Shown in pieces: positions 1 to 64,000 of a stretch of DNA of 64,000 nucleotides. The position numbers were made by a program, and so were the translations under genes. Source of the stretch: Guptibacillus hwajinpoensis (lineage in GTDB: Bacteria; Bacillota; Bacilli; Bacillales; Guptibacillaceae); contig NZ_LELK01000001.1 in assembly GCF_001039475.1 (NCBI RefSeq), positions 655,466 to 719,465 of the forward strand. Reading direction: 5' to 3'. The notes under the pieces are model-generated. The model had not been told where the DNA came from, did not search any database, and was given only the letters and a program-made list of their open reading frames with translations. Every line of letters starts with the position of its first letter. The stretch's first letter is position 1.

Positions 1-505
1 GATTCAGCACAATACATATGTCATATTGGTTTTGGTGTTTCATAATTTCTTTCTGTATCGATTCTTTGTAATCATTAATTTGAAAACCCATCAATTCGTT
101 AAATTCTTGTAGATCAGGTGAAGCACCTGTTAGTAAGATGCGTAAACCGTTTTTATGAAGAATGATACTGCTCTTAACGCCTTCGAACAAATCCCCATTA
201 GATTTTAATAGGTTGCAACTAATAAATGGAACTGATGAATTCACTGCCATGTATTCTAACGTTTCAGTGCCATTAAACAATTCATTGTTTCCGATTGTAA
301 GAGCTTCATACCCTGCAGATTCGAGCATTTTAACCGCTGCTAATCCTTTAGTGCCTTGAAGTTCTATACTTTTAAAATCAGCAAAGTCTCCTCCATCTAG
401 AATTAACGTTTGGTCATCTGAATAGTCCTTAATTAATGATGTGACTCTTGCAAAGTTCTCAAAATGACTATGGATATCGTTAGTATGTATAATGTTAAGC
501 TTCAT
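1..505 (-). CDS. 5'-nucleotidase/metallophosphoesterase, N-terminal part
   Basis: Reading the minus strand from the ATG at 503-505 gives 168 uninterrupted codons running off the left edge, so only the N-terminus is present. It begins MKLNIIHTNDIHSHFENF; the HTNDIHSH block is the first metal-binding motif of the calcineurin-like phosphoesterase domain of UshA/YunD-type 5'-nucleotidases. A second metal motif (LDGGDFAD) and the IGNNEL segment (family usually GNHE/GNNE) follow. A GGGGGA ribosome binding site precedes the ATG. No signal peptide is visible, so a cytoplasmic YunD-like enzyme is more likely than a secreted one. Substrate cannot be fixed because the C-terminal nucleotidase domain is outside the window. 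Confidence 0.85.
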   Translation of the reverse strand, partial: MKLNIIHTNDIHSHFENFARVTSLIKDYSDDQTLILDGGDFADFKSIELQGTKGLAAVKMLESAGYEALTIGNNELFNGTETLEYMAVNSSVPFISCNLLKSNGDLFEGVKSSIILHKNGLRILLTGASPDLQEFNELMGFQINDYKESIQKEIMKHQNQYDICIVLN

Positions 506-695
506 GACTGTCCCCCATCGTGGTGTGTTTTATTTCTCTTCTACTTATTTCGAAAGATGATGAGAAAGTCCTGCCTTACACCATATTTTACATAGTTCTT
601 TTTACTTGCTTTTATTTACAAGAAGGTCCATTAAAGGAAATGATCGAACAATCAAGAAGATTTCTATAATCAATAAAAATAAGGAGGGATGAATC

Positions 696-1865
696 ATGAC
701 TAATATCGGAAATGATGTTCAATTTAATATTTATAAACAGATGCACTCTCCAGATCCAAATCGTCTTCCTACGCAGTTTGAAGAATGGCAAAAGCAAGCA
801 AGAGAAATTCTTGAAGATGGACCGTACGAGTATGTTGCTGGTGGGTCTGGTGGTGAAGATACCGTTCAATCGAATAGAGAGGCTTTTAAGCGATGGAATA
901 TCTTACCCCGTGTATTTAGAAATGTGGAAGATCGCAATTTAAAACTCGGGTTATTTGGTGACATGCTACCTTCACCAGTTATGATTGCTCCAATTGGGGT
1001 ACAATCTATTATTCATAAAGAAGGGGAACTTGCTACGGCTAGAGCTGCTGCTTCAATGGGAGTACCTTATATTGCGAGCTCTGCTTCAACGTATTCGATG
1101 GAAGAAATTGCAGAAGTAATGGGAGATGCACCAAAGTGGTTCCAACTTTATTGGAGTAGTGAACCTTCTATAGCAAAAAGTTTTGTAGAACGTGCTGAAC
1201 ATGCTGGGTATACCGCGATCGTTGTTACACTTGACACACCAATGATGGCATGGAGGGAATTAGATCTTAAAAATGTTTATTTGCCATTTCTAATTGGAGA
1301 AGGTATTGGCAATTACCTAACAGATCCTGCATTTCGAGCAGGGCTCCGCGTTCCCCCAGAAGAAGATTCAATGGGCGCGATTATGCACTGGACACGAGTA
1401 TTTGGTCATGCAGGATTAACATGGGAAGATCTTGCTGAGCTCAAAACCTATACTTCTCTGCCTATTATTTTAAAAGGCATTCTTCATCCGGAAGATGCGA
1501 AGCTTGCTTTGAAATATGGTGCTGATGGGATCATCGTTTCAAACCATGGTGGACGCCAGGTAGATGGTGCCATCGCTGCTCTTGATGCATTACCTGCTAT
1601 AGTTGAAGCCACGAATAACCAAGTCCCTGTTCTAATGGATAGCGGAATTCGTCGTGGAGCTGATATTTTTAAAGCACTCGCTCTTGGAGCAAAAGCGGTT
1701 CTCATCGGAAGACCATGCATGTATGGGCTTGCTGTAGCGGGTGAAACAGGGGTAAGACAAGTGATGAACAACCTACTTGCAGACTTTGATTTAACAATGG
1801 CTCTATCAGGTTGTCGCGACTTGAATGAAGTAAATAAAGGCATGATTCTTCCAGCAGATCGCTAA
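696..1865 (+). CDS. FMN-dependent alpha-hydroxy-acid oxidase (lactate oxidase/monooxygenase-like)
   Basis: A 389-aa single-domain TIM-barrel flavoprotein of the lactate oxidase/glycolate oxidase family, which oxidises 2-hydroxy acids such as L-lactate to 2-oxo acids using FMN. The family signature SNHGGRQ lies at residues 282-288, with H284 as the catalytic base. Other markers are FQLYW near 150, DSGIRRGADIFKALALGA near 315 and the phosphate-gripping IGRPCMYGL near 335. Length matches the family. The start is fixed by AAGGAGGGATGAATC directly upstream. It is monocistronic, followed by a strong hairpin at 1921-1952. A choice between oxidase and decarboxylating monooxygenase cannot be made by eye. 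Confidence 0.9.
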   Translation: MTNIGNDVQFNIYKQMHSPDPNRLPTQFEEWQKQAREILEDGPYEYVAGGSGGEDTVQSNREAFKRWNILPRVFRNVEDRNLKLGLFGDMLPSPVMIAPIGVQSIIHKEGELATARAAASMGVPYIASSASTYSMEEIAEVMGDAPKWFQLYWSSEPSIAKSFVERAEHAGYTAIVVTLDTPMMAWRELDLKNVYLPFLIGEGIGNYLTDPAFRAGLRVPPEEDSMGAIMHWTRVFGHAGLTWEDLAELKTYTSLPIILKGILHPEDAKLALKYGADGIIVSNHGGRQVDGAIAALDALPAIVEATNNQVPVLMDSGIRRGADIFKALALGAKAVLIGRPCMYGLAVAGETGVRQVMNNLLADFDLTMALSGCRDLNEVNKGMILPADR

Positions 1866-1920
1866 ATGCAAAATAATAGAAAGTAGATTATCGAAACGTC
1901 ATTTAGTAATATTGACCAGC

Positions 1921-1952
1921 AAAAAGCCACACAAATGGTTGTGTGGCTTTTT
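1921..1952 (+). terminator. Rho-independent terminator
   Basis: A perfect 14-bp inverted repeat (AAAAAGCCACACAA / TTGTGTGGCTTTTT) with a 4-nt loop ends in a T run. It follows the hydroxy-acid oxidase gene and, being A-rich on its other flank, could work in both directions. Confidence 0.9.
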
Positions 1953-2062
1953 GACGTTTATTAAATCCCAGAAGCTTTTTATAATATGCATCGTATTCCG
2001 CATTTACGTATTACAACTATCCATAGGAATTACAGAAGTACGAAATAAAAAAGCAGTTCAAG

Positions 2063-3259
2063 CTATTTCCATTGAACAGCTTCACTATGTTTATGAACGG
2101 TTGAGTTTCTTTTTATATAAATCACATAAATAACCATAGAAATGATAACGGATATCCCCGCTGTTAAATAGATGTCTGCATAGCCAAACTTTGATGCGAT
2201 TAATCCAAAAAACATTGCTCCTAGACCTACTCCTAAATCAAATGCAGAGAAAAACGTTGCGTTGGCCATCCCTTTTCGATTCAAAGGAGCTTCGTTGACG
2301 GCCCATGCCTGAAGGGCAGGTTGTACGGAACCGAAACCAATACCGAACAGGAATGCTGCAAGCAACAACATCAATTGATTTGACAGCAACACTAGATCAA
2401 TCATGGCAGCTAGTATAAGTAAAGCTCCTGGTAGAAAGATAGCTTTATGACCTTTTCTATCATAAATTCTACCTGCGAAAGCTCGCACAGCCATCAATGA
2501 AAAGGCAAAAACGACAAAATACCATTCAATCCCATCTATTCCAAGCTGCTCAGCATAAAGTGGTAGGAATGTGGCAATTCCACCGAAAACCATTGTAATG
2601 AAAAAGAGCAATAACGACGGCATCAATGCAGATTTTTCAAACACATCCCATTTCTTTTTCGGAACAGGCGTTTTATTTGCAGGTTTATACCGAATAAATG
2701 CTGCAATAACAAATGAAATGAAACCAGCAGAAGCTGCGATTAAAAACATTGATGAAAAATCAAAAACAGCAATAATTAATAGTCCTAGTGCAGGTCCAAA
2801 TGCCATTGCTAAATTCCCAGCTAGGCCGAAGTAACCCATTCCTTCTCCCCTACGCTTTTGCGGGATAAGATCGGTCGCAATCGTTCCAACTGCAGTGGTA
2901 GACATTCCCCAACCTAGTCCCTGCACAACTCGCATAAGAAAAAGGAGAATTAAGCTTCCTGTAAATGCATATGAACCCACAGATATAACAAAAACAAAAA
3001 GACCAATTAAAAATACAACTCTTCTACCCAGAGATTCAAGAACATGTCCACTCCATGGACGAATTAATAGTGCTGAGAGTGTAAATATTCCTACAACAAA
3101 CCCAATAAGCTGATCACTTCCTCCAAGTTCATTAACAAACAATGGTAATGTAGGTAGTGTCATTTGGAATCCTGCGAAAATAAAGAAATTAGAGATACAA
3201 ATGAAAATAAAATCACGTGTCCAGATTTTCTCTTTCGACAAGTTCTGATTACCTGGCAT
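2063..3259 (-). CDS. MFS transporter (DHA1-type drug/sugar efflux family)
   Basis: A 398-aa integral membrane protein with about 12 hydrophobic segments. The loop between segments 2 and 3 carries a motif-A-like sequence (SGHVLESLGRRVVFLIG, near residues 69-85) typical of major facilitator proteins, and RVVQGLGWGM near 112 resembles motif B of DHA1 proton antiporters. It resembles Bacillus YfkF/YwoG-type carriers of unknown substrate. The start is preceded by AAGGAA and sits 130 bp from the VOC gene, with a terminator between. Nothing nearby identifies the cargo. Confidence 0.85.
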   Translation of the reverse strand: MPGNQNLSKEKIWTRDFIFICISNFFIFAGFQMTLPTLPLFVNELGGSDQLIGFVVGIFTLSALLIRPWSGHVLESLGRRVVFLIGLFVFVISVGSYAFTGSLILLFLMRVVQGLGWGMSTTAVGTIATDLIPQKRRGEGMGYFGLAGNLAMAFGPALGLLIIAVFDFSSMFLIAASAGFISFVIAAFIRYKPANKTPVPKKKWDVFEKSALMPSLLLFFITMVFGGIATFLPLYAEQLGIDGIEWYFVVFAFSLMAVRAFAGRIYDRKGHKAIFLPGALLILAAMIDLVLLSNQLMLLLAAFLFGIGFGSVQPALQAWAVNEAPLNRKGMANATFFSAFDLGVGLGAMFFGLIASKFGYADIYLTAGISVIISMVIYVIYIKRNSTVHKHSEAVQWK

Positions 3260-3350
3260 ACATATTCCTTCTTTCCCTCATGTTTATCCAATTTAATCTT
3301 ACACTACTATCCTCACTTCTTGTGTTTTCCTGCTCAGGAAATGTACAAAG

Positions 3351-3377
3351 TAAAACGGCCTTCCAATAAAGAAGGCC
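3351..3377 (-). terminator. Terminator of the VOC gene
   Basis: The stem GGCCTTC / GAAGGCC with a 7-nt loop, followed on the minus strand by GTTTTACTTT, lies just after the stop of the VOC gene. Confidence 0.75.
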
Positions 3378-3389
3378 GCTACACAATAA

Positions 3390-3773
3390 CTATTTACTAG
3401 ATTCAAAGAACTCGATCCATTCACCGTCTGGACCTGCAAAAAATAAATACTTGCTACCGTTCGGAAGTTCGCTAATTTCTTCACTAATAAAAGTCACGCC
3501 TAGATTTCGAATTCTAGTGCGCTCTGCTTCAATATCTGAAACGGTAAAAGCAATATGATGAACTTTTCCTTCAGCAGGCAAATCAGCGTTATAACCTTCG
3601 ATTAATTCTAGAATAACTTCACCTTTTAAACCAAGGAATGCAAGCTTTTGATCTCCTTCAGGAAGATCTAATTCATCGAGCAATTCAAGTCCAAGTATGC
3701 CCTGATAAAAACCTTTTGAAGCTTCAATATTTCTTACCTGTACTCCAACATGTTCAAGTTTCTGTATAGTCAT
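3390..3773 (-). CDS. VOC (glyoxalase/bleomycin-resistance) family protein
   Basis: A 127-aa single VOC-fold protein starting MTIQKLEHVGVQVRN. It has the two beta-alpha-beta-beta-beta modules of the family, the first ending at VILELIEG and the second carrying HHIAFTVSDI and SKYLFFAGPDGEWIEF. A metal centre of the His/Glu type is plausible (H8, E60s, H84 region, E near 123). The reading frame is open to 3797, but the ATG at 3773 aligns with the usual family start and is preceded by a GGTG-type site. It could be a methylmalonyl-CoA epimerase-like or lactoylglutathione-lyase-like enzyme; substrate unknown. Confidence 0.8.
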   Translation of the reverse strand: MTIQKLEHVGVQVRNIEASKGFYQGILGLELLDELDLPEGDQKLAFLGLKGEVILELIEGYNADLPAEGKVHHIAFTVSDIEAERTRIRNLGVTFISEEISELPNGSKYLFFAGPDGEWIEFFESSK

Positions 3774-3861
3774 AATACACCAGCTTTCCCAACACATAAT
3801 ATGATTCTCAAATCTATCATACTAATCGTTTAATTTCATAGCAAGAAAGAAACCACAATGA

Positions 3862-6081
3862 CTAGCGAGGAACGACTTGATTGAGAAACTCACCGGTTAC
3901 GAGTGAAGATTGAAGTCTTATTGAAACGGCTGGTGGAAGAGTTCCTTTCATAGCCTCAAAGGGAACACCTAACCAGAGGACTTTTTGATCGATCGCGATG
4001 AATGGAAATGGAATCGTCCCCTCAATGTGTTTTGCTAAAGGAAATGAAGGGATTGGAGTTGGTGATAAGATGATAATCTTTCCTTTTGCTGCATTGATCT
4101 GATGTTTCCATTCCTCTGTTAAAGAAGAGCTATTTGGTAGTGCGATAATAATTTCGCTCGCCTTATTCAAATCATCGAAAACCGCGTCAGTCTTCATAGC
4201 ATGACTCCAACGCAAACTTGGGTGCTGATTATTGATCCACTTTCCAATTTGAGAAGGTGAAATACGTTCATCTTGTTCTATTTGGTGCTCTACTAATTGA
4301 TGTAACGTTTTAGCTCGCGATACTTTTTTCTGGATGTAGTCTACGTTACTTACGTTTATAAACTTGCCCTTTGTTCTAGTCATAGCTACATTAATGAGGC
4401 GTTCGCTATTCTGCCCGATCAAAAGCATGCCAGGGCGATATTCTGGTTCACTATCTACTGTATCAAATACCATCATATCTCGTTCACTACCTTGAAACCG
4501 ATGCACTGTAGCTGAGAGTATATCTGCTTCGTGCCGCTCGTTCTGAAGCAGATCTTCTAGGAGTAAATTCATCATCTTTGCTTGAGCACGGTAAGGAGTA
4601 ACATACCCAATAGAGGTCATTCCCCCACGAAGTGATTCATAAATCGCTTGGAATGATACGAGAAGCTGCCACATGTTCATTCTCGATTTGGAAGAATGTC
4701 CAGTGAAGCAAAAATGACCAGTATGACTTGTATCGATAAGAGTTGATGCTTGTCCTTTAAAAGGAGAGCTTTCTGCAATAGAACGTCTCATCTCAGTTGT
4801 TTTCGGATGATCTTTAACGAGAGAATGATAGATTTTATCGTTTGTAAAAGCGGAGATAATGGGATGCATTCTTCTCTGTTCGTTAAGCAAAAAGAGCTGT
4901 GGATGCAGTTTGCCTTCTTTAACGGTATCGACTATACCACTACAATGAAAAACATCTTCACGAAGCCATTTTGAAACTAGTGGGTGACGTGCAGATGCTA
5001 TTGGTGGTAACTGCTTGAAATCTCCACATATAATGACGCGTTTTCCAAGCGATGCTGCAAACGCTGCTTGGGGCACATAGGCCATGCTCGCTTCATCCAC
5101 AATCACAACATCGACTCGCTTTCGATAGATCGTTTCATCGATAGCCGCTTTTGTAAATGTTGTGCCAATAATGGAGGCTTCTTTAACAAACTGAGACTCT
5201 TTTCTTCGAATTTGTTCAAGAACATTTCCTAACTTTGCTTCAAGCTTCAGCAGTTGATCAGAATCCCTGTTACTAAATGATTTCGTTAGATCTTCTTTTA
5301 GATTCTTGCGTTCTGTGATGATGCGTTCCTTCTCTTCAGCTAAATCTGGGTGTTTTGTTTTTATCAGCTGATCGGTATACAAAGGTAGCTCAGAAGGGAC
5401 ATCACGCTGCATTCCATATCTCATGATTCGGCCCTCTTCAAACTTCTCTCTTGTTTCAATGAATGATGCCGTTTCACGCATTAAAACGTCGACTGCCTGG
5501 TTGCTGTGAGATAAGATCAGGACTTTATTACCTTTGAAGAAATGGTTAGCTGCAGCTCTTGCAAGATTATGAGTCTTTCCCGTTCCTGGTGGTCCCCATA
5601 CAAACGTAACGGGGTTGTATTTGGATCTAAGTATTAACTCATGCAGTCTACTTTTCACTTTTTCCTCAGGATGCTTTGTTACTTCTGGTGGATTCATTAA
5701 ATGGTTTATTCTTGCTAATCTTCGTTTACTTTTCTTAATTTCTTCTAGCCTTTCATGGAGTTCGTCGAGTAACTCCCAAGGGTCATGATAAAGATCCGCT
5801 TCACCGATAAGGTCACCAAACCCACCTTCTAGGGAAAGAATGATGTTCTTCCCTTCTGAAGAGAGGATTCTTCCCTCACGTTTTATATCCCCCATCTCAA
5901 TTCGAACCTTCGAGCCAGGTGGAATTTGAACAGGAATAAGTGTATCAAAGTAATAACGGTAGTCTTCTTTAGAAGATAAGATACGCCCATTTACAATTCT
6001 ATATGGTCTACTTCCATATTTCTTTAAATGTGCAATTTCAGCGCGCAGTGCTAATTGCCATTCTTGTATGAGTTCTTTCAT
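3862..6081 (-). CDS. Superfamily 1 helicase, Upf1/IGHMBP2-like
   Basis: About 739 aa. An N-terminal basic/beta-rich region (to about 140) precedes a split SF1B helicase core. Motif I is GPPGTGKT near residues 163-170, motif II is VIVDEAS near 330 followed by CGDFKQLPP (motif III), LLNEQRRMHP is motif IV-like, TVHRFQGSERD is motif V and VAMTRTKGK is motif VI. This is the DEAS-box Upf1-like class of 5'-to-3' DNA/RNA helicases. A further 100-residue C-terminal region is of unclear fold. The frame opens at TTG 6087, but AAAGGAAG is better spaced from the ATG at 6081. It is monocistronic, and its cellular role is unknown. Confidence 0.8.
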   Translation of the reverse strand: MKELIQEWQLALRAEIAHLKKYGSRPYRIVNGRILSSKEDYRYYFDTLIPVQIPPGSKVRIEMGDIKREGRILSSEGKNIILSLEGGFGDLIGEADLYHDPWELLDELHERLEEIKKSKRRLARINHLMNPPEVTKHPEEKVKSRLHELILRSKYNPVTFVWGPPGTGKTHNLARAAANHFFKGNKVLILSHSNQAVDVLMRETASFIETREKFEEGRIMRYGMQRDVPSELPLYTDQLIKTKHPDLAEEKERIITERKNLKEDLTKSFSNRDSDQLLKLEAKLGNVLEQIRRKESQFVKEASIIGTTFTKAAIDETIYRKRVDVVIVDEASMAYVPQAAFAASLGKRVIICGDFKQLPPIASARHPLVSKWLREDVFHCSGIVDTVKEGKLHPQLFLLNEQRRMHPIISAFTNDKIYHSLVKDHPKTTEMRRSIAESSPFKGQASTLIDTSHTGHFCFTGHSSKSRMNMWQLLVSFQAIYESLRGGMTSIGYVTPYRAQAKMMNLLLEDLLQNERHEADILSATVHRFQGSERDMMVFDTVDSEPEYRPGMLLIGQNSERLINVAMTRTKGKFINVSNVDYIQKKVSRAKTLHQLVEHQIEQDERISPSQIGKWINNQHPSLRWSHAMKTDAVFDDLNKASEIIIALPNSSSLTEEWKHQINAAKGKIIILSPTPIPSFPLAKHIEGTIPFPFIAIDQKVLWLGVPFEAMKGTLPPAVSIRLQSSLVTGEFLNQVVPR

Positions 6082-6183
6082 GTTCAATCGCTTCCTTTAA
6101 TCATTAGGACTGCTCCTGATCGTTCTTGTTATTTTTCAATTCTTCTACTATATCACGCGTGCCTTAAAGTCTCTACTGAACAT

Positions 6184-7053
6184 TTAGTGAATGTGATGAT
6201 CATGTATATGCTCTAGGAACACTTCAAGCACTTTTGTCTGAAAAGGAGAGCGCATTAAGATTGAGAAAGTACGTGTATAAGTAAAATCTGGAATAGTGAG
6301 AACTACCAATGAACCAAGCTCTAATTCCTTTCGAATCGTCCACCTAGAAAGAAAACTAATGCCAATCCCTGCTTCCACAGACTCTTTAATAAGCTGAGTA
6401 CTACCGAACGCCATTGTATTCGGTGGTGTTATTTCTAGTTGTTTCCACATTTTCTCTGTAGCCTCTCTCGTTCCTGAACCCGCTTCTCTTACAATCCACA
6501 TTTCATTTTCAAGGATTGATCCATTTTCTACCTGTACATGAGAAGGTGCAGCTACGATTACCATCTCATCTTCTGTGAAATCGTCTACTTTCATATCACG
6601 AGCAGGATAATCTCCTTCAATAATTCCAACGTCTAATTGATGTGAATAGACTAAATCACCAATTTCAGTAGAGTTGCCAATGGTAATGGAAGGTGTAATG
6701 AGAGGGTAGTTATGTCGTATTTTAGCAATCACATGTGGTAATACATATTCTCCGTACGTATAACTTGCGCCAATCGTTATTTTACCGCTTGCGCGATTCG
6801 TTAAATCATCTAACAAGTAATTCATTTTAGAATACAAGTTCAAGAGTTCTTTTGCATGGTGATAGACAATTTCACCTGCTTTATTTAATTCTACTGAACG
6901 ATTGCTTCTTTCTAACAATTTTGTTCCCAACGCATCCTCAAGATTTTTAATATATTGACTGACAGCCGGTTGTGTCATATGAAGCTCTTCAGCAGCTCTT
7001 GAAAAATTCCGCTTCTCAACAACTGTCACAAAAACATTTAACGGTTGATCCAT
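6184..7053 (-). CDS. LysR-family regulator, CysL/YwfK-like
   Basis: A 289-aa LysR-type regulator. The N-terminal winged HTH (NFSRAAEELHMTQPAVSQYIKNLE, about residues 17-40, quoted in part) is followed by a periplasmic-binding-protein-like effector domain. It is divergent from a YeiH-type exporter gene, the arrangement of E. coli yeiE/yeiH and Bacillus ywfK-type loci, so it likely controls that gene and possibly sulfur metabolism. The frame opens at GTG 7062, but GGGGTG is correctly spaced from the ATG at 7053. An autoregulatory T-N11-A palindrome lies in the shared intergenic region. Confidence 0.82.
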   Translation of the reverse strand: MDQPLNVFVTVVEKRNFSRAAEELHMTQPAVSQYIKNLEDALGTKLLERSNRSVELNKAGEIVYHHAKELLNLYSKMNYLLDDLTNRASGKITIGASYTYGEYVLPHVIAKIRHNYPLITPSITIGNSTEIGDLVYSHQLDVGIIEGDYPARDMKVDDFTEDEMVIVAAPSHVQVENGSILENEMWIVREAGSGTREATEKMWKQLEITPPNTMAFGSTQLIKESVEAGIGISFLSRWTIRKELELGSLVVLTIPDFTYTRTFSILMRSPFQTKVLEVFLEHIHDHHIH

Positions 7054-7076
7054 ACAAATCACCCCACTATTAGTAA

Positions 7077-7089
7077 TTACTTATGGTAA
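7077..7089. promoter_or_regulatory. Candidate LysR box (T-N11-A)
   Basis: TTAC-TTATG-GTAA is a short perfect dyad with the T-N11-A geometry of LysR operators, placed between the divergent LysR and YeiH genes. This is a pattern match only. Confidence 0.5.
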
Positions 7090-7111
7090 ATATTATATTT
7101 AGTTATTTCAC

Positions 7112-7140
7112 TTATACCAAATGTCTAGGTACACTATAAT
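7112..7140 (+). promoter_or_regulatory. Sigma-A-type promoter of the YeiH gene
   Basis: TTATAC and a perfect TATAAT are separated by 17 bp and end 10 bp before the GGAGG ribosome binding site. The weak -35 fits an activator-dependent promoter. Confidence 0.55.
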
Positions 7141-7164
7141 AAGAGAAACGGAGGCACGATCATA

Positions 7165-8187
7165 ATTAACATCATAAGACAGCAACAAACACTTTCCCCA
7201 GCTGTACGGTGGATTCTTGGTATAGCATTTACATTTTTCATTGCATTACTTGGCTACTATCTAGCAATGGTTCCTGGTTTCACATTGACCGGACAACTTG
7301 CTTCTGCCATATTCATTTCAATTCTATATAGACAGATCGCAGGGTATCCTGAATGGCTCAGAGCTGGCATAACATTCTCTTCAAAGAAATTACTTCGATT
7401 TGCTATTATCTTATATGGAATAAAGTTGAATGTTAGTTTGATTTTACAGGATGGTTTGCCTATTCTGCTTCTTGGTGCAGTCGTCATTGCTTTTGCGTTA
7501 CTTGCTTCTGTGTGGCTATCAAAAGCAATGAATGCAAACCGCTCCATTACTTTGTTAGTAGGTGCAGGAACAGGAATATGCGGCGCAGCTGCAATTGCTG
7601 CCGTGGCTCCTATCGTAGAGGCTAAGGAAGAAGATACGGCGATTGGAGTTGGGATTATTGCTCTTTTCGGAACAATTTTCTCGGTAGGATATACAATCAT
7701 ACGTCCATTTCTACCCTTAACTGCTTCAGAATACGGTATTTGGTCTGGTATTTCACTCCATGAAGTAGCACACGTCGCACTAGCAGCCGCTCCTGGAGGA
7801 GAGACTGCACTAGCTATGGGACTTCTTGCAAAGCTTGGAAGGGTCTTCTTACTCGTTCCGGTTTGTTTTCTATTCATGTACATTGTGAAAAGGAAAAGTA
7901 CTGGTAGCAAGCAACACATTCCATTCCCATGGTTTCTCATAGGATTTATTCTAATGAGTCTTGCAGGTACTTACATACTTGGTCCAGTTATTCCATTTTC
8001 AGATACTGCTATGACAGCAGTGACTGAAATAACAACATGGTGTTTAACCGCAGCCATGGTTGGACTAGGACTTAGTGTAAGTCTAAAGGATTTGAAAAAC
8101 AAGGCATTAAAACCTATGATCATCATTACAATCGTCTCATTGACGCTTTCCATTTTAACGTTTGTTATCGTTAAGTGGTTCTACTAG
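7165..8187 (+). CDS. YeiH/UPF0324 family putative sulfate exporter, apparent non-canonical start
   Basis: A polytopic membrane protein with about ten hydrophobic segments. GTGICGAAAIAAVAP, the SLHEVAHVALA helix and TTWCLTAAMVGLGLS are hallmarks of the YeiH (putative sulfate exporter) family. The first ATG (7267) lacks a ribosome binding site and would remove the first membrane helix (ILGIAFTFFIALLGYYLA). Upstream the frame stays open to a TAG at 7126, with no ATG, GTG or TTG. A GGAGG at 7150-7154 sits 7 nt before ATA 7162 and 10 nt before ATT 7165, so translation probably starts at a rare codon there; ATT is used here. The gene is divergent from its likely LysR regulator. Confidence 0.75.
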   Translation: MNIIRQQQTLSPAVRWILGIAFTFFIALLGYYLAMVPGFTLTGQLASAIFISILYRQIAGYPEWLRAGITFSSKKLLRFAIILYGIKLNVSLILQDGLPILLLGAVVIAFALLASVWLSKAMNANRSITLLVGAGTGICGAAAIAAVAPIVEAKEEDTAIGVGIIALFGTIFSVGYTIIRPFLPLTASEYGIWSGISLHEVAHVALAAAPGGETALAMGLLAKLGRVFLLVPVCFLFMYIVKRKSTGSKQHIPFPWFLIGFILMSLAGTYILGPVIPFSDTAMTAVTEITTWCLTAAMVGLGLSVSLKDLKNKALKPMIIITIVSLTLSILTFVIVKWFY

Positions 8188-8202
8188 ATTATTATTGATT
8201 GG

Positions 8203-8799
8203 TCATCCAGAAGTCCAATTTTTTCGAATTCGATCAACATAGTGAAACACCGTTCGAACAATTAATGCGTGTAGAAGAATTCCTACAATCGTTAACACAA
8301 CAATGACAACTTTACCTATAAATGATGTTGGTTCAACTGAAAAACGACCAATAAAAAAAAGCGAACCGAACGACCAAATCGCAGCATCTTGGAAAGAGTC
8401 TACAACAGGCTCGTAAAAGTAAAATGGAAATGTCGAAATAATTACAAATACAAAGCTTGTAAGAAACCAAGTTCCAGGCGACATCCCCATCGCCTTTCCA
8501 ATGATTGGATTACTAAATCTTTTGGTTATCGTCTTAATACGCCAGAGGCGATAGAGTCTTGCTAGCTTGGCACTTTGAAAGATCGTATCTAGCGGTATTA
8601 ACGCTATAAGATCAAAAGGGTGCTTCTTAATATACTGAAAGCGGTCTTTAGACAGATAAAGAAATACCGTGTAATCAATGAAAAATACAACCCATGTTCC
8701 AATCAGGATTGCCTTTTGGAAAGGGGACTCATACCAAATTGTTGAAACAGATAAGATGACGCATGCAAATAGTAGATATTGGTAAATACGTTTGAGCAT
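8203..8799 (-). CDS. Ion-channel-like membrane protein lacking the K+ filter
   Basis: A 198-aa protein with the layout of a six-helix voltage-gated-like channel. Four N-terminal hydrophobic segments include an S4-like stretch (ARLYRLWRIKTITKRF, basic). Then come an S5 helix, a pore-loop region and an S6 helix (VVIVVLTIVGILLHALI). Where potassium channels have TVGYGD, this protein has FFIGRFSVEP, so selectivity for K+ is unlikely. It may be a non-selective or degenerate homologue. It converges on the YeiH gene with only 15 bp between, and no terminator separates them. Confidence 0.65.
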   Translation of the reverse strand: MLKRIYQYLLFACVILSVSTIWYESPFQKAILIGTWVVFFIDYTVFLYLSKDRFQYIKKHPFDLIALIPLDTIFQSAKLARLYRLWRIKTITKRFSNPIIGKAMGMSPGTWFLTSFVFVIISTFPFYFYEPVVDSFQDAAIWSFGSLFFIGRFSVEPTSFIGKVVIVVLTIVGILLHALIVRTVFHYVDRIRKNWTSG

Positions 8800-8859
8800 C
8801 GAATTCCCCCTTTACGAAAGTAATCAAAATCAATTGTAACTGATCGTTAGAAACAAACG

Positions 8860-8883
8860 AAAAGGCTGTTATTCAGCCTTTTT
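8860..8883 (-). terminator. dacC: Terminator overlapping the dacC stop
   Basis: AAAAGGCTG / CAGCCTTTTT with a TTATT loop. It overlaps the stop codon of the PBP4 gene at 8873. Confidence 0.85.
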
Positions 8884-10366
8884 GTTTTGCTCCTTTATAT
8901 TTAGCAAGTACGATCGCTATTTGGTCTTCTACCTCTTCCATTTCTTCTTCATCAATAAACTGATTAAGGATGATTGAAAATACAAGAGGATGTTTGGATC
9001 GAACATATCCAGACAGAGACGTTACCCCCATTAATGATCCTGTTTTAGCGTAAATTACCCGTTCAGCTGCAGTGTTACTCATTCGTTTTCGGAGTGTTCC
9101 ACCAAGCATTCGTTCAGGAACGCCAGCAATAGGAAGAGAATTCAAATAGACATCATACCACGGTTTGTCTTGGATGCGGTAAAGAAGAAATGAAAGCTGA
9201 TTAGGTTTAATGAGGCTAATTTGTGAAATTCCTGATCCATCACGTAAACACATATCATCTGGATTAAGACCCTCATCCCTTAGTACTGACCGTAGTACAT
9301 CCAAACCCGCTTGGAAACTGCCTTCTTCCTTTACTACTTTCCCCATTTCTTTTACTAGTACTTCTGCATGTCCATTGTTACTAAGTTTCATAAAAGGAAT
9401 GAGTAAGTCAGAAAGTGGCATCGACTTCTTTTCAACTAAGCGCCGAGCTTGATTTGGAGTTTCTCCAAGTATTTCTTCTCCCTTTATTTCAATCCCATGC
9501 TTTTTCAACGATTGTCCAAATAGATTTAGCGCATAGTTTGCAGGGCTCCACACAGCAACCCAAATTTTCTCTGGTACAGCGTTTTTAGAAATTGTACCAT
9601 CAACAACTATGATGTTCGTTCCATGTTTTCGGTTGATTCTTATCTCAGCCTCTTCATTTTCTCGCACAGTCTTTGCATTATTGATAATTGAGATTGTATC
9701 TGTTTCAGGTGTAACTTTAACATTACTAAGCGATCCTTCATTAGGATTAGGTGACACTTTTATCATAACTGTTCCTGCGTCATAATCCTTATTTGGAGAT
9801 GCTGTAAGCGCAGATACTTGAGCACCATAATATTCATCTTCATCGCTCCAAATCATATCCTCTGACAAATATTCGCTGTCATACCACGATTCATCACCGA
9901 TTAAATCACCATCGACCCGGGTAATCCCTTGATTTTTCAGTTGATTAGCTAGCGAATCGAAGTCTTTTGGAAGTAAAGTTGGATCACCACGACCCTTTAA
10001 ATAAAGATTTCCTCGAATATGATCTCCCTCACGATAATCTGCAAAAACTTCAGTTTTGAATCTATAATTTGAACCGAGGGTTTCAAGAGCCGCTGCAGCA
10101 GTGAGTAGCTTCATATTTGAAGCAGGTGTTAACCTTGTATTTCCATTATGTTGAAAAAGCAGTTCTCCTGTCAAAGCAGACCGTATACTAACGCCAGCAA
10201 CTGCACCTTCTAGTCGTTTATCATTAATAATCGTATGTATTTGTTCTGCTATAGTATTTTGATCATCTGCCCTCACAGACCTTCCAAAATGCTTTACAGA
10301 AGTCACTGGAATGAGAAGTAAGCATGTCGTAAGTATAGCAGCACCAGTCAACTGTTTTTTATTCAA
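8873..10366 (-). CDS. dacC: D-alanyl-D-alanine carboxypeptidase/endopeptidase (PBP4, S13 family)
   Basis: About 497 aa. It is a serine peptidase family S13 enzyme that trims or cuts peptidoglycan cross-links outside the membrane. The catalytic SxxK is SNMK at about residues 83-86 and the second motif is SNNGH. The KTG box is YAKTGSLMGV near the C-terminus. The frame opens at 10396, but AAAGGGGGT is spaced correctly for the TTG at 10366, giving a basic start MNKKQ and a good signal peptide hydrophobic core (AAILTTCLLLIP). It is monocistronic with a terminator at its stop. Confidence 0.88.
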   Translation of the reverse strand: MNKKQLTGAAILTTCLLLIPVTSVKHFGRSVRADDQNTIAEQIHTIINDKRLEGAVAGVSIRSALTGELLFQHNGNTRLTPASNMKLLTAAAALETLGSNYRFKTEVFADYREGDHIRGNLYLKGRGDPTLLPKDFDSLANQLKNQGITRVDGDLIGDESWYDSEYLSEDMIWSDEDEYYGAQVSALTASPNKDYDAGTVMIKVSPNPNEGSLSNVKVTPETDTISIINNAKTVRENEEAEIRINRKHGTNIIVVDGTISKNAVPEKIWVAVWSPANYALNLFGQSLKKHGIEIKGEEILGETPNQARRLVEKKSMPLSDLLIPFMKLSNNGHAEVLVKEMGKVVKEEGSFQAGLDVLRSVLRDEGLNPDDMCLRDGSGISQISLIKPNQLSFLLYRIQDKPWYDVYLNSLPIAGVPERMLGGTLRKRMSNTAAERVIYAKTGSLMGVTSLSGYVRSKHPLVFSIILNQFIDEEEMEEVEDQIAIVLAKYKGAKQKG

Positions 10367-10429
10367 AATAATTATTACCCCCTTTTTCAATAGCATTCTT
10401 TATCTCGTGCTTTCTATGTAAACTAAAAT

Positions 10430-10464
10430 GGAGCCGATGCGATTTAACCCTGTCGCACGGCTCC
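10430..10464 (-). terminator. Terminator of the 50-aa gene
   Basis: GGAGCCG-A-TGCGA pairs with TCGCA-CGGCTCC around a 10-nt loop, with T-rich sequence after it on the minus strand. Confidence 0.8.
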
Positions 10465-10504
10465 TTTTATGAAGTTTCCTTTAATTGTATAGATACTGAT
10501 AGCA

Positions 10505-10657
10505 TCATTTGATTTCCTTCAGCCCCTGTTCTTTCGTGTTCTTTCTTACATAATCGCCTTCATCTTTTATATGATCTACTTCATTTCTCTCAAATCCCCA
10601 GACATTCGTTAGCAACAAACTTCCACTTAACGAAACGGTCCTTCGTTCTTTCAACAT
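10505..10657 (-). CDS. Small hypothetical protein, 50 aa
   Basis: An excellent ribosome binding site (AAAAGGAGGGGAGT) precedes the ATG at 10657, giving a 50-aa charged protein (MLKERRTVSLSG to EQGLKEIK). The longer frame up to 10816 has no such site and looks spurious. There are no membrane segments; a short hydrophobic patch (LSGSLLLTNVWGF) lies near residues 9-21. It ends before a strong terminator. I do not recognise the family. Confidence 0.65.
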   Translation of the reverse strand: MLKERRTVSLSGSLLLTNVWGFERNEVDHIKDEGDYVRKNTKEQGLKEIK

Positions 10658-10821
10658 ACTCCCCTCCTTTTCGTTTAGTAATGATTCATTTCGCCATTCG
10701 AATGAACTTTTCCTTCTTTGCTGGCGAATTTGAATCCAATTACCTAGAATGTTGTACTGAAAAGGAAAAACATGTTGATTCATGGTAAAACAGTCTGACT
10801 CATAATTGCTATTCAAACAAA

Positions 10822-10844
10822 AAGCCTTCCAATTAGGAAGACTT
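10822..10844 (-). terminator. Terminator of the acyl-CoA dehydrogenase-like gene
   Basis: AAGCCTTCC pairs with GGAAGACTT (one G-T pair) around AATTA, followed on the minus strand by TTTTTG. It overlaps the end of the upstream gene. Confidence 0.75.
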
Positions 10845-12065
10845 CGATTCAGTAAGAGCTCTGCTAGCGAGCATTGAAATCACTGCATCGTCCATTGGAG
10901 GATTATGAAGCCCTGCCCTCACATCTCTATAATACCTCTGCATTGGGTTATCTTTAAATAAAGCTCTGGCTCCAACAATTCTCATGGCAATGTCAACTAC
11001 GTTAGCTGCACTGTTTGTAGCTACATGCTTAACGGCTGCAAGTTCTGCTCCCATATTCTTTCTTTGATGAGGTTCGTTCACCCATCTTAAGGCGATTGAA
11101 TACATCATTTCTCTTGCTCTCATTAACTCTAATTCCATTTCACCTATTTTCCTTTGTACTTCAGGTACCTCTTTAATCGGTCCTGGTAAACTATTAGGTG
11201 AATACTCTGATGCAAATGAAATTGCTTCGTTTCTTGCTGCAATCGCTACTCCGAGATAACAAGCAGGAATGTGAAGAAGCCACGCCTTAGGTAGTTCGCT
11301 CTTATTGTTTCCGGAATTTTCAATAAGAGCATCTTTTGAGAGGATCACATCGTTTAGCACGAGATCATCACTTCTCGTTCCCCTCATAGAAATTGTATCC
11401 CATTTTTCTTCAATCCTAACTCCCTCTAGACTCATATCAACAAGAAAAAAGCCCTTCACACCTGTGTTGTCAATTTGTGCAGACACAAGAGCATAATGAA
11501 GACCAGGTGCCATTGAAGTAAATGATTTTCTTCCGTTTATTACCCATTTTCCATCTTTCATACTTGCATTCGTTTGCGGCATTCCTCCACGAGTTGGACT
11601 TCCGGTGGCTGGTTCAGAAGCGGCGCGATTTAATAAGGCGTGTTCATTCACAATCAACTTGGATAACCGCTCATAAACCTCATCTGACCATGTCTGTTCG
11701 TCTCTCATTTCAAGCATGATTCCGAGATGCCACCCGATCGATAGTGCGGTTGCAGCATCACCTGTTGCAATCTGTTCCTGCAGCATAATGAATTCATATA
11801 AGTTAATTCCTTTACCACCGAACTTCTCAGGTACCGTGAATGAAATGTACCCAGACTGTTTCAACTCTTCGAAGTTCTCAGAAGGAAAACGCCCTTCACG
11901 ATCAACTTCATCAGCTCTATGGGCAAATGATGCTGAGAGCTTATTGCCTAGTTCATACAGCTGTTGCTGTCGTTCAGATTTAATAAATGGTTCATACAAG
12001 TAATTCATCTCTAACACACAGCCTTTCCGATCATGATCTACTATTAATCGTACACTATTGACCAC
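10833..12065 (-). CDS. Acyl-CoA dehydrogenase family flavoprotein
   Basis: A 410-aa protein with the three acyl-CoA dehydrogenase domains. The N-terminal helical part carries YISFTVPEKFGGKG, the middle beta domain has KWVINGRKSFTS and GTRSDDLVLNDV, and the C-terminal helical bundle ends in MQRYYRDVRAG. The best start by ribosome binding site is GTG 12065 (GGAG with 6-nt spacing); ATG 12008 is the alternative and matches usual family starts. The usual catalytic glutamate is not obvious. The C-terminal RDVRAG segment resembles DszC/monooxygenase-like members, so an FMN-dependent monooxygenase is possible. It is followed by its own terminator. Confidence 0.75.
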   Translation of the reverse strand: MVNSVRLIVDHDRKGCVLEMNYLYEPFIKSERQQQLYELGNKLSASFAHRADEVDREGRFPSENFEELKQSGYISFTVPEKFGGKGINLYEFIMLQEQIATGDAATALSIGWHLGIMLEMRDEQTWSDEVYERLSKLIVNEHALLNRAASEPATGSPTRGGMPQTNASMKDGKWVINGRKSFTSMAPGLHYALVSAQIDNTGVKGFFLVDMSLEGVRIEEKWDTISMRGTRSDDLVLNDVILSKDALIENSGNNKSELPKAWLLHIPACYLGVAIAARNEAISFASEYSPNSLPGPIKEVPEVQRKIGEMELELMRAREMMYSIALRWVNEPHQRKNMGAELAAVKHVATNSAANVVDIAMRIVGARALFKDNPMQRYYRDVRAGLHNPPMDDAVISMLASRALTESKSS

Positions 12066-12102
12066 TTAAATCTCCAGTAAACTGATCGGAATAAGCACAT
12101 TC

Positions 12103-12849
12103 TTATTTTCTAAACAAAGGGTAATTAACAGTGCTCGGTACTTCAATAGCTATTATTCTTGTATCTTTTCTAACCGCTATCGATACCTTACTCTCTTCAT
12201 CTGCTTCGATCACAAAAAAATCCTTCATTTTATATTCAGTATCGTTTATATTTCCTTCACCACTTAGAACGAGAATACTAAGTGATCGATCTGTTGCTAA
12301 ATGATGTTCGTAGGTATAACCATTCCTAACGTCTATATCCCACATGCTAGCATCTGTTACAAAATCAACTGGCGATTCATAACCTAATATTTCTTTTACG
12401 CGTATTCCTTCACTCGTTACCACGTGGAAATCTTCATCATGATATTGCTGATAGGACGGTTTTCTTTTCAATGCTTTTGTTAAATGAGGCTCAAACCATA
12501 TTTGAAATCCCTGCATATCCGGACCAACAAATCCTTCTTCGTGTGAAACGCCAGATCCAGTTTGCATGACTTGTAATCCCCCTGGGCCAACAGTACTTTT
12601 TGTACCGAGTGTATCTCCATGTTCAGCTTTCCCGCTTATTACGTAGGTAATAATTTCAAATCCTTGATGAGGATGTAATGGAATGTAGCCTTCTTTTTCC
12701 GATTTTGCCCAAGCCCAATAAAATAGAGGTCCTACTCGTTTCACTTCAGATCCCTCACCTGGAAATCCAATTGGCTTTTGTTCGGTGATTCTACCTCCAT
12801 CAAACTGCCCTACACCTTGCTGGTTTACTTGATATCGATTTATATTCAA
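12103..12849 (-). CDS. Pirin family protein
   Basis: About 248 aa with two cupin modules. The N-terminal one carries the metal motif HPHQGFEIITYV and a later GSGVSHEE, which is the signature of pirins, some of which are quercetin 2,3-dioxygenases. The second cupin is divergent (LVLSGEGNINDTEYK). The frame opens at GTG 12861, but GAGGGAG fits the TTG at 12849 giving MNINRYQV. Its neighbours include an aldo-keto reductase and an acyl-CoA dehydrogenase-like flavoprotein, suggesting redox or electrophile defence, but no shared operon is evident. Confidence 0.82.
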   Translation of the reverse strand: MNINRYQVNQQGVGQFDGGRITEQKPIGFPGEGSEVKRVGPLFYWAWAKSEKEGYIPLHPHQGFEIITYVISGKAEHGDTLGTKSTVGPGGLQVMQTGSGVSHEEGFVGPDMQGFQIWFEPHLTKALKRKPSYQQYHDEDFHVVTSEGIRVKEILGYESPVDFVTDASMWDIDVRNGYTYEHHLATDRSLSILVLSGEGNINDTEYKMKDFFVIEADEESKVSIAVRKDTRIIAIEVPSTVNYPLFRK

Positions 12850-12988
12850 AAGTATCACCACTCCCTCTAATATCTTGAATTCGAGATGATTCTATCTCAT
12901 TTACTATTTTCAGTCAATTATTACTCCTCGTTACTTTAAAATAAGCGATTGTAATGGCCTCAATTTTACAAGAAATTTCATTTAAAAA

Positions 12989-13005
12989 GCCGGCTCATAG
13001 CCGGC
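12989..13005 (-). terminator. Terminator of the aldo-keto reductase gene
   Basis: GCCGGCT / AGCCGGC with a 3-nt loop, followed by TTTTTAAATG on the minus strand. It lies just after the aldo-keto reductase stop. Confidence 0.85.
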
Positions 13006-13012
13006 ATGTAAA

Positions 13013-13840
13013 TTAAAAATCAAAATGATCAGGATCTGGACCCATACGCTCATTTTGGTTAAGTTCATCGATCGCTCTAATATTATCTTTTGTTAATTCG
13101 AAATCAAAAACATCAAAGTTTTGTTTGATTCTTTCTGGATTAGATGATTTTGGTATCGTTACAACTTCGTGTTCAAGATCCCAGCGAATAATAACTTGTG
13201 CCGTAGATTTACCATGCTGATCTGCTATTTGTTTCACAACATCGTTATCGAGCAATTTACCCTGTGCAAGTGGCGACCATGCTTCCATTTGAATAGAATG
13301 CTGATTACAGTAATCACGAAGTTCCTGTTGGTTCAAGAGTGGATGAAACTCTACCTGATTCACCATAGGCTTAATTTCTGCATCTTTCATTAAATCTTCT
13401 AGATGAGCTGGGTGAAAGTTACTTACTCCAATAGCGCGGATGCGACCATCTTTATATAACTTTTCCATCGCTTTCCATGTCTCTTTGTACTTGCCTTCTA
13501 CTGGCCAATGAATAAGGTACAAGTCTAGAGTATCGACTCCCAGTTTAGTTACTGTATCTTCAAATGCTTTTAACGTTGACTCATAACCCTGATCATCGTT
13601 CCATACTTTAGATGTAATAAATAGATCTTCACGTGGTGTACTGCTATCTTTAATTGCAGCACCTACGCCCTCTTCGTTCTTATAAGCTGCGGCTGTATCA
13701 ATTGCTTTGTAACCTGCATCAATAGCAGCTTGAACGGCTGTCTTCACTTCATCGTTGTTTTCCATTTTCCATACGCCTAGTCCTAGCGTTGGCATTTCAA
13801 CGCCATTATGCAATGTTGTTGTTGTCCATTGTTTAGCCAT
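13013..13840 (-). CDS. yvgN: Aldo-keto reductase, YvgN-like
   Basis: 275 aa, closely resembling Bacillus YvgN, an NADPH-dependent glyoxal/methylglyoxal reductase. The TIM-barrel catalytic tetrad is visible: D in KAIDTAAAY, Y in the same block, K in FITSKVWND and H in LYLIHWPVE. The NADPH-binding C-terminal PKSSNPERIKQN is also present. The frame extends to 13894, but GGAGGAGATTACTA points to the ATG at 13840, which matches family starts. Likely cytosolic aldehyde detoxification. Confidence 0.88.
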   Translation of the reverse strand: MAKQWTTTTLHNGVEMPTLGLGVWKMENNDEVKTAVQAAIDAGYKAIDTAAAYKNEEGVGAAIKDSSTPREDLFITSKVWNDDQGYESTLKAFEDTVTKLGVDTLDLYLIHWPVEGKYKETWKAMEKLYKDGRIRAIGVSNFHPAHLEDLMKDAEIKPMVNQVEFHPLLNQQELRDYCNQHSIQMEAWSPLAQGKLLDNDVVKQIADQHGKSTAQVIIRWDLEHEVVTIPKSSNPERIKQNFDVFDFELTKDNIRAIDELNQNERMGPDPDHFDF

Positions 13841-13926
13841 TAGTAATCTCCTCCAATTTTCATCTACAAGTGAACTCTTCCCACTTTCATACAAATCTAA
13901 CCTTTTTTAGGGTATTTTTCATATAT

Positions 13927-14562
13927 CTACACATCTAGAGAATTTGTTTTTCTAGTGGAATCTTGCACCTCCAAATTTTTAGCAGTTTTGCTTTTTGTAA
14001 CAGCTTTCTCATCTTTAAAAGTTCCTAAGATCATATCAACGAATGGATTTGTGACGCCATACCAGTAATTCTCATTTTTATAGTGATGTAGTAAATGCGT
14101 TTTTTTAAGCCACTTTCCAAAATTGGTTTTTGGAACAATTGGTTGATGTGCAATATAATGCTTCCATTCATAAAAAAGAAGCATAGACATTAATCCTACT
14201 CCCACAGCCAAAGAACTTCCTATCTGATTGGTAATCAAGAAAATCACATATGTAATAAATAAAAATTGAGGACCTGTATACCAGATTGGCAAAAACATAA
14301 GGTGCAAATCATTCGGATCTTTGTGGTGATCATAGTGTAATCGCTTTAGAAATTTCAAAAATATTTGGTTTTTTGGAGCTTTAAGATGAAATAAAAAACG
14401 ATGTGTTGTGTATTCACTTACACTAAAAATGAAAAAACCGATAAGAACGAAAGGAAAATGTTGTAGGGTTAAATGACTACTAAGGTAAATCATACTTGTC
14501 GCAAGAACAACAATCATAATCAGCACATCTGGATGTAAACAAAACGTATAAACTTTCTTCAT
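13927..14562 (-). CDS. Fatty-acid hydroxylase superfamily membrane protein
   Basis: A 211-aa integral membrane di-iron protein. Four histidine clusters are seen: THRFLFH near 53-59, RLHYDHHKDP near 75, EWKHYIAHQP near 132 and THLLHHYKNENYWYGVT near 150. These are the metal ligands of the sterol desaturase/fatty-acid 2-hydroxylase/carotene hydroxylase superfamily. About four hydrophobic segments surround them. AAGGTGG precedes the ATG. The substrate is unknown; a 2-hydroxy fatty acid or carotenoid is possible. Confidence 0.82.
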   Translation of the reverse strand: MKKVYTFCLHPDVLIMIVVLATSMIYLSSHLTLQHFPFVLIGFFIFSVSEYTTHRFLFHLKAPKNQIFLKFLKRLHYDHHKDPNDLHLMFLPIWYTGPQFLFITYVIFLITNQIGSSLAVGVGLMSMLLFYEWKHYIAHQPIVPKTNFGKWLKKTHLLHHYKNENYWYGVTNPFVDMILGTFKDEKAVTKSKTAKNLEVQDSTRKTNSLDV

Positions 14563-14741
14563 GACATCCCACCTTTACAATTTTCTATTGTAAATTTATT
14601 GCCAACCTGCTTATATAATGAGCATGAACTTCACCCTTTTCCACTTTAATTAGATTTTATCTCCACTTATTCCTTCAAAAAGTAACTCTTTTTATTAATT
14701 TGAATACAAATGCAACTACCACTATTTGTATATACAAAAAA

Positions 14742-14761
14742 AACCATCCAATTGGATGGTT
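14742..14761 (-). terminator. Terminator of the 44-aa gene
   Basis: AACCATCC-AATT-GGATGGTT is a perfect palindrome followed on the minus strand by TTTTTTTG. It overlaps the stop of the 44-aa gene. Confidence 0.85.
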
Positions 14762-14894
14762 ATATTTTAGTTGGTTTTTGTTTTAATCGAGATTTTTTGT
14801 TAAATTGAGCTCCCGGTGCAGTTTGCACTTTTTCTTTCTCAGCTTTAGCATCTTGTTCGAATGCTTGCATGCCTTTGCCAAATAATAAACTCAT
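14760..14894 (-). CDS. Very small basic protein, 44 aa
   Basis: A short reading frame with a near-perfect ribosome binding site (ATAAGGAGG) and a terminator at its stop. The protein starts MSLLFGKGMQAFEQDAKAE and ends in a lysine-rich tail, KKSRLKQKPTKI. A second in-frame ATG lies 6 nt upstream, inside the ribosome binding site spacing, and is a less likely start. There is no membrane segment. I do not recognise the family. Its expression signals are good enough to call it a real gene. Confidence 0.65.
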   Translation of the reverse strand: MSLLFGKGMQAFEQDAKAEKEKVQTAPGAQFNKKSRLKQKPTKI

Positions 14895-14980
14895 TTTCAT
14901 ACCTCCTTATAGTAACGTTAGTCCACCATTACCGATTTTATTTTTGTTAAAACTTCAATTATTAAATTTAATAAAATTTT

Positions 14981-15172
14981 TTAATGTTGTTCAAGTACAT
15001 TCGCTGTTTCGCCACAATGAGTTTGAACAGCAGTTAACTCATTTAACGATTGTTGAATTCTCTCATGATTCTGGCCTTTTTCAACAGTTGAAAGAGCTTG
15101 TTCTAAGCAACGGCTAGCTTCTTCTAATGCTTGACAACTATCTTGAACGTAACCTCTAGCATTCTTTTCCAT
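14981..15172 (-). CDS. Small helical protein with three cysteines, 63 aa
   Basis: 63 aa beginning MEKNARGYVQDSC. It is almost entirely predicted helical, with three cysteines at about residues 13, 22 and 53 (DSCQALEEASRC and THCGE). AAGGAGG is spaced 7 nt from the ATG at 15172. An upstream ATG at 15178 is too close to the site. It lies 80 bp downstream of the MetOD1 gene and just upstream of the 44-aa gene. It resembles small acidic helical Bacillus proteins of unknown role; metal or thiol chemistry is conceivable. Confidence 0.65.
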   Translation of the reverse strand: MEKNARGYVQDSCQALEEASRCLEQALSTVEKGQNHERIQQSLNELTAVQTHCGETANVLEQH

Positions 15173-15225
15173 GTTCATCCCTCCTTTTCTAGTAGTGTCC
15201 TACAATGAATGAATTCCATACAAAA

Positions 15226-15253
15226 AACCAGTTGGTATGTAAACCAACTGGTT
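15226..15253 (-). terminator. Terminator of the MetOD1 gene
   Basis: AACCAGTTGG / CCAACTGGTT with an 8-nt loop, followed by TTTTTTG on the minus strand. It overlaps the gene's stop. Confidence 0.85.
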
Positions 15254-15881
15254 AAATTGTCTTATTTTGATCAACTTGTTTCTTAAGGTCTTCTACTTCC
15301 TGGACTAGCTTCATCACCATATCATCACTGCGTTTCAATTCTTTGTTCAAAAGCGCAATCGCATCTTCTTCCCATGAAAAAGGATCTCCGTTTTTTGGTG
15401 TAATAGGCACATTCTCATATCGATCACCAGCTTCAATACCTGGCTCGAATGCAATCAAAACTTCACATCCTGGATCTCCTAGAGCAATTCGTTTCCGTAA
15501 GTTCACTTCACCATACTTGAAATGTCTAGAAGCAATTCCACCAAAAACACTTGAAGTCATCTTACAAAGATGTGGAGCATCTTTAACTTGATTACCGAAT
15601 GGACAGCTGTTGGATTTAACAACAACATATCGTTCATTTACTTCTGAAATATAAAATTCGCCACCAATTGAATTCTTAATATCAACAATCACTCTCGCAT
15701 AGTCATCAGGTGTCCAGCCACTTTCCGGATAATACGATTCTAGCCATTCTCCTGTTCTAATACCCAATTGTGTAATATATTCCTGTGCTCCAGGTCCAAT
15801 TGTTCGTTTATGAATATGAGCATATTGTATTATTAACTTTCCAAGAAACTTACTGGCTGTTAATGGTTGTAATTGATTCAT
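15252..15881 (-). CDS. Methanogen output domain 1 (MetOD1) protein
   Basis: 209 aa. The central region matches what I recall of the MetOD1 domain: NSCPFGNQV near 91-100, LCKMTSSVFGGIA near 109 and DPGCEVLIAFEP near 137. The spaced cysteines suggest a metal or Fe-S site, as in this presumed sensory/output domain. The C-terminus is a charged coiled-coil (LNKELKRSDD to DLKKQVDQ). The ATG overlaps the stop of a six-codon leader that owns the strong AAGGAGG, suggesting translational coupling. The N-hydroxylase gene ends 52 bp upstream, so co-transcription is likely. The function in Bacillaceae is unknown. Confidence 0.7.
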   Translation of the reverse strand: MNQLQPLTASKFLGKLIIQYAHIHKRTIGPGAQEYITQLGIRTGEWLESYYPESGWTPDDYARVIVDIKNSIGGEFYISEVNERYVVVKSNSCPFGNQVKDAPHLCKMTSSVFGGIASRHFKYGEVNLRKRIALGDPGCEVLIAFEPGIEAGDRYENVPITPKNGDPFSWEEDAIALLNKELKRSDDMVMKLVQEVEDLKKQVDQNKTI

Positions 15882-15898
15882 AACTTCATCACACTCAT
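15878..15898 (-). CDS. Six-codon leader peptide upstream of MetOD1
   Basis: AAAGGAGG is followed 7 nt later by ATG opening a six-codon frame, MSVMKL, whose TGA overlaps the ATG of the MetOD1 gene (ATGA). The MetOD1 ATG has no Shine-Dalgarno of its own. This implies that ribosomes terminate and reinitiate. It is also possible that the leader ATG is ignored and the site serves MetOD1 with a long spacer. Confidence 0.45.
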   Translation of the reverse strand: MSVMKL

Positions 15899-15932
15899 AG
15901 CTAGTCCTCCTTTGTTGTTATAACAAAAGTAA

Positions 15933-17243
15933 CTACTCTCTATATTCGAATTGTTGAAACACATTACCTTCTAGAACAGGGTAAATATCTTTACCAGCAA
16001 GCTCGTTAATAATAATTTTATTTCGATTAACCGCTAGGCCAAGGTTTGTTGAACCTACTCCATGCGTATGTTGCATACCACTGTGAACAAAGATCGTAGA
16101 GGTTGATTCACGACTTAATGTTAGTTGGTAATCTTTTGTTACATGGTATCGTCCTTTATCGTCCCATTTAATTAGCTCTTTAAGATCATTTAAGCAATCT
16201 GGAATGAGCGGACGATATCCAGTGCCTGCAACAACAACTTCGCTATCGAGAAGGAACGATTTATTCTTTTGCCATTGTCGACATTCTAGTTCATATCCTG
16301 ATTCATCTTCTTTTTGTTTAAGCCCATTGATTTCAGTAAGTGGCATCAACATGACGTCCATTTCTTTTCCACCTACAGATTGTTCATAAAGAAGATTATA
16401 AATGTCTGTAATTGTATGTGGACTAATCCCTTTGTATAGAAGCTGTTGGCCACTAAATATCTCATCTTTTTGATCCTGTGGGAGGTCGTAAAAGTAATCA
16501 ATATATTCAGGTGAGAAATGCTCGAGGCTTAATCGCGTTTCCTCCATAGGGAAGAAACCCTGTGATCTTGTCACCCAATTCAATGAATAACCATAGTCCG
16601 GTCTCTCTTTCAATAGCTCTCGAAAAATTTCCGCTGAACTTTGGCCCGATCCAATTACTGTGATACTTTTCGCTTTTTTACATCGTTCAGTATGCTGAAG
16701 GAACGTAGAAGAATGGAAAACGTCTTCTTCAGACATACCTTTTAACGGAGATGGAAGCGAAGGAACTGTTCCAACTCCAAGAATGATGTTTTTAGCAAAG
16801 TACGTTTCGATTTCCCCAGATTCACCATGTTCAACAGAGACTTCATAACGTTGAACAGGATCTCCAATAGGTACTACACTTACAACCTTAGTTCCAAATC
16901 TGCAGCTTTCTAATTTACTTGCAGCCCACTGACAGTAATGGTTATATTCATTTCTCGGCATTTCAAGTCGTTGAAGGAAATAGAAATTATACAAGCGATT
17001 TTGATGCTTCAAGTAATTTAAATAGCTATATGGATTTGTTGGATCAGCCATCGTAACAAGGTCAGCCATAAATGGTACTTGTAGTCTTGTTCCCTCAATT
17101 AACATACCAGGATGCCAGTCAAATTCTTCTTTCTGTTCAAAAAACAGCGAATCAATTTCTTTTACTGGATCTAATAATGCTGCTAGTCCTAAATTGAACG
17201 GACCGACACCTACACCAATTAAGTCATAAAGTTTGTCTCTCAT
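15933..17243 (-). CDS. Lysine N6-/ornithine N5-monooxygenase family protein (IucD/SidA-like)
   Basis: A 436-aa flavin monooxygenase that hydroxylates the side-chain amine of lysine or ornithine. The FAD motif is GVGVGPFNLGLAALL (residues 11-25) and the substrate-region marker is QVPFMADLVTMADPTNPYSYL near 75. The NADPH motif VIGSGQSSAEIF lies near 200 and the family ATGY-type motif (VAGTGYRPLIPD) near 345. GGATAGGGTAGG precedes the ATG. Such enzymes normally sit with siderophore synthetases, but none is nearby. Instead a MetOD1 gene follows. It may make an N-hydroxy amino acid for another purpose. Confidence 0.85.
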   Translation of the reverse strand: MRDKLYDLIGVGVGPFNLGLAALLDPVKEIDSLFFEQKEEFDWHPGMLIEGTRLQVPFMADLVTMADPTNPYSYLNYLKHQNRLYNFYFLQRLEMPRNEYNHYCQWAASKLESCRFGTKVVSVVPIGDPVQRYEVSVEHGESGEIETYFAKNIILGVGTVPSLPSPLKGMSEEDVFHSSTFLQHTERCKKAKSITVIGSGQSSAEIFRELLKERPDYGYSLNWVTRSQGFFPMEETRLSLEHFSPEYIDYFYDLPQDQKDEIFSGQQLLYKGISPHTITDIYNLLYEQSVGGKEMDVMLMPLTEINGLKQKEDESGYELECRQWQKNKSFLLDSEVVVAGTGYRPLIPDCLNDLKELIKWDDKGRYHVTKDYQLTLSRESTSTIFVHSGMQHTHGVGSTNLGLAVNRNKIIINELAGKDIYPVLEGNVFQQFEYRE

Positions 17244-17320
17244 CCTACCCTATCCTTTCTTATCTATCTTCTCTTATCTCTCCTTAGTATATCAGATTTA
17301 TTATTTTCAGTTTTTTATAT

Positions 17321-17428
17321 AGGCTATGTAATAGAACAGTGTTGATATTTGGCTCATTCGAGTGAAATTAAGGTTTCACTCGAATGAGCCAAAAGTCGAT
17401 AAATCAACAATATGAGCTAACATAGCCT
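17321..17428. repeat. Palindromic element R2, copy A (short form)
   Basis: 108 bp. The ends are AGGCTATGT and ACATAGCCT, and the arms share a TTGAT(T)..GGCTCATTCGAGTGAAA pattern. The core is a 17-bp perfect inverted repeat, GGCTCATTCGAGTGAAA (17351-17367) and its complement (17374-17390), with a 6-nt loop. It is related to copy B at 50410-50600. It has no coding capacity and looks like a MITE-like element or structured intergenic repeat. Confidence 0.75.
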
Positions 17429-17434
17429 TTATAT

Positions 17435-17592
17435 AAAAGACTTTTCCGTAGATATTGGTCCTATTAGAATAGTGGTTAATTTCCGCTTCTGGATGCTCGC
17501 TTTCCGCGGGGCGGGCGGTGAGCATCCTTCCGCTCCAATTAGCGAAGTGTGGACAAAAATTGTAAAAAACAAAAAATCTTTTAGAAAAGAGC
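17435..17592 (+). repeat. GC-rich palindromic element R1, copy 1
   Basis: About 158 bp. The outer ends are GACTTTTCCGTAG and CTTTTAGAAAAGAGC. Inside, TTAATTTCCGCTTC is followed by hairpin arms GGATGCTC (17491-17498) and GAGCATCC (17520-17527), then TTCCGCTCCAATTAGCGAAG and TGTGG. GC content jumps well above the flanks. Two overlapping minus-strand reading frames here are artefacts of the repeat. It directly abuts R2 copy A. Confidence 0.75.
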
Positions 17593-17598
17593 AAAAAA

Positions 17599-17620
17599 AA
17601 ACAGCCATTAGGCTGTTTTT
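17599..17620 (-). terminator. Terminator of the DUF4395 gene
   Basis: AAACAGCC / GGCTGTTTTT with an ATTA loop, followed on the minus strand by a T run. It touches the stop of the DUF4395 gene. Confidence 0.85.
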
Positions 17621-18041
17621 AAGATGAATGCTGTGACCTTCTATATTGAAATTGTTTCCATTGATACCGAACAAAACAACCGACACAAAATCCAAGAATC
17701 GCGATTAAGGAAGCAAGAGCAACCATTATAGCCGCCGTATTGGCTAGCCATTGGATCGATGAAATGTGTGCAAGTAATGAGATAGTTAGAAGGGTCACCG
17801 CTATCTTTTGATTGAACTGTTGTTGCTCAGCATCTTCAGGAATATAGGTATTGAGAGGTTTCTTTAAAAATGGTTTACCTGCTTTAATAACTGGATTGAA
17901 TTTAAAAAGCAGCCCCATTAAACCTGCTGAAAGTGGTACTGCTAAAAAGAGCCAATTGGATGAAATGATAAACATCGTTGCGAATATAAAGATAAAGGAT
18001 TGATTTAGTCGTACAAGAGGTCTAGGAATGGATAAAGGCAT
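17619..18041 (-). CDS. DUF4395 membrane protein
   Basis: 140 aa with about four hydrophobic segments (FIFIFATMFIISSNWLF, an adjacent helix, then two in the C-terminal half). It ends with the GFCVGCFVRYQ motif typical of DUF4395 proteins, whose CxxC-like pair suggests a thiol or metal role. PIPRPLVRLNQ-type N-termini are usual for the family. AGGTAGGT precedes the ATG. No function is established; it sits alone between repeats and the NOS operon. Confidence 0.75.
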   Translation of the reverse strand: MPLSIPRPLVRLNQSFIFIFATMFIISSNWLFLAVPLSAGLMGLLFKFNPVIKAGKPFLKKPLNTYIPEDAEQQQFNQKIAVTLLTISLLAHISSIQWLANTAAIMVALASLIAILGFCVGCFVRYQWKQFQYRRSQHSS

Positions 18042-18126
18042 TAAAATACCTACCTTTCTTATAGGAATTTACTTATATAAAAGAATATACGCTTTGAAGT
18101 ATTTTGTACAGCTAAACGCTCAAAAA

Positions 18127-18148
18127 AAACCCACATTATTGTGGGTTT
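18127..18148 (-). terminator. Terminator of the nos operon
   Basis: AAACCCACA / TGTGGGTTT with a TTAT loop, followed by TTTTTTTG on the minus strand. It overlaps the stop of the ABM-domain gene. Confidence 0.88.
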
Positions 18149-18443
18149 ACTTGTCTGAATGTATTTGAACTAAGTGTTCCATTTCTACATGCTCCAAATA
18201 TGGATCCATCTTTTTTGTAAACTGTTCGAACCGTTGTGAATTCATGAATCCTTCGGTGTGAGCCGCAAGAGAATCCCACTCAATAAAAATCATATATTTA
18301 CGCTCAGCCTCAATTGATTTTGTTAGAGTATAATGCTGATATCCGTTTGTTGCAGCAATTAATTCAACAGCTTCTGAGAATGCTTTTTCGAATTCAGTTT
18401 CTAGTCCTTCATGGATTACAAAATAAGCCTTTTCGATAATCAT
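18147..18443 (-). CDS. Antibiotic biosynthesis monooxygenase (ABM) domain protein, HmoA/B-like
   Basis: 98 aa, one ferredoxin-like ABM domain. The central FIEWDSLAAHTEGFMNSQRF block is typical of the ABM/heme-degrading monooxygenase group. A heme-ligand histidine cannot be assigned confidently. It begins 19 bp after the NOS stop and ends in the operon terminator, so it is very likely co-transcribed with nos. A link to heme or oxidised-nitrogen chemistry is inference from context. It could equally be a quinol monooxygenase. Confidence 0.78.
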   Translation of the reverse strand: MIIEKAYFVIHEGLETEFEKAFSEAVELIAATNGYQHYTLTKSIEAERKYMIFIEWDSLAAHTEGFMNSQRFEQFTKKMDPYLEHVEMEHLVQIHSDK

Positions 18444-18462
18444 GCCAATCTCCTATTCTAAT

Positions 18463-19530
18463 CTAAAATGGTTTTTCCTGATAAAAGTAATTTGGTGATA
18501 AAATTTTATTCTTATATGGTTTATGGAAGATGTGCGTTGTTGCTGGAGAAACCGGAGGAATTAGCCAGGTCCAATTTCCCGTTACTTCCCGCTCTGCTTT
18601 CGCTTCATTTTGCTCGAATTTTTGAAATTGCTTCGCAGCTGTGTGATGATCTACAATACTTACTCCTGCCTTTTGATAGGAATATAAAACTGCTCGATTT
18701 AATTCAACAAGAGCACGATCTTTCCACAACGTCGCATTCGAACTCGTATCAATTTTCATTACACTTGCAACTTTCGGCAGTAAATCATAGCGATCAGTAT
18801 CAGCAAGGTTCCTTGCTCCTATCTCTGTTCCCATGTACCAGCCATTAAATGGAGCAGCACCGTAATCTATCCCTCCTATTTCTAATCGCATATCTGAAAT
18901 AATTGGAACAGCGTACCATTTAGCACCAAGAGAAGAGAAATCATATTCAGGGTGCTCTACTTCTACTTGAAGAACATGATCTTCAGGTAGATCAATAACG
19001 AGTGGCTTGTCATCATTCATTGTAAAAACGAGGGGTAACACGTCATGTGAGGTCCCTACTCCTCGCCAACCGAGTTTGATCACTTGATTCGTAAAGTCGA
19101 CAGAATCAGGATCACCTACAATGCCATCTTCAGTTTCATAACCTGCATAACGGACTAACTGATGATTCCAAATCCGTACTTTTCCTGGTTCAAAAATAGT
19201 AATCGTTGGACGAATTTTACCACCGTTTGTTGCTACCTTTAGGTGATGTAATAATGCATTTGTGACTTCTTCTACTGTTGAAGCACATCGTGCATCTATT
19301 ACTGTCATTGTGTTCCAAAAAAGTCTACCAATGCATTTGTTACTATTTCGCCACGCCATTTTCGCACCTTGTTCAAGTTCCTCGTATGTATGAGAGTAAG
19401 TTCCTTTAGCGTTAATTTCATCTCTAATTTCATTTTTTCGTAGCTGTAAAGCGGCTGGATCTTTTTCTAATTCATAATATGCCTGATCAAGAAAAGAAAA
19501 GGCTTCATCTATTAATTCGTTATGATTCAT
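18463..19530 (-). CDS. nos: Nitric oxide synthase oxygenase
   Basis: 355 aa, the oxygenase-only bacterial NOS that oxidises L-arginine via N-hydroxyarginine to citrulline and NO, using reductases encoded elsewhere. The heme thiolate is C66 in [11 protein letters not shown]. The substrate-binding glutamate is E236 in [28 protein letters not shown] and the C-terminal [16 protein letters not shown] are also family hallmarks. Length is normal. AGGAGGAAGAGCAT precedes the ATG. It forms an operon with a small ABM protein and is divergent from a thiosulfate transporter. Confidence 0.95.
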
Positions 19531-19615
19531 ATGCTCTTCCTCCTGTAGCCGGAGACGGTTCTAACACCTGATCTTAAGCTCATCATTGTAATAATCGGAA
19601 TACTAGTCCACGCGT

Positions 19616-19624
19616 ATTATATCA
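19616..19624 (-). promoter_or_regulatory. nos: Extended -10 promoter of nos
   Basis: On the minus strand TG-A-TATAAT is a perfect extended -10, about 86 bp upstream of the nos start. The -35 region (TAGTAC at 17 bp) is poor, as is usual with extended -10 elements. Confidence 0.55.
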
Positions 19625-19690
19625 CACGACCTTTTGCAGTACTAATGGACAACTCTAACCAGTGTGTTTTTATAAGCTTAGATTAAATTG

Positions 19691-19719
19691 TTTACACACC
19701 AACAAATCTATTGTAGGAT
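19691..19719 (+). promoter_or_regulatory. Sigma-A-type promoter of the thiosulfate transporter gene
   Basis: TTTACA and TAGGAT are separated by exactly 17 bp, about 48 bp upstream of the start codon and back to back with the nos promoter. Confidence 0.55.
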
Positions 19720-19766
19720 AAATTTGTTAATTCATATTAAAACTATCGGAATGAGGTGCATTAATC

Positions 19767-21011
19767 TTGGCAATGGAACAACCCGTTCATACAACAAGAA
19801 GTTCATTACAGCTTCCGTTCCTTAAAGCGCCACAAAAGCCTGTTCTTACAGCTGGCTTTTTATTTATTGCCTTACTCGGTTTGATCCTTTTTCTAAATCA
19901 AGGAGTTCAGCAAGTTGTTCTCTTTGCACTAGGACTATTACTTGGGTATTGCTTGCTTCATGCTAGATTTGGCTTTACATCGGCGTTCAGACAATTATTA
20001 AGCGTAGGAAATGGAACAGCCATTCAATCCCATATGCTGATGCTCGCTGTTGCTAGTACATTGTTCGCACCGATTCTATCAAATGGGTTCGGTTTGTTTG
20101 GGACAACACCTACTGGATATGTGTTCCCAGTCGGAACAAGCGTAGTTGTGGGATCATTCTTATTCGGGATTGGCATGCAACTCGGGGGTGGATGTGCTTC
20201 AGGAACACTCTATACTGTCGGTTGGGGGAAAACCGAAATGTTACTTACCCTATTCGGATTTATTGTTGGATCCGTTGTTGGTGCGTGGCATTTTGACTTC
20301 TGGGTAAATCAAATGCCTTCATTCCAAGCCATTTCTTTAGCCACAGATACAGGGCTAGGCTTTTTCGGAGCTTGGGTTCTTCAGCTTTCTTTGTTTGCAC
20401 TTATCTTCTTTCTAGTAAGATTCATAGCCAAAAAGCGTCAGCCTCCACAAATAAAGCCTTTACCAACAGCAAATGGTTGGAAGCGATTTTTCCGTGGCTC
20501 ATGGCCTATCTGGACTGCTGCAATTGCGCTAGGTGTACTAAATGCTTTAACGCTAGTATCCCGGGGAAACCCATGGGGCATTACATCAGCCTTTGCTCTT
20601 TGGGGTTCAAAAATAGCATTATTTCTAGGAATTGATGTTACACAGTGGGGATATTGGTCAGGTACCAAGTCTGCTGCACTTGAACAATCAATACTCACGG
20701 ATTCGACTAGCGTCATGAACTTCGGTGTTATTCTAGGAGCCTTTGTTGCTGCTGGCGCAGGCGGTGCATTTATTATGAGAAGAGTACCACTGAAGTTAGC
20801 CGCAGCCTCTATTATTGGTGGTTTACTAATGGGCTACGGTGCTCGGTTAGCATTTGGTTGTAACATTGGTGCTTATTTCGGAGGAATCGCATCATTCAGT
20901 CTTCATGGTTGGGTATGGATGATTGTTGCACTTGCAGGCTCATACTTAGCTCTCTACTTACGTCCTCTGTTTGGATTGAAAAATCCAAAGAAAGAAGATC
21001 AATTCTGTTAA
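19767..21011 (+). CDS. YeeE/YedE family thiosulfate transporter, TsuA-like
   Basis: 414 aa with many hydrophobic segments and the duplicated YeeE/YedE architecture. The two conserved cysteine motifs are GGGCASGTLYTVG (C143) and AFGCNIGAYFGG (C365), the residues through which TsuA is thought to relay thiosulfate. A further conserved-looking cysteine is at C62. The start is TTG 19767, 8 nt after GAGGTG; ATG 19773 is the alternative. A TusA-like sulfurtransferase often accompanies the family but is absent here. Regulation is likely from the promoter at 19691-19719. Confidence 0.85.
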   Translation: MAMEQPVHTTRSSLQLPFLKAPQKPVLTAGFLFIALLGLILFLNQGVQQVVLFALGLLLGYCLLHARFGFTSAFRQLLSVGNGTAIQSHMLMLAVASTLFAPILSNGFGLFGTTPTGYVFPVGTSVVVGSFLFGIGMQLGGGCASGTLYTVGWGKTEMLLTLFGFIVGSVVGAWHFDFWVNQMPSFQAISLATDTGLGFFGAWVLQLSLFALIFFLVRFIAKKRQPPQIKPLPTANGWKRFFRGSWPIWTAAIALGVLNALTLVSRGNPWGITSAFALWGSKIALFLGIDVTQWGYWSGTKSAALEQSILTDSTSVMNFGVILGAFVAAGAGGAFIMRRVPLKLAAASIIGGLLMGYGARLAFGCNIGAYFGGIASFSLHGWVWMIVALAGSYLALYLRPLFGLKNPKKEDQFC

Positions 21012-21015
21012 ACAT

Positions 21016-21048
21016 AAAAGGCCTGATCGATTATCGATCAGGCCTTTT
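21016..21048. terminator. Bidirectional terminator
   Basis: AAAAGGCCTGATCGAT and its complement form a 16-bp stem with one loop base, A-rich on one side and T-rich on the other. It separates the transporter gene from a convergent small gene. Confidence 0.88.
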
Positions 21049-21064
21049 CACTCTTAATCACTAA

Positions 21065-21268
21065 TTAAATTTCTTCAAAATATTCTTTATAAAATCCGCC
21101 GACTTTACCGCTATTATCAACGACAAACAAGAACTCTTCTGTTTCGTTCTTTACATCGTATGTCTTGCCTTCAGTTAATACTCGGTTCACCATATACTTC
21201 TTAGCGTTAGTATGTACACATTTAACTTTCTTGACTGTTGTTTGATCTTTCCATGAGTGATGAATCAT
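21065..21268 (-). CDS. DUF6501-like small protein, 67 aa
   Basis: 67 aa starting MIHHSWKDQ. The conserved-looking segment VKCVHTNAKKYMVN, then GKTYDVKNETEEFLFVVD and the GGFYKEYFEE tail, recall a small Bacillus protein family I know as DUF6501. The frame opens at an ATG at 21277, but AAAGGAG is better spaced from 21268. It has one cysteine, is basic and is probably cytosolic. Function unknown. Confidence 0.7.
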   Translation of the reverse strand: MIHHSWKDQTTVKKVKCVHTNAKKYMVNRVLTEGKTYDVKNETEEFLFVVDNSGKVGGFYKEYFEEI

Positions 21269-21335
21269 AACATCCACTCCTTTCTTCTTTTCTTCTATTC
21301 TACATGAGACCGCCTCTTAGATAAAGAATACGATA

Positions 21336-22193
21336 TTAAGATTCAAATAAATAGACGATGGAGTCTCCAACAGGTTTATAACCTATTCTCATATAGATCG
21401 AGTTGGATGTAGGATTTGATAAATCTGTATATAAGCTGCAAAACGAATAACCGCGATTTAGTATTGACTGACTTAGTTCTGCTACACACGCAGAGGCATA
21501 GCCATTTCTTTCAAACTCTGGTGGCGTATATACAAAGTTAATTGTCATTCCATTTGAAGTGGGTCTCGTCTGATTAGCCATAGAAACAATTTGATTCTCA
21601 ACTTGCCATAAGACAAGCGTTTGTTCTTCAATTAATTGTATAGCACGCTCACGACTTTCTTCGTATGGTATAGGCTGGCCAAGCGATTGAGTGAATCGTT
21701 GAATCCATTCAGTTATCATCTCACTATCCAATTCCTCTGCCATTCTCATAGATCCATCCACTTGCTTTGGCGGGTTCACCTGATCAAGTCGATAAATTCG
21801 TTGATTCATATGAAGGGTACGCTTCGCTTTTGTTAGACGAGAATATTCTTCCGAGAAAATTTCCACAAATCGATTTTCTCCAAGTATTCCTGGAACTTGT
21901 TTTTGCTTATGTAATTGATTCGCTCCATACAGAAGCGATTCCCTTGAAGTAGTAGCGCATCCAGCTATAGTGAGATTATGAGGTGGCGTCTGAATCATAC
22001 ATAGTTCTATTTTCCCGTCATCTGTTTCTATGGTTGCTAAATAAGGCTCATTATCAACATCTATTTTTCCATTCTGTATAACGTGACGATGTAAAATACC
22101 TAGCGATAAATTATTCACTGCTTCGTTTTTTTCTAGAAAGATTTGAACGTAATCTAAGTATGCAATCGGATCTTGAAAGTTTTTTATTCTCAT
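21336..22193 (-). CDS. GNAT family N-acetyltransferase
   Basis: About 285 aa. The C-terminal half is a GNAT fold: INFVYTPPEFERNGYASACVAEL is the acetyl-CoA pyrophosphate-binding motif A (the usual RxxGxG/A is here ERNGYA). SLYTDLSNPTSNSIYMRIGY is motif B. The N-terminal half, as in YobR/YkwB-like proteins, is a divergent second GNAT-like domain. GGGGAA precedes the ATG at 22193. The substrate is unknown. The gene is followed by a short gap and preceded by R1 copy 2. Confidence 0.8.
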   Translation of the reverse strand: MRIKNFQDPIAYLDYVQIFLEKNEAVNNLSLGILHRHVIQNGKIDVDNEPYLATIETDDGKIELCMIQTPPHNLTIAGCATTSRESLLYGANQLHKQKQVPGILGENRFVEIFSEEYSRLTKAKRTLHMNQRIYRLDQVNPPKQVDGSMRMAEELDSEMITEWIQRFTQSLGQPIPYEESRERAIQLIEEQTLVLWQVENQIVSMANQTRPTSNGMTINFVYTPPEFERNGYASACVAELSQSILNRGYSFCSLYTDLSNPTSNSIYMRIGYKPVGDSIVYLFES

Positions 22194-22221
22194 CACATTT
22201 CCCCACTTTTGTATTAGTTGA

Positions 22222-22402
22222 TAAAAAACTTGTTATGACATGGTTCCCCTTTAAGGGTAGTGATTGATTTGCGCTACAGGTGCTCGCTTTCCGTGGGACG
22301 GGACGCTTGAGCCGCAGGAGTCGAGCACCTTCCGCTCCAATCAACCTTGAATTATGGTTTTTTACATTACCATTCACAAAACAACATTTTTAGAAAACAG
22401 CC
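22222..22402 (+). repeat. GC-rich palindromic element R1, copy 2
   Basis: Approximate limits. The core has TTTGCGCTACAGGTGCTCGC, arms AGGTGCTCG (22279-22287) and CGAGCACCT (22322-22330), then TTCCGCTCCAATCAAC. The right end TTTTTAGAAAACAGCCT is a variant of the R1 end. The left end is poorly conserved. It lies between the acetyltransferase start and the odhB terminator. A minus-strand reading frame over it is spurious. Confidence 0.65.
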
Positions 22403-22411
22403 TAAGAAAAA

Positions 22412-22440
22412 AGAACCTGAATCTATTGGATTCAGGTTCT
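22412..22440 (-). terminator. Terminator of odhAB
   Basis: A 12-bp perfect stem, AGAACCTGAATC / GATTCAGGTTCT, with a TATTG loop and a TTTTTT run on the minus strand. It lies 10 bp after the odhB stop. Confidence 0.92.
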
Positions 22441-22449
22441 ATCTTTATC

Positions 22450-23745
22450 CTAACCTTCAAGAAGAAGTTGTTCTGGATCTTCGAGAAGCTCTTTGATTTT
22501 CGCGAGGAAGCTAACGGCTTCTCCACCATCTACGATGCGGTGATCGTATGAAAGAGCAATGTACATCATCGGGCGATTTTCCATTCGCTCCTGATCAATA
22601 GCCATTGGGCGCCATTGAATCTTGTGCATTCCAAGAATACCTACTTGAGGTGCATTTAGAATTGGAGTCGAAAGCATGGAACCGAAAATACCACCATTTG
22701 TAATTGTAAATGAACCACCTTGTAGCTCATCCAGTTTTAATTTGTTGTCACGAGCTTTCTTCGCAAGATTACCAATTTCCTGCTCAATTCCAGCGAATGA
22801 AAGTTTATCAGCGTCACGTACGACAGGAACCACAAGTCCTTCTTCTGCTCCAACTGCAATACCAATATCATAGAACTTCTTAAGAACGATATCCGTATCC
22901 TGAATCTCTGCATTTAGACGCGGGTACTTTTTAAGTGCTCCTACAACAGCTTTAGTGAAGAATGACATAAAACCAAGTTTTACATCGTTGTCTTCAAGAA
23001 ACTTGTCCTTACGACGTTTACGAAGCTCCATAATCGCTGTCATATCAACTTCGTTAAATGTTGTAAGCATTGCTGCAGTATGTTGAACTTCAACAAGACG
23101 CTTTGCAATCGTTTGACGACGACGAGACATTTTCACTCGTTCTACTGGCTTACCTTCATTAACTTGTGATTGTTTGTTTTCTTGTTTTTCTTGTTTCTTC
23201 TCTTGCTTTGGTGCTTCTTTTTGCCCTGATTGATCTGCATGGGCTTTCACATCGTCAGGACGCACTCGACCTAGAGGATCTTTCGTATTAACCTCATTCA
23301 AATCAACGCCAAGTTCACGAGCAAGTTTTCTAGCAGAAGGTGAAGCTACTGTTCGTCCATTCTCAGATTGTTGATTTGCTTCTGGTGCTGCATGAGCTTT
23401 TGATTCCTGATCTGATTTCGCTTCTTCAGGAGATTCCGTTTCTTCTTTTTTCGCTTCAGCTTGTTCGGTTTCATTAGCTTGTTGATCTTTAGATTGAGAA
23501 GAACTGCTTTCACCGCCACCTAGGTAAGCAATGATTTCGCCAACTTCTACATTATCACCAGGTTCTTTCAAAAGTTCTTTAATTACTCCATCGTTTTCAG
23601 CACTAACTTCGATGTTAACTTTGTCTGTTTCAAGCTCAACAAGGTTGTCACCTTTTTCTACTTTGTCGCCTACTTTGATTAACCATTGAGAAATGGTACC
23701 TTCTGTAATGGATTCTGCGAGTTCTGGTACTTTAACTTCAATCAC
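22450..23745 (-). CDS. odhB: 2-oxoglutarate dehydrogenase E2, dihydrolipoyl succinyltransferase
   Basis: 431 aa. The lipoyl domain (1-80) carries the lipoylated K42 in [11 protein letters not shown] long E/K/Q/A-rich linker (about 85-130) leads to the peripheral subunit-binding domain ([15 protein letters not shown] near 137), a second charged linker, and the catalytic domain ending in [13 protein letters not shown]. This is the TCA-cycle E2 core that passes succinyl to CoA. GTG start after AAGGAGG. It overlaps odhA by 8 nt, so the two are translationally coupled. Confidence 0.96.
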
Positions 23746-26596
23746 GACGATTACCTCCTTGATGGGAAACAGTTTTGGATGGCTCTAAGACTTCTTGTAT
23801 GATTCGTTCTTGATCCTTTTTATGCACGTTAGGCTCTCCGCCAGCTGGACTTGATCGATCTGGACGACCAACATAGCTCACAGCAACACCTTTTGGAGCT
23901 GACTCATGAATTCGAGGAGAAATGTAATTCCAAGAGCCCATATTCTTTGGTTCTTCCTGCAACCAAATAATTTCCTTCACATTAGAATACCGTTCAAAAA
24001 TCTTTTTAACTTCTTCATGAGGGAATGGATACAATTGCTCTACTCGAAGCACATGCAACCAATCAAAATTCTCTTCAGAAGATTCTATTTCAGCCGATAG
24101 ATCAACCGCTACCTTACCTGTACAAAGTACGATACGCTCTACCTTTTCTTTACTCTCGCCAAGACCTGCTTGTTCAACAACACTAAGGAATTGCCCCTGG
24201 CTGAATTCAAATCCAGGTGAAGACGTGCGCTGATTACGAAGGAGACTTTTTGGCGTCATAATGACAAGCGGTCGTACTTCTTTCTTCTCAAGAATAGCAG
24301 CCTGTCTACGTAAAATATGGAAGTATTGTGCTGCGCTCGTTAAATTCGCAACCGTCCAGTTGTTTTCAGCAGCAAGTGTAAGGAAACGTTCTACTCTTCC
24401 GCTAGAGTGTTCAGGTCCCTGACCTTCGTATCCATGTGGAAGTAACAAAACCATTCCTGACTTTTGTCCCCATTTTGCTCTACCTGCAGAAACAAATTGG
24501 TCAAAGATCACTTGTGCAGCATTAGCAAAGTCACCGTATTGTGCTTCCCAGATCACTAATGTTTCTGGAGCGAATACGTTATAACCATATTCGAAACCAA
24601 CAACAGAAGCTTCTGAAAGTGGGCTATTATGAATCGCAAATGACGATTCAGCTTGAGGTAGTTCATGAAGTGGGCAATACTTCTCACCCGTTTCTTTATC
24701 ATGAAGTACAAGGTGTCGCTGAGCGAATGTGCCTCTCTGGGAATCCTGTCCTGTTATACGTATTGGCGTTCCATCACCAAGAATAGATGCAAACGCAAGC
24801 GTTTCACCAAGTGCCCAATCGACTTTGCCACCTTCTTCAAGCATATCAAGTCTACGTTTCAAAATACGCTCAAGCTTTGGATAAACATTAAAGCCATCTG
24901 GGCGAATGAGTAACTTCTCATTGATGTCTTTTAGTGTCTCGAGAGGCACTGAAGTATCTATAGACGGAATTCCTTTAACAATCTCTTTAGGAGGCTGTAG
25001 CTCTTGCACATCTCCCTGATTGTCTCCGCCTTTTGCTATTTTATCGTACTCCGTTTGCAACTCTTGGAGTACTTCTTCATCTATCTTTTCGCCGTGACCA
25101 GATTCAATCACATTCTGATCAGTAAGGTATTTGGCATAACTTGCCCTTACTGTTGGATGGTTTTTAATTTTCTCATATAGATGTGGCTGTGTAACAGCTG
25201 GGTCGTCCATTTCGTTATGACCAAATCTTCTATATCCGATAAGATCAATTAGGAAATCTTTATTAAACTTCATTCTATACTCATATGCAAGGTGCATTGC
25301 AGCTAAACATGCTTCAGGGTCGTCAGCGTTCACATGCACAATTGGAATCTCATACCCTTTTGCAAGATCACTAGCATATTTAGTAGAACGAGAATCGGAA
25401 CTTTCGGTTGTAAATCCAAGCTGATTATTTGCGATAATATGAATGGTTCCGCCTGTATGATAGCCTTTAAGTTGGCTTAAGTTAAGCGTCTCAGCTACAA
25501 CGCCTTCACCAGGGAAAGCGGCGTCTCCATGAATTAGAATAGCAAATGATTTACGGAAATCTTGTTTTGGTTCACCCTTATTATCACGTGTTTCCTGTGC
25601 CGCTCTTGCATACCCTTCAACGACAGGATCAACAAATTCAAGGTGAGACGGATTGTTGGCAAGCGTAACGGTAGCTTCAGCCGTTTCAGACCCCTCAAAT
25701 TTACGATCTGCGCCCATGTGGTATTTCACATCACCAGTCCAACCATAGTTAATACCCGTTGAGCCTTCAGATGGCACAAGTTCTTTGTTTGGCGCATGAT
25801 GAAATTCAGCGAAAATCTTTTCATAAGGTTTGTTTAAAACGTGTGTAAGAACGTTTAAACGACCACGGTGAGCCATTCCTATCATTACATTCTTAGCACC
25901 GTCACTTGTACCACACTTAATAACGTCATCAAGCATTGGTACCATTGCGTCTACACCTTCAATGGAGAATCGTTTCTGTCCGACGAAGGTTTTATGAAGG
26001 AATTTCTCAAATCCTTCAACTTCTGTTAACCTTCGAAGAAGTTCTTTACGATCATCGTCTGTTAGCGTTCTGCTAACAGAATCGTTCTCCACCATTTCAT
26101 CAAGCCATTTACGTTCATCTTCAGCGTGTACGTGAGTGAATTCATATGATAAAGACTTTGTATATAGATCCTGCAATCGCTTAATAGCCTGCAAGCCGTT
26201 GTTAATATCTGCAGGCGCATTTTCCCAAACTACTTCAGCAGGAATCGCTTTCAAGTCTTCACTAGAAAGACCGTATTTCTCTGGATTCATAAATTTCTGA
26301 TCAGATTTCTCATTATTTAGTGGATTAATTGCTGCAGCTAAATGGCCATATGTACGAATATTATCAGCTAGTTTAACTGCTGATATGACCTTTTTAAGAT
26401 TACCTGGTTTAGCAGATGTTTCAATTTCATCTGTAGAAGATGGTGGTGGTCCCCACTGTTCAAACTTTTGGCGCATGTCGGGATCAACTGATTCCGGATC
26501 TTCTTGGTACATTTCATATAGTTCAATGGCATAGCCAAGGTTTGGTCCATAAAATTCTTGCCATGGATGTTCCACTCTGGACTGTTTGGTATTCAA
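23738..26596 (-). CDS. odhA: 2-oxoglutarate dehydrogenase E1 component
   Basis: 952 aa, the thiamine-diphosphate-dependent decarboxylase of the 2-oxoglutarate dehydrogenase complex. The N-terminal E2-binding segment [21 protein letters not shown] is at 10-30. [12 protein letters not shown] lies near 240, the ThDP/metal motif [18 protein letters not shown] near 365 and [13 protein letters not shown] near 620. [15 protein letters not shown] lies near 725. It starts with TTG after GGGAGGT; an out-of-frame ATG-CTT-TGA overlaps that TTG. Likely promoter and cre lie upstream. The E3 (dihydrolipoamide dehydrogenase) gene is not in the window. Confidence 0.96.
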
Positions 26597-26720
26597 AGCA
26601 TGCTACCTCCCTGCTGGGTTTTACTAAATTCATGCGCAAATAGGAAATTTGAACGCAATCTAAAGCATGATTTCTTACTAGTTCTTTTCACTCTTTTAAT
26701 GAATTGAAAACCTCGATTTA

Positions 26721-26734
26721 AAAAAACGCTTACA
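26721..26734 (-). promoter_or_regulatory. Candidate cre (CcpA) site
   Basis: TGTAAGCGTTTTTT matches the catabolite-responsive element TGWAANCGNTNWCA except at its last two bases. It lies over the expected transcription start of odhA, where CcpA would block initiation. The half-poor right arm lowers confidence. Confidence 0.4.
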
Positions 26735-26739
26735 TTGGC

Positions 26740-26768
26740 ATTTTAGCACAGTGTTGGGATGCCTACAA
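26740..26768 (-). promoter_or_regulatory. odhAB promoter
   Basis: TTGTAG, 17 bp, then an extended -10, TG-C-TAAAAT, on the minus strand, about 145 bp upstream of the odhA TTG. The rest of the 370-bp gap is AT-rich and holds no other clear feature apart from the cre-like site and the terminator at 26938-26962. Confidence 0.6.
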
Positions 26769-26937
26769 AACTTTCATGCAAATTCTCGAAAAAAATTTCT
26801 GTGACAAAAAGTGGACTTGAAAAATTTTTCGAATATTAACACAGTGCAATACTAAATTACCACAAAGTGTATCCATAGTGAATACAAATTAGAGATTTTC
26901 TTACAATGAATATGAAATATTGATTCTAACCACAAAA

Positions 26938-26962
26938 AAGGCGACCTAAGCGCGGTCGCCTT
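26938..26962 (-). terminator. Terminator of the quinone oxidoreductase gene
   Basis: AAGGCGACC / GGTCGCCTT with a 7-nt loop, then TTTTTTG on the minus strand, just after the stop. Confidence 0.88.
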
Positions 26963-26968
26963 AAAAGA

Positions 26969-27952
26969 TTAAGGGGTTAGAATAAGCTTCCCTTTTGTTT
27001 TTCTACCTTGAAGCAATGTATGAACTTCGGCTGCTTTTTCTAGGTCAAACACCCCACCTATTGTTAATTGCAGCTCGCCATTTTTCATATAATTTAATAG
27101 TTCTTCGAGACTCTTTTGATAAAGAGAAGGTTTTCTCATCATTTGTGGAAGAAAAAAACCAACAACAGATTGATTCTTCTCCATTAATGAAGATGGGTAA
27201 AAGCGACTTTGCTCTCCACTAGCCACTCCATAAATGACAAGTCTACCAAATGGAGCAAGACACTTTAGCGACTTGCGAAAAACATCTCCACCAGCCATCT
27301 CAAGAATAACATCAACCCCATTTCCATCTGTTGCAGCTAATACCTCTTGCTCCCAGCCATCCTTAGTATAGTCCACCGCAACGTCTACTCCCATATCTGA
27401 AGCAAGCTGACGTTTTTCTTCAGTACTAGCTGTTCCAATAATTGTCTTTGCCCCCCAAAGCCGGGCAAGTTGAACTGCAATTGTTCCAAGTCCACCAGCT
27501 GCTGCATGTATTAGAACGGTTTCACCGTTCTCAAATCGTCCCATTGTTTTCAAAGTGTGGTAAGCGCTTAACCCTTGTAGAGGTAAAGCGACTGCATGGT
27601 GGAGATCCATGCCATCTGGAATAGGAATCAATCCTCGTTCATCTGCAAGTGTATATTCAGCATATCCCGTTGCATTTTTAGTGCCAAGCAAAGTTACAAC
27701 TGATGACCCTGGTTTAACTGACGTAACCTTGTCTCCTACAGCTTTTACAACGCCAGCAACTTCTGATCCTGGGACATATGGAAGTGGTGTGTCTACAACG
27801 TATTGTCCCTCTCTTCTAGCTGTATCTGCATAGTTAACTCCAATCGCCTTAATCTCAATTAATACGTCATGCCCGTTCGGTTTAGGAACATCCATTTCAA
27901 CCACTTTCAAAACTTCTGGACCACCAAATTCCGTTAATTGAATCGCTCTCAT
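26969..27952 (-). CDS. NADPH:quinone oxidoreductase, MDR superfamily
   Basis: 327 aa, zinc-free medium-chain dehydrogenase/reductase. The N-terminal GroES-like domain has IGVNYADTARREG and PYVPGSEVAGVV. The Rossmann NADPH motif is AAAGGLGTIAVQLA near 150. No zinc-ligand cysteine/glutamate set is seen, as expected for QOR. AAAGGAGGAAG precedes the ATG. A short palindrome upstream (27987-28000) may be a repressor operator. Probably reduces quinones or enones. Confidence 0.85.
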   Translation of the reverse strand: MRAIQLTEFGGPEVLKVVEMDVPKPNGHDVLIEIKAIGVNYADTARREGQYVVDTPLPYVPGSEVAGVVKAVGDKVTSVKPGSSVVTLLGTKNATGYAEYTLADERGLIPIPDGMDLHHAVALPLQGLSAYHTLKTMGRFENGETVLIHAAAGGLGTIAVQLARLWGAKTIIGTASTEEKRQLASDMGVDVAVDYTKDGWEQEVLAATDGNGVDVILEMAGGDVFRKSLKCLAPFGRLVIYGVASGEQSRFYPSSLMEKNQSVVGFFLPQMMRKPSLYQKSLEELLNYMKNGELQLTIGGVFDLEKAAEVHTLLQGRKTKGKLILTP

Positions 27953-27986
27953 TTTTCTTCCTCCTTTTAACTAACCAGTCAGTATG

Positions 27987-28000
27987 TAACTACTTAGTTA
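27987..28000. promoter_or_regulatory. Candidate operator of the quinone oxidoreductase gene
   Basis: TAACTA-CT-TAGTTA is a perfect dyad 35-48 bp upstream of the start, next to an AT-rich promoter region (TATAGTATAAC on the minus strand). It could bind a TetR- or MarR-type repressor; the regulator is unknown. Confidence 0.35.
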
Positions 28001-28037
28001 TACTATAATACAAGTTATCAAACTATTCAATTAAAAA

Positions 28038-28059
28038 AAGTGCGCTTTGTAGCGCACTT
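28038..28059 (-). terminator. Terminator of the aminotransferase gene
   Basis: AAGTGCGCT / AGCGCACTT with a TTGT loop, followed by TTTTT on the minus strand. It overlaps the stop. Confidence 0.88.
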
Positions 28060-29396
28060 CACAGCTGCAATATTCCTTCCACTACTGTCTGAATTAATAA
28101 ATCAACATCTTTCTCTTCAATTGATAGCGGTGGTGCCATCGTTAGAACATTATTGTACCCAGCGACAGTATCACCATTCTTGCCTATTATGACGCCCTGT
28201 GATTTACAATAACCAATCACTTTATTTAATTCAGGAACTCCTAGTGGTTTTTTAGTTGCACGATCTTCAACAAGTTCGATACCAACTAGTAATCCTTTGC
28301 CTCGCACATCACCTACGTAAGGGTGGTTTGAAAGACGACTCTGTAGCTCATTCTTTAACTTCTCTCCTAACTCTTTTGATCGATCGAAGAGCTGTTCTGT
28401 TTCCATAATTTCTAAGTTTTTTAGTGCCAATGCACACGAAGCTGGATTACCCCCGAATGTATTAATGTGACGAAAATGATCGTATTGTTGCGTTCCTTTA
28501 AAAGCTTCATAAACTTCTTCTTTCACAGCAGTTGCAGATAATGGCAAATATCCGCTCGTAAGACCTTTTGCCATTGTTACTATATCTGGCATTACATCAT
28601 AGTTCATGAATCCAAATGACTTACCTGTTCTTCCAAACCCACTGATTACTTCATCACAAATAAGAAGAGCACCATGCTTTTCACACACTTCTTTAACAGC
28701 CTTCATATACCCCTGCTGTGGCATGATGATTCCACCACCAGTTATGATTGGCTCCATAATCATTGCAGCAATTGTCTCACTTAATTCCCAAGTCATTATA
28801 TCATCAACTGCTTTTACAGAAGGAAGTTGATCGGCAACGATTGTTCCATCACGGTACATATCAGGTGGCTGAACATGTAAAAACCCCTGTCCTAGCGGTT
28901 CGTATTTATATTTTCGCTGTGCCTGCCCAGTTGCTGCAAGAGATCCCATTGTGTTCCCATGATAAGCACGATAGCGAGAAACAATTTTATTACGATGCAC
29001 ATCACCATTTTGTTCGTGGTATTGTCTCGCAATTTTAAAAGCAGTTTCATTCGCTTCCGAACCACTATTTGAGAAAAAAATAACGTAACCTCCGCCTAGC
29101 ATTTCGTTTAACTTTTCAGCTAGCTTGATTGCAGGAGCGTGAGTATGGGTTAAAGGATAGTAAGAAAGCGTTTTTAGCTGGTTGTAGGCAGCTTCTGCAA
29201 GCTCCTCACGACCATAGCCTACATTGACACACCACAGTCCAGCCATTGCATCTAGAAACTGATTGCCGTTATAGTCAGTAAGCCATGCACCTTTTGCCTT
29301 TTCAATCACCATTGTAGATTTTGGATCGAAAGGACGCATAGCGTGCCAAACATACTTCTCGTCCTTACCAGCAAGGTTCTCGTGAGCTGTATGCAA
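28059..29396 (-). CDS. Class III aminotransferase (beta-alanine:pyruvate type)
   Basis: About 445 aa, PLP-dependent fold type I. SNSGSEANETAFKIAR near 113 binds the PLP phosphate, CDEVISGFGRTG near 250 holds the ring-nitrogen aspartate, and the Schiff-base lysine is about K280 in VTMAKGLTSGYLPLSA. The omega-amino-acid:pyruvate class fits the pathway: it would convert beta-alanine to malonate semialdehyde. The frame opens at GTG 29405, but GAGGGAG is better spaced from TTG 29396. It follows mmsA by about 16 bp and ends in the operon terminator. Confidence 0.88.
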   Translation of the reverse strand: MHTAHENLAGKDEKYVWHAMRPFDPKSTMVIEKAKGAWLTDYNGNQFLDAMAGLWCVNVGYGREELAEAAYNQLKTLSYYPLTHTHAPAIKLAEKLNEMLGGGYVIFFSNSGSEANETAFKIARQYHEQNGDVHRNKIVSRYRAYHGNTMGSLAATGQAQRKYKYEPLGQGFLHVQPPDMYRDGTIVADQLPSVKAVDDIMTWELSETIAAMIMEPIITGGGIIMPQQGYMKAVKEVCEKHGALLICDEVISGFGRTGKSFGFMNYDVMPDIVTMAKGLTSGYLPLSATAVKEEVYEAFKGTQQYDHFRHINTFGGNPASCALALKNLEIMETEQLFDRSKELGEKLKNELQSRLSNHPYVGDVRGKGLLVGIELVEDRATKKPLGVPELNKVIGYCKSQGVIIGKNGDTVAGYNNVLTMAPPLSIEEKDVDLLIQTVVEGILQL

Positions 29397-29412
29397 ATCT
29401 TTCACTCCCTCA

Positions 29413-30879
29413 TTAATAGTCGAATCGCGTTGTGATCATTTTCCTACGCGTATAGAAGTTCACACCATCTTTACCATTGGCATGAAGATCACCATAGAAA
29501 GAATCTTTCCACCCAGAGAATGGGAAGAATGCCATAGGAGCCGGGACACCAACATTCACTCCAAGCATTCCAGCATCTGCTTCTTCACGAAATTTACGTA
29601 TCGCACCTGCATCTTTCGTATAAATTGTCGCACCATTTCCATATCTCGACTTCTTAAGTATACCTAGCGCTTCATTAAGCGTATCAGCATGTAATAAACT
29701 CAATACAGGTGCAAATATTTCTTCCTTTGCAATTGTCATATCAGGTGTTACTTCATCGAAGATAGTAGGTCCAAGGAAGTGTCCTTTTTCTTGAGACTCC
29801 ATTTCCATACGTCCATCTCGAATTAAGGATGCTCCTTCTTCAATGCCTTTCTGGATATACTCAAGTACTTTTTCCCTATGGGAGTTCCGAATAACAGGTG
29901 TTAATAAAACTTCTTCATCCAATCCATTTCCAAGCTTTAGTTCATCAGCCTTTTCTTTTAACTTAGAAATAAACTTCTCGCCTGACCCAATAATGACTAC
30001 AGCGCTACATGCCATGCACCGCTGACCAGCACTGCCAAACGTTGAGCTAATAACTTGCTGAACCGCTTTGTCAAGATCAGCATCTGGCATAACAATATGA
30101 TGATTCTTTGCTCCGGAAAGAGCTTGCACTCTTTTCCCTCTAGATGCTGACTGCTCATAAACGTATTTCGCTACAGGCTGGGAGCCTACAAAGGAAATCG
30201 CTTTCACTTCTTCGTGTTCAATTAATCCGTTAACAACATCATGTGCTCCATGAACAATGTTAAAAACACCGTTTGGCAAACCTGCTTCTGTTAACAATTC
30301 AGCCATACGATTTGCAAGAATAGGCGTTCGTTCAGACGGTTTTAGAACGAAAGTATTACCACAGGCGATGGCTAGTGGAAACATCCAATGAGGTACCATC
30401 ATTGGGAAATTGAAAGGTGTAATCCCCCCCACCACTCCTACAGGATAGCGATACATTTCAGAATCAATCGATTCTGCAATCGTAGACAAATTGTCACCCA
30501 TCATTAACGTAGGTGCACCAGTTGCAAATTCAACACATTCAATTCCTCTAAGCACTTCCCCGTAAGCTTCTTTATAGCTTTTTCCGTTTTCTTTTACAAC
30601 TAGCTCGGCAAGATCGTCATGATGCTTAACAAGCAAGGCATGATAAGCAAACAATATTCTCGCACGTTTTGGAACAGGCACCTTGCTCCAAGTTTGAAAA
30701 GCTTTCTCTGCAGCACTGACAGCAAGAGAAACATCTTCTTTAGATGACAACGGCACATACGCCATGTTTTCTTCTGTAGCAGGATTCGGTACCTCAAGAG
30801 AGTTATTACTTGTAGAGCTTACCCACTCTCCATTAACAAAGTTTTTCAACATAGCTGTTTCCTTTTTAACGACCGCCAT
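29413..30879 (-). CDS. mmsA: CoA-acylating (methyl)malonate-semialdehyde dehydrogenase
   Basis: 488 aa, MmsA/IolA-type aldehyde dehydrogenase that converts malonate or methylmalonate semialdehyde to acetyl-CoA or propionyl-CoA with NAD. The catalytic cysteine is C288 in [34 protein letters not shown] near 157 and KPSERTP near 180 are family-specific. AAGGAGG precedes the ATG. It is first gene of a two-gene operon with the aminotransferase; together they finish beta-alanine breakdown. IolA of inositol catabolism is the close paralogue, but no iol genes are present. Confidence 0.93.
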
Positions 30880-30972
30880 TTCATGTCCCCTCCTTAAAGT
30901 TGTTCATACCACTATTGTAGGCGATGAAAGGGCAGTCGTTCATTAGACACAACGTAACATGGATTAGGAAGA

Positions 30973-30981
30973 CACTATACA
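30973..30981 (-). promoter_or_regulatory. TGTATAGTG motif upstream of mmsA
   Basis: TGTATAGTG on the minus strand contains a -10-like TATAGT but no good -35. The same nine bases occur upstream of the beta-ureidopropionase gene (39962-39970). It may be a shared, activator-dependent promoter feature of the pyrimidine genes. Confidence 0.35.
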
Positions 30982-30992
30982 CGTTGCACAAT

Positions 30993-32591
30993 CTAAACAT
31001 TTCTTTTCAAATATTCATATGCATGTATTGCGAATTCTATTGCTTGACGCTTCGGTGAATTCATGAAATCACTTCCCAGTAGCTCTTCAAGTTTTTCTAA
31101 ACGATGATAAAGCGTTTGTCTTACAACAAAAAGCCGTTCAGCTGTTTCTTTTTTGGATCCATTACAGCACATATAAACTCTTAGTGTGTTTAATAGATTG
31201 CTATTATTCTTCTGGTCATAGTGCAAAACAGGTTCTAAATAATCATGCATAAATTCATTTAATTCTTTGCTCTTAGCTAATTGATAAATCATTCGGTAAA
31301 TATGAAAATCAGCGTGGTAAATAATTTTAGAAGACTGAGTGAATAGCTTTTCGTTCATAGCTAAAGTTTCGATAGAAGATTCATAGCTTTTATGCATTTC
31401 TTTTAGAAGTCGAACGTGTTTGCCTACACCTATTTGTTCAACGTCTGGGACAGTTTCCTTTTGTAAGATATCGCTTTTCATGAATCGCTCAAAAGCATCT
31501 CGTAAACGATCCATAACGGTTAACTCATCTCGCCTGTTAAGGGTGATGATAATAAGTTTATGTCTTGTTGTTAAGGATAGTAGGAAAAACCCTTCCTGTT
31601 CGAAGACAGACCGCATTAACAGCATAAAGTAGGTAACCTGTGATGATGAATATGCATCAAGCTGCTTTGTAAACTTACATGTACATACTTGGAGACCTCT
31701 AGGTATGAGAGATTCATCGAAGTCTACGAGATATGAAAGGATTCTTTCTTCTGAATGCTTTCCCTCAAGCCAATCGTAAAGCCATTCTGTTTCAAGTGCT
31801 CGCTTCTTCTCCTCAATATATAATTCACGTAAAAGGAACTGAGCAATTGCAGTTGCACTTCGATCAAGAAGAAGCATGTCATAATCCGAAACAGATGTAT
31901 GTTGATCAGGGACAAGAATTAAATTTGCGAAATGATAGTCCATTGCTTGGACGTGTTGGACAACAAGTCCTTTACCGTCTGGTTGAAATGTTAGGAAATG
32001 TAGAAACGTTTCTTGTTTATCTTTGCTTACTTCAGGTGCAAAAATCGGTTCTGCTTCTTTAGGTTTGTATATGACTTGCATGTCCGTCTTTTTGGCGAGG
32101 TAAGATAGAATTTTATAAAGACAACCTGGTGCTAATAGGAGGTTATTGAGTTCTTGTGCGAACTTCTCTAGATCCGAAATCATTTGATAATGGTGTGCTA
32201 TTAAGAGGGAGTGTATATCCTGTGTGATATCTACAAATCGAACTTCTTTCGAAAATACAATGATGGGGAAATGATGCTGATCTGCTAATTCGATGATTTC
32301 AGAAGGAATATAATCCATATATGTACCAATTTCAATGCAGAGACCGGCCGCCTTGCTTTGAATGAGTTGTTGTACAATGGATCGAAATACTTTTACGTTA
32401 TCTTTCCAGACAAAGCCTGTTGATAGTATTAATTCTTGCCCATGTAATAACTGTTTAACACTCGTTACTTCCATCACATGAACCCATTTTATTTTCCTAG
32501 ATAACCCGCCTTTCCCAGCTATCACAGTAGCATGACTAAAATGCTCTCTTTCTAATACTTCATGAACCGTTAAACTGGTCATTCGTAGCAT
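30993..32591 (-). CDS. PucR family transcriptional regulator
   Basis: About 532 aa. The N-terminal PucR domain (TVHEVLEREHFSHATVIAGKGG) spans roughly 1-130 and a central GAF/CdaR-like region follows. The C-terminal PucR HTH is at the end (NGSKKETAERLFVVRQTLYHRLEKLEE, quoted in part from 480). This family controls purine, allantoin and, here by context, reductive pyrimidine catabolism. GAGGGTG precedes the ATG at 32591; the TTG at 32594 is the alternative. It lies within the gene cluster in the same direction, upstream of mmsA. Confidence 0.85.
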   Translation of the reverse strand: MLRMTSLTVHEVLEREHFSHATVIAGKGGLSRKIKWVHVMEVTSVKQLLHGQELILSTGFVWKDNVKVFRSIVQQLIQSKAAGLCIEIGTYMDYIPSEIIELADQHHFPIIVFSKEVRFVDITQDIHSLLIAHHYQMISDLEKFAQELNNLLLAPGCLYKILSYLAKKTDMQVIYKPKEAEPIFAPEVSKDKQETFLHFLTFQPDGKGLVVQHVQAMDYHFANLILVPDQHTSVSDYDMLLLDRSATAIAQFLLRELYIEEKKRALETEWLYDWLEGKHSEERILSYLVDFDESLIPRGLQVCTCKFTKQLDAYSSSQVTYFMLLMRSVFEQEGFFLLSLTTRHKLIIITLNRRDELTVMDRLRDAFERFMKSDILQKETVPDVEQIGVGKHVRLLKEMHKSYESSIETLAMNEKLFTQSSKIIYHADFHIYRMIYQLAKSKELNEFMHDYLEPVLHYDQKNNSNLLNTLRVYMCCNGSKKETAERLFVVRQTLYHRLEKLEELLGSDFMNSPKRQAIEFAIHAYEYLKRNV

Positions 32592-32687
32592 CAAACCACA
32601 CCCTCTTTTGGAATAGTAAGTACAATTATTTAATCATGCATCATGATTTTGGAGGTGGAATTGGGTAGAAAATCTTTCAATATATTC

Positions 32688-32703
32688 ATGATAGCGCTAT
32701 CAT
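32688..32703. promoter_or_regulatory. Perfect 16-bp palindrome upstream of pucR-family gene
   Basis: ATGATAGCGCTATCAT is a perfect dyad about 97 bp upstream of the regulator start, in an AT-rich 250-bp gap that otherwise holds only the small-gene terminator at 32836-32853. A candidate autoregulatory operator. Confidence 0.45.
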
Positions 32704-32835
32704 TTTAAATTCACTTTACTACATGAGGCTTTTCTTTTCTACTCATTCTCTTTTATGTGACATAAAGACATTTATTTAGCTATTTTTTTCACTTATTAAT
32801 ACGGTAATTGAAATTAATTATTATAGAATAAAAAA

Positions 32836-32853
32836 ACCGGACTATTGCCCGGT
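32836..32853 (-). terminator. Terminator of the preT-preA-hydA operon
   Basis: ACCGG / CCGGT with an 8-nt loop, followed by TTTTTTTATTC on the minus strand. Short stem but good T run; overlaps the last small gene. Confidence 0.65.
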
Positions 32854-33084
32854 CTCCATGTTCCATTCATAATCTTCTAATAGCTCCATTAAATAATAAT
32901 ACTGCTTTTTGCTACGGAAATCTGTTTCTTTCCAGTTGGAACGAATCCATGATGTCAATTCTGCTGCAGAATTGAATATTTCTCCACTTGTGTCTGCTTT
33001 TCGAATCATATAACGTCCATTTTCCTCATCGATGGTTACTTCACATGGATATGCACTATCTTTCGAATACAGATTGTACTCCAT
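32842..33084 (-). CDS. Unknown small protein, 80 aa (last gene of the pyrimidine operon)
   Basis: 80 aa starting MEYNLYSKDSAYPCEV. An acidic, aromatic-rich soluble protein: beta-like N-terminal half (VTIDEENGRYMIRKAD) and helical C-terminal half (KKQYYYLMELLEDYEW). AGGAAGG is spaced for the ATG at 33084. It follows another small unknown gene by 15 bp and ends in a terminator, so it appears to be part of the pyrimidine catabolic operon. Family not recognised. Confidence 0.6.
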   Translation of the reverse strand: MEYNLYSKDSAYPCEVTIDEENGRYMIRKADTSGEIFNSAAELTSWIRSNWKETDFRSKKQYYYLMELLEDYEWNMETGQ

Positions 33085-33099
33085 GAACACCCTTCCTCT

Positions 33100-33330
33100 C
33101 TAAGATACTGTTTGGATCTGCTTTAAAAGTAGCGCTGAGAAGTATTTTCTCCCATCAGGCGTTTGAATATGAAGGATTTCGGTTGATTCTTCGTCAGTCT
33201 TATTATCTTTTAGTCTAAACTCTATAAATGCACCGCTCAAATTCTCTGTAATACCATGTATGCGATAGCCTCTATCAATAAAATAATCGATTTTTTCACG
33301 TTCAATTAAATAATGCTGATGCTCTCTCAT
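33100..33330 (-). CDS. Unknown small protein, 76 aa (pyrimidine operon)
   Basis: 76 aa starting MREHQHYLIEREKIDYF. Mixed beta/alpha and highly charged, with no membrane segment or known motif that I can see. GGAGGGAGGTCAATAAA gives the start at 33330, 1 bp after the permease stop, which implies coupling to the permease. The 80-aa gene follows. Their place behind an NCS1 permease hints at a role in uptake or its control, but that is inference. Confidence 0.6.
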   Translation of the reverse strand: MREHQHYLIEREKIDYFIDRGYRIHGITENLSGAFIEFRLKDNKTDEESTEILHIQTPDGRKYFSALLLKQIQTVS

Positions 33331-33331
33331 T

Positions 33332-34816
33332 TTATTGACCTCCCTCCTCAATTGCACTTCCTACTTCTTTTACTGCTTCAGATTCATTTCCACTAGGTAT
33401 GACCCAATCGCGACCTACCGTAATGCCTAAATATTCCTCATCACTCGGATTTGTTATCTCAGCTTGAGCATACTTTTTGAACCACCAATATTTCGCTAAT
33501 ACATAATAAGTAGCTGCTCCCACAACGAAGCCTACAAGAAATGAATACGTAGAAAGAAAATACGCTGCCGTTCCACCAATAATCCATGCGATAAACCCTG
33601 CAGCATTAATTCCTTTTGCATAACGGTATTGACCAGATTGCTCATACAATTCTGGAACATTCACTCTACGTTTTCTAAGCACGTAATAATCACAGAAGAG
33701 AATGCCTACAATAGCTGATAGAATGCCTCCTACTACGAGGAGTATTGGTATGAGTATGTTGAACAAACTCCATGGTTGAACGACTGAACCAATGATTCCA
33801 GCAATAAATACTCCTGCCCAGAACGGAACTTTAGGACCGCCTACATTTGAGAAAATCGTAGCTGCAGGAACAAGGTTAGCTGATACATTCGTTGACCATT
33901 GAGCAAGAACGATCATAAGGAGTAGAATACCGAGTACTAAGCCAGTTGCCGCTTCTTGTAAAGCTACAACTGGATCATAGTTTGAAACTGCAATATAAGA
34001 AACGCCACCGATGATGACCATAAAGGTTTGCGTTAATGGTAGGGCAACCATACTTCCAATCAGTGTTCCTTTGTTTCGTTTAACCCAGTTTCGTTCATAT
34101 TTCGGTGCTTTAATAAAGCGTGAGATTGACGGGATATCCGCTGAAATCGTTGCCCAAAACCCCATGTTACTGAAGATGACTACAAGGAATGCCGTTACGG
34201 CTGCTCCACCAGTTACAGGGCTTTCAATCCACCCCTAAACTTCTCTTCCTTGAGCAAGTGCCTGATCTGAAAGTGAGGCGTACATCCATACAGATATGAT
34301 AATAATTACGGGTGCGGCGAGGTCTGCAAATCGTTCAACTGCTTTAATACCTAGTGATGTATTCACGAGTTGAACTGTTGCGAAAATGAGAAAACATACA
34401 AACCAGTTGTCAAACCCAAAGAGAACGTTAAGAATGGCATTCATTGCAGTTGCGCCAAAATACGTATTTATTCCGAACCAAAATGATGCTGCTAGACCTC
34501 TTACGACAGATGGAATATGGGTTCCGATTGTTCCGAAAGGCGCTCGCATATAGACTGGAAAAGAAAGACCATGTTCAATTCCTATATCTCCGATGATGGT
34601 GATAAATAAGCCAATTGCTAGTGAACCGATGATTGTAGCAACAACAACCCATGTAAGAGAAAGTGATTGAACTCCTGCACCACCAATTGCAAATGCAGCA
34701 AGAACAACCGCCATTCCAACCCACATCATTGCAAATCCAGTTGCTCCAATTTTCTTTTCACTATGAGCAATGGGTAGAAGATCTGGAGATTTTAAATAGC
34801 TTTCCTCTTTTTTCAT
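33332..34816 (-). pseudogene. NCS1 uracil/allantoin-type permease interrupted by an in-frame TAG
   Basis: The full frame would give about 494 residues of an NCS1 (PucI/Mhp1-like) nucleobase:cation symporter. ATGFAMMWVGMAVVLAAFAIGG and FPVYMRAPFGTIG lie in the first part, and FWATISADIPSISRFIK and AQWSTNVSANLVPAATIF in the second. A single amber codon at 34235-34237 (codon 194) splits it into 193 and about 300 residues. The frame is unchanged on both sides, and the bases between the stop and the next ATG (GWIESPVTGGAAVTAFLVV) encode conserved-looking sequence. It is therefore a one-base nonsense mutation, sequencing error or readthrough site. GTG/ATG start choice: AAGGAG fits ATG 34816. Confidence 0.85.
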
Positions 34817-34832
34817 TGAGCTATCTCCTTTT

Positions 34833-36257
34833 TTATTCACTTCTTACTGTGTCAACTTGATCAGAAACAGTCATCATTTCGCCGTATTTTGCTCGTTTCA
34901 TGTATTTTCCTGAACCAGGTGTTCCAACAAATTGCTTATTTTTAATAACGAATTCACCTCGAACGAAAACAGACTCTGCTTCTCCTGTAACTTCCATTCC
35001 TTCAAATGCATTGTAGTCTACTGCCATATGGTGTGTTTCTGCAGAGATCGTACGTTTACTAGTAGGATTAAATATCACTAAATCTGCATCAGCCCCAACC
35101 GAAATCGTCCCCTTATTAGGAAACAGTCCAAATAGCTTCGCAGCTTTCGTTGACGTAATATCCACAAACTGATTAAGCGATATCCTTCCTTTTAGAACCC
35201 CCTCTGAGAAAAGAATACTAAACCGATCCTCTATCATCGGCCCCCCATTAGGAATTTTCGTGAAATCATCCCTACCAAGGTCTTTTTGTCCTACAAAGTC
35301 AAAGGAACATTGATCAGATCCGATTGTTTCAAGTTGTCCTGTTCGTAAAGCATTCCAGAGAGCATCTTGATTCCATTTTTCTCGAAGAGGCGGACTCCAA
35401 ACATACTTTGCTCCTTCAAAGTTCGGTTTTTCAAGATAGGTTTGGTCTAGCACAAGATATTGGGGGCACGTTTCACCATGAATATCGAATCCTTTGCTCC
35501 TTGCTTCAGCTATTTTATCTGCCGCTTCCTTACAACTAACATGTACAACATAAAGTTGAGAAGATGCAAGTCCTGCTAGCTGTGCTGCTCTGCCTGTGGC
35601 TTCCCCTTCTACTTCTGGTGGTCGAGTTAATGCATGATATATGGGTTCTGTTTGTCCTTTCTGAAGCGCATCTTTTGTTAGGTATTCGATAACATCTCCA
35701 TTCTCTGCATGCACCATGACAAGCGCTCCAAGTTCCTTAGCCGCTAGAAGCGTTCGATACAAGGTTTCATCGTCTGCTTGGAACACATTTTTGTATGCCA
35801 TAAACACTTTAAAGGATGTGATCCCTTCTTGATCTATCACTTCAGGTAGCTGCTCTAAAACACGATCGTTAATTTCACTAATCATTAAATGAAAGCTATA
35901 GTCAATGACCGATTTATCTTTTGACTTATCATGCCATGTTTTAATAGCTTGAGAGAGAGGTTTGCCTTTCTCTGTTAAACAAAAGTCGATGACGGATGTT
36001 GTTCCACCGAATGCTGCGGCAATGGTTCCAGTCTCAAAGTCATCTTTCGTCACAGTGCCTCCAAAAGGCATTTCTAGATGCGTATGAGGATCAATTCCTC
36101 CAGGGAATACATACCGTCCTGTTGCATCAACCTCTTCAGCACCTTTCTCTATTATCTGCTTACCTATCGATACTATCTTTCCATTAGCAATAAGAATATC
36201 TGCTTGATACGTTTCACTTGCCGTTACGATCGTTCCATTTCGAATGATTTTCTTCAT
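34833..36257 (-). CDS. hydA: Dihydropyrimidinase
   Basis: 474 aa, zinc amidohydrolase that opens dihydrouracil or dihydrothymine (or hydantoins) to N-carbamoyl-beta-amino acids. The metal histidines are H58 and H60 in GIDPHTHLEMPF, and the carbamylated bridging lysine is K150 in GITSFKVFMAYK. Further ligands lie in MVHAENGD, VVHVSCKEA and the GSDQCSFD aspartate. TAGGAGGATTTGAG precedes the ATG. It lies 15 bp after preA, in the operon preT-preA-hydA-permease. Confidence 0.93.
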   Translation of the reverse strand: MKKIIRNGTIVTASETYQADILIANGKIVSIGKQIIEKGAEEVDATGRYVFPGGIDPHTHLEMPFGGTVTKDDFETGTIAAAFGGTTSVIDFCLTEKGKPLSQAIKTWHDKSKDKSVIDYSFHLMISEINDRVLEQLPEVIDQEGITSFKVFMAYKNVFQADDETLYRTLLAAKELGALVMVHAENGDVIEYLTKDALQKGQTEPIYHALTRPPEVEGEATGRAAQLAGLASSQLYVVHVSCKEAADKIAEARSKGFDIHGETCPQYLVLDQTYLEKPNFEGAKYVWSPPLREKWNQDALWNALRTGQLETIGSDQCSFDFVGQKDLGRDDFTKIPNGGPMIEDRFSILFSEGVLKGRISLNQFVDITSTKAAKLFGLFPNKGTISVGADADLVIFNPTSKRTISAETHHMAVDYNAFEGMEVTGEAESVFVRGEFVIKNKQFVGTPGSGKYMKRAKYGEMMTVSDQVDTVRSE

Positions 36258-36272
36258 CTCAAATCCTCCTAC

Positions 36273-37553
36273 TTATTTGGATACTTTCTTATCTTTCAGC
36301 GAGCCAATAAGCGTTTGCCTTTCATTCCAAGTCATTGGTGGATGTTCATGATTAAGTTGGATCATATCGATCGCTCCGTCAACCGGGCATACAATCGAGC
36401 ATAAATTACACCCTACACAATCTTCTTCTCGAACTTGAAGAATTGCATTGCCAGAAGGATCATTTAACATATCAATGCATTGATGTGATGTATCTTCACA
36501 TGCGATATGACATTTATTGCAATTAATACAAACATCATTGTTAATTCGCGCAACTACCTTGTAATTCAAATCAAGGTTACCCCAATCCGAAAATGTAGGG
36601 ACTGATTTCCCGATAATATCTTGTACTGAGAGGATACCGCGATCATCAAGGTAGGTTGATAGACCATCAATAAGATCTTCCACAATACGAAAGCCATGGT
36701 GCATGGCAGCTGTACAAATTTGAACATTACTCGCACCCATCAGCATAAACTCTATTGCATTCTGCCAGTTTGAAACGCCACCCATCCCAGAAATTGGAAC
36801 ATTGATTCGGCTATTTCTAGCACATTCACTAACCATGTTAAGAGCAATCGGTTTAACGGCTGGTCCACAATAACCTCCATGGGCACCTTTACCACCTACA
36901 TGTGGAATTGGTAACCACGTGTCAATGTCAACACCTGCAAGACTATTAATCGTATTAATCATGCTAACAGCATCCGCTCCGCCCTGAACTGCAGCTTCTG
37001 CAGTAGCGGTAATGTCCGTAATGTTTGGAGTTAGCTTTACAATTACAGGTGTTTCAGCCGCTTCCTTTGCCCAATTCGTTTGTTTCATAACGAGTTCAGG
37101 TACCTGACCTGAAGCTGATCCCATGCCTCTTTCCGCCATTCCGTGTGGACAACCGAAATTCAACTCAAGCCCATCAACGCCCGCTGCTTCCGTCTTTTTC
37201 ACAATTTCATGCCATGCGCCCTGGTTTGGTTCTACCATTAAAGAAGCGACAACAGCATGATTGGGAAATCTTTTTTTTGTTTCGTAGATTTCTTTTAAAT
37301 TCACCTCAAGAGGACGATCTGTAATGAGTTCAATATTGTTAAAGCCTGCGACTCGTTGACCGTTAAAGTGAACAGCTGCATACCTAGATGAAACATTAAG
37401 AATGGGATCACCAAGTGTCTTCCAAACAGCTCCACCCCACCCTGCTTCAAATGCTCGTTGCACCTGGTACCCAGAATTTGTAGGAGGTGCTGATGCTAGC
37501 CAAAACGGATTTGGTGATGTGATGCCCGCAAGATTGGTTCTCAAATCTGCCAT
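36273..37553 (-). CDS. preA: Dihydropyrimidine dehydrogenase (NAD) subunit PreA
   Basis: About 426 aa. A dihydroorotate-dehydrogenase-like FMN barrel (LNFGCPHGMAERGMG near 130, ending near 330) is followed by two 4Fe-4S clusters, CINCNKCHIAC and CVGCNLCSIVC. With PreT it reduces uracil and thymine to their 5,6-dihydro forms. The frame opens at 37559, but AAAGGGG is correctly spaced for ATG 37553. It follows preT by about 22 bp. This is the first committed step of the pathway encoded here. Confidence 0.93.
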   Translation of the reverse strand: MADLRTNLAGITSPNPFWLASAPPTNSGYQVQRAFEAGWGGAVWKTLGDPILNVSSRYAAVHFNGQRVAGFNNIELITDRPLEVNLKEIYETKKRFPNHAVVASLMVEPNQGAWHEIVKKTEAAGVDGLELNFGCPHGMAERGMGSASGQVPELVMKQTNWAKEAAETPVIVKLTPNITDITATAEAAVQGGADAVSMINTINSLAGVDIDTWLPIPHVGGKGAHGGYCGPAVKPIALNMVSECARNSRINVPISGMGGVSNWQNAIEFMLMGASNVQICTAAMHHGFRIVEDLIDGLSTYLDDRGILSVQDIIGKSVPTFSDWGNLDLNYKVVARINNDVCINCNKCHIACEDTSHQCIDMLNDPSGNAILQVREEDCVGCNLCSIVCPVDGAIDMIQLNHEHPPMTWNERQTLIGSLKDKKVSK

Positions 37554-37575
37554 CGTCATTCCCCTTTCGTTCTCA

Positions 37576-38937
37576 TTATGCTGTATACGATTCTTTTAAA
37601 CTTTCATGCATATGATAAGCTGCTGTTTTCCCTTGTTGCGCTGCAGACACGACCATTGCTTCTCCCTGTCCTTTACCAAAAATAACGTCTCCACAGGCGT
37701 ATACTTTTGGATTTGACGTTTCCATCGTTTCATTATTAATGAGAATGACTCCTTCTTTATGAGCAAGCCCCAGTTCCTCGATAAAATGAAGGTGTCTTTT
37801 TTGACCAATCGCTTTAATTACTGCATCACATTCAATAATAAATTCTGAGTCAGGAACTGGTACAGTTCTTCTCCTTTCACCTTGAGCAGCTTTTAACAAC
37901 TGCATTCTAATACACTTAATACCTTCCACCTTTCCTTCTTTATTTGTGAGAATTTCGATAGGCTGAGTTAACCATCTGAATTCTACCCCGTCTTGCTTTG
38001 CAAACTCATATTCAAAATCGTAGGCGGTCATTTCCTGTTCGCTTCTACGATAAAGTATTTTCACATTTTCAGCTCCAAGACGAACAGAACATGTGGCTCC
38101 ATCAATTGCAGTGTTACCCGCACCTACAACGACAACTTTCTTGTCTTTTAATTCAGTTGGAAATGGAGCTGCTTTTGTCTTCTTCACAAGTTCAATTGCA
38201 TCATACACTCCACTTGATTGTTCACCAGGAATGTTTAAGTTCGGTACGCTTGCCATTCCTATAGCTAGGATGACGCGATCATGCATTGAGTATATTTCAT
38301 CAAATGGAATGTCTTCACCAACTTTGACACCTGTTTTAATCGTCACACCAAGATTCTGAACTTGTTCCACTTCCCAAAGAGAGACGGATTTCGGCAAACG
38401 GAAAGATACTATTCCATACGTATCAAGGCCACCTGCCTCAGATTCTGCTTCGTAAATCGTAACGTCATATCCGAGGAGAGCCAGTTCACGAGCAGCAGAT
38501 AAACCTGCTGGTCCCCCACCAACGATTGCTACCTTTTTTCCATTTGGTTGACCTTGTTTAAACAATACTTGATCGTTTTTAATTGCCCAGTCTGTTGCAT
38601 ACCGCTGAAGATTCCCAATTAAAATTGGCTTGGTTGTATGGTTTAATACACACGCGCCCTCACATAGCTCTTCTGTAGGACAAACCCTCGAACAACTAGC
38701 CCCTACAGGATTTGCCGTCATGATGGTTTTGGCTGAACCTTTCATATTTCCAGATGCGATTTTCTTAATAAAAGTAGGGATATCAATACCGGTTGGACAT
38801 GCTGTAATACATGGAGCATCGTAACAATACAAACAGCGTTGAGATTCTTGGAAGGCTTCTTGATTTGTTAGAGATGGGATAACTTCTGTAAAGTTTTTCT
38901 GTAGCTCTTTTTGAATGGATGATTCTAGCGAACTCAT
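37576..38937 (-). CDS. preT: Dihydropyrimidine dehydrogenase (NAD) subunit PreT
   Basis: 453 aa, GltB-small-subunit-like flavoprotein. N-terminal Fe-S cysteines lie in CLYCYDAPCITACP and SCSRVCPTEELCEGAC. FAD is bound by VAIVGGGPAGLSAAREL near 131 and NAD by VVVVGAGNTAIDGA near 270, with a closing ACGDVIFGKGQG. It passes NAD(P)H electrons to PreA. It is the first gene of the preT-preA-hydA operon, lying just behind the beta-ureidopropionase terminator with no room for an obvious separate promoter. Confidence 0.92.
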   Translation of the reverse strand: MSSLESSIQKELQKNFTEVIPSLTNQEAFQESQRCLYCYDAPCITACPTGIDIPTFIKKIASGNMKGSAKTIMTANPVGASCSRVCPTEELCEGACVLNHTTKPILIGNLQRYATDWAIKNDQVLFKQGQPNGKKVAIVGGGPAGLSAARELALLGYDVTIYEAESEAGGLDTYGIVSFRLPKSVSLWEVEQVQNLGVTIKTGVKVGEDIPFDEIYSMHDRVILAIGMASVPNLNIPGEQSSGVYDAIELVKKTKAAPFPTELKDKKVVVVGAGNTAIDGATCSVRLGAENVKILYRRSEQEMTAYDFEYEFAKQDGVEFRWLTQPIEILTNKEGKVEGIKCIRMQLLKAAQGERRRTVPVPDSEFIIECDAVIKAIGQKRHLHFIEELGLAHKEGVILINNETMETSNPKVYACGDVIFGKGQGEAMVVSAAQQGKTAAYHMHESLKESYTA

Positions 38938-38963
38938 GTACGTCCCCCCTATATTTAATATAA

Positions 38964-38988
38964 AAAGCAGGTGTGTTACACCTGCTTT
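38964..38988 (-). terminator. Terminator/attenuator between the ureidopropionase gene and preT
   Basis: AAAGCAGGTGT / ACACCTGCTTT with a GTT loop and TTTTTAT after it on the minus strand. It lies only about 27 bp before the preT start, so partial readthrough may set the ratio of upstream to downstream expression. Confidence 0.85.
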
Positions 38989-38993
38989 GATCT

Positions 38994-39884
38994 TTAAGGT
39001 AATAGTGACGTCATTTCACCGTATGTTTCAGGACGTCGATCACGATAGAACTGCCACGTATCTCTAACTTCCCGTATCATTTTTTTGTTCACTTCTCCAA
39101 TGATTACTTCATCCTGGTCACGAGACCCTGTTGCAACAAAATTCCCTCGAGGATCAACAAGATAGGATTGGCCGTAAAATTCACCCATGTTCCATGGACC
39201 TTCTGTTCCAACACGATTTATTGCGCCAAGATAATAACCATTTGCAACAGCGTGCGCAGGTTGCTCTAGCTTCCACAAATACTCAGAAAGCCCTGCCACT
39301 GTAGCAGAAGGGTTAAACACAATTTCAGCTCCATTCAACCCTAGAAGCCTTGCTCCCTCTGGAAAGTGTCGATCGTAACAAATGTACACACCGACTTTTG
39401 CAAATGCTGTATCAAAGACTGGATAACCCAAGTTTCCGGGTTTGAAATAATACTTCTCCCAAAACCCGTGACCATTATCTCCTACTGCTACGTGTGGGAT
39501 ATGCTGCTTTCTATATTTTCCAAGATAGGAACCATCCGCATCAATTACGGCTGCTGTGTTGTAATATGTTGAAATACCTTCTCTCTCATAAATAGGGAGA
39601 ACAATAACAACACCAAGCTCACGCGCGAGCGCTTGAAACCGAACCGTGGTAGGACCTTCTGGAATTTCCTCTGCTGCGTCATACCACTTCTTATTTTGTT
39701 CTGCACAGAAATAAGGTCCATAGAAAATTTCTTGAAGACAAATAATCTGTGCTCCTTTTTCACTTGCCACTTGAACAAGTTTAATATGCTTCTCAATCGC
39801 TTTTTCTTTATGAACATCAACTGACTCATTACCTTCTACATCATTACTTGCTTGGATCAATCCGATTGTAACTGAATCGGCCAT
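38994..39884 (-). CDS. Beta-ureidopropionase (N-carbamoyl-beta-alanine amidohydrolase)
   Basis: 296 aa, nitrilase-superfamily carbon-nitrogen hydrolase. The catalytic Glu-Lys-Cys triad is in ICLQEIFYGPY, YRKQHIPH and VYICYDRHFPEG. FYGPYFCAEQNKKWY and FWEKYYFKPGNLGYPVF are typical of N-carbamoyl-beta-alanine/N-carbamoylputrescine hydrolases. The frame extends to 39971, but AAGGAGGTTTACAT fixes ATG 39884. It would release beta-alanine, CO2 and ammonia from the dihydropyrimidinase product. First gene of the cluster, with its own terminator. Confidence 0.9.
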   Translation of the reverse strand: MADSVTIGLIQASNDVEGNESVDVHKEKAIEKHIKLVQVASEKGAQIICLQEIFYGPYFCAEQNKKWYDAAEEIPEGPTTVRFQALARELGVVIVLPIYEREGISTYYNTAAVIDADGSYLGKYRKQHIPHVAVGDNGHGFWEKYYFKPGNLGYPVFDTAFAKVGVYICYDRHFPEGARLLGLNGAEIVFNPSATVAGLSEYLWKLEQPAHAVANGYYLGAINRVGTEGPWNMGEFYGQSYLVDPRGNFVATGSRDQDEVIIGEVNKKMIREVRDTWQFYRDRRPETYGEMTSLLP

Positions 39885-39961
39885 ATGTAAACCTCCTTCA
39901 CCACATGTAATTAACTGAATTTTCTTTCTAATAAAAGTGTAGAAGATTGTCTTAAGTCTCG

Positions 39962-39970
39962 CACTATACA
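39962..39970 (-). promoter_or_regulatory. TGTATAGTG motif upstream of the ureidopropionase gene
   Basis: The same nine bases as upstream of mmsA, placed about 78 bp before the start and holding a TATAGT -10-like hexamer with a poor -35 (TTTTAA at 17 bp). Candidate activator-dependent promoter. Confidence 0.35.
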
Positions 39971-40046
39971 AAATGTAAAATAGTTTTAAAAAATATTATT
40001 CATTATGTCGTTTCCAAACGTTCGAATAGATTCTTCGTAATCAAAA

Positions 40047-40075
40047 AAGGAAGCACCTTTAGTAGGTACTTCCTT
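40047..40075 (-). terminator. Terminator of rsbQP
   Basis: AAGGAAG-C-ACCT pairs with AGGT-A-CTTCCTT around a 5-nt loop, followed by TTTTTTGA on the minus strand. Confidence 0.8.
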
Positions 40076-40110
40076 AACTCTCTCATAGGAATAAGCAATT
40101 AATTCATCTC

Positions 40111-41346
40111 TTATTTAACACAAAAGTTCTGCTCTTCTACCCCTTTTAAATCAATTAAAATAAAACATTGATCATCATTGTTGTGATAACCATTCTCCTC
40201 GTCTTTCATTAATTGAACAAGCTTCTGTTTAAGCTCAGTAAGCGTTATGCCTTGGTTATTCTCTAACAAGGAAGTAAGAAGATGAGAATCATATGGATCG
40301 ACTACTCCATCTGTGTAAAGAAGTATTCTTCCACCTTTATTGTATGTTAGCGATCTCCGCTTAAACGTAAGTCCAGGAAAAGAGCCTATTGGAGGGCTTG
40401 TAGAGGTTAATTCCAATTGTTCTCCAGTTGAATTCTGCCATAACCCAGGAGGATGTCCAGCGTTTATGTACTCAATTGTTCTTTGATCAGTATCGATAAA
40501 AAGATAAATAGCTGTGCAATAGTGCCATGTTTCATCGTTTTCTTGGAATAACCTATACAGATGGTTATCTAACTCTTTAAAGATAATATCGGCTCTAAAC
40601 CCATTTAAAATTAACCGTTGAAACAAGGATTGAAGCGACATCGTAATTAATGCTGAAGAAATGCCATGTCCCATAACATCAAGAATAATAATGCCATATT
40701 GATTTGGATTAATATGATAAAACCCATACATGTCACCAGATAGTTCACTAGATGCTTGATAAAAGGCTTCTATTTGTAACCCTTCTGTGAAAATAGGTTT
40801 TGTAAGTGAGGTTTCTTGGATATTTTTTGCTAAGTGCAGTTCCATTTGAGTTTCTAATTTGAATTTCTGATTTTCCTTGTTTAACTCAATTAATTCTTTT
40901 TGTTTCATTTCTAGTTTATGAAGAGCTACTTCGAGTTCTTTATTTGCTTGGCGTTTTTCAGAGAGCGCAGTTTCTGCCTTTTTCTTCGCAATGAGTAATT
41001 CATTCTCATATTCGTTTCGTTTGTGCATTTGAACGAGAACACAATCGATTACTAAACTGTTTTTTCTCTGGATTGCATTAATTAGGACAGGTATATCTTC
41101 ACCATTTGCCGTTTGTAAAGAGATGTACATCTCCTCCACAGGTTTATCTGCTTTTATTAACGGTATAAAGTATAACTGATAAAAAATACGAGCTGGAACT
41201 GTAAGAATATGATTTATATTCTTACCAATTAATACGTCTGTGTCATACTCAAGTACAGTAAGCAATGTTTGGTTAATCGCTAGTATCGTTCCATCTTCTG
41301 ATAGTGTTAGAAATCCGCAAGGTGCATGATTTAATAGATTTTCCAT
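40111..41346 (-). CDS. rsbP: PAS-PP2C phosphatase, RsbP-like
   Basis: 411 aa. A PAS domain (1-115; APCGFLTLSEDGTILAINQT) is joined by a coiled coil (about 115-175, EKRQANKELEVALHKLEMKQ) to a SpoIIE/RsbU-type PP2C phosphatase domain (about 190-400). Metal-binding acidic motifs are SGDMYGF, LDVMGHGISSAL and YTDGVVDPY. In Bacillus, RsbP dephosphorylates RsbV under energy stress to release sigma-B. Its ATG overlaps the RsbQ stop (TAATG), so the pair is co-translated. The rest of the rsb operon is not in the window. Confidence 0.88.
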   Translation of the reverse strand: MENLLNHAPCGFLTLSEDGTILAINQTLLTVLEYDTDVLIGKNINHILTVPARIFYQLYFIPLIKADKPVEEMYISLQTANGEDIPVLINAIQRKNSLVIDCVLVQMHKRNEYENELLIAKKKAETALSEKRQANKELEVALHKLEMKQKELIELNKENQKFKLETQMELHLAKNIQETSLTKPIFTEGLQIEAFYQASSELSGDMYGFYHINPNQYGIIILDVMGHGISSALITMSLQSLFQRLILNGFRADIIFKELDNHLYRLFQENDETWHYCTAIYLFIDTDQRTIEYINAGHPPGLWQNSTGEQLELTSTSPPIGSFPGLTFKRRSLTYNKGGRILLYTDGVVDPYDSHLLTSLLENNQGITLTELKQKLVQLMKDEENGYHNNDDQCFILIDLKGVEEQNFCVK

Positions 41347-42185
41347 TACCTTAAATCACCGATTTGAACTGTATCTTCTATCGATTCATTCAAATACTCT
41401 CTGATTAACTGCGCAGTCTCGTTAGGATAACTCATATGTGGGCAATGCCCTGTTGCCTTCATCTGCTTATACGTACTAGAAGGAAGATGTTGATGAAGAT
41501 ATTCACCTACTGCACTTGGAGCAATAATATCTTCTGCACACTGTAAGATAAGGGAAGGAACAGTTACTTTATGAAGGTCACCCCTCGTATCTGCAAAAAA
41601 AGTAGCTTTAGCGAATTGAAGAGCAATGATCGGATCTGTCGAGCAAAAACGGTCTTCGAGTTCCTTAGATAGTTCTGGTCGTTCTTCATTCCCCATTGCT
41701 GTTGAGGCAAATACATTAGCCCAACCAATATAGTTCTTCTCCATCAAATCGATCAAACCAAGAATTTCTTCTCTCTCAAATCCTCCAAAGTAGTTAGGAG
41801 GTACGTTCATATAACATGGAGAAGGTCCAACCATGATAAGATTCGAAAAGTACTCTGGGTGTTCCATTGATGCCAACATTCCAATTGTACTTCCAACAGA
41901 GTGACCCACAAAAATGGCATCCCTAATATTAAGACTTGCACATATATCTAGCACATCTTGAGAATACCCTTTTAGTGAACTGTATCGTTCTTCGTCATAA
42001 GCACTAATATTAGAATTACCTGATCCTACATAATCAAATAAAACCACTTTAAAATCTTCTTCAAACGTCTTTGCTACTGCATTCCAGACGTTTTGGTCAC
42101 AACCAAGACCTGGAGCAAAGATTAGGGAAGTTGTGCCTTTCCCTTTTACGTTAACATTATTACGTAACAGGATGCTTTTATCCAT
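41346..42185 (-). CDS. rsbQ: Alpha/beta hydrolase RsbQ-like
   Basis: 279 aa. RsbQ activates RsbP and belongs to the same hydrolase group as the plant KAI2/D14 receptors. The triad S96 (VGHSVGST), D219 (CAEDIIAP) and H247 (ATGHCPH) falls at the same numbers as in B. subtilis RsbQ. The start, [17 protein letters not shown], is also family-like. GAGAGGAG precedes the ATG. The likely promoter is at 42337-42364, with R1 copy 3 in the leader. The ligand is unknown. Confidence 0.92.
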
Positions 42186-42220
42186 ACTTTAAGCTCCTCT
42201 CACAATGTTTTAGTCTTACT

Positions 42221-42318
42221 AGGCTTTTTTTCGTATACGCTCTAGGTTGCTCCAGTCACCAAGTGTGGTTATTTTCTAATAGATAGTTTCAAAGCAACAA
42301 TCTATTAGAAAAGAGCCT
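42221..42318 (-). repeat. R1 element, copy 3 (internal deletion)
   Basis: 98 bp with R1 outer ends AGGCTTTTTTTCGTATACG and CTATTAGAAAAGAGCCT. It also has the conserved AAGTGTGG and TTTCAAAGCAACAAT blocks but lacks the GC-rich core hairpin of the other copies. A 3-bp direct repeat, ACT, borders it. It lies between the predicted rsbQ promoter and the rsbQ start, so it would be transcribed as part of the leader. Confidence 0.6.
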
Positions 42319-42336
42319 ACTAATAAAACTAAACTC

Positions 42337-42364
42337 ACTATAATAGTTTTATTTTAACATGCAA
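42337..42364 (-). promoter_or_regulatory. Candidate rsbQP promoter
   Basis: TTGCAT, 16 bp, TATAGT on the minus strand, about 155 bp upstream of rsbQ. The surrounding gap, 42186-42756, holds R1 copies 3 and 4, this promoter, an AT-rich stretch and a weak terminator, and nothing else I can identify. Confidence 0.45.
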
Positions 42365-42552
42365 GCATAATATTTTTCTAATTATTCAGAAAAATAATAA
42401 ATTAAATTTTTTATTAACTATTTAATACTTTCTTACTATAAGTAATTATTCATCTCGCTTTGAACTTTTCCTTTTTAATTGAATACATAAAAGCAAATAT
42501 AAGGCACTAGTGTTGGAAAACTGACTACAATAGTTAAAGTAATTTACGAAAA

Positions 42553-42576
42553 AAAGCTCACCAAATGGCAAGCTTT
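42553..42576 (-). terminator. Weak terminator of the DCC gene
   Basis: AAAGCT / AGCTTT with an interior CC/GG step and mismatches, followed by TTTTTTTCG on the minus strand. It is separated from the DCC stop by R1 copy 4. Confidence 0.4.
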
Positions 42577-42590
42577 GTTTACTATTTATA

Positions 42591-42754
42591 AGGCTCTTTT
42601 CTAAAAGATTGTTGCTTTGAAAGATTTTCGTATATAAAAAGCCACACTTCGCTAATTGGAGCGGAAGGATGCTCACCGCCCGACCCGCGGAAAGCGAGCA
42701 TCCTGAAGCGGAAATTAACCCACGCTTATAGCAACAATGTATTCGAAAAGAGCT
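42591..42754 (-). repeat. R1 element, copy 4 (best preserved)
   Basis: 164 bp. The ends AGGCTCTTTTC..AAAGATTGTTGC and GCAACAATG..GAAAAGAGCT form imperfect terminal inverted repeats of about 24 bp. Inside, AATTGGAGCGGA and GAAGCGGAAATT flank hairpin arms AGGATGCTC / GAGCATCCT. It begins 3 bp after the DCC stop codon, separating the gene from its weak terminator. The reading frame covering it is spurious. Confidence 0.78.
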
Positions 42755-42756
42755 AA

Positions 42757-43161
42757 TTATAAAAACCTACTTCTCTGTTCACGCGTCGGAATCATACACG
42801 CTTCCTGTTTACCAAACCAGCTATATCGTCTCTTTGCAATTGCATCATATAGATTGTCCCTTACCTTGCGTGGAAAGATTCGAAAAAGAAGAAATAACTT
42901 AAAGATCCCACCAAGCTGTTTCACAATATATAGAGCAGCGTCTGATTTGGCTAAAGCATTGCCACCTTGAATGACAATAACACTATCTGGTACATCTACC
43001 ATGCCTACTTCACTCAACAATTTCGAAGCCACTTCAGACTGCAAAGAAGCGAAAGAAAATATTGCTTTCTTATCATACTTAAACATAAACTTCACGAGAC
43101 CATTACAAAGATTGCATACGCCATCAAATAAAATGATATTCGTTTGTTGATCCGTCTTCAT
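42757..43161 (-). CDS. DCC family (DUF393) thiol-disulfide oxidoreductase-like protein
   Basis: 134 aa. The N-terminal FDGVCNLCNGLVKF is the DxxCxxC motif naming the DCC family, a thioredoxin-like fold with a CxxC pair. Members are annotated as thiol-disulfide oxidoreductases, but chemistry is largely unproved. RYSWFGKQEACMIPT near the C-terminus is also family-like. The frame extends to 43221, but GAGGTGAGCAGT fixes ATG 43161. R1 copy 4 lies immediately after the stop. Confidence 0.82.
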   Translation of the reverse strand: MKTDQQTNIILFDGVCNLCNGLVKFMFKYDKKAIFSFASLQSEVASKLLSEVGMVDVPDSVIVIQGGNALAKSDAALYIVKQLGGIFKLFLLFRIFPRKVRDNLYDAIAKRRYSWFGKQEACMIPTREQRSRFL

Positions 43162-43291
43162 ACTGCTCACCTCATTATTTATGCTCACTATTTCACATAC
43201 TGAGTATATCATATATCTCATGTTTATTAAGCTAGATGTGCTATAATTTCCCTGTTCCGTTCAATAAACTATTTAGCAAGGATGTTTGTTT

Positions 43292-44647
43292 ATGTACCCT
43301 ACTCAATCATTGCGAGAAAAAATCAAACTACTTTTTATTATTTTATACCCTATCTTAATTACTCAAGTTGGCCTTTATTCTATGAATTTTGTTGATACTA
43401 TTATGAGTGGGAGAGCTGGCGCAAATGATCTTGCAGGAGTAGCAATTGGCTCAAGTCTCTGGGTTCCAGTCTTCACGGGGCTAAGTGGGATCTTGCTAGC
43501 TATTACGCCAATTGTTTCTCACTATATAGGCGCAAAGCAACAAGAACGAGTGTCCTTTTCAGTCCTACAGGGCATCTATCTTTCCATTGTTCTATCACTA
43601 TTAATTTTAGTTGCAGGAAGTCTTATCATTAATCCAGTTCTACAACTTATGGATCTAAATGATAGCGTTAGGAGCATTGCAAAAGAGTATTTAATAGGGC
43701 TTTCATTCGGAATCATTCCTCTCTTTATCTACTCTGTTCTTAGAAGCTTTTTCGATGCACTTGGAGAAACAAGAACGACAATGCTCATTACACTAATGTC
43801 ACTTCCAATTAACGTTTTATTCAACTATGCTTTGATTTTTGGTAAATTTGGATTTCCTGAACTTGGTGGTGTTGGAGCAGGATATGCTTCCGCCATCACG
43901 TATTGGTTTATCTTATTTATTTCATTATTTGTCGTTCTAAAAGTCCGACCATTCCAAGGTTACGCCATCTTTAAAAAGTTACACCCAATTTCTCTTTCCA
44001 ACTGGAAAGAACAGCTTAAAATTGGCGTTCCAATTGGCTTTTCGATTTTCTTTGAAGTGAGTATCTTCGCAGCTGTAACGCTTTTAATGAGTATGTACAC
44101 AACCGAAACAATCGCAGCTCACCAAGCGGCAATTAATTTCGCATCTCTTCTATACATGATTCCACTCAGTATATCGATGGCTTTAACGATTGCCGTTGGT
44201 TTTGAGGTTGGTGGTGGAAGATTAAAGGATGCAAAGCAGTACAGCTACCTTGGTATTGCCTTTGCTGTAGGAATGGCCTTACTCTCAGCACTTTGCTTAT
44301 TTATTTTTAATGATACTGTCGCTCTCTGGTACACGACTAATGAAACTGTGTTTGAATTAATTAAAGTCTTTCTTATTTATGCAATCTTCTTCCAACTATC
44401 AGATGCCATCGCGGCTCCAATTCAAGGAGCGTTACGAGGTTACAAAGACGTTAATGTAACACTTGTAATGAGTTTAATTTCTTATTGGATTATTGGACTT
44501 CCGTCAGGCTTTTTGCTAGCTAAGTATACAGCATTTGGACCTTATGGCTACTGGGTAGGACTTAGTGCAGGCTTATTTGTTGCAGCAGTCACCCTGTTTA
44601 TCAGACTTCGCCATGTTCAAAAAGCAAAAGTGCTAGTAAGCAAATAA
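43292..44647 (+). CDS. MATE family efflux transporter
   Basis: 451 aa, 12 hydrophobic segments in two halves, as in NorM/YojI-type multidrug and toxin extruders. Motif QVGLYSMNFVDTIMSGRAGANDLAGVAIGSSL is at 25-60 (quoted in part: FVDTIMSGRAGANDLAGV) and its counterpart TIAAHQAAINFASLLYMIPL lies in the second half. AAGGA is 9 nt from ATG 43292; TTG 43286 is the alternative. It resembles Bacillus YojI. Likely exports drugs in exchange for Na+ or H+. Confidence 0.88.
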   Translation: MYPTQSLREKIKLLFIILYPILITQVGLYSMNFVDTIMSGRAGANDLAGVAIGSSLWVPVFTGLSGILLAITPIVSHYIGAKQQERVSFSVLQGIYLSIVLSLLILVAGSLIINPVLQLMDLNDSVRSIAKEYLIGLSFGIIPLFIYSVLRSFFDALGETRTTMLITLMSLPINVLFNYALIFGKFGFPELGGVGAGYASAITYWFILFISLFVVLKVRPFQGYAIFKKLHPISLSNWKEQLKIGVPIGFSIFFEVSIFAAVTLLMSMYTTETIAAHQAAINFASLLYMIPLSISMALTIAVGFEVGGGRLKDAKQYSYLGIAFAVGMALLSALCLFIFNDTVALWYTTNETVFELIKVFLIYAIFFQLSDAIAAPIQGALRGYKDVNVTLVMSLISYWIIGLPSGFLLAKYTAFGPYGYWVGLSAGLFVAAVTLFIRLRHVQKAKVLVSK

Positions 44648-44674
44648 AAGCGGATCCCAGTGGGATCCGCTTTT
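44646..44674. terminator. Bidirectional terminator between the MATE gene and ykpA
   Basis: AAAAGCGGATCCCA / TGGGATCCGCTTTT, a near-perfect palindrome ending in TTTT on both strands, shared by two convergent genes. Confidence 0.9.
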
Positions 44675-44680
44675 ATTGTA

Positions 44681-46300
<1,620 letters not shown>

Positions 46301-46382
46301 TTAGGTCGTATTCCTCCATCTATCGTAATATAGTCAAAATTATAACATGGATAGAGCCGAATAGATATGAACGCCTTAGAAC

Positions 46383-47048
46383 TTATTCATCAAACGGATA
46401 GATCCAGAACGATTCTTGCTTGATGAAGGTCATAATATCAGAATTCGGGTCAAGAGAGCCATCGTCAAGACGTGCAACCATAGCTTCTGTTTGTGAGCGA
46501 TGGGCCTCTATTGTTTTTATTTTTGTATCCAGCACATCTGTTACATCAAATACTTTATCAGGTTTTCCAAGAACGGATTCCCGATCAGGTGTGATAGGAA
46601 GTGTGTATAGTGTTGGACGATCAGATGCTGGCAACCTTCTAATAGCTTCCACTACTGCTGCACCACATGCATCATGATCAGGGTGAATACCATAGCCTGG
46701 ATAGAATGTAATAACTAGTGAAGGCTTTAGTTCATCCACTAATTTACTAAACGTGGATACAAGTAACTCGGGATCTTCAAATTCAAGTGTTTTATCTCTA
46801 AAGCCAAGCATTCGAAGATCGTTAACTCCCATAGCCTGACAGGCATCTTTTAATTCTTTCTTTCTCACTTCGGGTAGCGTTTCACGTGTAGCGAAAAATG
46901 GGTTACCCATATTACGTCCCATTTCACCAAGCGTTGCACATGCGTATGTAACGGGCACGCCTTCGTTAATAAATTTCGTCATCAACCCTGCCGTTCCAAA
47001 TGCCTCATCATCCGGATGTGGGAAAATGACTAGGACTTGTTTCTCCAT
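46383..47048 (-). CDS. bshB2: Bacillithiol biosynthesis deacetylase BshB2
   Basis: 221 aa, PIG-L/LmbE-type zinc deacetylase that removes acetyl from GlcNAc-malate in bacillithiol synthesis. The zinc motif is FPHPDDEAFG at 10-19, and the second motif is GYGIHPDHDACGAAV near 125, both diagnostic. AAGGAGG fits ATG 47048; the longer frame to 47069 overlaps the preceding gene. It is the YojG orthologue and follows yojF with a short gap, as in Bacillus. Confidence 0.92.
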   Translation of the reverse strand: MEKQVLVIFPHPDDEAFGTAGLMTKFINEGVPVTYACATLGEMGRNMGNPFFATRETLPEVRKKELKDACQAMGVNDLRMLGFRDKTLEFEDPELLVSTFSKLVDELKPSLVITFYPGYGIHPDHDACGAAVVEAIRRLPASDRPTLYTLPITPDRESVLGKPDKVFDVTDVLDTKIKTIEAHRSQTEAMVARLDDGSLDPNSDIMTFIKQESFWIYPFDE

Positions 47049-47061
47049 CAAGCATTCCTCC

Positions 47062-47403
47062 TTAATCAAATGGCGTATAACTTAATTGAACTGCAATAGC
47101 GAGACGCCCGCTATCATCATGACCGGCCATAAGCAGTCGACCATCGTCCAATTGATAATCCGTTAATCCTTCTGCATACATCCAGCCCTCTTTAAGTTTA
47201 AACCCTACACGGAATGGTCCAGAGCCTGCTATTTTTACATTCGTAAATTGAAGTGAACCATTTCTTATGTATGCTCCAACCGCAAGCTTCTCTTTGTTTT
47301 GAGCTGCGTATGCTCCACTTGTTGTTTCAAGGTGGAAATATAACTCTTTGTTCTCAAACGTTTCAAGAATGTCTTGTACTTCTTCTATTAGAATAGGTTT
47401 CAT
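47062..47403 (-). CDS. yojF: YojF family protein (DUF1806)
   Basis: 113 aa, soluble, beta-rich. YFHLETTSGAYAAQ and GPFRVGFKLKEGWMYAEGLTDY are characteristic of YojF, a small protein nearly always beside bshB2. AAGGGGGCAATAGG precedes the ATG. It is the first gene of the yojF-bshB2 operon, which is divergent from the MoxR gene. The role is unknown; cooperation with BshB2 is inferred from conserved adjacency. Confidence 0.88.
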   Translation of the reverse strand: MKPILIEEVQDILETFENKELYFHLETTSGAYAAQNKEKLAVGAYIRNGSLQFTNVKIAGSGPFRVGFKLKEGWMYAEGLTDYQLDDGRLLMAGHDDSGRLAIAVQLSYTPFD

Positions 47404-47476
47404 CCTATTGCCCCCTTCTTTCTTAGGCCATCTAGCTAGAACTAGTATAGCTTATCTATCTGGTCGGGTAAAATGA

Positions 47477-47505
47477 TTGACGTTATCGTACCTCCTCATT
47501 AGACA
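47477..47505 (+). promoter_or_regulatory. Candidate promoter of the MoxR/VWA operon
   Basis: TTGACG, 17 bp, TAGACA, about 70 bp upstream of the MoxR gene start. Confidence 0.45.
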
Positions 47506-47575
47506 AGCATTGTTTTTTTCCGTTATAGTTAACTGTTGAACAGACTCGACTAATTGAAACTCGGAGGTCTTACTT

Positions 47576-48481
47576 ATGCAACTATATGAAACATTTGATA
47601 TCCCATCAGAAATACAGAACAGAATTGAAGATCGACGGGATGAAAATGACAATCCTGACCATTATTTAATTGGCTCGGAAGGCTATACAGCACCTGATAT
47701 GTCGATTGTTAAAGATGCTGTTACATCGCTCATTCTAGGTAAGAATGTTCTATTAAAAGGGCCAACTGGTGCAGGTAAAACGAAGCTTGCTGAACTTATT
47801 AGCTATTTCTTTAATCAACCAATGTATTCGATTAACTGCTCGGTAGATTTAGACGCCGAAGCACTACTTGGGTATAAAACGCTCACATATGATGACCAAA
47901 ACAACGCGCACATTACATTTATCCCAGGACCTGTTGAAAATGCTATGAAAAATGGTGAACTCCTTTATATTGATGAAATTAATACAGCCAAGGCTGAAAC
48001 GTTACCTATACTAAATGGTGTACTTGATTATCGACGCATGGTTCTCAATCCTTTTACTGGAGAAACGGTTCGTGCAAAAGGAAACTTTGGTGTTATTGCA
48101 GCAATTAATGAAGGGTATATAGGAACCGCTCCATTAAATGAGGCACTTAAAAATCGATTTATCGTTATTGAAGTTCCTTACTTACAGGGCCCTGCCCTAA
48201 AAGAAATGCTAAGCGAGCAGTCACTGCTTAACGATTCCAATCAACTTGATCAATTCGTTACACTATCAACAGATCTTCAATCAAAGGTAAGAGACGGTCA
48301 AATCTCAGAAGAAGCAGCATCCCCTCGTTCTCTCCTTGATGCATGTGATCTTACAACATTTATGGAAGCAAGACGTGCTATTAAGCGTGCCATTACAGAC
48401 AAGCTTGAAGACGAACGAGAAAAAGCAGCTGTTGAGAACATTGCAGAAACGATTTTTGGTCGCGTTCAGGAGAAAGGATAA
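47576..48481 (+). CDS. yojN: MoxR-family AAA+ ATPase (YojN-like)
   Basis: 301 aa. AAA+ module with Walker A GPTGAGKTKLAEL near 62, Walker B LLYIDEINTAK near 128 and a sensor-1 region in GVIAAINEGYIGTAP. MoxR/NorQ/CbbQ-type ATPases work as chaperones with a VWA partner to assemble or activate enzymes. The partner gene starts directly after its stop. TCGGAGGTCTTACTT precedes the ATG. The same pair, yojN-yojO, is found near odhA in B. subtilis. Client unknown; the NorQ/NorD resemblance does not imply a NO reductase here. Confidence 0.88.
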   Translation: MQLYETFDIPSEIQNRIEDRRDENDNPDHYLIGSEGYTAPDMSIVKDAVTSLILGKNVLLKGPTGAGKTKLAELISYFFNQPMYSINCSVDLDAEALLGYKTLTYDDQNNAHITFIPGPVENAMKNGELLYIDEINTAKAETLPILNGVLDYRRMVLNPFTGETVRAKGNFGVIAAINEGYIGTAPLNEALKNRFIVIEVPYLQGPALKEMLSEQSLLNDSNQLDQFVTLSTDLQSKVRDGQISEEAASPRSLLDACDLTTFMEARRAIKRAITDKLEDEREKAAVENIAETIFGRVQEKG

Positions 48482-50365
48482 ATGAAGTTCCTTAACTTTG
48501 CGGAGAATCAGACGGATCCTTTTCTACATTTGAGCTTATCTGATCTCGCTGAAACACTAAGTAACAGCGATAGCGAAGTTCAATTTGCCTTTCACTCCTA
48601 TTTCAGACCGGCTGAGAATCTAATAACCGTTAGCCACTATTGGAATGACATATTTGATGGTAGACAGTTCGATGGAATGAAGAGTGATATTTATTTACGT
48701 GCACTTGGAAATGTTCACTTCACTAACTTTACTGACGTTGACCGTTACCTTTCATTTTTACAAAATAAACCTTTACGCTCTTTTAGAAAACAACTTTTCA
48801 CTCTTGTAGAAGACATGCGAATTGAATCGCTTTGCATTATGAAGAGACCTGGGATGAGTGATGCATTTAAAACGAGAAGCGCTCTATTTCAAAAACGATT
48901 TCGAGCTCGGTTAGAAGTTCACAATCGACAAAATCAGGTTATCGATTCTCTTTTTTGTGCGATTTATCTTCAAGCGATTGGCAAGCCGGTTGCTCTAGGT
49001 GACAAACTCGCTACCTACAAGCCTTACCTTCGTCATTTAATTGCCGAGATACGTAAGGCCAAATCAACGAAAGACGTCGCTGTGCTAACAACGGCGTTTT
49101 GCGATGAGCTTAGTTCAGATCATGCCGACATGACGACTGAATATTTAACAATGTACGGAACTGCCGCTAGTTCTTCAGCAGTTGTAGAAGATGAACAAGC
49201 ACGAGAGTTAAAAAGTGATGATACGATGGAAGCAACTGATAAAGAAGATAAGGAAACGTATGATGAAGAAATGAACACCTGGCACGAAGAGCAAGAACAA
49301 GAAGGATCTAATTTTCTTCAATTTGATTTAGAAGAAGGTGCAAAGTCTGATCTTATTGGTGAAGGAGAACGAAAAGAAGAATCTGGCGATCAGGCTTTCG
49401 TTAGTGTACAGGGTGCTTCAAAGCAATCAGAAGGAAGTCAATTCGATGAAGAAGCACTTCTAGAGAGCCGAGATACAAAAGCTGTTGCTTCTGCTCAAGA
49501 TCCACTTGGTGAAGCGAATCGTAACGTTAGGGAAGTCATACGTCATGCAGAAAAGCCTTCTGGTCAAGATCAAGACGCCTATCGTACTGCAAAAGCAGAG
49601 ATTCAATTTGCGGAGAAATCTCTTCGTACCGCGATTCAGAAGACAATTGAACAGAAACAAATCGCACCAAGAAGTGATCTGCATTTTGGAAGGTTGAACC
49701 GAAAGCTTCTCAGGCTGTTAACAGATGAAAATCCTCGTCTGTTCTATAAGAAAAATGCTCCAAGTACAAAGCTTGATGTAACTTTCTCTCTTCTAGTGGA
49801 CTGTTCAGCATCCATGTACGACAAAATGGAAGAAACACGGCTAGGGATTACTCTTTTTCATGAAACATTAAAAGGACTTGATATTAAGCATTCGATAACA
49901 GGATTCTATGAAGATGCATTTGATGCAGACGATCAAGAACAACCGAACACTTTGTTCCAAGTTATTAATTACAATCGTTCAACGCAACCGAACGAGGGTC
50001 CTAAGATTATGCAACTTGAGCCCGAAGAAGATAACCGAGATGGCTATGCGATACGAAAAGCCGCTGAGGATCTTTCCGAACGGAATGAGAAACATAAAAT
50101 ACTACTAGTGTTTACAGATGGTGAACCGTCCGCTTACGATTACAGTGAAAATGGCATCGTGGACACACATGAAGCTGTCATACAAACGAGAAAAAAAGGC
50201 TATGAAGTAATTGGCGTGTTCTTATCCAATGGAGAACCTCAGGAAAAAGAAAAGAATACGATGCGAAACATTTATGGTACACAAAGTCTCGTAATTCCGT
50301 CTGCTAACGAAATACCTGCTTACTTAACACCGCTACTGAAGCGGTTACTACTACGATTTGTATAA
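48482..50365 (+). CDS. yojO: VWA-domain protein, NorD/YojO-like
   Basis: 627 aa. An N-terminal helical region and a long acidic low-complexity linker (about 240-330, rich in E, D and S) lead to a C-terminal von Willebrand A domain. Its MIDAS metal motif DCSASM lies near residue 440, with TDGEPSAYD about 110 residues later. This is the partner of MoxR/NorQ ATPases. Its ATG directly follows the TAA of the MoxR gene, with AGGAGAAAGG as ribosome binding site. It ends before a strong terminator. Confidence 0.88.
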   Translation: MKFLNFAENQTDPFLHLSLSDLAETLSNSDSEVQFAFHSYFRPAENLITVSHYWNDIFDGRQFDGMKSDIYLRALGNVHFTNFTDVDRYLSFLQNKPLRSFRKQLFTLVEDMRIESLCIMKRPGMSDAFKTRSALFQKRFRARLEVHNRQNQVIDSLFCAIYLQAIGKPVALGDKLATYKPYLRHLIAEIRKAKSTKDVAVLTTAFCDELSSDHADMTTEYLTMYGTAASSSAVVEDEQARELKSDDTMEATDKEDKETYDEEMNTWHEEQEQEGSNFLQFDLEEGAKSDLIGEGERKEESGDQAFVSVQGASKQSEGSQFDEEALLESRDTKAVASAQDPLGEANRNVREVIRHAEKPSGQDQDAYRTAKAEIQFAEKSLRTAIQKTIEQKQIAPRSDLHFGRLNRKLLRLLTDENPRLFYKKNAPSTKLDVTFSLLVDCSASMYDKMEETRLGITLFHETLKGLDIKHSITGFYEDAFDADDQEQPNTLFQVINYNRSTQPNEGPKIMQLEPEEDNRDGYAIRKAAEDLSERNEKHKILLVFTDGEPSAYDYSENGIVDTHEAVIQTRKKGYEVIGVFLSNGEPQEKEKNTMRNIYGTQSLVIPSANEIPAYLTPLLKRLLLRFV

Positions 50366-50371
50366 ACATTA

Positions 50372-50404
50372 AGAAACCGCGTCCTTCCTGACGCGGTTTC
50401 TTTT
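50372..50404 (+). terminator. Terminator of the MoxR/VWA operon
   Basis: AGAAACCGCGTC / GACGCGGTTTCT with a 6-nt loop and a TTTT tail. Confidence 0.92.
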
Positions 50405-50409
50405 ACTTT

Positions 50410-50600
50410 GGCTATGTTTGCTCATATTGTTGATTTCTCGATTTTTGGCTCATTCGAGTGAAACCTCAGTTTCACTCGCCTTTCAGCTCTGCTGAAAGCC
50501 TGTGGTGCCCATTCGCCTGAGCAAATGAATTTGCTCCAAGCGAATGGGCACAACAGGGCGTAAATGAGCCAAAAATCAACATTGTTCATTAACATAGCCT
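50410..50600. repeat. Palindromic element R2, copy B (long form with nested insert)
   Basis: 191 bp. The ends GGCTATG and CATAGCC match R2 copy A, as do the TTGTTGATT..TCGA..TTTGGCTCATTCGAGTGAAAC arm and the AATGAGCCAAAAATCAAC arm. An 84-bp stretch (50479-50562) splits the inner CACTCG|AATGAGCC site. It holds two perfect hairpins, CTTTCAGC/GCTGAAAG and GTGCCCATTCGC/GCGAATGGGCAC. A third, GAGCAAAT/ATTTGCTC, is nested in the second. The element ends exactly at the mug stop codon. Confidence 0.75.
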
Positions 50601-51089
50601 TTACTTTAGTAACTTGCTATATATTTGGGTGAGCTCGTCGAGACTCATTCTAACCAGTCCACTTGTTGAAGGTGCTACAAAATCACGAACTCCTTCAATT
50701 TGATTAACTGGTTGAAATCCCCAATCAACCTTTTTCATTCCTGAAAATCTTTGATAAACTCCTTTTCCAACAAAACAATTGACTTTGGGACGATACATCG
50801 CGATTTTTTTATGTAGCTTCTCTCTTCCTTTTGCATAATCTTCTCCTGTTAAGTCCGCAGCTCCTCTCGTTGGGCGATCAACGATATTCGTCAACCCATA
50901 CCCATATTGAAGGAGCATGTGATCTTCTTCCGGCTTAAGTTTACAGTCTGTTAATCCAGCTTCCTTCAAAACGGTATAAAAACGATTAGTCGGATTTGCA
51001 TAGTGATGGCCTTCCTTCTCTGATTGTAGGCCAGGATTAAATCCGATAAACAAAATGTTCATCTCATGCGCGAGGTGATCTGGTAACAT
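50601..51089 (-). CDS. mug: G/U mismatch-specific DNA glycosylase Mug
   Basis: 162 aa, uracil-DNA glycosylase superfamily. The catalytic asparagine is N18 in FIGFNPGLQS, and ANPTNRFYTVL and the intercalation-loop motif VAPSTSGLVR are family marks. It removes uracil or ethenocytosine from mismatches in base-excision repair. GGAGTGAATAGTA precedes the ATG and lies within the end of the upstream methyltransferase gene, so the two are coupled (6 bp apart). Confidence 0.9.
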   Translation of the reverse strand: MLPDHLAHEMNILFIGFNPGLQSEKEGHHYANPTNRFYTVLKEAGLTDCKLKPEEDHMLLQYGYGLTNIVDRPTRGAADLTGEDYAKGREKLHKKIAMYRPKVNCFVGKGVYQRFSGMKKVDWGFQPVNQIEGVRDFVAPSTSGLVRMSLDELTQIYSKLLK

Positions 51090-51095
51090 TACTAT

Positions 51096-51872
51096 TCACT
51101 CCTTATTTTCCAATATCCCGTAGTGAAATTTAGCTGTTTTTCTGATGAATTGCTGAAAACCAAACCGTTCAAACCGACTGCTTTTCCAAAAATCTTTCAG
51201 AACGACTCTTTTTCTAGCAACACGCCTCGCTTCTCTGATCATGTCATCTGTTAACGTATCATAAAGAGCTACTTGCTTGATCGCATTCACACCGTTTGAT
51301 TCAAGAATACTATCCTCAAACATCGGATCAAAATACACAACATCAACAGACTGATCATCTAAATAGGGCAATACTTCCTCGTAACGGTTTTGTTTGACCG
51401 ATACCCTTCTCATTGCTTCATCGATCTGTTCATTTCCGCTCTGCCACGTTTTAAGACCTTCTTGAAGGAGAATGGCATGCTTAGAGCCTTCTAGTGCCTG
51501 AACATTACCTTTTTCACCAGTTATAAGACTTGCAACGATACTGTCTGAACCTAAGCCCGCAGTACAATCGAGCAAACTCATCCCTTCTGTAAGACCACTT
51601 GCATTGATGAAAACATCATGACGATTATTTAGTAATGATTTACAGCGAAACATCGCAGAGTTTGGGTGAAAGAAAACGGGTTCAAGGGCGTTGTCTGTAT
51701 AGAGAAAGAGTCGATCAAAACCAGCCACTATTACAGGGGACCGATAAGTGTCAATTAGTTCTTTAAGAGATCGCTTTTTTCTTGGTATGTATGTTCCATT
51801 GTATTGCCCTGATAGTCTAGTAGCTTCAAGAATTAAAGCTTCTGTTGGTCTTCCTGCTGTTGTAAAAATCAT
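51096..51872 (-). CDS. Class I SAM-dependent methyltransferase, RsmJ/YpiP-like
   Basis: 258 aa. An N-terminal beta-rich part precedes a Rossmann methyltransferase domain with SAM motif LLDCTAGLGSDSIVAS near 101 and catalytic-type VVYFDPMFE near 182. The DPMF tetrad is typical of RsmJ, the 16S rRNA G1516 N2-methyltransferase. It resembles Bacillus YpiP. AAGGAG lies 10 nt from the ATG. It is coupled to the downstream mug gene. rRNA is the likely substrate but unproved. Confidence 0.82.
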   Translation of the reverse strand: MIFTTAGRPTEALILEATRLSGQYNGTYIPRKKRSLKELIDTYRSPVIVAGFDRLFLYTDNALEPVFFHPNSAMFRCKSLLNNRHDVFINASGLTEGMSLLDCTAGLGSDSIVASLITGEKGNVQALEGSKHAILLQEGLKTWQSGNEQIDEAMRRVSVKQNRYEEVLPYLDDQSVDVVYFDPMFEDSILESNGVNAIKQVALYDTLTDDMIREARRVARKRVVLKDFWKSSRFERFGFQQFIRKTAKFHYGILENKE

Positions 51873-51953
51873 ATTTTCATTGCTCCTTTTCGTACCATTA
51901 TTATATCATGTGCCAAGATAACCTCTTACAGAATTACTTTTAACATAGAAAAA

Positions 51954-51970
51954 AGCCCCCAAAGGGACTT
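51954..51970 (-). terminator. Terminator of the subtilase gene
   Basis: AGTCCC / GGGGCT (one G-T pair) around TTT, followed by TTTTTTC on the minus strand. Confidence 0.65.
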
Positions 51971-52017
51971 CTTGCATTCATGGTGTTTTCGGTTTTAGAT
52001 TGTAAGATTTCACCATA

Positions 52018-53412
52018 TCATTTAGCAACAAAAGCAGCATCAACTGAAGCATATGCATTTAAGTATCCTGCTCCAACTTCCCATGCTTCATAACCTGGCA
52101 TGTTTGTAGCTGTTGCTTGTAAGATTTCTTTCACTTTATCCGGTGATAAACTCGGATTAGCTTCTAACATTAATGCTACTACACCCGCTGCATGTGGAGT
52201 GGCCATTGATGTTCCGCTCATTGTTGTATAAAACGGTATGTGAGCAGGATCAATACCCTCAACATCACTTATTGCACCAAGAGAACTAACTGGAGCAATC
52301 ACGCGTGTTGAAACAATATCAACACCTGGAGCAGTTACAGTTGGACGATCTTCCCATTTCCAAGTCTCACCGTCCATCTCAAATGTGCCACCTACTCCTT
52401 TTGTGCCTCGTGAAGAGAAGTCTGCTAGAGTTCCGTCTTTTTCACCTGCAGCTATTGAAATAACCCACGGAGCTTTCGCATATGGATTGTGTGTATCTTC
52501 ACTCGGGCCTTCGTTACCTGCGGCAAACAATACGACGATTCCACGGTCATAGGCTTTTTTGCTAGCAATATTTATTGGATGATTAGGGTCAAAGTCATCT
52601 GATGACCCCCATGAATTGGTAATGACACGAATATCATATTGAGACTGATGTGTAAGCGCATAATCAAATCCACCAATTCCATCAAGAACGAATAGTGCTG
52701 CTCCTGATCCATATCCGATTAGGTCTGCACCTGGAGCTGCACCTTCATATTTCCCACCTGACATTGCACCAGTGCCTCCAACTGTACCAGCAACGTGAGT
52801 ACCATGTCCTGAATTTGTATCAGTATTAGCAACACCTTCCTGATATGTAACAGGTAGCAATCCTGGTGCTAGACTATTAAGGTTAGTGGAACCAAGCACA
52901 TTCTGAACTAGATTTTTTCCAAGCTCGTGGTCTTTGTGTGTACCATCTACTCCGCTGTCATTTACAACAACGCCAATTCCGTTCCCGCTAACAGGCATGC
53001 CACCATTCTCTTTTCGCATCTCATCATCTGTACGGACCTTATCGACACCTGTTAAAGCGGTCGCATCTGAATTAAAGTATTCTAATTTTTTATTCGAGTA
53101 AATGGAACGAACCATTTCATTTTTCGAGAGCATGTTTATTTGATCTTTTGTTGCAATAACTCCTGCCATAGGGAGGTTTTGTAGCGTCAAGCCAGTTTCA
53201 ACCCCTATTTTCTTTAGTAAATTTGCTTGAGCATTAGTAGGCGCACCATCGCCATTAAAGCTTACAATTACTTCAAATGGCCCGTTTTCCATAGCCATTT
53301 CTTCTGTTAAATCGGGACCAATCACAGCAGTTTTTTCTGCATATGACTGAGGAATAGAGCCAAACCCTATCGCTAGTACTAAAGACAGTATAAGTACATA
53401 AATCAGCTTCAT
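52018..53412 (-). CDS. Secreted S8 family serine peptidase (subtilase)
   Basis: 464 aa. A signal peptide (LIYVLILSLVLAIGFG, cut near residue 25) is followed by an I9-like inhibitory propeptide (to about 115) and the subtilisin catalytic domain. The triad is D152 in NDSGVDGTH, H203 in SGHGTHVAGT and S402 in SGTSMATPHAAG, with the oxyanion N300 in FAAGNEG. No C-terminal anchor or extra domain is present, so it is probably released. AAGGAGGAAAAA precedes the ATG. A 9-bp hairpin (53533-53555) and R1 copy 5 lie upstream. Confidence 0.93.
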   Translation of the reverse strand: MKLIYVLILSLVLAIGFGSIPQSYAEKTAVIGPDLTEEMAMENGPFEVIVSFNGDGAPTNAQANLLKKIGVETGLTLQNLPMAGVIATKDQINMLSKNEMVRSIYSNKKLEYFNSDATALTGVDKVRTDDEMRKENGGMPVSGNGIGVVVNDSGVDGTHKDHELGKNLVQNVLGSTNLNSLAPGLLPVTYQEGVANTDTNSGHGTHVAGTVGGTGAMSGGKYEGAAPGADLIGYGSGAALFVLDGIGGFDYALTHQSQYDIRVITNSWGSSDDFDPNHPINIASKKAYDRGIVVLFAAGNEGPSEDTHNPYAKAPWVISIAAGEKDGTLADFSSRGTKGVGGTFEMDGETWKWEDRPTVTAPGVDIVSTRVIAPVSSLGAISDVEGIDPAHIPFYTTMSGTSMATPHAAGVVALMLEANPSLSPDKVKEILQATATNMPGYEAWEVGAGYLNAYASVDAAFVAK

Positions 53413-53532
53413 TTTTTCCTCCTTATAGATTCATAGTTTTCTTACTATTCATTATGTAATGAAAATAAATCTTTTCCTATTCACTAAAGGTTCTAAATGG
53501 CAGAAGAGAAAGAACTATATGTTTATCATCCA

Positions 53533-53555
53533 AAAGTAGTATAAGGTACTACTTT
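53533..53555. promoter_or_regulatory. Inverted repeat upstream of the subtilase gene
   Basis: AAAGTAGTA / TACTACTTT with a 5-bp spacer, about 121 bp upstream of the start. It has the form of a repressor operator, but no T run marks it as a terminator. The regulator is unknown. Confidence 0.4.
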
Positions 53556-53574
53556 CGTTTGTTGGTATTTAAGA

Positions 53575-53713
53575 ATTTTTATATAAAATACCTACCTTCG
53601 CTAATTGAAGCGGAAGGAGGCTCAAGCGTCCCGCCCCGCGGAAAGCAAGCATCCTGGAGCTGAAATTCACCCACTTTCTAAAAAAAATTTCTTTATCCTC
53701 TTAAAAAGAGCCT
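53575..53713 (-). repeat. R1 element, copy 5
   Basis: Approximate left limit. Contains CTTCGCTAATTGAAGCGGAAGG, a GC-rich centre with CCGCGGAAAGC, then AGCATCCTGGAGCTGAAATT, and the right end TTAAAAAGAGCCT. The left terminal repeat is degraded. It lies between the subtilase upstream region and the mhqD terminator. The remaining 343-bp gap also holds the hairpin at 53533-53555 and an AT-rich promoter region. Confidence 0.65.
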
Positions 53714-53722
53714 ATCTAAAAA

Positions 53723-53747
53723 AGGAGTAGCCTGATTGGCTACTCCT
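53723..53747 (-). terminator. Terminator of the mhqE-mhqD-like operon
   Basis: AGGAGTAGCC / GGCTACTCCT with a TGATT loop and TTTTTTAG on the minus strand. Confidence 0.9.
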
Positions 53748-53754
53748 CTAAACA

Positions 53755-54357
53755 TCAACTATATCTTTTAAACCATTCTGCAGCTTTCATAGCTTCTGAC
53801 TGTGTTAACTGGTGACCTGACGTTTCCCAGTGAACAGTAACTTCTGCGCCAGCGTTATCTAGTAACTGCTTAAGCTCTCTCGTTTCATCGGATGAACAGA
53901 TTGGATCATTCTCACCTGCTCCGATAAAAATGTGTTTCTCACTTAGATCTGGAAGTTCTATGCTTCTTAGTGGAACCATTGGATGGTGAAGAATAGCTCC
54001 ACGCAGTGCGTTCTTATCATGGAACAGCAAGCTTGCAGCGATATTAGCACCGTTTGAATAGCCAATCGCAATAACATTCGTTCGGTCGAAGCCATATTGA
54101 TCTGCTGAGTCATCAATGAACGAATTCAACTCGTGTGTCCGTTCAATCAAATCTTCTTCATCGAAAACACCTTCTGATAACCTTTTAAAGAAACGCGGCA
54201 TGCCATTCTCCGATACATTTCCTCTTACGCTTAAAACGGAATGTTCAGGGGCAATTAGCTCCGCAAGTGGTAGTAGATCTTCTTCTGTACCTCCTGTTCC
54301 ATGTAACAACAATAGAACCGGAAGTTCAGTATTTCCTTCTTTAAAGATATGCTTCAT
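53755..54357 (-). CDS. mhqD: Alpha/beta hydrolase, MhqD-like carboxylesterase
   Basis: 200 aa, phospholipase/carboxylesterase family. LLLLHGTGGTEED is the oxyanion region (15-27), the nucleophile is in AIGYSNGANIA near 98, the aspartate in GAGENDPICS near 148 and the histidine in SGHQLT near 182. It overlaps the dioxygenase stop by 1 nt (TAATG), the mhqE-mhqD arrangement of Bacillus. Expected to act in breakdown of quinone adducts under MhqR control. Confidence 0.85.
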   Translation of the reverse strand: MKHIFKEGNTELPVLLLLHGTGGTEEDLLPLAELIAPEHSVLSVRGNVSENGMPRFFKRLSEGVFDEEDLIERTHELNSFIDDSADQYGFDRTNVIAIGYSNGANIAASLLFHDKNALRGAILHHPMVPLRSIELPDLSEKHIFIGAGENDPICSSDETRELKQLLDNAGAEVTVHWETSGHQLTQSEAMKAAEWFKRYS

Positions 54358-55301
54358 TATTTATCACCCTTAAGAACTCTTGCATCTGCAGGCTCAAGTA
54401 CACTCTCAATCTGTGTACGCTTTTCTTCAAGCCAAGGTGGTAGAAGAAGCTTCTTACCCATATCTTCAGGATTTTCATCTTTCGCAAAGCCTGGAGGATC
54501 TGTTGCAATTTCGAACAATATGCCACCTTCTTCACGGAAATAAATCGCATTAAAGTACTGGCGATCAACTACAGGTGTTGGACTGTACCCTTTTTCTTCA
54601 AGTAAACTTCTCCACTCTTCATGATCTGAAAAATCATTTGCACGAAAAGCAATGTGGTGAACTGTTCCAGAACCCATTCTGCCTGATGATAGTGGCGTTT
54701 TCTTAACATCAATCGTGTTACCAATAGAATCACTCGATTTAAGTCGAACGAAATCCTCTTCTTCTGCTACTCGAACAAATCCAAATATTTCCTCAAGAAC
54801 TTTCAATGTTGAATCCGGTTTTCCAGTTAATAGCGTTGCACCCGCAAATCCTTTAATGGCATGTTTCGTATCAACACCACCAAAGTTCCACGTATTACGT
54901 TCACCTTCTTCTCGCTCTACAAGTTCAATGTGCAATCCATGAGGATCATCAAATGTAAGAACATCTTCGCCAAAGCGTGTCATTTCACCATACTCGACAT
55001 TTAATTTCGTCAGGCGCTTCTTCCAGAATGAAAGGCTGCCTTCTGGGATAACAAAGCTTGTAACGCCAACCTGACCAGATCCGATTGTACCTTCGTGTGC
55101 ATTGGACCACGGAAAAAATGTCATTATTGTACCTGGCGCACCTTCTTCATTGCCGAAATATAAATGATACGTTCCGGGGTCATCAAAATTTACAGTTTTT
55201 TTAACAAGTCGTAATCCTAATACTCCACTATAAAAATCAACGTTTTCTTGTGGATTACCTACAATTGCTGTTATATGATGTATTCCTGTCGTATGCTTCA
55301 T
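54357..55301 (-). CDS. mhqE: Ring-cleaving dioxygenase, MhqE/MhqO-like
   Basis: 314 aa with two VOC modules forming an extradiol-dioxygenase-like fold. Metal ligand candidates are H9 in TGIHHITAIVG, the second-module GTVHHIAFRA near 217 and E near 262 in GGILFEIATD. This is the MhqA/MhqE/MhqO group linked to resistance to 2-methylhydroquinone. AAAAGGAGAATAGCAACTT precedes the ATG. A TTGACA promoter and a near-consensus MhqR box lie upstream. Confidence 0.87.
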   Translation of the reverse strand: MKHTTGIHHITAIVGNPQENVDFYSGVLGLRLVKKTVNFDDPGTYHLYFGNEEGAPGTIMTFFPWSNAHEGTIGSGQVGVTSFVIPEGSLSFWKKRLTKLNVEYGEMTRFGEDVLTFDDPHGLHIELVEREEGERNTWNFGGVDTKHAIKGFAGATLLTGKPDSTLKVLEEIFGFVRVAEEEDFVRLKSSDSIGNTIDVKKTPLSSGRMGSGTVHHIAFRANDFSDHEEWRSLLEEKGYSPTPVVDRQYFNAIYFREEGGILFEIATDPPGFAKDENPEDMGKKLLLPPWLEEKRTQIESVLEPADARVLKGDK

Positions 55302-55387
55302 AAGTTGCTATTCTCCTTTTCAATTTTACATCCATTTTAGAAGATTCCCGTCTACGGAACTTTCTAATCTTCAAATTTGCTTTTAAA

Positions 55388-55405
55388 TATCTTTAATTCG
55401 AGATA
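55388..55405. promoter_or_regulatory. MhqR operator
   Basis: TATCTTTAATTCGAGATA matches the MhqR consensus as I recall it (tATCTcgaAtTCgAGATa) at 16 of 18 positions. It lies just downstream of the -10, over the expected start of transcription, where a repressor would block initiation. Confidence 0.7.
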
Positions 55406-55414
55406 TTTGATTTA

Positions 55415-55443
55415 AGTGTATTAAGTTCTACTCTTTCTGTCAA
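55415..55443 (-). promoter_or_regulatory. Promoter of the mhqE-mhqD-like operon
   Basis: A perfect TTGACA, 17 bp, TACACT on the minus strand, directly upstream of the MhqR box. Confidence 0.75.
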
Positions 55444-55509
55444 CTATTTTCATTTCCGCGTATAGGACAACCTCTAAATGAGACATTCTATATGTAAAGG
55501 AGTGATGAG

Positions 55510-55599
55510 ATGCTTAGCGTATTTGAGGCACTGTCGTTAATGGTCAGCTTTTCCGCTCTTGTACTCGCCATCATCCACACGAAAGATCGGTCTTCTTAA
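55510..55599 (+). CDS. Putative holin-like toxin, 29 aa
   Basis: A 29-residue frame with ribosome binding site AAAGGAGTGATGAG. The sequence starts MLSVFEALSLMVSFSALVLA and ends IIHTKDRSS: one membrane helix and a short charged tail. The EALSLM(I/V)SF..L.LAII pattern is what I recall for the small Bacillus 'putative holin-like toxin' family, some of which are type I toxins. It lies between divergent mhqE and gltB and ends in a strong terminator. An antisense antitoxin RNA is not evident by eye. Confidence 0.7.
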   Translation: MLSVFEALSLMVSFSALVLAIIHTKDRSS

Positions 55600-55604
55600 C
55601 ATGA

Positions 55605-55631
55605 AAAGCACTCCTCAGTGAGGAGTGCTTT
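55605..55631. terminator. Bidirectional terminator between the small toxin gene and gltB
   Basis: AAAGCACTCCTCA / TGAGGAGTGCTTT, nearly perfect palindrome shared by convergent genes. Confidence 0.88.
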
Positions 55632-55637
55632 CTCTGT

Positions 55638-57122
55638 TTATGGCATAACTGTTTTATTCATTAGATATCGATCAGTCTCTCGAGCTACGCCACGACCTTC
55701 GTTGATTGCCCAAACGATAAGACTTTGCCCTCTTCGAACATCCCCCGCGGCAAAGACGCCATCAACATTTGTTTTGTAATCTTCGAATTCTGCTTTTGCA
55801 CGTTTGCGATTATCTTGCTCTACTTCAAAGTGCTCTAAGACACCTTCTTCTGGACCAGTAAAACCGATCGCAATTAGAACAAGCTCAACCGGCCAAACTT
55901 GCTCTGTACCCGGTAATTCTTTCATAAAGACGTTACCTTTTTTGTCAATATGCTTCTCAATGGTAACGGTATGAAGCTCTTTTACATGACCATTCTCATC
56001 CCCGACGAACTTCTTCGTCATAATGGAATATTGACGCGGATCTTCTCCGTGCTCTGCTTGAGCTTCTTCATAAGCATAATCAAGAGTAAACACTTTCGGA
56101 AACTCCGGCCATGGATTATCAATCATACGATCTGCTGTTAGCTGTGGATGTTTACCGAACTGATGAACACTTTTGCATCCATGTCTAAGCGCGGTTGCGA
56201 CACAGTCTGCCCCTGTATCTCCACCCCCAATAACAATAACATTTTTTCCTTCTGCGGAAACGTATTGCTTATCTTCTAGTTGTGAATCCAATAAGCTTTT
56301 CGTGTTTTTTCTTAAATAGTCCATTGCATAGTGAATTCCACCAAGTTTACGTCCCTCGATTGGAAGATCTCTGTGCTTTTGAGCCCCAGTACAAAGGATA
56401 ACAGCATCATGTTCTTCACGAAGCTCTTCACGTGTCACATCTTTACCAATTTCAGTATTTGTAACAAATACTACACCTTCATCTTCAAGCAACTTCACTC
56501 GACGCTCAACAAGATCTTTATCTAGCTTCATGTTTGGTATACCATACATCAACAATCCACCAATACGATCATCACGCTCAAATACTGTAACAGAGTGTCC
56601 TGCCTTATTTAACTGGTCAGCTGCTGCAAGACCAGCTGGACCTGAACCAACGATAGCAATTTTCTTTCCAGTGCGATTCATTGGTGGCTTAGGCGTCATC
56701 CAACCTTCTGCAAAACCTCGATCAATGATTTCCTTCTCAATGCTCTTTATCGCAACCGCATCATCTGGAATAGCTGCTACACACGCACCTTCGCATGGTG
56801 CAGGGCACACTCTACCAGTGAATTCAGGGAAGTTATTCGTTTTCAATAAACGGTCTAAAGCATCTTTCCATTTGCCCTGGTAAACAAGATGATTCCATTC
56901 TGGAATAAGATTGTAAAGTGGACATCCTGATGCGTTACCATTAAGTTCAATCCCTGAGTGACAGAAGGGGGTGCCGCAATCCATACAGCGAGCCCCTTGC
57001 GTCTTCAATTTGTCTTCAGATTGAGGAAGCTGATACTCTCCCCAATCTTTTAGTCGTGTTGTTAAATCTCTTTCACGTGCTTTTTCTCTAGGATAGTCTA
57101 TAAAACCTGTCGGCTTACCCAA
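55638..57122 (-). CDS. gltB: Glutamate synthase small (beta) subunit
   Basis: 494 aa. N-terminal Fe-S region ([23 protein letters not shown] and [13 protein letters not shown]) is followed by FAD ([19 protein letters not shown] near 155) and NADPH ([13 protein letters not shown] near 295) Rossmann motifs. It passes NADPH electrons to GltA. TTG start after AAGGGAGGTAATCGA. It lies 14 bp downstream of gltA in the same operon and ends in the terminator at 55605-55631. Confidence 0.96.
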
Positions 57123-57136
57123 TCGATTACCTCCCT

Positions 57137-60100
57137 TTATACCGGTTCCAAATCGCTTTGTCGTGATTTAACTTCCCCGTTCTTAGCCTGCTGGAACACT
57201 TCATATGCTGCTTCATTATCTTCATATCCTTTTTCTTTCAATTCGGCTAATGAATTAGTAATTCGCTTAAATTCCTTTGGAATAACTTTCACGATTTTAC
57301 TTACATATTCATTCCAATTTTGAATGTAACGAATCGCTTTAGGGCTATCTGTAAAGTAAGCATGCTGCTGAATCAGGTGCTTTACTTCAAGAATTTCTTC
57401 ATAATTTGTTAAAGATTCAATATGAACCATTTCAGTATTTACATTATTCATAAATGTGTCACGATCTTCAGAAAGTACATAAGCGATTCCGCCTGACATA
57501 CCCGCTGCAAAGTTTTTCCCAGTATTTCCAAGAACAACTACTCGACCGCCAGTCATATATTCACACCCATTGTCGCCGATACCTTCTACTACTGCTTTAA
57601 CGCCACTATTTCTTACACAGAAGCGCTCACCGGCAAGTCCACTAATATACGCTTCACCAGATGTCGCACCGTAGAAAGCGACGTTCCCGATAATCGTATT
57701 CTCATCACGCGTAAATAACGATTTGGATGACGGATGGATAATTAACTTGCCGCCTGACAATCCTTTTCCAACATAGTCGTTAGCATCACCTTCAAGATGC
57801 ATTGTGACACCATTCGGTACAAACGCTCCAAAACTTTGTCCTGCTGATCCTTTGAAGTGCAAGCGAATTAGATCGTTAGGCAGTCCTTCTGCACCATAAC
57901 GTTTCGTAATCTCATGCCCTAACAATGCTCCAGCTACTCGATTTGTGTTTCGAATAACATATGAACCTTCGAAAGCCTTGCCTTCTTCGAGTGCTCCAAG
58001 GCATGCAGGAATAATTGACGTATTATCAAGTGCCGCTTCAAGATTATGGTCTTGTTGACGTTGATTAAAACGCCCAACTTCTTCCGATACATGTGGTTGA
58101 TATAGGAGCGGTTTTAAGTCAAGATATCTTGCTTTCCAGTGGTCTTTCGTGCGACGGCTAACTTTCAGCACATCTGTCCGACCAATCATTTCTTCTATCG
58201 TTCTGAAACCAAGCTGTGCCATGATTTCACGAACTTCTTCAGCAATAAACTTCATATAATTAACTACGTGATCAGGATTCCCCATAAACTTTTTACGAAG
58301 TTCAGGGTTCTGTGTTGCTACACCTACTGGGCATGTATCTAGGTGACATGCTCTCATTAGAATGCAACCTAATACTACAAGTGGCGCCGTTGAGAAACCA
58401 AACTCTTCAGCCCCTAGGATGGCTGCCATAACAACGTCACGACCGGTCATCATTTTGCCATCTGCCTCAAGAACAACACGGTCACGTAAATCATTTAGGA
58501 CTAATGTTTGGTGGGTCTCAGCAAGACCTAACTCCCATGGTAGCCCTGCATGTTTAATACTTGTTCGAGGGGAAGCTCCTGTACCACCTTCATATCCACT
58601 AATAAGAATAACATCCGCAAGTCCTTTCGCTACACCAGCAGCGATTGTACCTACACCCGCTTTAGATACGAGTTTAACATTGATTCGAGCGGTTGGATTG
58701 GCATTCTTTAAGTCATGAATAAGCTGAGCAAGATCCTCAATTGAATAAATATCATGGTGTGGCGGTGGTGAGATTAAGCCTACACCAGGTGTTGAACCTC
58801 GAACTTCTGCAATCCATGGATAAACCTTTTTACCTGGAAGTTGACCACCTTCACCTGGCTTAGCTCCTTGAGCCATTTTGATTTGAATTTCATCTGCATT
58901 ACTCAAGTAATAACTTGAAACACCAAATCGGCCAGATGCAACTTGTTTGATCGAGCTTCGACGCAAGTCACCGTTCTCATCAGGTGTAAATCTAGAAGGA
59001 TCTTCTCCTCCTTCACCACTATTGCTTCGTCCACCAATTCGGTTCATCGCTATCGCTAACGCTTCATGGGCTTCTCCACTAAGAGCACCGTAACTCATTG
59101 CTCCTGTTTTGAATCGGCGTGTGATCGATTCAACACTTTCTACTTCATCGATTGGAATTGGTTCATTCGATCCAAAGTCAATCGCCTGTCTCAAATACGT
59201 TAAGTTCTCTTCAAAGGCCATGCCTGAGAACTTCTTATATAACTCGTAGTTATTGCTTCGTGCAGCATGTTGGAGCGTATGAATTGTTTTTGGATTAAAC
59301 GAATGATGCTCTCCACCATTTCTCCACTGCAATTCGCTACCTGTTTCTAGAGTAAGGTCACTGTATTCAGAATCATGATAAGCAAAATGATGTCTCATCA
59401 ACGTTTCAGTTGCAATAATATCGATCGGAATGCCATCAATTTGTGATGCAGTTCCAGCAAAATAGCGATCAATTACTTCATTACTAACGCCAATGGCTTC
59501 AAAGATTTGAGCGCCACGATAACTTTGGATTGTAGAGATCCCCATTTTGGACATTACTTTTACAATCCCGGTTGTTGCAGCTTCAACATAATTGTTAATA
59601 GCATCTTCAAAAGAGAATCCTTCAATTGTTCCATCCTGAATCATATGGGCAATCGAATCATAAGCAGCATACGGATAAATTGCATCTGTTCCGTAACCAA
59701 TCAGCATTGCAAATTGATGAACGTCTCTCGCTTCACCCGTTTCCACAATAAGACTAACTTTCGTACGCGTTTCACGCTTAATTAAATGGTGATGTAATCC
59801 ACTAATAGCAAGAAGCGATGGGATCGCTGCTTTCTCACTATTAACACCTAAATCAGAAAGTACAAGAATACTCTTTCCATTCTTAATGGCACGATCTGCT
59901 TTACGGAATAAAGCAAGTAACGCGTGCTCCATTTCGGTTTCACCACGTCCCGCATTAAACAGCAAACTTAGCTTTTCCGTTTGGAAATCCTCTTCATCTA
60001 ATGCCTTGATTGCATCAAATCTACCTTCAGTTAGAATAGGTGTTTCAAGACGAATTCTTTTTGCGCTACCAGAATCTGTACTTAATAAATTTCCTTCTGG

Positions 60101-61726
60101 TCCAAGTAACGTCATTGTAGATGTAACAGATTCCTCTCGAATTGAATCAATTGGAGGGTTTGTTACTTGAGCAAATAGCTGTTTAAAGTAATTGAATAGA
60201 AGCTGTGGACGTTCAGATAGAACCGCCAGCGGCACATCATTACCCATTGAACCAATTGGATCTTTCATTTCTGTAACCATTGGTGCAATATTCTTCGTTA
60301 ATTCTTCATATGTGTATCCAAAAGCACGCTGTGTTTTAACGAGTTCCTTCTCATCAATCTGACGTTCAGCTGCCGGTACTGATGTTAGACTCATTAAATT
60401 ATCATCTAGCCATTTTCGGTACGGAACCTCAGTAGCAATTTGTTCTTTGATCTCTTCATCATAAATAAGTCGCTTTTCTTCTAGATCGAGAAGTAGCATT
60501 TTACCAGGACTTAAACGACCTTTCTCAATAATCTTTTCTTCTTCAACTTCGATAACTCCAACTTCTGAAGAAAGGATGAACGTGTCATCATCTGTAATGA
60601 TATATCGAGCTGGACGTAAGCCATTACGATCAAGCATCGCCCCAATTTGACGACCATTAGTAAAAGCGATGGCTGTAGGCCCATCCCACGGTTCCATTAA
60701 ACAACTATGATACTCGTAGAACGCTTTCTTTGGATCTTGCATCGTTGCGTCACGATCCCACGGTTCTGGAATCATCATCATTGCTGCATGTGGCAATGAA
60801 CGACCTGAAAGGTTCAAGAATTCCAGGCAATTGTCCAATGAAGAAGAATCGCTTCCGTTTGGACGAACGATTGGAGCGATATCTTGCATATCGTCACCAA
60901 AAATGTCTGATTTAAGCGCTCCTTCACGAGCTCTCATCCAGTTTACATTTCCACGGAGCGTATTGATTTCGCCATTATGAATGAGATAACGGTTCGGGTG
61001 TGCTCGGTCCCAGCTAGGGAATGTATTTGTACTAAAACGTGAGTGAACCATTGAAAAGGCGGATTTAAAACTAGGATTTTTTAAATCCAAATAGAATTGA
61101 TCAAGTTGTTCAGGTGTAAGCATTCCTTTATAAACAATCGTATCTTTTGAAAAGCTCGCAGCATAATATTTGGTTTTGGAAAGTTGTGAATCAAGAGCAA
61201 CTTGCTTTTCTGCTTTCTTACGAATGACATAAAGTTTACGCTCGAATTCTTCTGCAGAAATATCGCTTTTCTTAATAAAAACCTGTCTAATGACAGGCTG
61301 AGCAATGCATGCAGCTTCTCCAATTGTCGTCTCATCAACAGGAACTGTTCTCCAGCCAATAAATTCTTGACCTGCTTCCTTAATTGCTTTCTCAACAATT
61401 TGCTTTGCGCGCTGTCTCAGCTGATTATCTACCGGTAGGAACATCATCCCTACGCCGTATTCACCTTTATTCGGAAGGTTAAAACCCGAGTTTTCTATAA
61501 AGAATTCATGAGGAATCTGAAGCATAATACCTGCACCGTCACCAGTATCAGGGTCACTCCCCTGTCCACCTCGGTGATCCAGTTGACGAAGCATATAGAC
61601 TCCTTTTTCGATAATATGATGTGCTGGTTCATTATTCATATTGGCGATCAGCCCGATTCCACAAGCGTCATGCTCATGAATTGGATCATATAATCCCTGT
61701 TTCTCTGGAAAATTGCTTCTATCCAT
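57137..61726 (-). CDS. gltA: Glutamate synthase large (alpha) subunit
   Basis: About 1529 aa. An N-terminal propeptide ends before the nucleophile cysteine in HEHDACGIGL (C22 from this start), which begins the class II glutaminase domain. A central domain and the FMN/3Fe-4S synthase domain (GGRSNSGEGGEDPSRF, KPGEGGQLPGKKV; cysteines in CILMRACHLDTCPVG) follow. The C-terminal GXGXG beta-helix domain includes GGRVVVLGNTGKNFAAGMSGG. It makes two glutamates from glutamine and 2-oxoglutarate. GAGGAG fits ATG 61726; the upstream GTG at 61741 is less likely. Divergent from gltC. Confidence 0.96.
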   Translation of the reverse strand: MDRSNFPEKQGLYDPIHEHDACGIGLIANMNNEPAHHIIEKGVYMLRQLDHRGGQGSDPDTGDGAGIMLQIPHEFFIENSGFNLPNKGEYGVGMMFLPVDNQLRQRAKQIVEKAIKEAGQEFIGWRTVPVDETTIGEAACIAQPVIRQVFIKKSDISAEEFERKLYVIRKKAEKQVALDSQLSKTKYYAASFSKDTIVYKGMLTPEQLDQFYLDLKNPSFKSAFSMVHSRFSTNTFPSWDRAHPNRYLIHNGEINTLRGNVNWMRAREGALKSDIFGDDMQDIAPIVRPNGSDSSSLDNCLEFLNLSGRSLPHAAMMMIPEPWDRDATMQDPKKAFYEYHSCLMEPWDGPTAIAFTNGRQIGAMLDRNGLRPARYIITDDDTFILSSEVGVIEVEEEKIIEKGRLSPGKMLLLDLEEKRLIYDEEIKEQIATEVPYRKWLDDNLMSLTSVPAAERQIDEKELVKTQRAFGYTYEELTKNIAPMVTEMKDPIGSMGNDVPLAVLSERPQLLFNYFKQLFAQVTNPPIDSIREESVTSTMTLLGPEGNLLSTDSGSAKRIRLETPILTEGRFDAIKALDEEDFQTEKLSLLFNAGRGETEMEHALLALFRKADRAIKNGKSILVLSDLGVNSEKAAIPSLLAISGLHHHLIKRETRTKVSLIVETGEARDVHQFAMLIGYGTDAIYPYAAYDSIAHMIQDGTIEGFSFEDAINNYVEAATTGIVKVMSKMGISTIQSYRGAQIFEAIGVSNEVIDRYFAGTASQIDGIPIDIIATETLMRHHFAYHDSEYSDLTLETGSELQWRNGGEHHSFNPKTIHTLQHAARSNNYELYKKFSGMAFEENLTYLRQAIDFGSNEPIPIDEVESVESITRRFKTGAMSYGALSGEAHEALAIAMNRIGGRSNSGEGGEDPSRFTPDENGDLRRSSIKQVASGRFGVSSYYLSNADEIQIKMAQGAKPGEGGQLPGKKVYPWIAEVRGSTPGVGLISPPPHHDIYSIEDLAQLIHDLKNANPTARINVKLVSKAGVGTIAAGVAKGLADVILISGYEGGTGASPRTSIKHAGLPWELGLAETHQTLVLNDLRDRVVLEADGKMMTGRDVVMAAILGAEEFGFSTAPLVVLGCILMRACHLDTCPVGVATQNPELRKKFMGNPDHVVNYMKFIAEEVREIMAQLGFRTIEEMIGRTDVLKVSRRTKDHWKARYLDLKPLLYQPHVSEEVGRFNQRQQDHNLEAALDNTSIIPACLGALEEGKAFEGSYVIRNTNRVAGALLGHEITKRYGAEGLPNDLIRLHFKGSAGQSFGAFVPNGVTMHLEGDANDYVGKGLSGGKLIIHPSSKSLFTRDENTIIGNVAFYGATSGEAYISGLAGERFCVRNSGVKAVVEGIGDNGCEYMTGGRVVVLGNTGKNFAAGMSGGIAYVLSEDRDTFMNNVNTEMVHIESLTNYEEILEVKHLIQQHAYFTDSPKAIRYIQNWNEYVSKIVKVIPKEFKRITNSLAELKEKGYEDNEAAYEVFQQAKNGEVKSRQSDLEPV

Positions 61727-61812
61727 TATCCCACTCCTCACTCTTATCCCAATTCATTATGGTTTCTCGCTTTAACGCCATAACGTCTAAATTGTTTAAA
61801 TATTCTACACTC

Positions 61813-61842
61813 ATTGTACATTGCTTTAACCAATGCTTTCAA
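61813..61842 (-). promoter_or_regulatory. gltAB promoter
   Basis: TTGAAA, 18 bp, TACAAT on the minus strand, about 90 bp upstream of gltA. Expected to be activated by GltC. Confidence 0.55.
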
Positions 61843-61852
61843 TATATAATTA

Positions 61853-61867
61853 AGATATAATTAATCT
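61853..61867. promoter_or_regulatory. Candidate GltC box
   Basis: AGAT-ATAATTA-ATCT is a short dyad in the gltA-gltC intergenic region, just upstream of the gltA -35, where GltC box I is expected. LysR-like geometry; similarity to the B. subtilis box is not proved here. Confidence 0.4.
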
Positions 61868-61902
61868 ATTATTGATATGAATCGAAGAAAGGGTCGTTTT
61901 TT

Positions 61903-62808
61903 GTGGAACTCAGACAACTCTATTATTTTATGGAAGTAGCTAAAAGAGAGCATGTAACAGCTGCCGCAACCTCCTTACACGTTGCTCAGTCAGCAGTTAG
62001 TCGACAAATTGCCAATCTAGAGTCTGAGCTTGGTGTGCAATTATTTATTCGTGAGGGTCGCAACGTCAAACTAACACAAGTTGGACATATCTTTATGGAC
62101 CATGCAGAAACAGCTATTTCAGAAATTGAACGTGCTAGACAAGCAGTTTATGAGTTTCTTAATCCTGATACTGGTACAATTCGCATTGGTTTTCCTAACA
62201 GTCTGGCTGCCAAAACGTTACCTACTGTTATTTCTGCCTTTCGAAAAGAACATCCTAGTGTTGGGTTTCAGCTGAGACAAGGCTCTGTTCAGGACTTAAC
62301 AGATGCAGTTAGTAAAGGAGAAATCGATATTGCTTTTGTATCACCTGTCCCGAAGGATCGTACTGATGTTGATGGACATATTTTCTTTACTGAGAAGCTC
62401 CTAGCTCTTCTCCCTATTTCGCATCCGCTTGCGGACTACCCCATGCTTAGGCTTGGACAATTAAAGAATGAACCATTTGTTTTGTTTCGATCAGGCTATG
62501 CTCTGCATCAGCTTGTTACTTCAGCATGTCAGCAGGTTGGCTTTAAACCTCGGATCGCCTTTGAAGGTGAAGATATCGATACGATTAAAGGACTTGTAGC
62601 CGCCGGACTCGGTGTAAGCCTCCTTCCTGAAATTACACTTTCAGAACAGTTGCCAGGTGAGACAGTGAAAATTGAACTATCAGAACCTAACGTAACTCGC
62701 ACTGTTGGCGTGATTATCCCTAAAGGGAGGGAGCTCGCCCCATCTGAAAGGAAGTTTTTTGAATTCCTTACCCATTTTTATGAAGTTCTTAACCGATTTG
62801 GGCAATAA
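61903..62808 (+). CDS. gltC: LysR-family regulator GltC
   Basis: 301 aa, GTG start. The HTH (AATSLHVAQSAVSRQIANLE near 21-40) and the following LFIREGRNVKLT agree closely with B. subtilis GltC, as do GFPNSLAAKTLPTVISAF and the closing TVGVIIPKGRELAPSERKF. GltC activates gltAB in response to 2-oxoglutarate and represses itself. The divergent arrangement with gltA is conserved. A long terminator follows. Confidence 0.95.
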   Translation: MELRQLYYFMEVAKREHVTAAATSLHVAQSAVSRQIANLESELGVQLFIREGRNVKLTQVGHIFMDHAETAISEIERARQAVYEFLNPDTGTIRIGFPNSLAAKTLPTVISAFRKEHPSVGFQLRQGSVQDLTDAVSKGEIDIAFVSPVPKDRTDVDGHIFFTEKLLALLPISHPLADYPMLRLGQLKNEPFVLFRSGYALHQLVTSACQQVGFKPRIAFEGEDIDTIKGLVAAGLGVSLLPEITLSEQLPGETVKIELSEPNVTRTVGVIIPKGRELAPSERKFFEFLTHFYEVLNRFGQ

Positions 62809-62833
62809 TCATTTTAGATTGGCTTATATACAT

Positions 62834-62880
62834 AAAAGCGAGGAGAGAGCTTGATTGATCAAACTCTCTCCTCGCTTTTT
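62834..62880 (+). terminator. gltC: Terminator of gltC
   Basis: AAAAGCGAGGAGAGAG / CTCTCTCCTCGCTTTT, a 16-bp perfect stem with a 14-nt loop and T tail. Confidence 0.92.
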
Positions 62881-62885
62881 TATCT

Positions 62886-63050
62886 GGCTGTTTTCGTAGA
62901 GATTAGTGCAATGAGAGTGGATAATTTCCGCTCCAGTGGGGTCTCACCTGTCCCGCTAGTCCCGCAGGAGTCGAGCATCCTTCCGCTCCAATTAGCGAAG
63001 TGTGGTTTTTATTCAATAATTGTTTCAAACATTCTTCTAGAAAAGAGCCT
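62886..63050 (+). repeat. R1 element, copy 6
   Basis: 165 bp. The ends are GGCTGTTTTCGTAG and TTCTAGAAAAGAGCCT. It has ATAATTTCCGCTCC, a variant GC-rich core (GGGGTCTCACCTGTCCCGC, then CGAGCATCC) and TTCCGCTCCAATTAGCGAAG, TGTGG. A second core type differs from copies 1 and 4, as if the central segment had been exchanged. It sits between gltC and the convergent MFS gene. Confidence 0.72.
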
Positions 63051-63078
63051 TCAGAAAAAAGCATCTTATTTTGACCAT

Positions 63079-64000
63079 TTAGTTCGTAACAGTTTTGGAT
63101 GGTAACTTTAGAAAAATACCGAGAACTAGACCTATGAGAAAAATAACTGCACTAGCAAGATACATCTGTTCATAGCCCATTAGAGCTAACTTCCTAATCG
63201 TCTCAGTCATACCGTTACTAAATGATTCAGCACCAGAAGTTGCTATAAATCCAGCAAGGATGACTGGCCCTAGGGATGTCCCAATCGATCTTAATAAGCT
63301 CACAAGAGATAGCGCTGCACCGGCTTCCCGATCTGGTGTTAATTCTAGAATAATGTAATTAAGGGGGGTTCCCATGGTAAATCCAATGCCTACACCTGAG
63401 AGTATCATACCTATCGATAGTGTTATCCATCCCTCTGCAATGTAAACAAAAGTGAGAGATCCTAGCAAACTTAACGAAAACCCAAGCAGCACTACCTGTT
63501 TTGCGCCCCATTTATCAAGTAAAACGCCACCAATTGGAGCTGCAAATCCTGCCGCAACAGCTAGAATCGTCATAACATAGCCACCTTGTCCTCTAGATAG
63601 GGAGAGGAGTATTTCAGAAAAAGATGGAATGAAAATCATGCTAATAATACCAATGCCCGTGATAGTCGATATTAGTAATGCTAGAACGATATTTCGATCA
63701 GTGAAGTATGATAATTTTAGAATCGGATCTTTAGCCTTCTTCTCAATTTTAACGAGCGGAAAGATTAGGAAAAAACTAAGAAATAACAATGGCCATACAT
63801 ACACTGATTGAAGAGAAGTCACTAAATCATTGGTCTCTAAATTCGTTAGTCCGAGGAGGAGGGTAATAATAACAAATGATAGGATCGTAGCCCCACCCCA
63901 GTCTAGTGCAGGTCGTTTATTTTCAGTACGGTCTTCAGGAAGTTTAAGACCCATCATTAATATAATGAAAGCAATAGGTATATTAATAAGGAATATCCAT
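63079..64000 (-). CDS. MFS drug transporter (DHA2/EmrB-like), C-terminal part
   Basis: The frame is open to the right edge; the first visible residues, WIFLINIPIAFIILMMG, are the end of helix 6 typical of EmrB/QacA-type 14-helix carriers, so the true start is outside the window. About 307 residues are present with about eight hydrophobic segments, and GVGIGFTMGTPLNYIILELTP matches the late-helix motif of DHA2 proteins. The stop is at 63079. The substrate is unknown. Confidence 0.85.
   Translation of the reverse strand, partial: WIFLINIPIAFIILMMGLKLPEDRTENKRPALDWGGATILSFVIITLLLGLTNLETNDLVTSLQSVYVWPLLFLSFFLIFPLVKIEKKAKDPILKLSYFTDRNIVLALLISTITGIGIISMIFIPSFSEILLSLSRGQGGYVMTILAVAAGFAAPIGGVLLDKWGAKQVVLLGFSLSLLGSLTFVYIAEGWITLSIGMILSGVGIGFTMGTPLNYIILELTPDREAGAALSLVSLLRSIGTSLGPVILAGFIATSGAESFSNGMTETIRKLALMGYEQMYLASAVIFLIGLVLGIFLKLPSKTVTN

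Follow-up and report, generated by a model that had tools for sequence, protein, structure and literature searches.

R1, a probable IS1595-family MITE of Guptibacillus hwajinpoensis with a hairpin core common to unrelated transposable elements

The R1 repeats of Guptibacillus hwajinpoensis are small mobile elements without genes, of a known general kind, and are set apart by a finely conserved hairpin that they have in common with other elements. R1 is in all likelihood a non-autonomous MITE of the IS1595 family, the core of which is shared with unrelated elements. The usual view of a MITE is that of a reduced copy of one parent. In the present case elements with unrelated ends have a conserved interior, so that the history of the hairpin module appears to be separate from that of its vehicles. 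If this is true, the module provides a testable example of selection on a hairpin within mobile DNA, and would account for the recurrent GC-rich intergenic repeats of Bacillaceae genomes that lack an Rfam entry.

The window analysed is a stretch of 64,000 nucleotides, in which an earlier note had described six copies of R1. All six were detected with a covariance model trained on 23 copies from the genome, one of which is window copy 4, and represent one real dispersed family. At least 150 scored copies (covariance model matches) are present in the 4.26-Mb genome, and a 25-base core motif occurs 168 times with up to three mismatches, versus no occurrence of the reversed pattern used as control. 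Since these totals are a lower bound (model) or motif-based, the projected many hundreds of copies per genome were not established. Copies occur beyond the window, the boundaries are conserved and the similarity extends past the short core; none of the three contrary outcomes named beforehand was found. The elements are GC-rich, palindromic and non-coding with defined ends, and both orientations occur in the window sequence, with (+) and (-) model matches, as described; their location is mostly rather than entirely intergenic.

R1 elements are approximately 150-240 bp long and contain no transposase. Mechanical open reading frames that overlap them are shorter than 90 aa; at copies 1, 2 and 6 there are three such frames of 84-88 aa, which extend beyond the elements. 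Core lengths differ by non-multiples of three. The AGGCTCTTTTC-like ends, the internal TCCGCTCCAATTAGCGAAG block and the core variant of copy 2 noticed earlier are present in the sequence. The ends are real, but the element proper runs from GGCTC to GAGCC and the outer 8 bases are duplicated target. Nor are ends and block common to all copies, the TCCGCTCC block being diverged in copy 3 and one end unrecognisable in each of copies 2 and 5. What had been viewed as a single object is a composite of IS1595-type ends with a hairpin core that other elements also have. The features of the window are summarized in Table 1.

Table 1. R1 copies and neighbouring IS1595-type MITEs in the window
Feature	Position	Strand	Description	Evidence
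R1 copy 1	17439..17593	+	IS1595-type MITE, shortened core	model match E 1.2e-20
R1 copy 2	22227..22402	+	core variant GGTGCTCG/CGAGCACC, left end degenerate	model match E 6.8e-7
R1 copy 3	42222..42317	+	core lost	model match 42192-42317, E 1.2e-7
R1 copy 4	42592..42754	-	best-preserved: both ends, shortened core	model match E 6.9e-32 (copy 4 itself among the 23 training sequences)
R1 copy 5	53571..53713	-	decayed, one end lost	model match 53545-53697, E 2.9e-12
R1 copy 6	62886..63049	+	left half of the core largely lost	model match E 1.6e-14
B-type-end MITE	17322..17427	.	separate IS1595-type MITE without core	exact 8-bp duplication TTTATATA; repeat pair
B-type-end MITE, second copy	50410..50599	.	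second copy of the same MITE	exact 8-bp duplication TTTACTTT; repeat pair

The window copies are partial forms of a fuller element of approximately 220 bp (L086, L088-L090). In copies 1, 4 and 5 about 60 bp is missing from the centre of the core, in copy 2 the apical part. Copy 3 shares an intergenic region with copy 4 and retains two ends and the right arm without the GC-rich core. Copy 4 is the sole one of the six that still has a good target duplication (7/8); the flanks of copy 1 agree at six of eight bases. Copy 1 adjoins a terminator-like hairpin and copy 6 sits directly after a terminator hairpin. The B-type MITE that also adjoins copy 1 has ends GGCTATGTAATAGAACAGTGTTGAT.. and a different internal hairpin.

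The terminal inverted repeats of R1 are approximately 27 bp long (GGCTSTTTTCGYA..ATTGTTGCTAT). An 8-bp target duplication was exact in 14 of 42 readings and agreed at 7 or more of the 8 bases in 25 of 42, against 4.9% for random pairing in shuffles; two loci were read twice, and the strict set of 38 contained 14 exact duplications and 24 with at least 7/8. None of 13 congeners has the R1 motif at the site of copy 6, and in 11 of them only 42-97 bp separate the genes; the site of copies 3 and 4 is empty in both readable congeners, G002 and G013. The intergenic region of copy 5 contains R1 motifs between the same genes in these two congeners. Such traces in the sequence show past movement of R1. 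Intrinsic terminators adjoin R1 in 15 of 42 cases versus 97 of 3,000 control positions. The evidence on R1 consists of sequence traces, and transposition itself is not among the observations.

Comparison with autonomous elements of Bacillales identifies the R1 ends as IS1595-type. Ends of the R1 type (A-type) together with exact duplications bound the autonomous IS1595 elements L384, L393, L395, L397 and L418, and B-type ends with exact duplications were found on L405, L411, L413, L415, L416 and L422; the protein of L384 scored 206.6 bits with the IS1595 HMM. IS1595 insertion sequences and MITEs of Bacillales thus have the same A- and B-type ends and exact 8-bp duplications, and several of the full-size elements carry a second, unrelated open frame. 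R1 shows the matching terminal inverted repeats, the 8-bp duplication and the lack of an internal transposase that characterize an IS1595-family MITE. It differs from IS1595 elements in having no transposase and in having the core, which was found convincingly in none of 32 IS1595 loci examined, with one weak 40-base match (L403). No IS1595-type partner transposase was found in the source genome at E≤1e-10. Searched against plasmids, the two R1 ends matched 8 and 12 records; nine regions were inspected (H18, H19, H20, H22, H23, H46, H47, H48 and H53), and IS1595 elements were reached from H18 and H48 alone. An IS1595 gene is located approximately 600 bp away from region H50. The C- and D-type ends, used as plasmid queries, yielded no informative transposase.

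An ISL3-type MITE was first proposed as the identity of R1 from the ends and the duplication, as ISL3 elements also have GGCTCT.. ends and 8-bp duplications, and was then rejected. The ISL3 transposase is absent from the source genome and from 18 of 20 core-bearing genomes, and in the loci examined ISL3 and R1 ends have only the short GGCTCT..TGTTG pattern in common, whereas IS1595 elements match the R1 ends across 20 and more bases; an ISL3 origin is therefore highly improbable. R1 was also rejected as an IS1182-family element, the ends being IS1595-type and the source genome lacking a PF13751 match.

The interior of R1 is a hairpin core of approximately 126 bp (GTTGATTTCC ... CCAATCAAC), the structure of which is conserved in the alignments. 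Among 75 aligned cores, 94.9% of cells are paired, and double-change cells number 157 versus 27.6 in shuffled alignments; many of the 75 stem from a scan of named genomes in which loci were picked by a pattern with part of the core fixed, and conservation among the loci of that scan is inflated accordingly. The full R1 fold is very stable (z -7.05). Three U.G columns are nearly constant, and outside of these G.U (35) and A.C (40) cells are equally common. At gathering score Rfam gave no match in the window, and full R1 reached only chance level; a known Rfam RNA family was accordingly ruled out as the identity of R1.

Among the matches listed, the core is present in at least 41 of 61 genomes and at least 30 of 48 genera; the scan of named genomes comprised at least 117 stretches, of which 80 are listed, and the genera are no census. 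A 'Pseudomonas sp. ISL-84' record is probably a mislabelled member of the Bacillaceae. Across Bacillales, cores are up to 98% identical despite unrelated flanks. The 176 core hits, which include duplicates (L098/L154, L104/L150 and L106/L158, for example, are the same places), comprise 41 with A-type ends, 11 with B-type ends and 100 with none of six tested end types; without two noticed A-type duplicate pairs there are 39 A-type hits, 22 with an exact duplication and 30 with at least 7/8. The same core occurs in a second IS1595-type MITE with different ends, and beside an IS1182-family transposase, between the element end and the gene. As counter-evidence, the latter (leader) arrangement was seen in only 4 of 30 IS1182 loci, five of which are short contig ends where a leader might be missed. 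Sixteen plasmid records contain the core; no match was obtained among phages. Sequence comparison thus documents sharing of the core among elements, and its presence inside unrelated mobile elements makes it look like a module of its own; with high confidence, it behaves as a portable hairpin module common to unrelated transposable elements.

We know of no report of one interior hairpin common to elements with unrelated ends. No description of the hairpin core or of such sharing was found in the literature searched. In some IS1182 elements (IS1272 type) this core is situated between the end and the transposase; R1 has ends and an 8-bp duplication of another type. Hairpins and terminators are reported as insertion sites for the IS1182 family, and IS1272 is reported to leave no target duplication (PMC4923244); L308 (IS1182) has repeated GGCTACGCC at its borders. 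The dispersed bcr1-bcr18 repeats of the Bacillus cereus group are 100-400 bp long, and bcr1 has mobile features; their description mentions association with a TTTAT motif and not 8-bp duplications, and R1 is set apart from them by that description (PMC6542083). BOX, RUP, NEMIS and similar bacterial MITEs, named in PMC3733652 and PMC10969869, are small mobile intergenic repeats able to fold. The intergenic stem-loop families Bhal-1 and Bhal-2 of Bacillus halodurans are, by their description, shorter than R1 at 74-76 bp (PMC2267715). REP/RAYT elements are outlined as GTAG-tagged, RAYT-linked short palindromes (PMC3733652), and the ends and duplication of R1 point elsewhere.

With respect to mobilisation, an IS1595 transposase acting in trans would recognise the inverted ends of R1 and insert the element at AT-rich 8-bp targets, often next to an intrinsic terminator. 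The hairpin module is the only cargo of R1 and is not specific to it. As a DNA-level hairpin it might render insertions tolerable by insulating the element and its neighbours, and might give hairpin-seeking IS1182 elements a place to land; this double function is put forward tentatively. Equally tentative is the broader proposal of the core as an independent genetic unit. In that view the hairpin is under selection as DNA, is carried by and exchanged between unrelated elements (IS1595-type MITEs and members of the IS1182 family) across the Bacillaceae and their neighbours, buffers insertions and offers a landing site to hairpin-seekers that themselves carry the core. Two such insertions were seen, C-type elements inside the apical loop of the core in L308 and L259 (two cases, which give no rate), and L166 carries a different foreign sequence after the left half-core.

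A possible alternative, of modest probability, is that the core is an RNA leader hairpin by which transcripts reading in from outside are blocked or processed and transposase is kept low, the MITEs being deletion derivatives that retained it. In 7 of 7 IS1182-linked cases (assigned by HMM for L308, L237, L284 and L307, by PF13751 for L304 and by eye for L207 and L160) the core is located upstream of the transposase and points in the same direction, and this, together with the nearly constant U.G columns, fits a role as RNA better than as DNA; the stable fold of full R1 also agrees. Against this reading, G.U and A.C cells are equally common beyond those columns, among codirectional gene contexts 23 of 34 in the source genome and 32 of 52 elsewhere have the genes antisense to the core (crude gene calls), and the IS1595 elements examined are without the core.

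Mobility of the core itself, with separate insertions into several transposons instead of exchange by recombination or retention from an ancestral leader, is rather unlikely. GTTGATT/AATCAAC boundaries recur across different chassis, and a tree of 64 cores requires 15 changes of chassis label versus a minimum of 4; but no duplication directly flanking the core is apparent by eye, and the tree, from 130 columns, has few supported branches and at least one doubtful label (L221).

R1 is a MITE, a non-autonomous miniature transposon, with IS1595 ends, an 8-bp target duplication, past movement, a bias towards terminators and a conserved hairpin that is common to other elements. The six repeats that the earlier note had described in the window were confirmed in position with slightly corrected boundaries, and copies 1-6 were all recovered (E 6.9e-32 to 6.8e-7) by a covariance model of 162 positions trained on 23 copies, window copy 4 among them. 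The family recurs in the source genome (G000; 4.26 Mb, 14 contigs, with the window at C14:655466-719465), where the same model gave at least 150 scored matches, the weakest among the matches listed having an E value of 5.1e-8. Allowing up to three mismatches, a 25-base motif of the core was counted there 168 times, 85 on one strand and 83 on the other, with none in the control. The copies form length classes of about 160 and 220 bp with ends common to both, and the longer class is the fuller form. Adjacent or nested matches, two or more per cluster, were seen at C7:695342-695721, C9:177141-177510 and C14:1976791-1977079.

The target duplication that the earlier note had suggested looking for was found, and so were empty sites, here in congeners. 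In 42 readings of source-genome copies with both ends recognised, the 8-bp flanks outside GGCTC...GAGCC match exactly in 14 and at 7 or more of the 8 positions in 25, against 4.9% of randomly paired flanks; two loci were read twice, and with both dropped the counts are 14 and 24 of 38. Exact duplications of 4-7, 9 or 10 bp were found in none of the 42 readings. The target sequences are 88% A+T. The copy 6 site lacks the R1 motif in all 13 congeners, and the gap between the genes there is only 42-97 bp in 11 of them. Copies 3 and 4 have an empty site in both congeners in which the two neighbours were found, 11 of the 13 being unreadable there; at the copy 5 site these same two congeners, again the only readable ones, carry R1 motifs. 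R1 therefore moved after the species split, and some insertions are older. In 15 of the 42 readings R1 has an intrinsic-terminator-like hairpin, T-tract included, whose end is no more than 16 nt away, compared with 97 of 3000 control positions in AT-rich intergenic DNA; one immediately precedes copy 6 and another adjoins copy 1.

The insertion-sequence family ISL3, the first candidate parent, was rejected: ISL3 transposase is absent from the source genome and from 18 of 20 core-bearing genomes, and the ISL3 ends examined have merely a short pattern in common with R1. A search of plasmids for R1 ends yielded an element of Niallia sp. Man26 with R1-type ends, an exact 8-bp duplication and an IS1595-family transposase (NCBIfam IS1595 score 206.6 bits, cut-off 75), relatives of which occur in 70 of 199 genomes. 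Among 32 IS1595 loci examined, R1-type ends (A) accompany exact duplications at L384, L393, L395, L397 and L418 and 7/8 duplications at L394, L421 and L389; a second end type (B; GGCTCTGTTAAA..TGTTGAT) accompanies exact duplications at L405, L411, L413, L415, L416 and L422. No IS1595 transposase was matched in the source genome at E<=1e-10; fragments occur in the congeners G001 and G008. Since some IS1595 elements have R1-type ends and the source genome gave no match, R1 is an IS1595-type MITE with no home partner detected. It would be mobilised in trans. Several A- or B-ended IS1595 elements hold a second, unrelated open frame; in the Bacillales elements L384:2501-4265, L393:667-2586 and L395:1422-3430 it lies beside the transposase, and that of L384 is annotated as a DinB family protein. 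The window also holds a second repeat family with B-type IS1595 ends and its own inner hairpin (arms GGCTCATTCGAGTGAAAC).

B-type MITEs without the core in the window
Feature	Position	Exact 8-bp duplication
B-type MITE without core	17322-17427	TTTATATA
B-type MITE without core	50410-50599	TTTACTTT

A 219-bp R1 query matched 41 of 61 genomes and 30 of 48 genera. Among the matches listed, many outside the genus span merely about positions 36-157 of the query, longer ones that include the R1 ends occur also in the genomes G059, G033 and G017, and a core of the congener G003 is 98% identical over 118 bases with different flanks. The unit in common, the core, extends from GTTGATTTCC through CCAATCAAC, about 126 bp in all. 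Scanning the genomes of named species with a pattern gave at least 117 stretches; by title, the 80 matches listed belong to Bacillaceae and neighbouring families, except three labelled Pseudomonas sp. ISL-84. The cores L193, L217 and L221 are in records with this label, which probably represent a mislabelled Bacillaceae genome. The core is present in 16 plasmid records and in none of the phage records searched. At L283:277-545 and L304:989-1176, in two genomes, cores hold an extra stretch ending ...ATCGCACGAAGAAAATG..CATTTTCG at the same point before AGGAGTC. MITEs, IS1595 elements and IS1182 elements that target hairpins are all of kinds described before. For the core itself Rfam gave no match, and no description was found in the literature within reach, sequence fragments being included in the search and the bcr and Bhal repeats being considered by their text descriptions.

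Across 75 diverse cores, 94.9% of cells are paired in a 35-pair structure, against 87.4% in shuffles and 38-47% for slid structures. Double-change cells number 157 in these cores versus 27.6 in shuffles, and none of five observed measures was reached in 500 shuffles. Relatedness alone can beat shuffles, but not slid controls by such a margin. The RNA folding proposed earlier gave z -7.05 for full R1; the core folded as DNA gave z -5.83. U.G is nearly constant in three core columns, outside which G.U (35 cells) is as frequent as A.C (40 cells). Because selection on RNA from one strand would tolerate G.U above A.C, this balance leans towards DNA pairing or the use of both core strands. Gene orientation leans the same way: of the cases with codirectional neighbours, 23 of 34 in the source genome and 32 of 52 elsewhere have them antisense to the core (crude gene calls). 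Cores lie inside an open frame in 1 of 60 cases in the source genome and 8 of 96 in others, also by crude gene calls.

The vehicles of the core were counted over 176 hits in the loci examined, some places being counted twice. A ends flank 41 hits on both sides (exact 8-bp duplication at 23), B ends 11 (at 6) and C, D, E or F ends 5; in 19 a single end could be recognised, and 100 show no end of the six types. None of the 32 IS1595 loci holds a convincing core, the one weak match (40 bases) being at L403. In IS1182-family elements the core separates the left end from the transposase at L308 (485-aa open frame) and L237, with remnants at L284, L307 and L304; the family was assigned by HMM for L308, L237, L284 and L307 and by PF13751 for L304, while L207 and L160 were read by eye. 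Core and transposase are codirectional in all seven IS1182-linked cases, and 4 of 30 IS1182 loci examined have the arrangement. The labels for the carrying element type change 15 times (minimum 4) on a tree built from 64 cores, which has low support and at least one doubtful label (L221). Core-bearing elements with another end type, CAGATTGTCGAGAAAGT, were seen at L120-L137 (G003 and G011), several starting right after a terminator-like hairpin; at L134 this hairpin recurs on the far side of the element.

The core hairpin may act as a buffer or as a landing site. At L308 another core carries the IS1182 element in its apical loop, both borders showing GGCTACGCC, and at L259 a core-bearing C-type element sits in the loop of another core. 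These two cases are only suggestive of the loop as a landing site. For IS1272, a member of the IS1182 family, insertion into hairpins with no target duplication has been reported (PMC4923244). At L166:1563 a left half-core gives way to foreign sequence (tgaccccaaaaagttggaca..), which may be one more insertion into the loop of a core.
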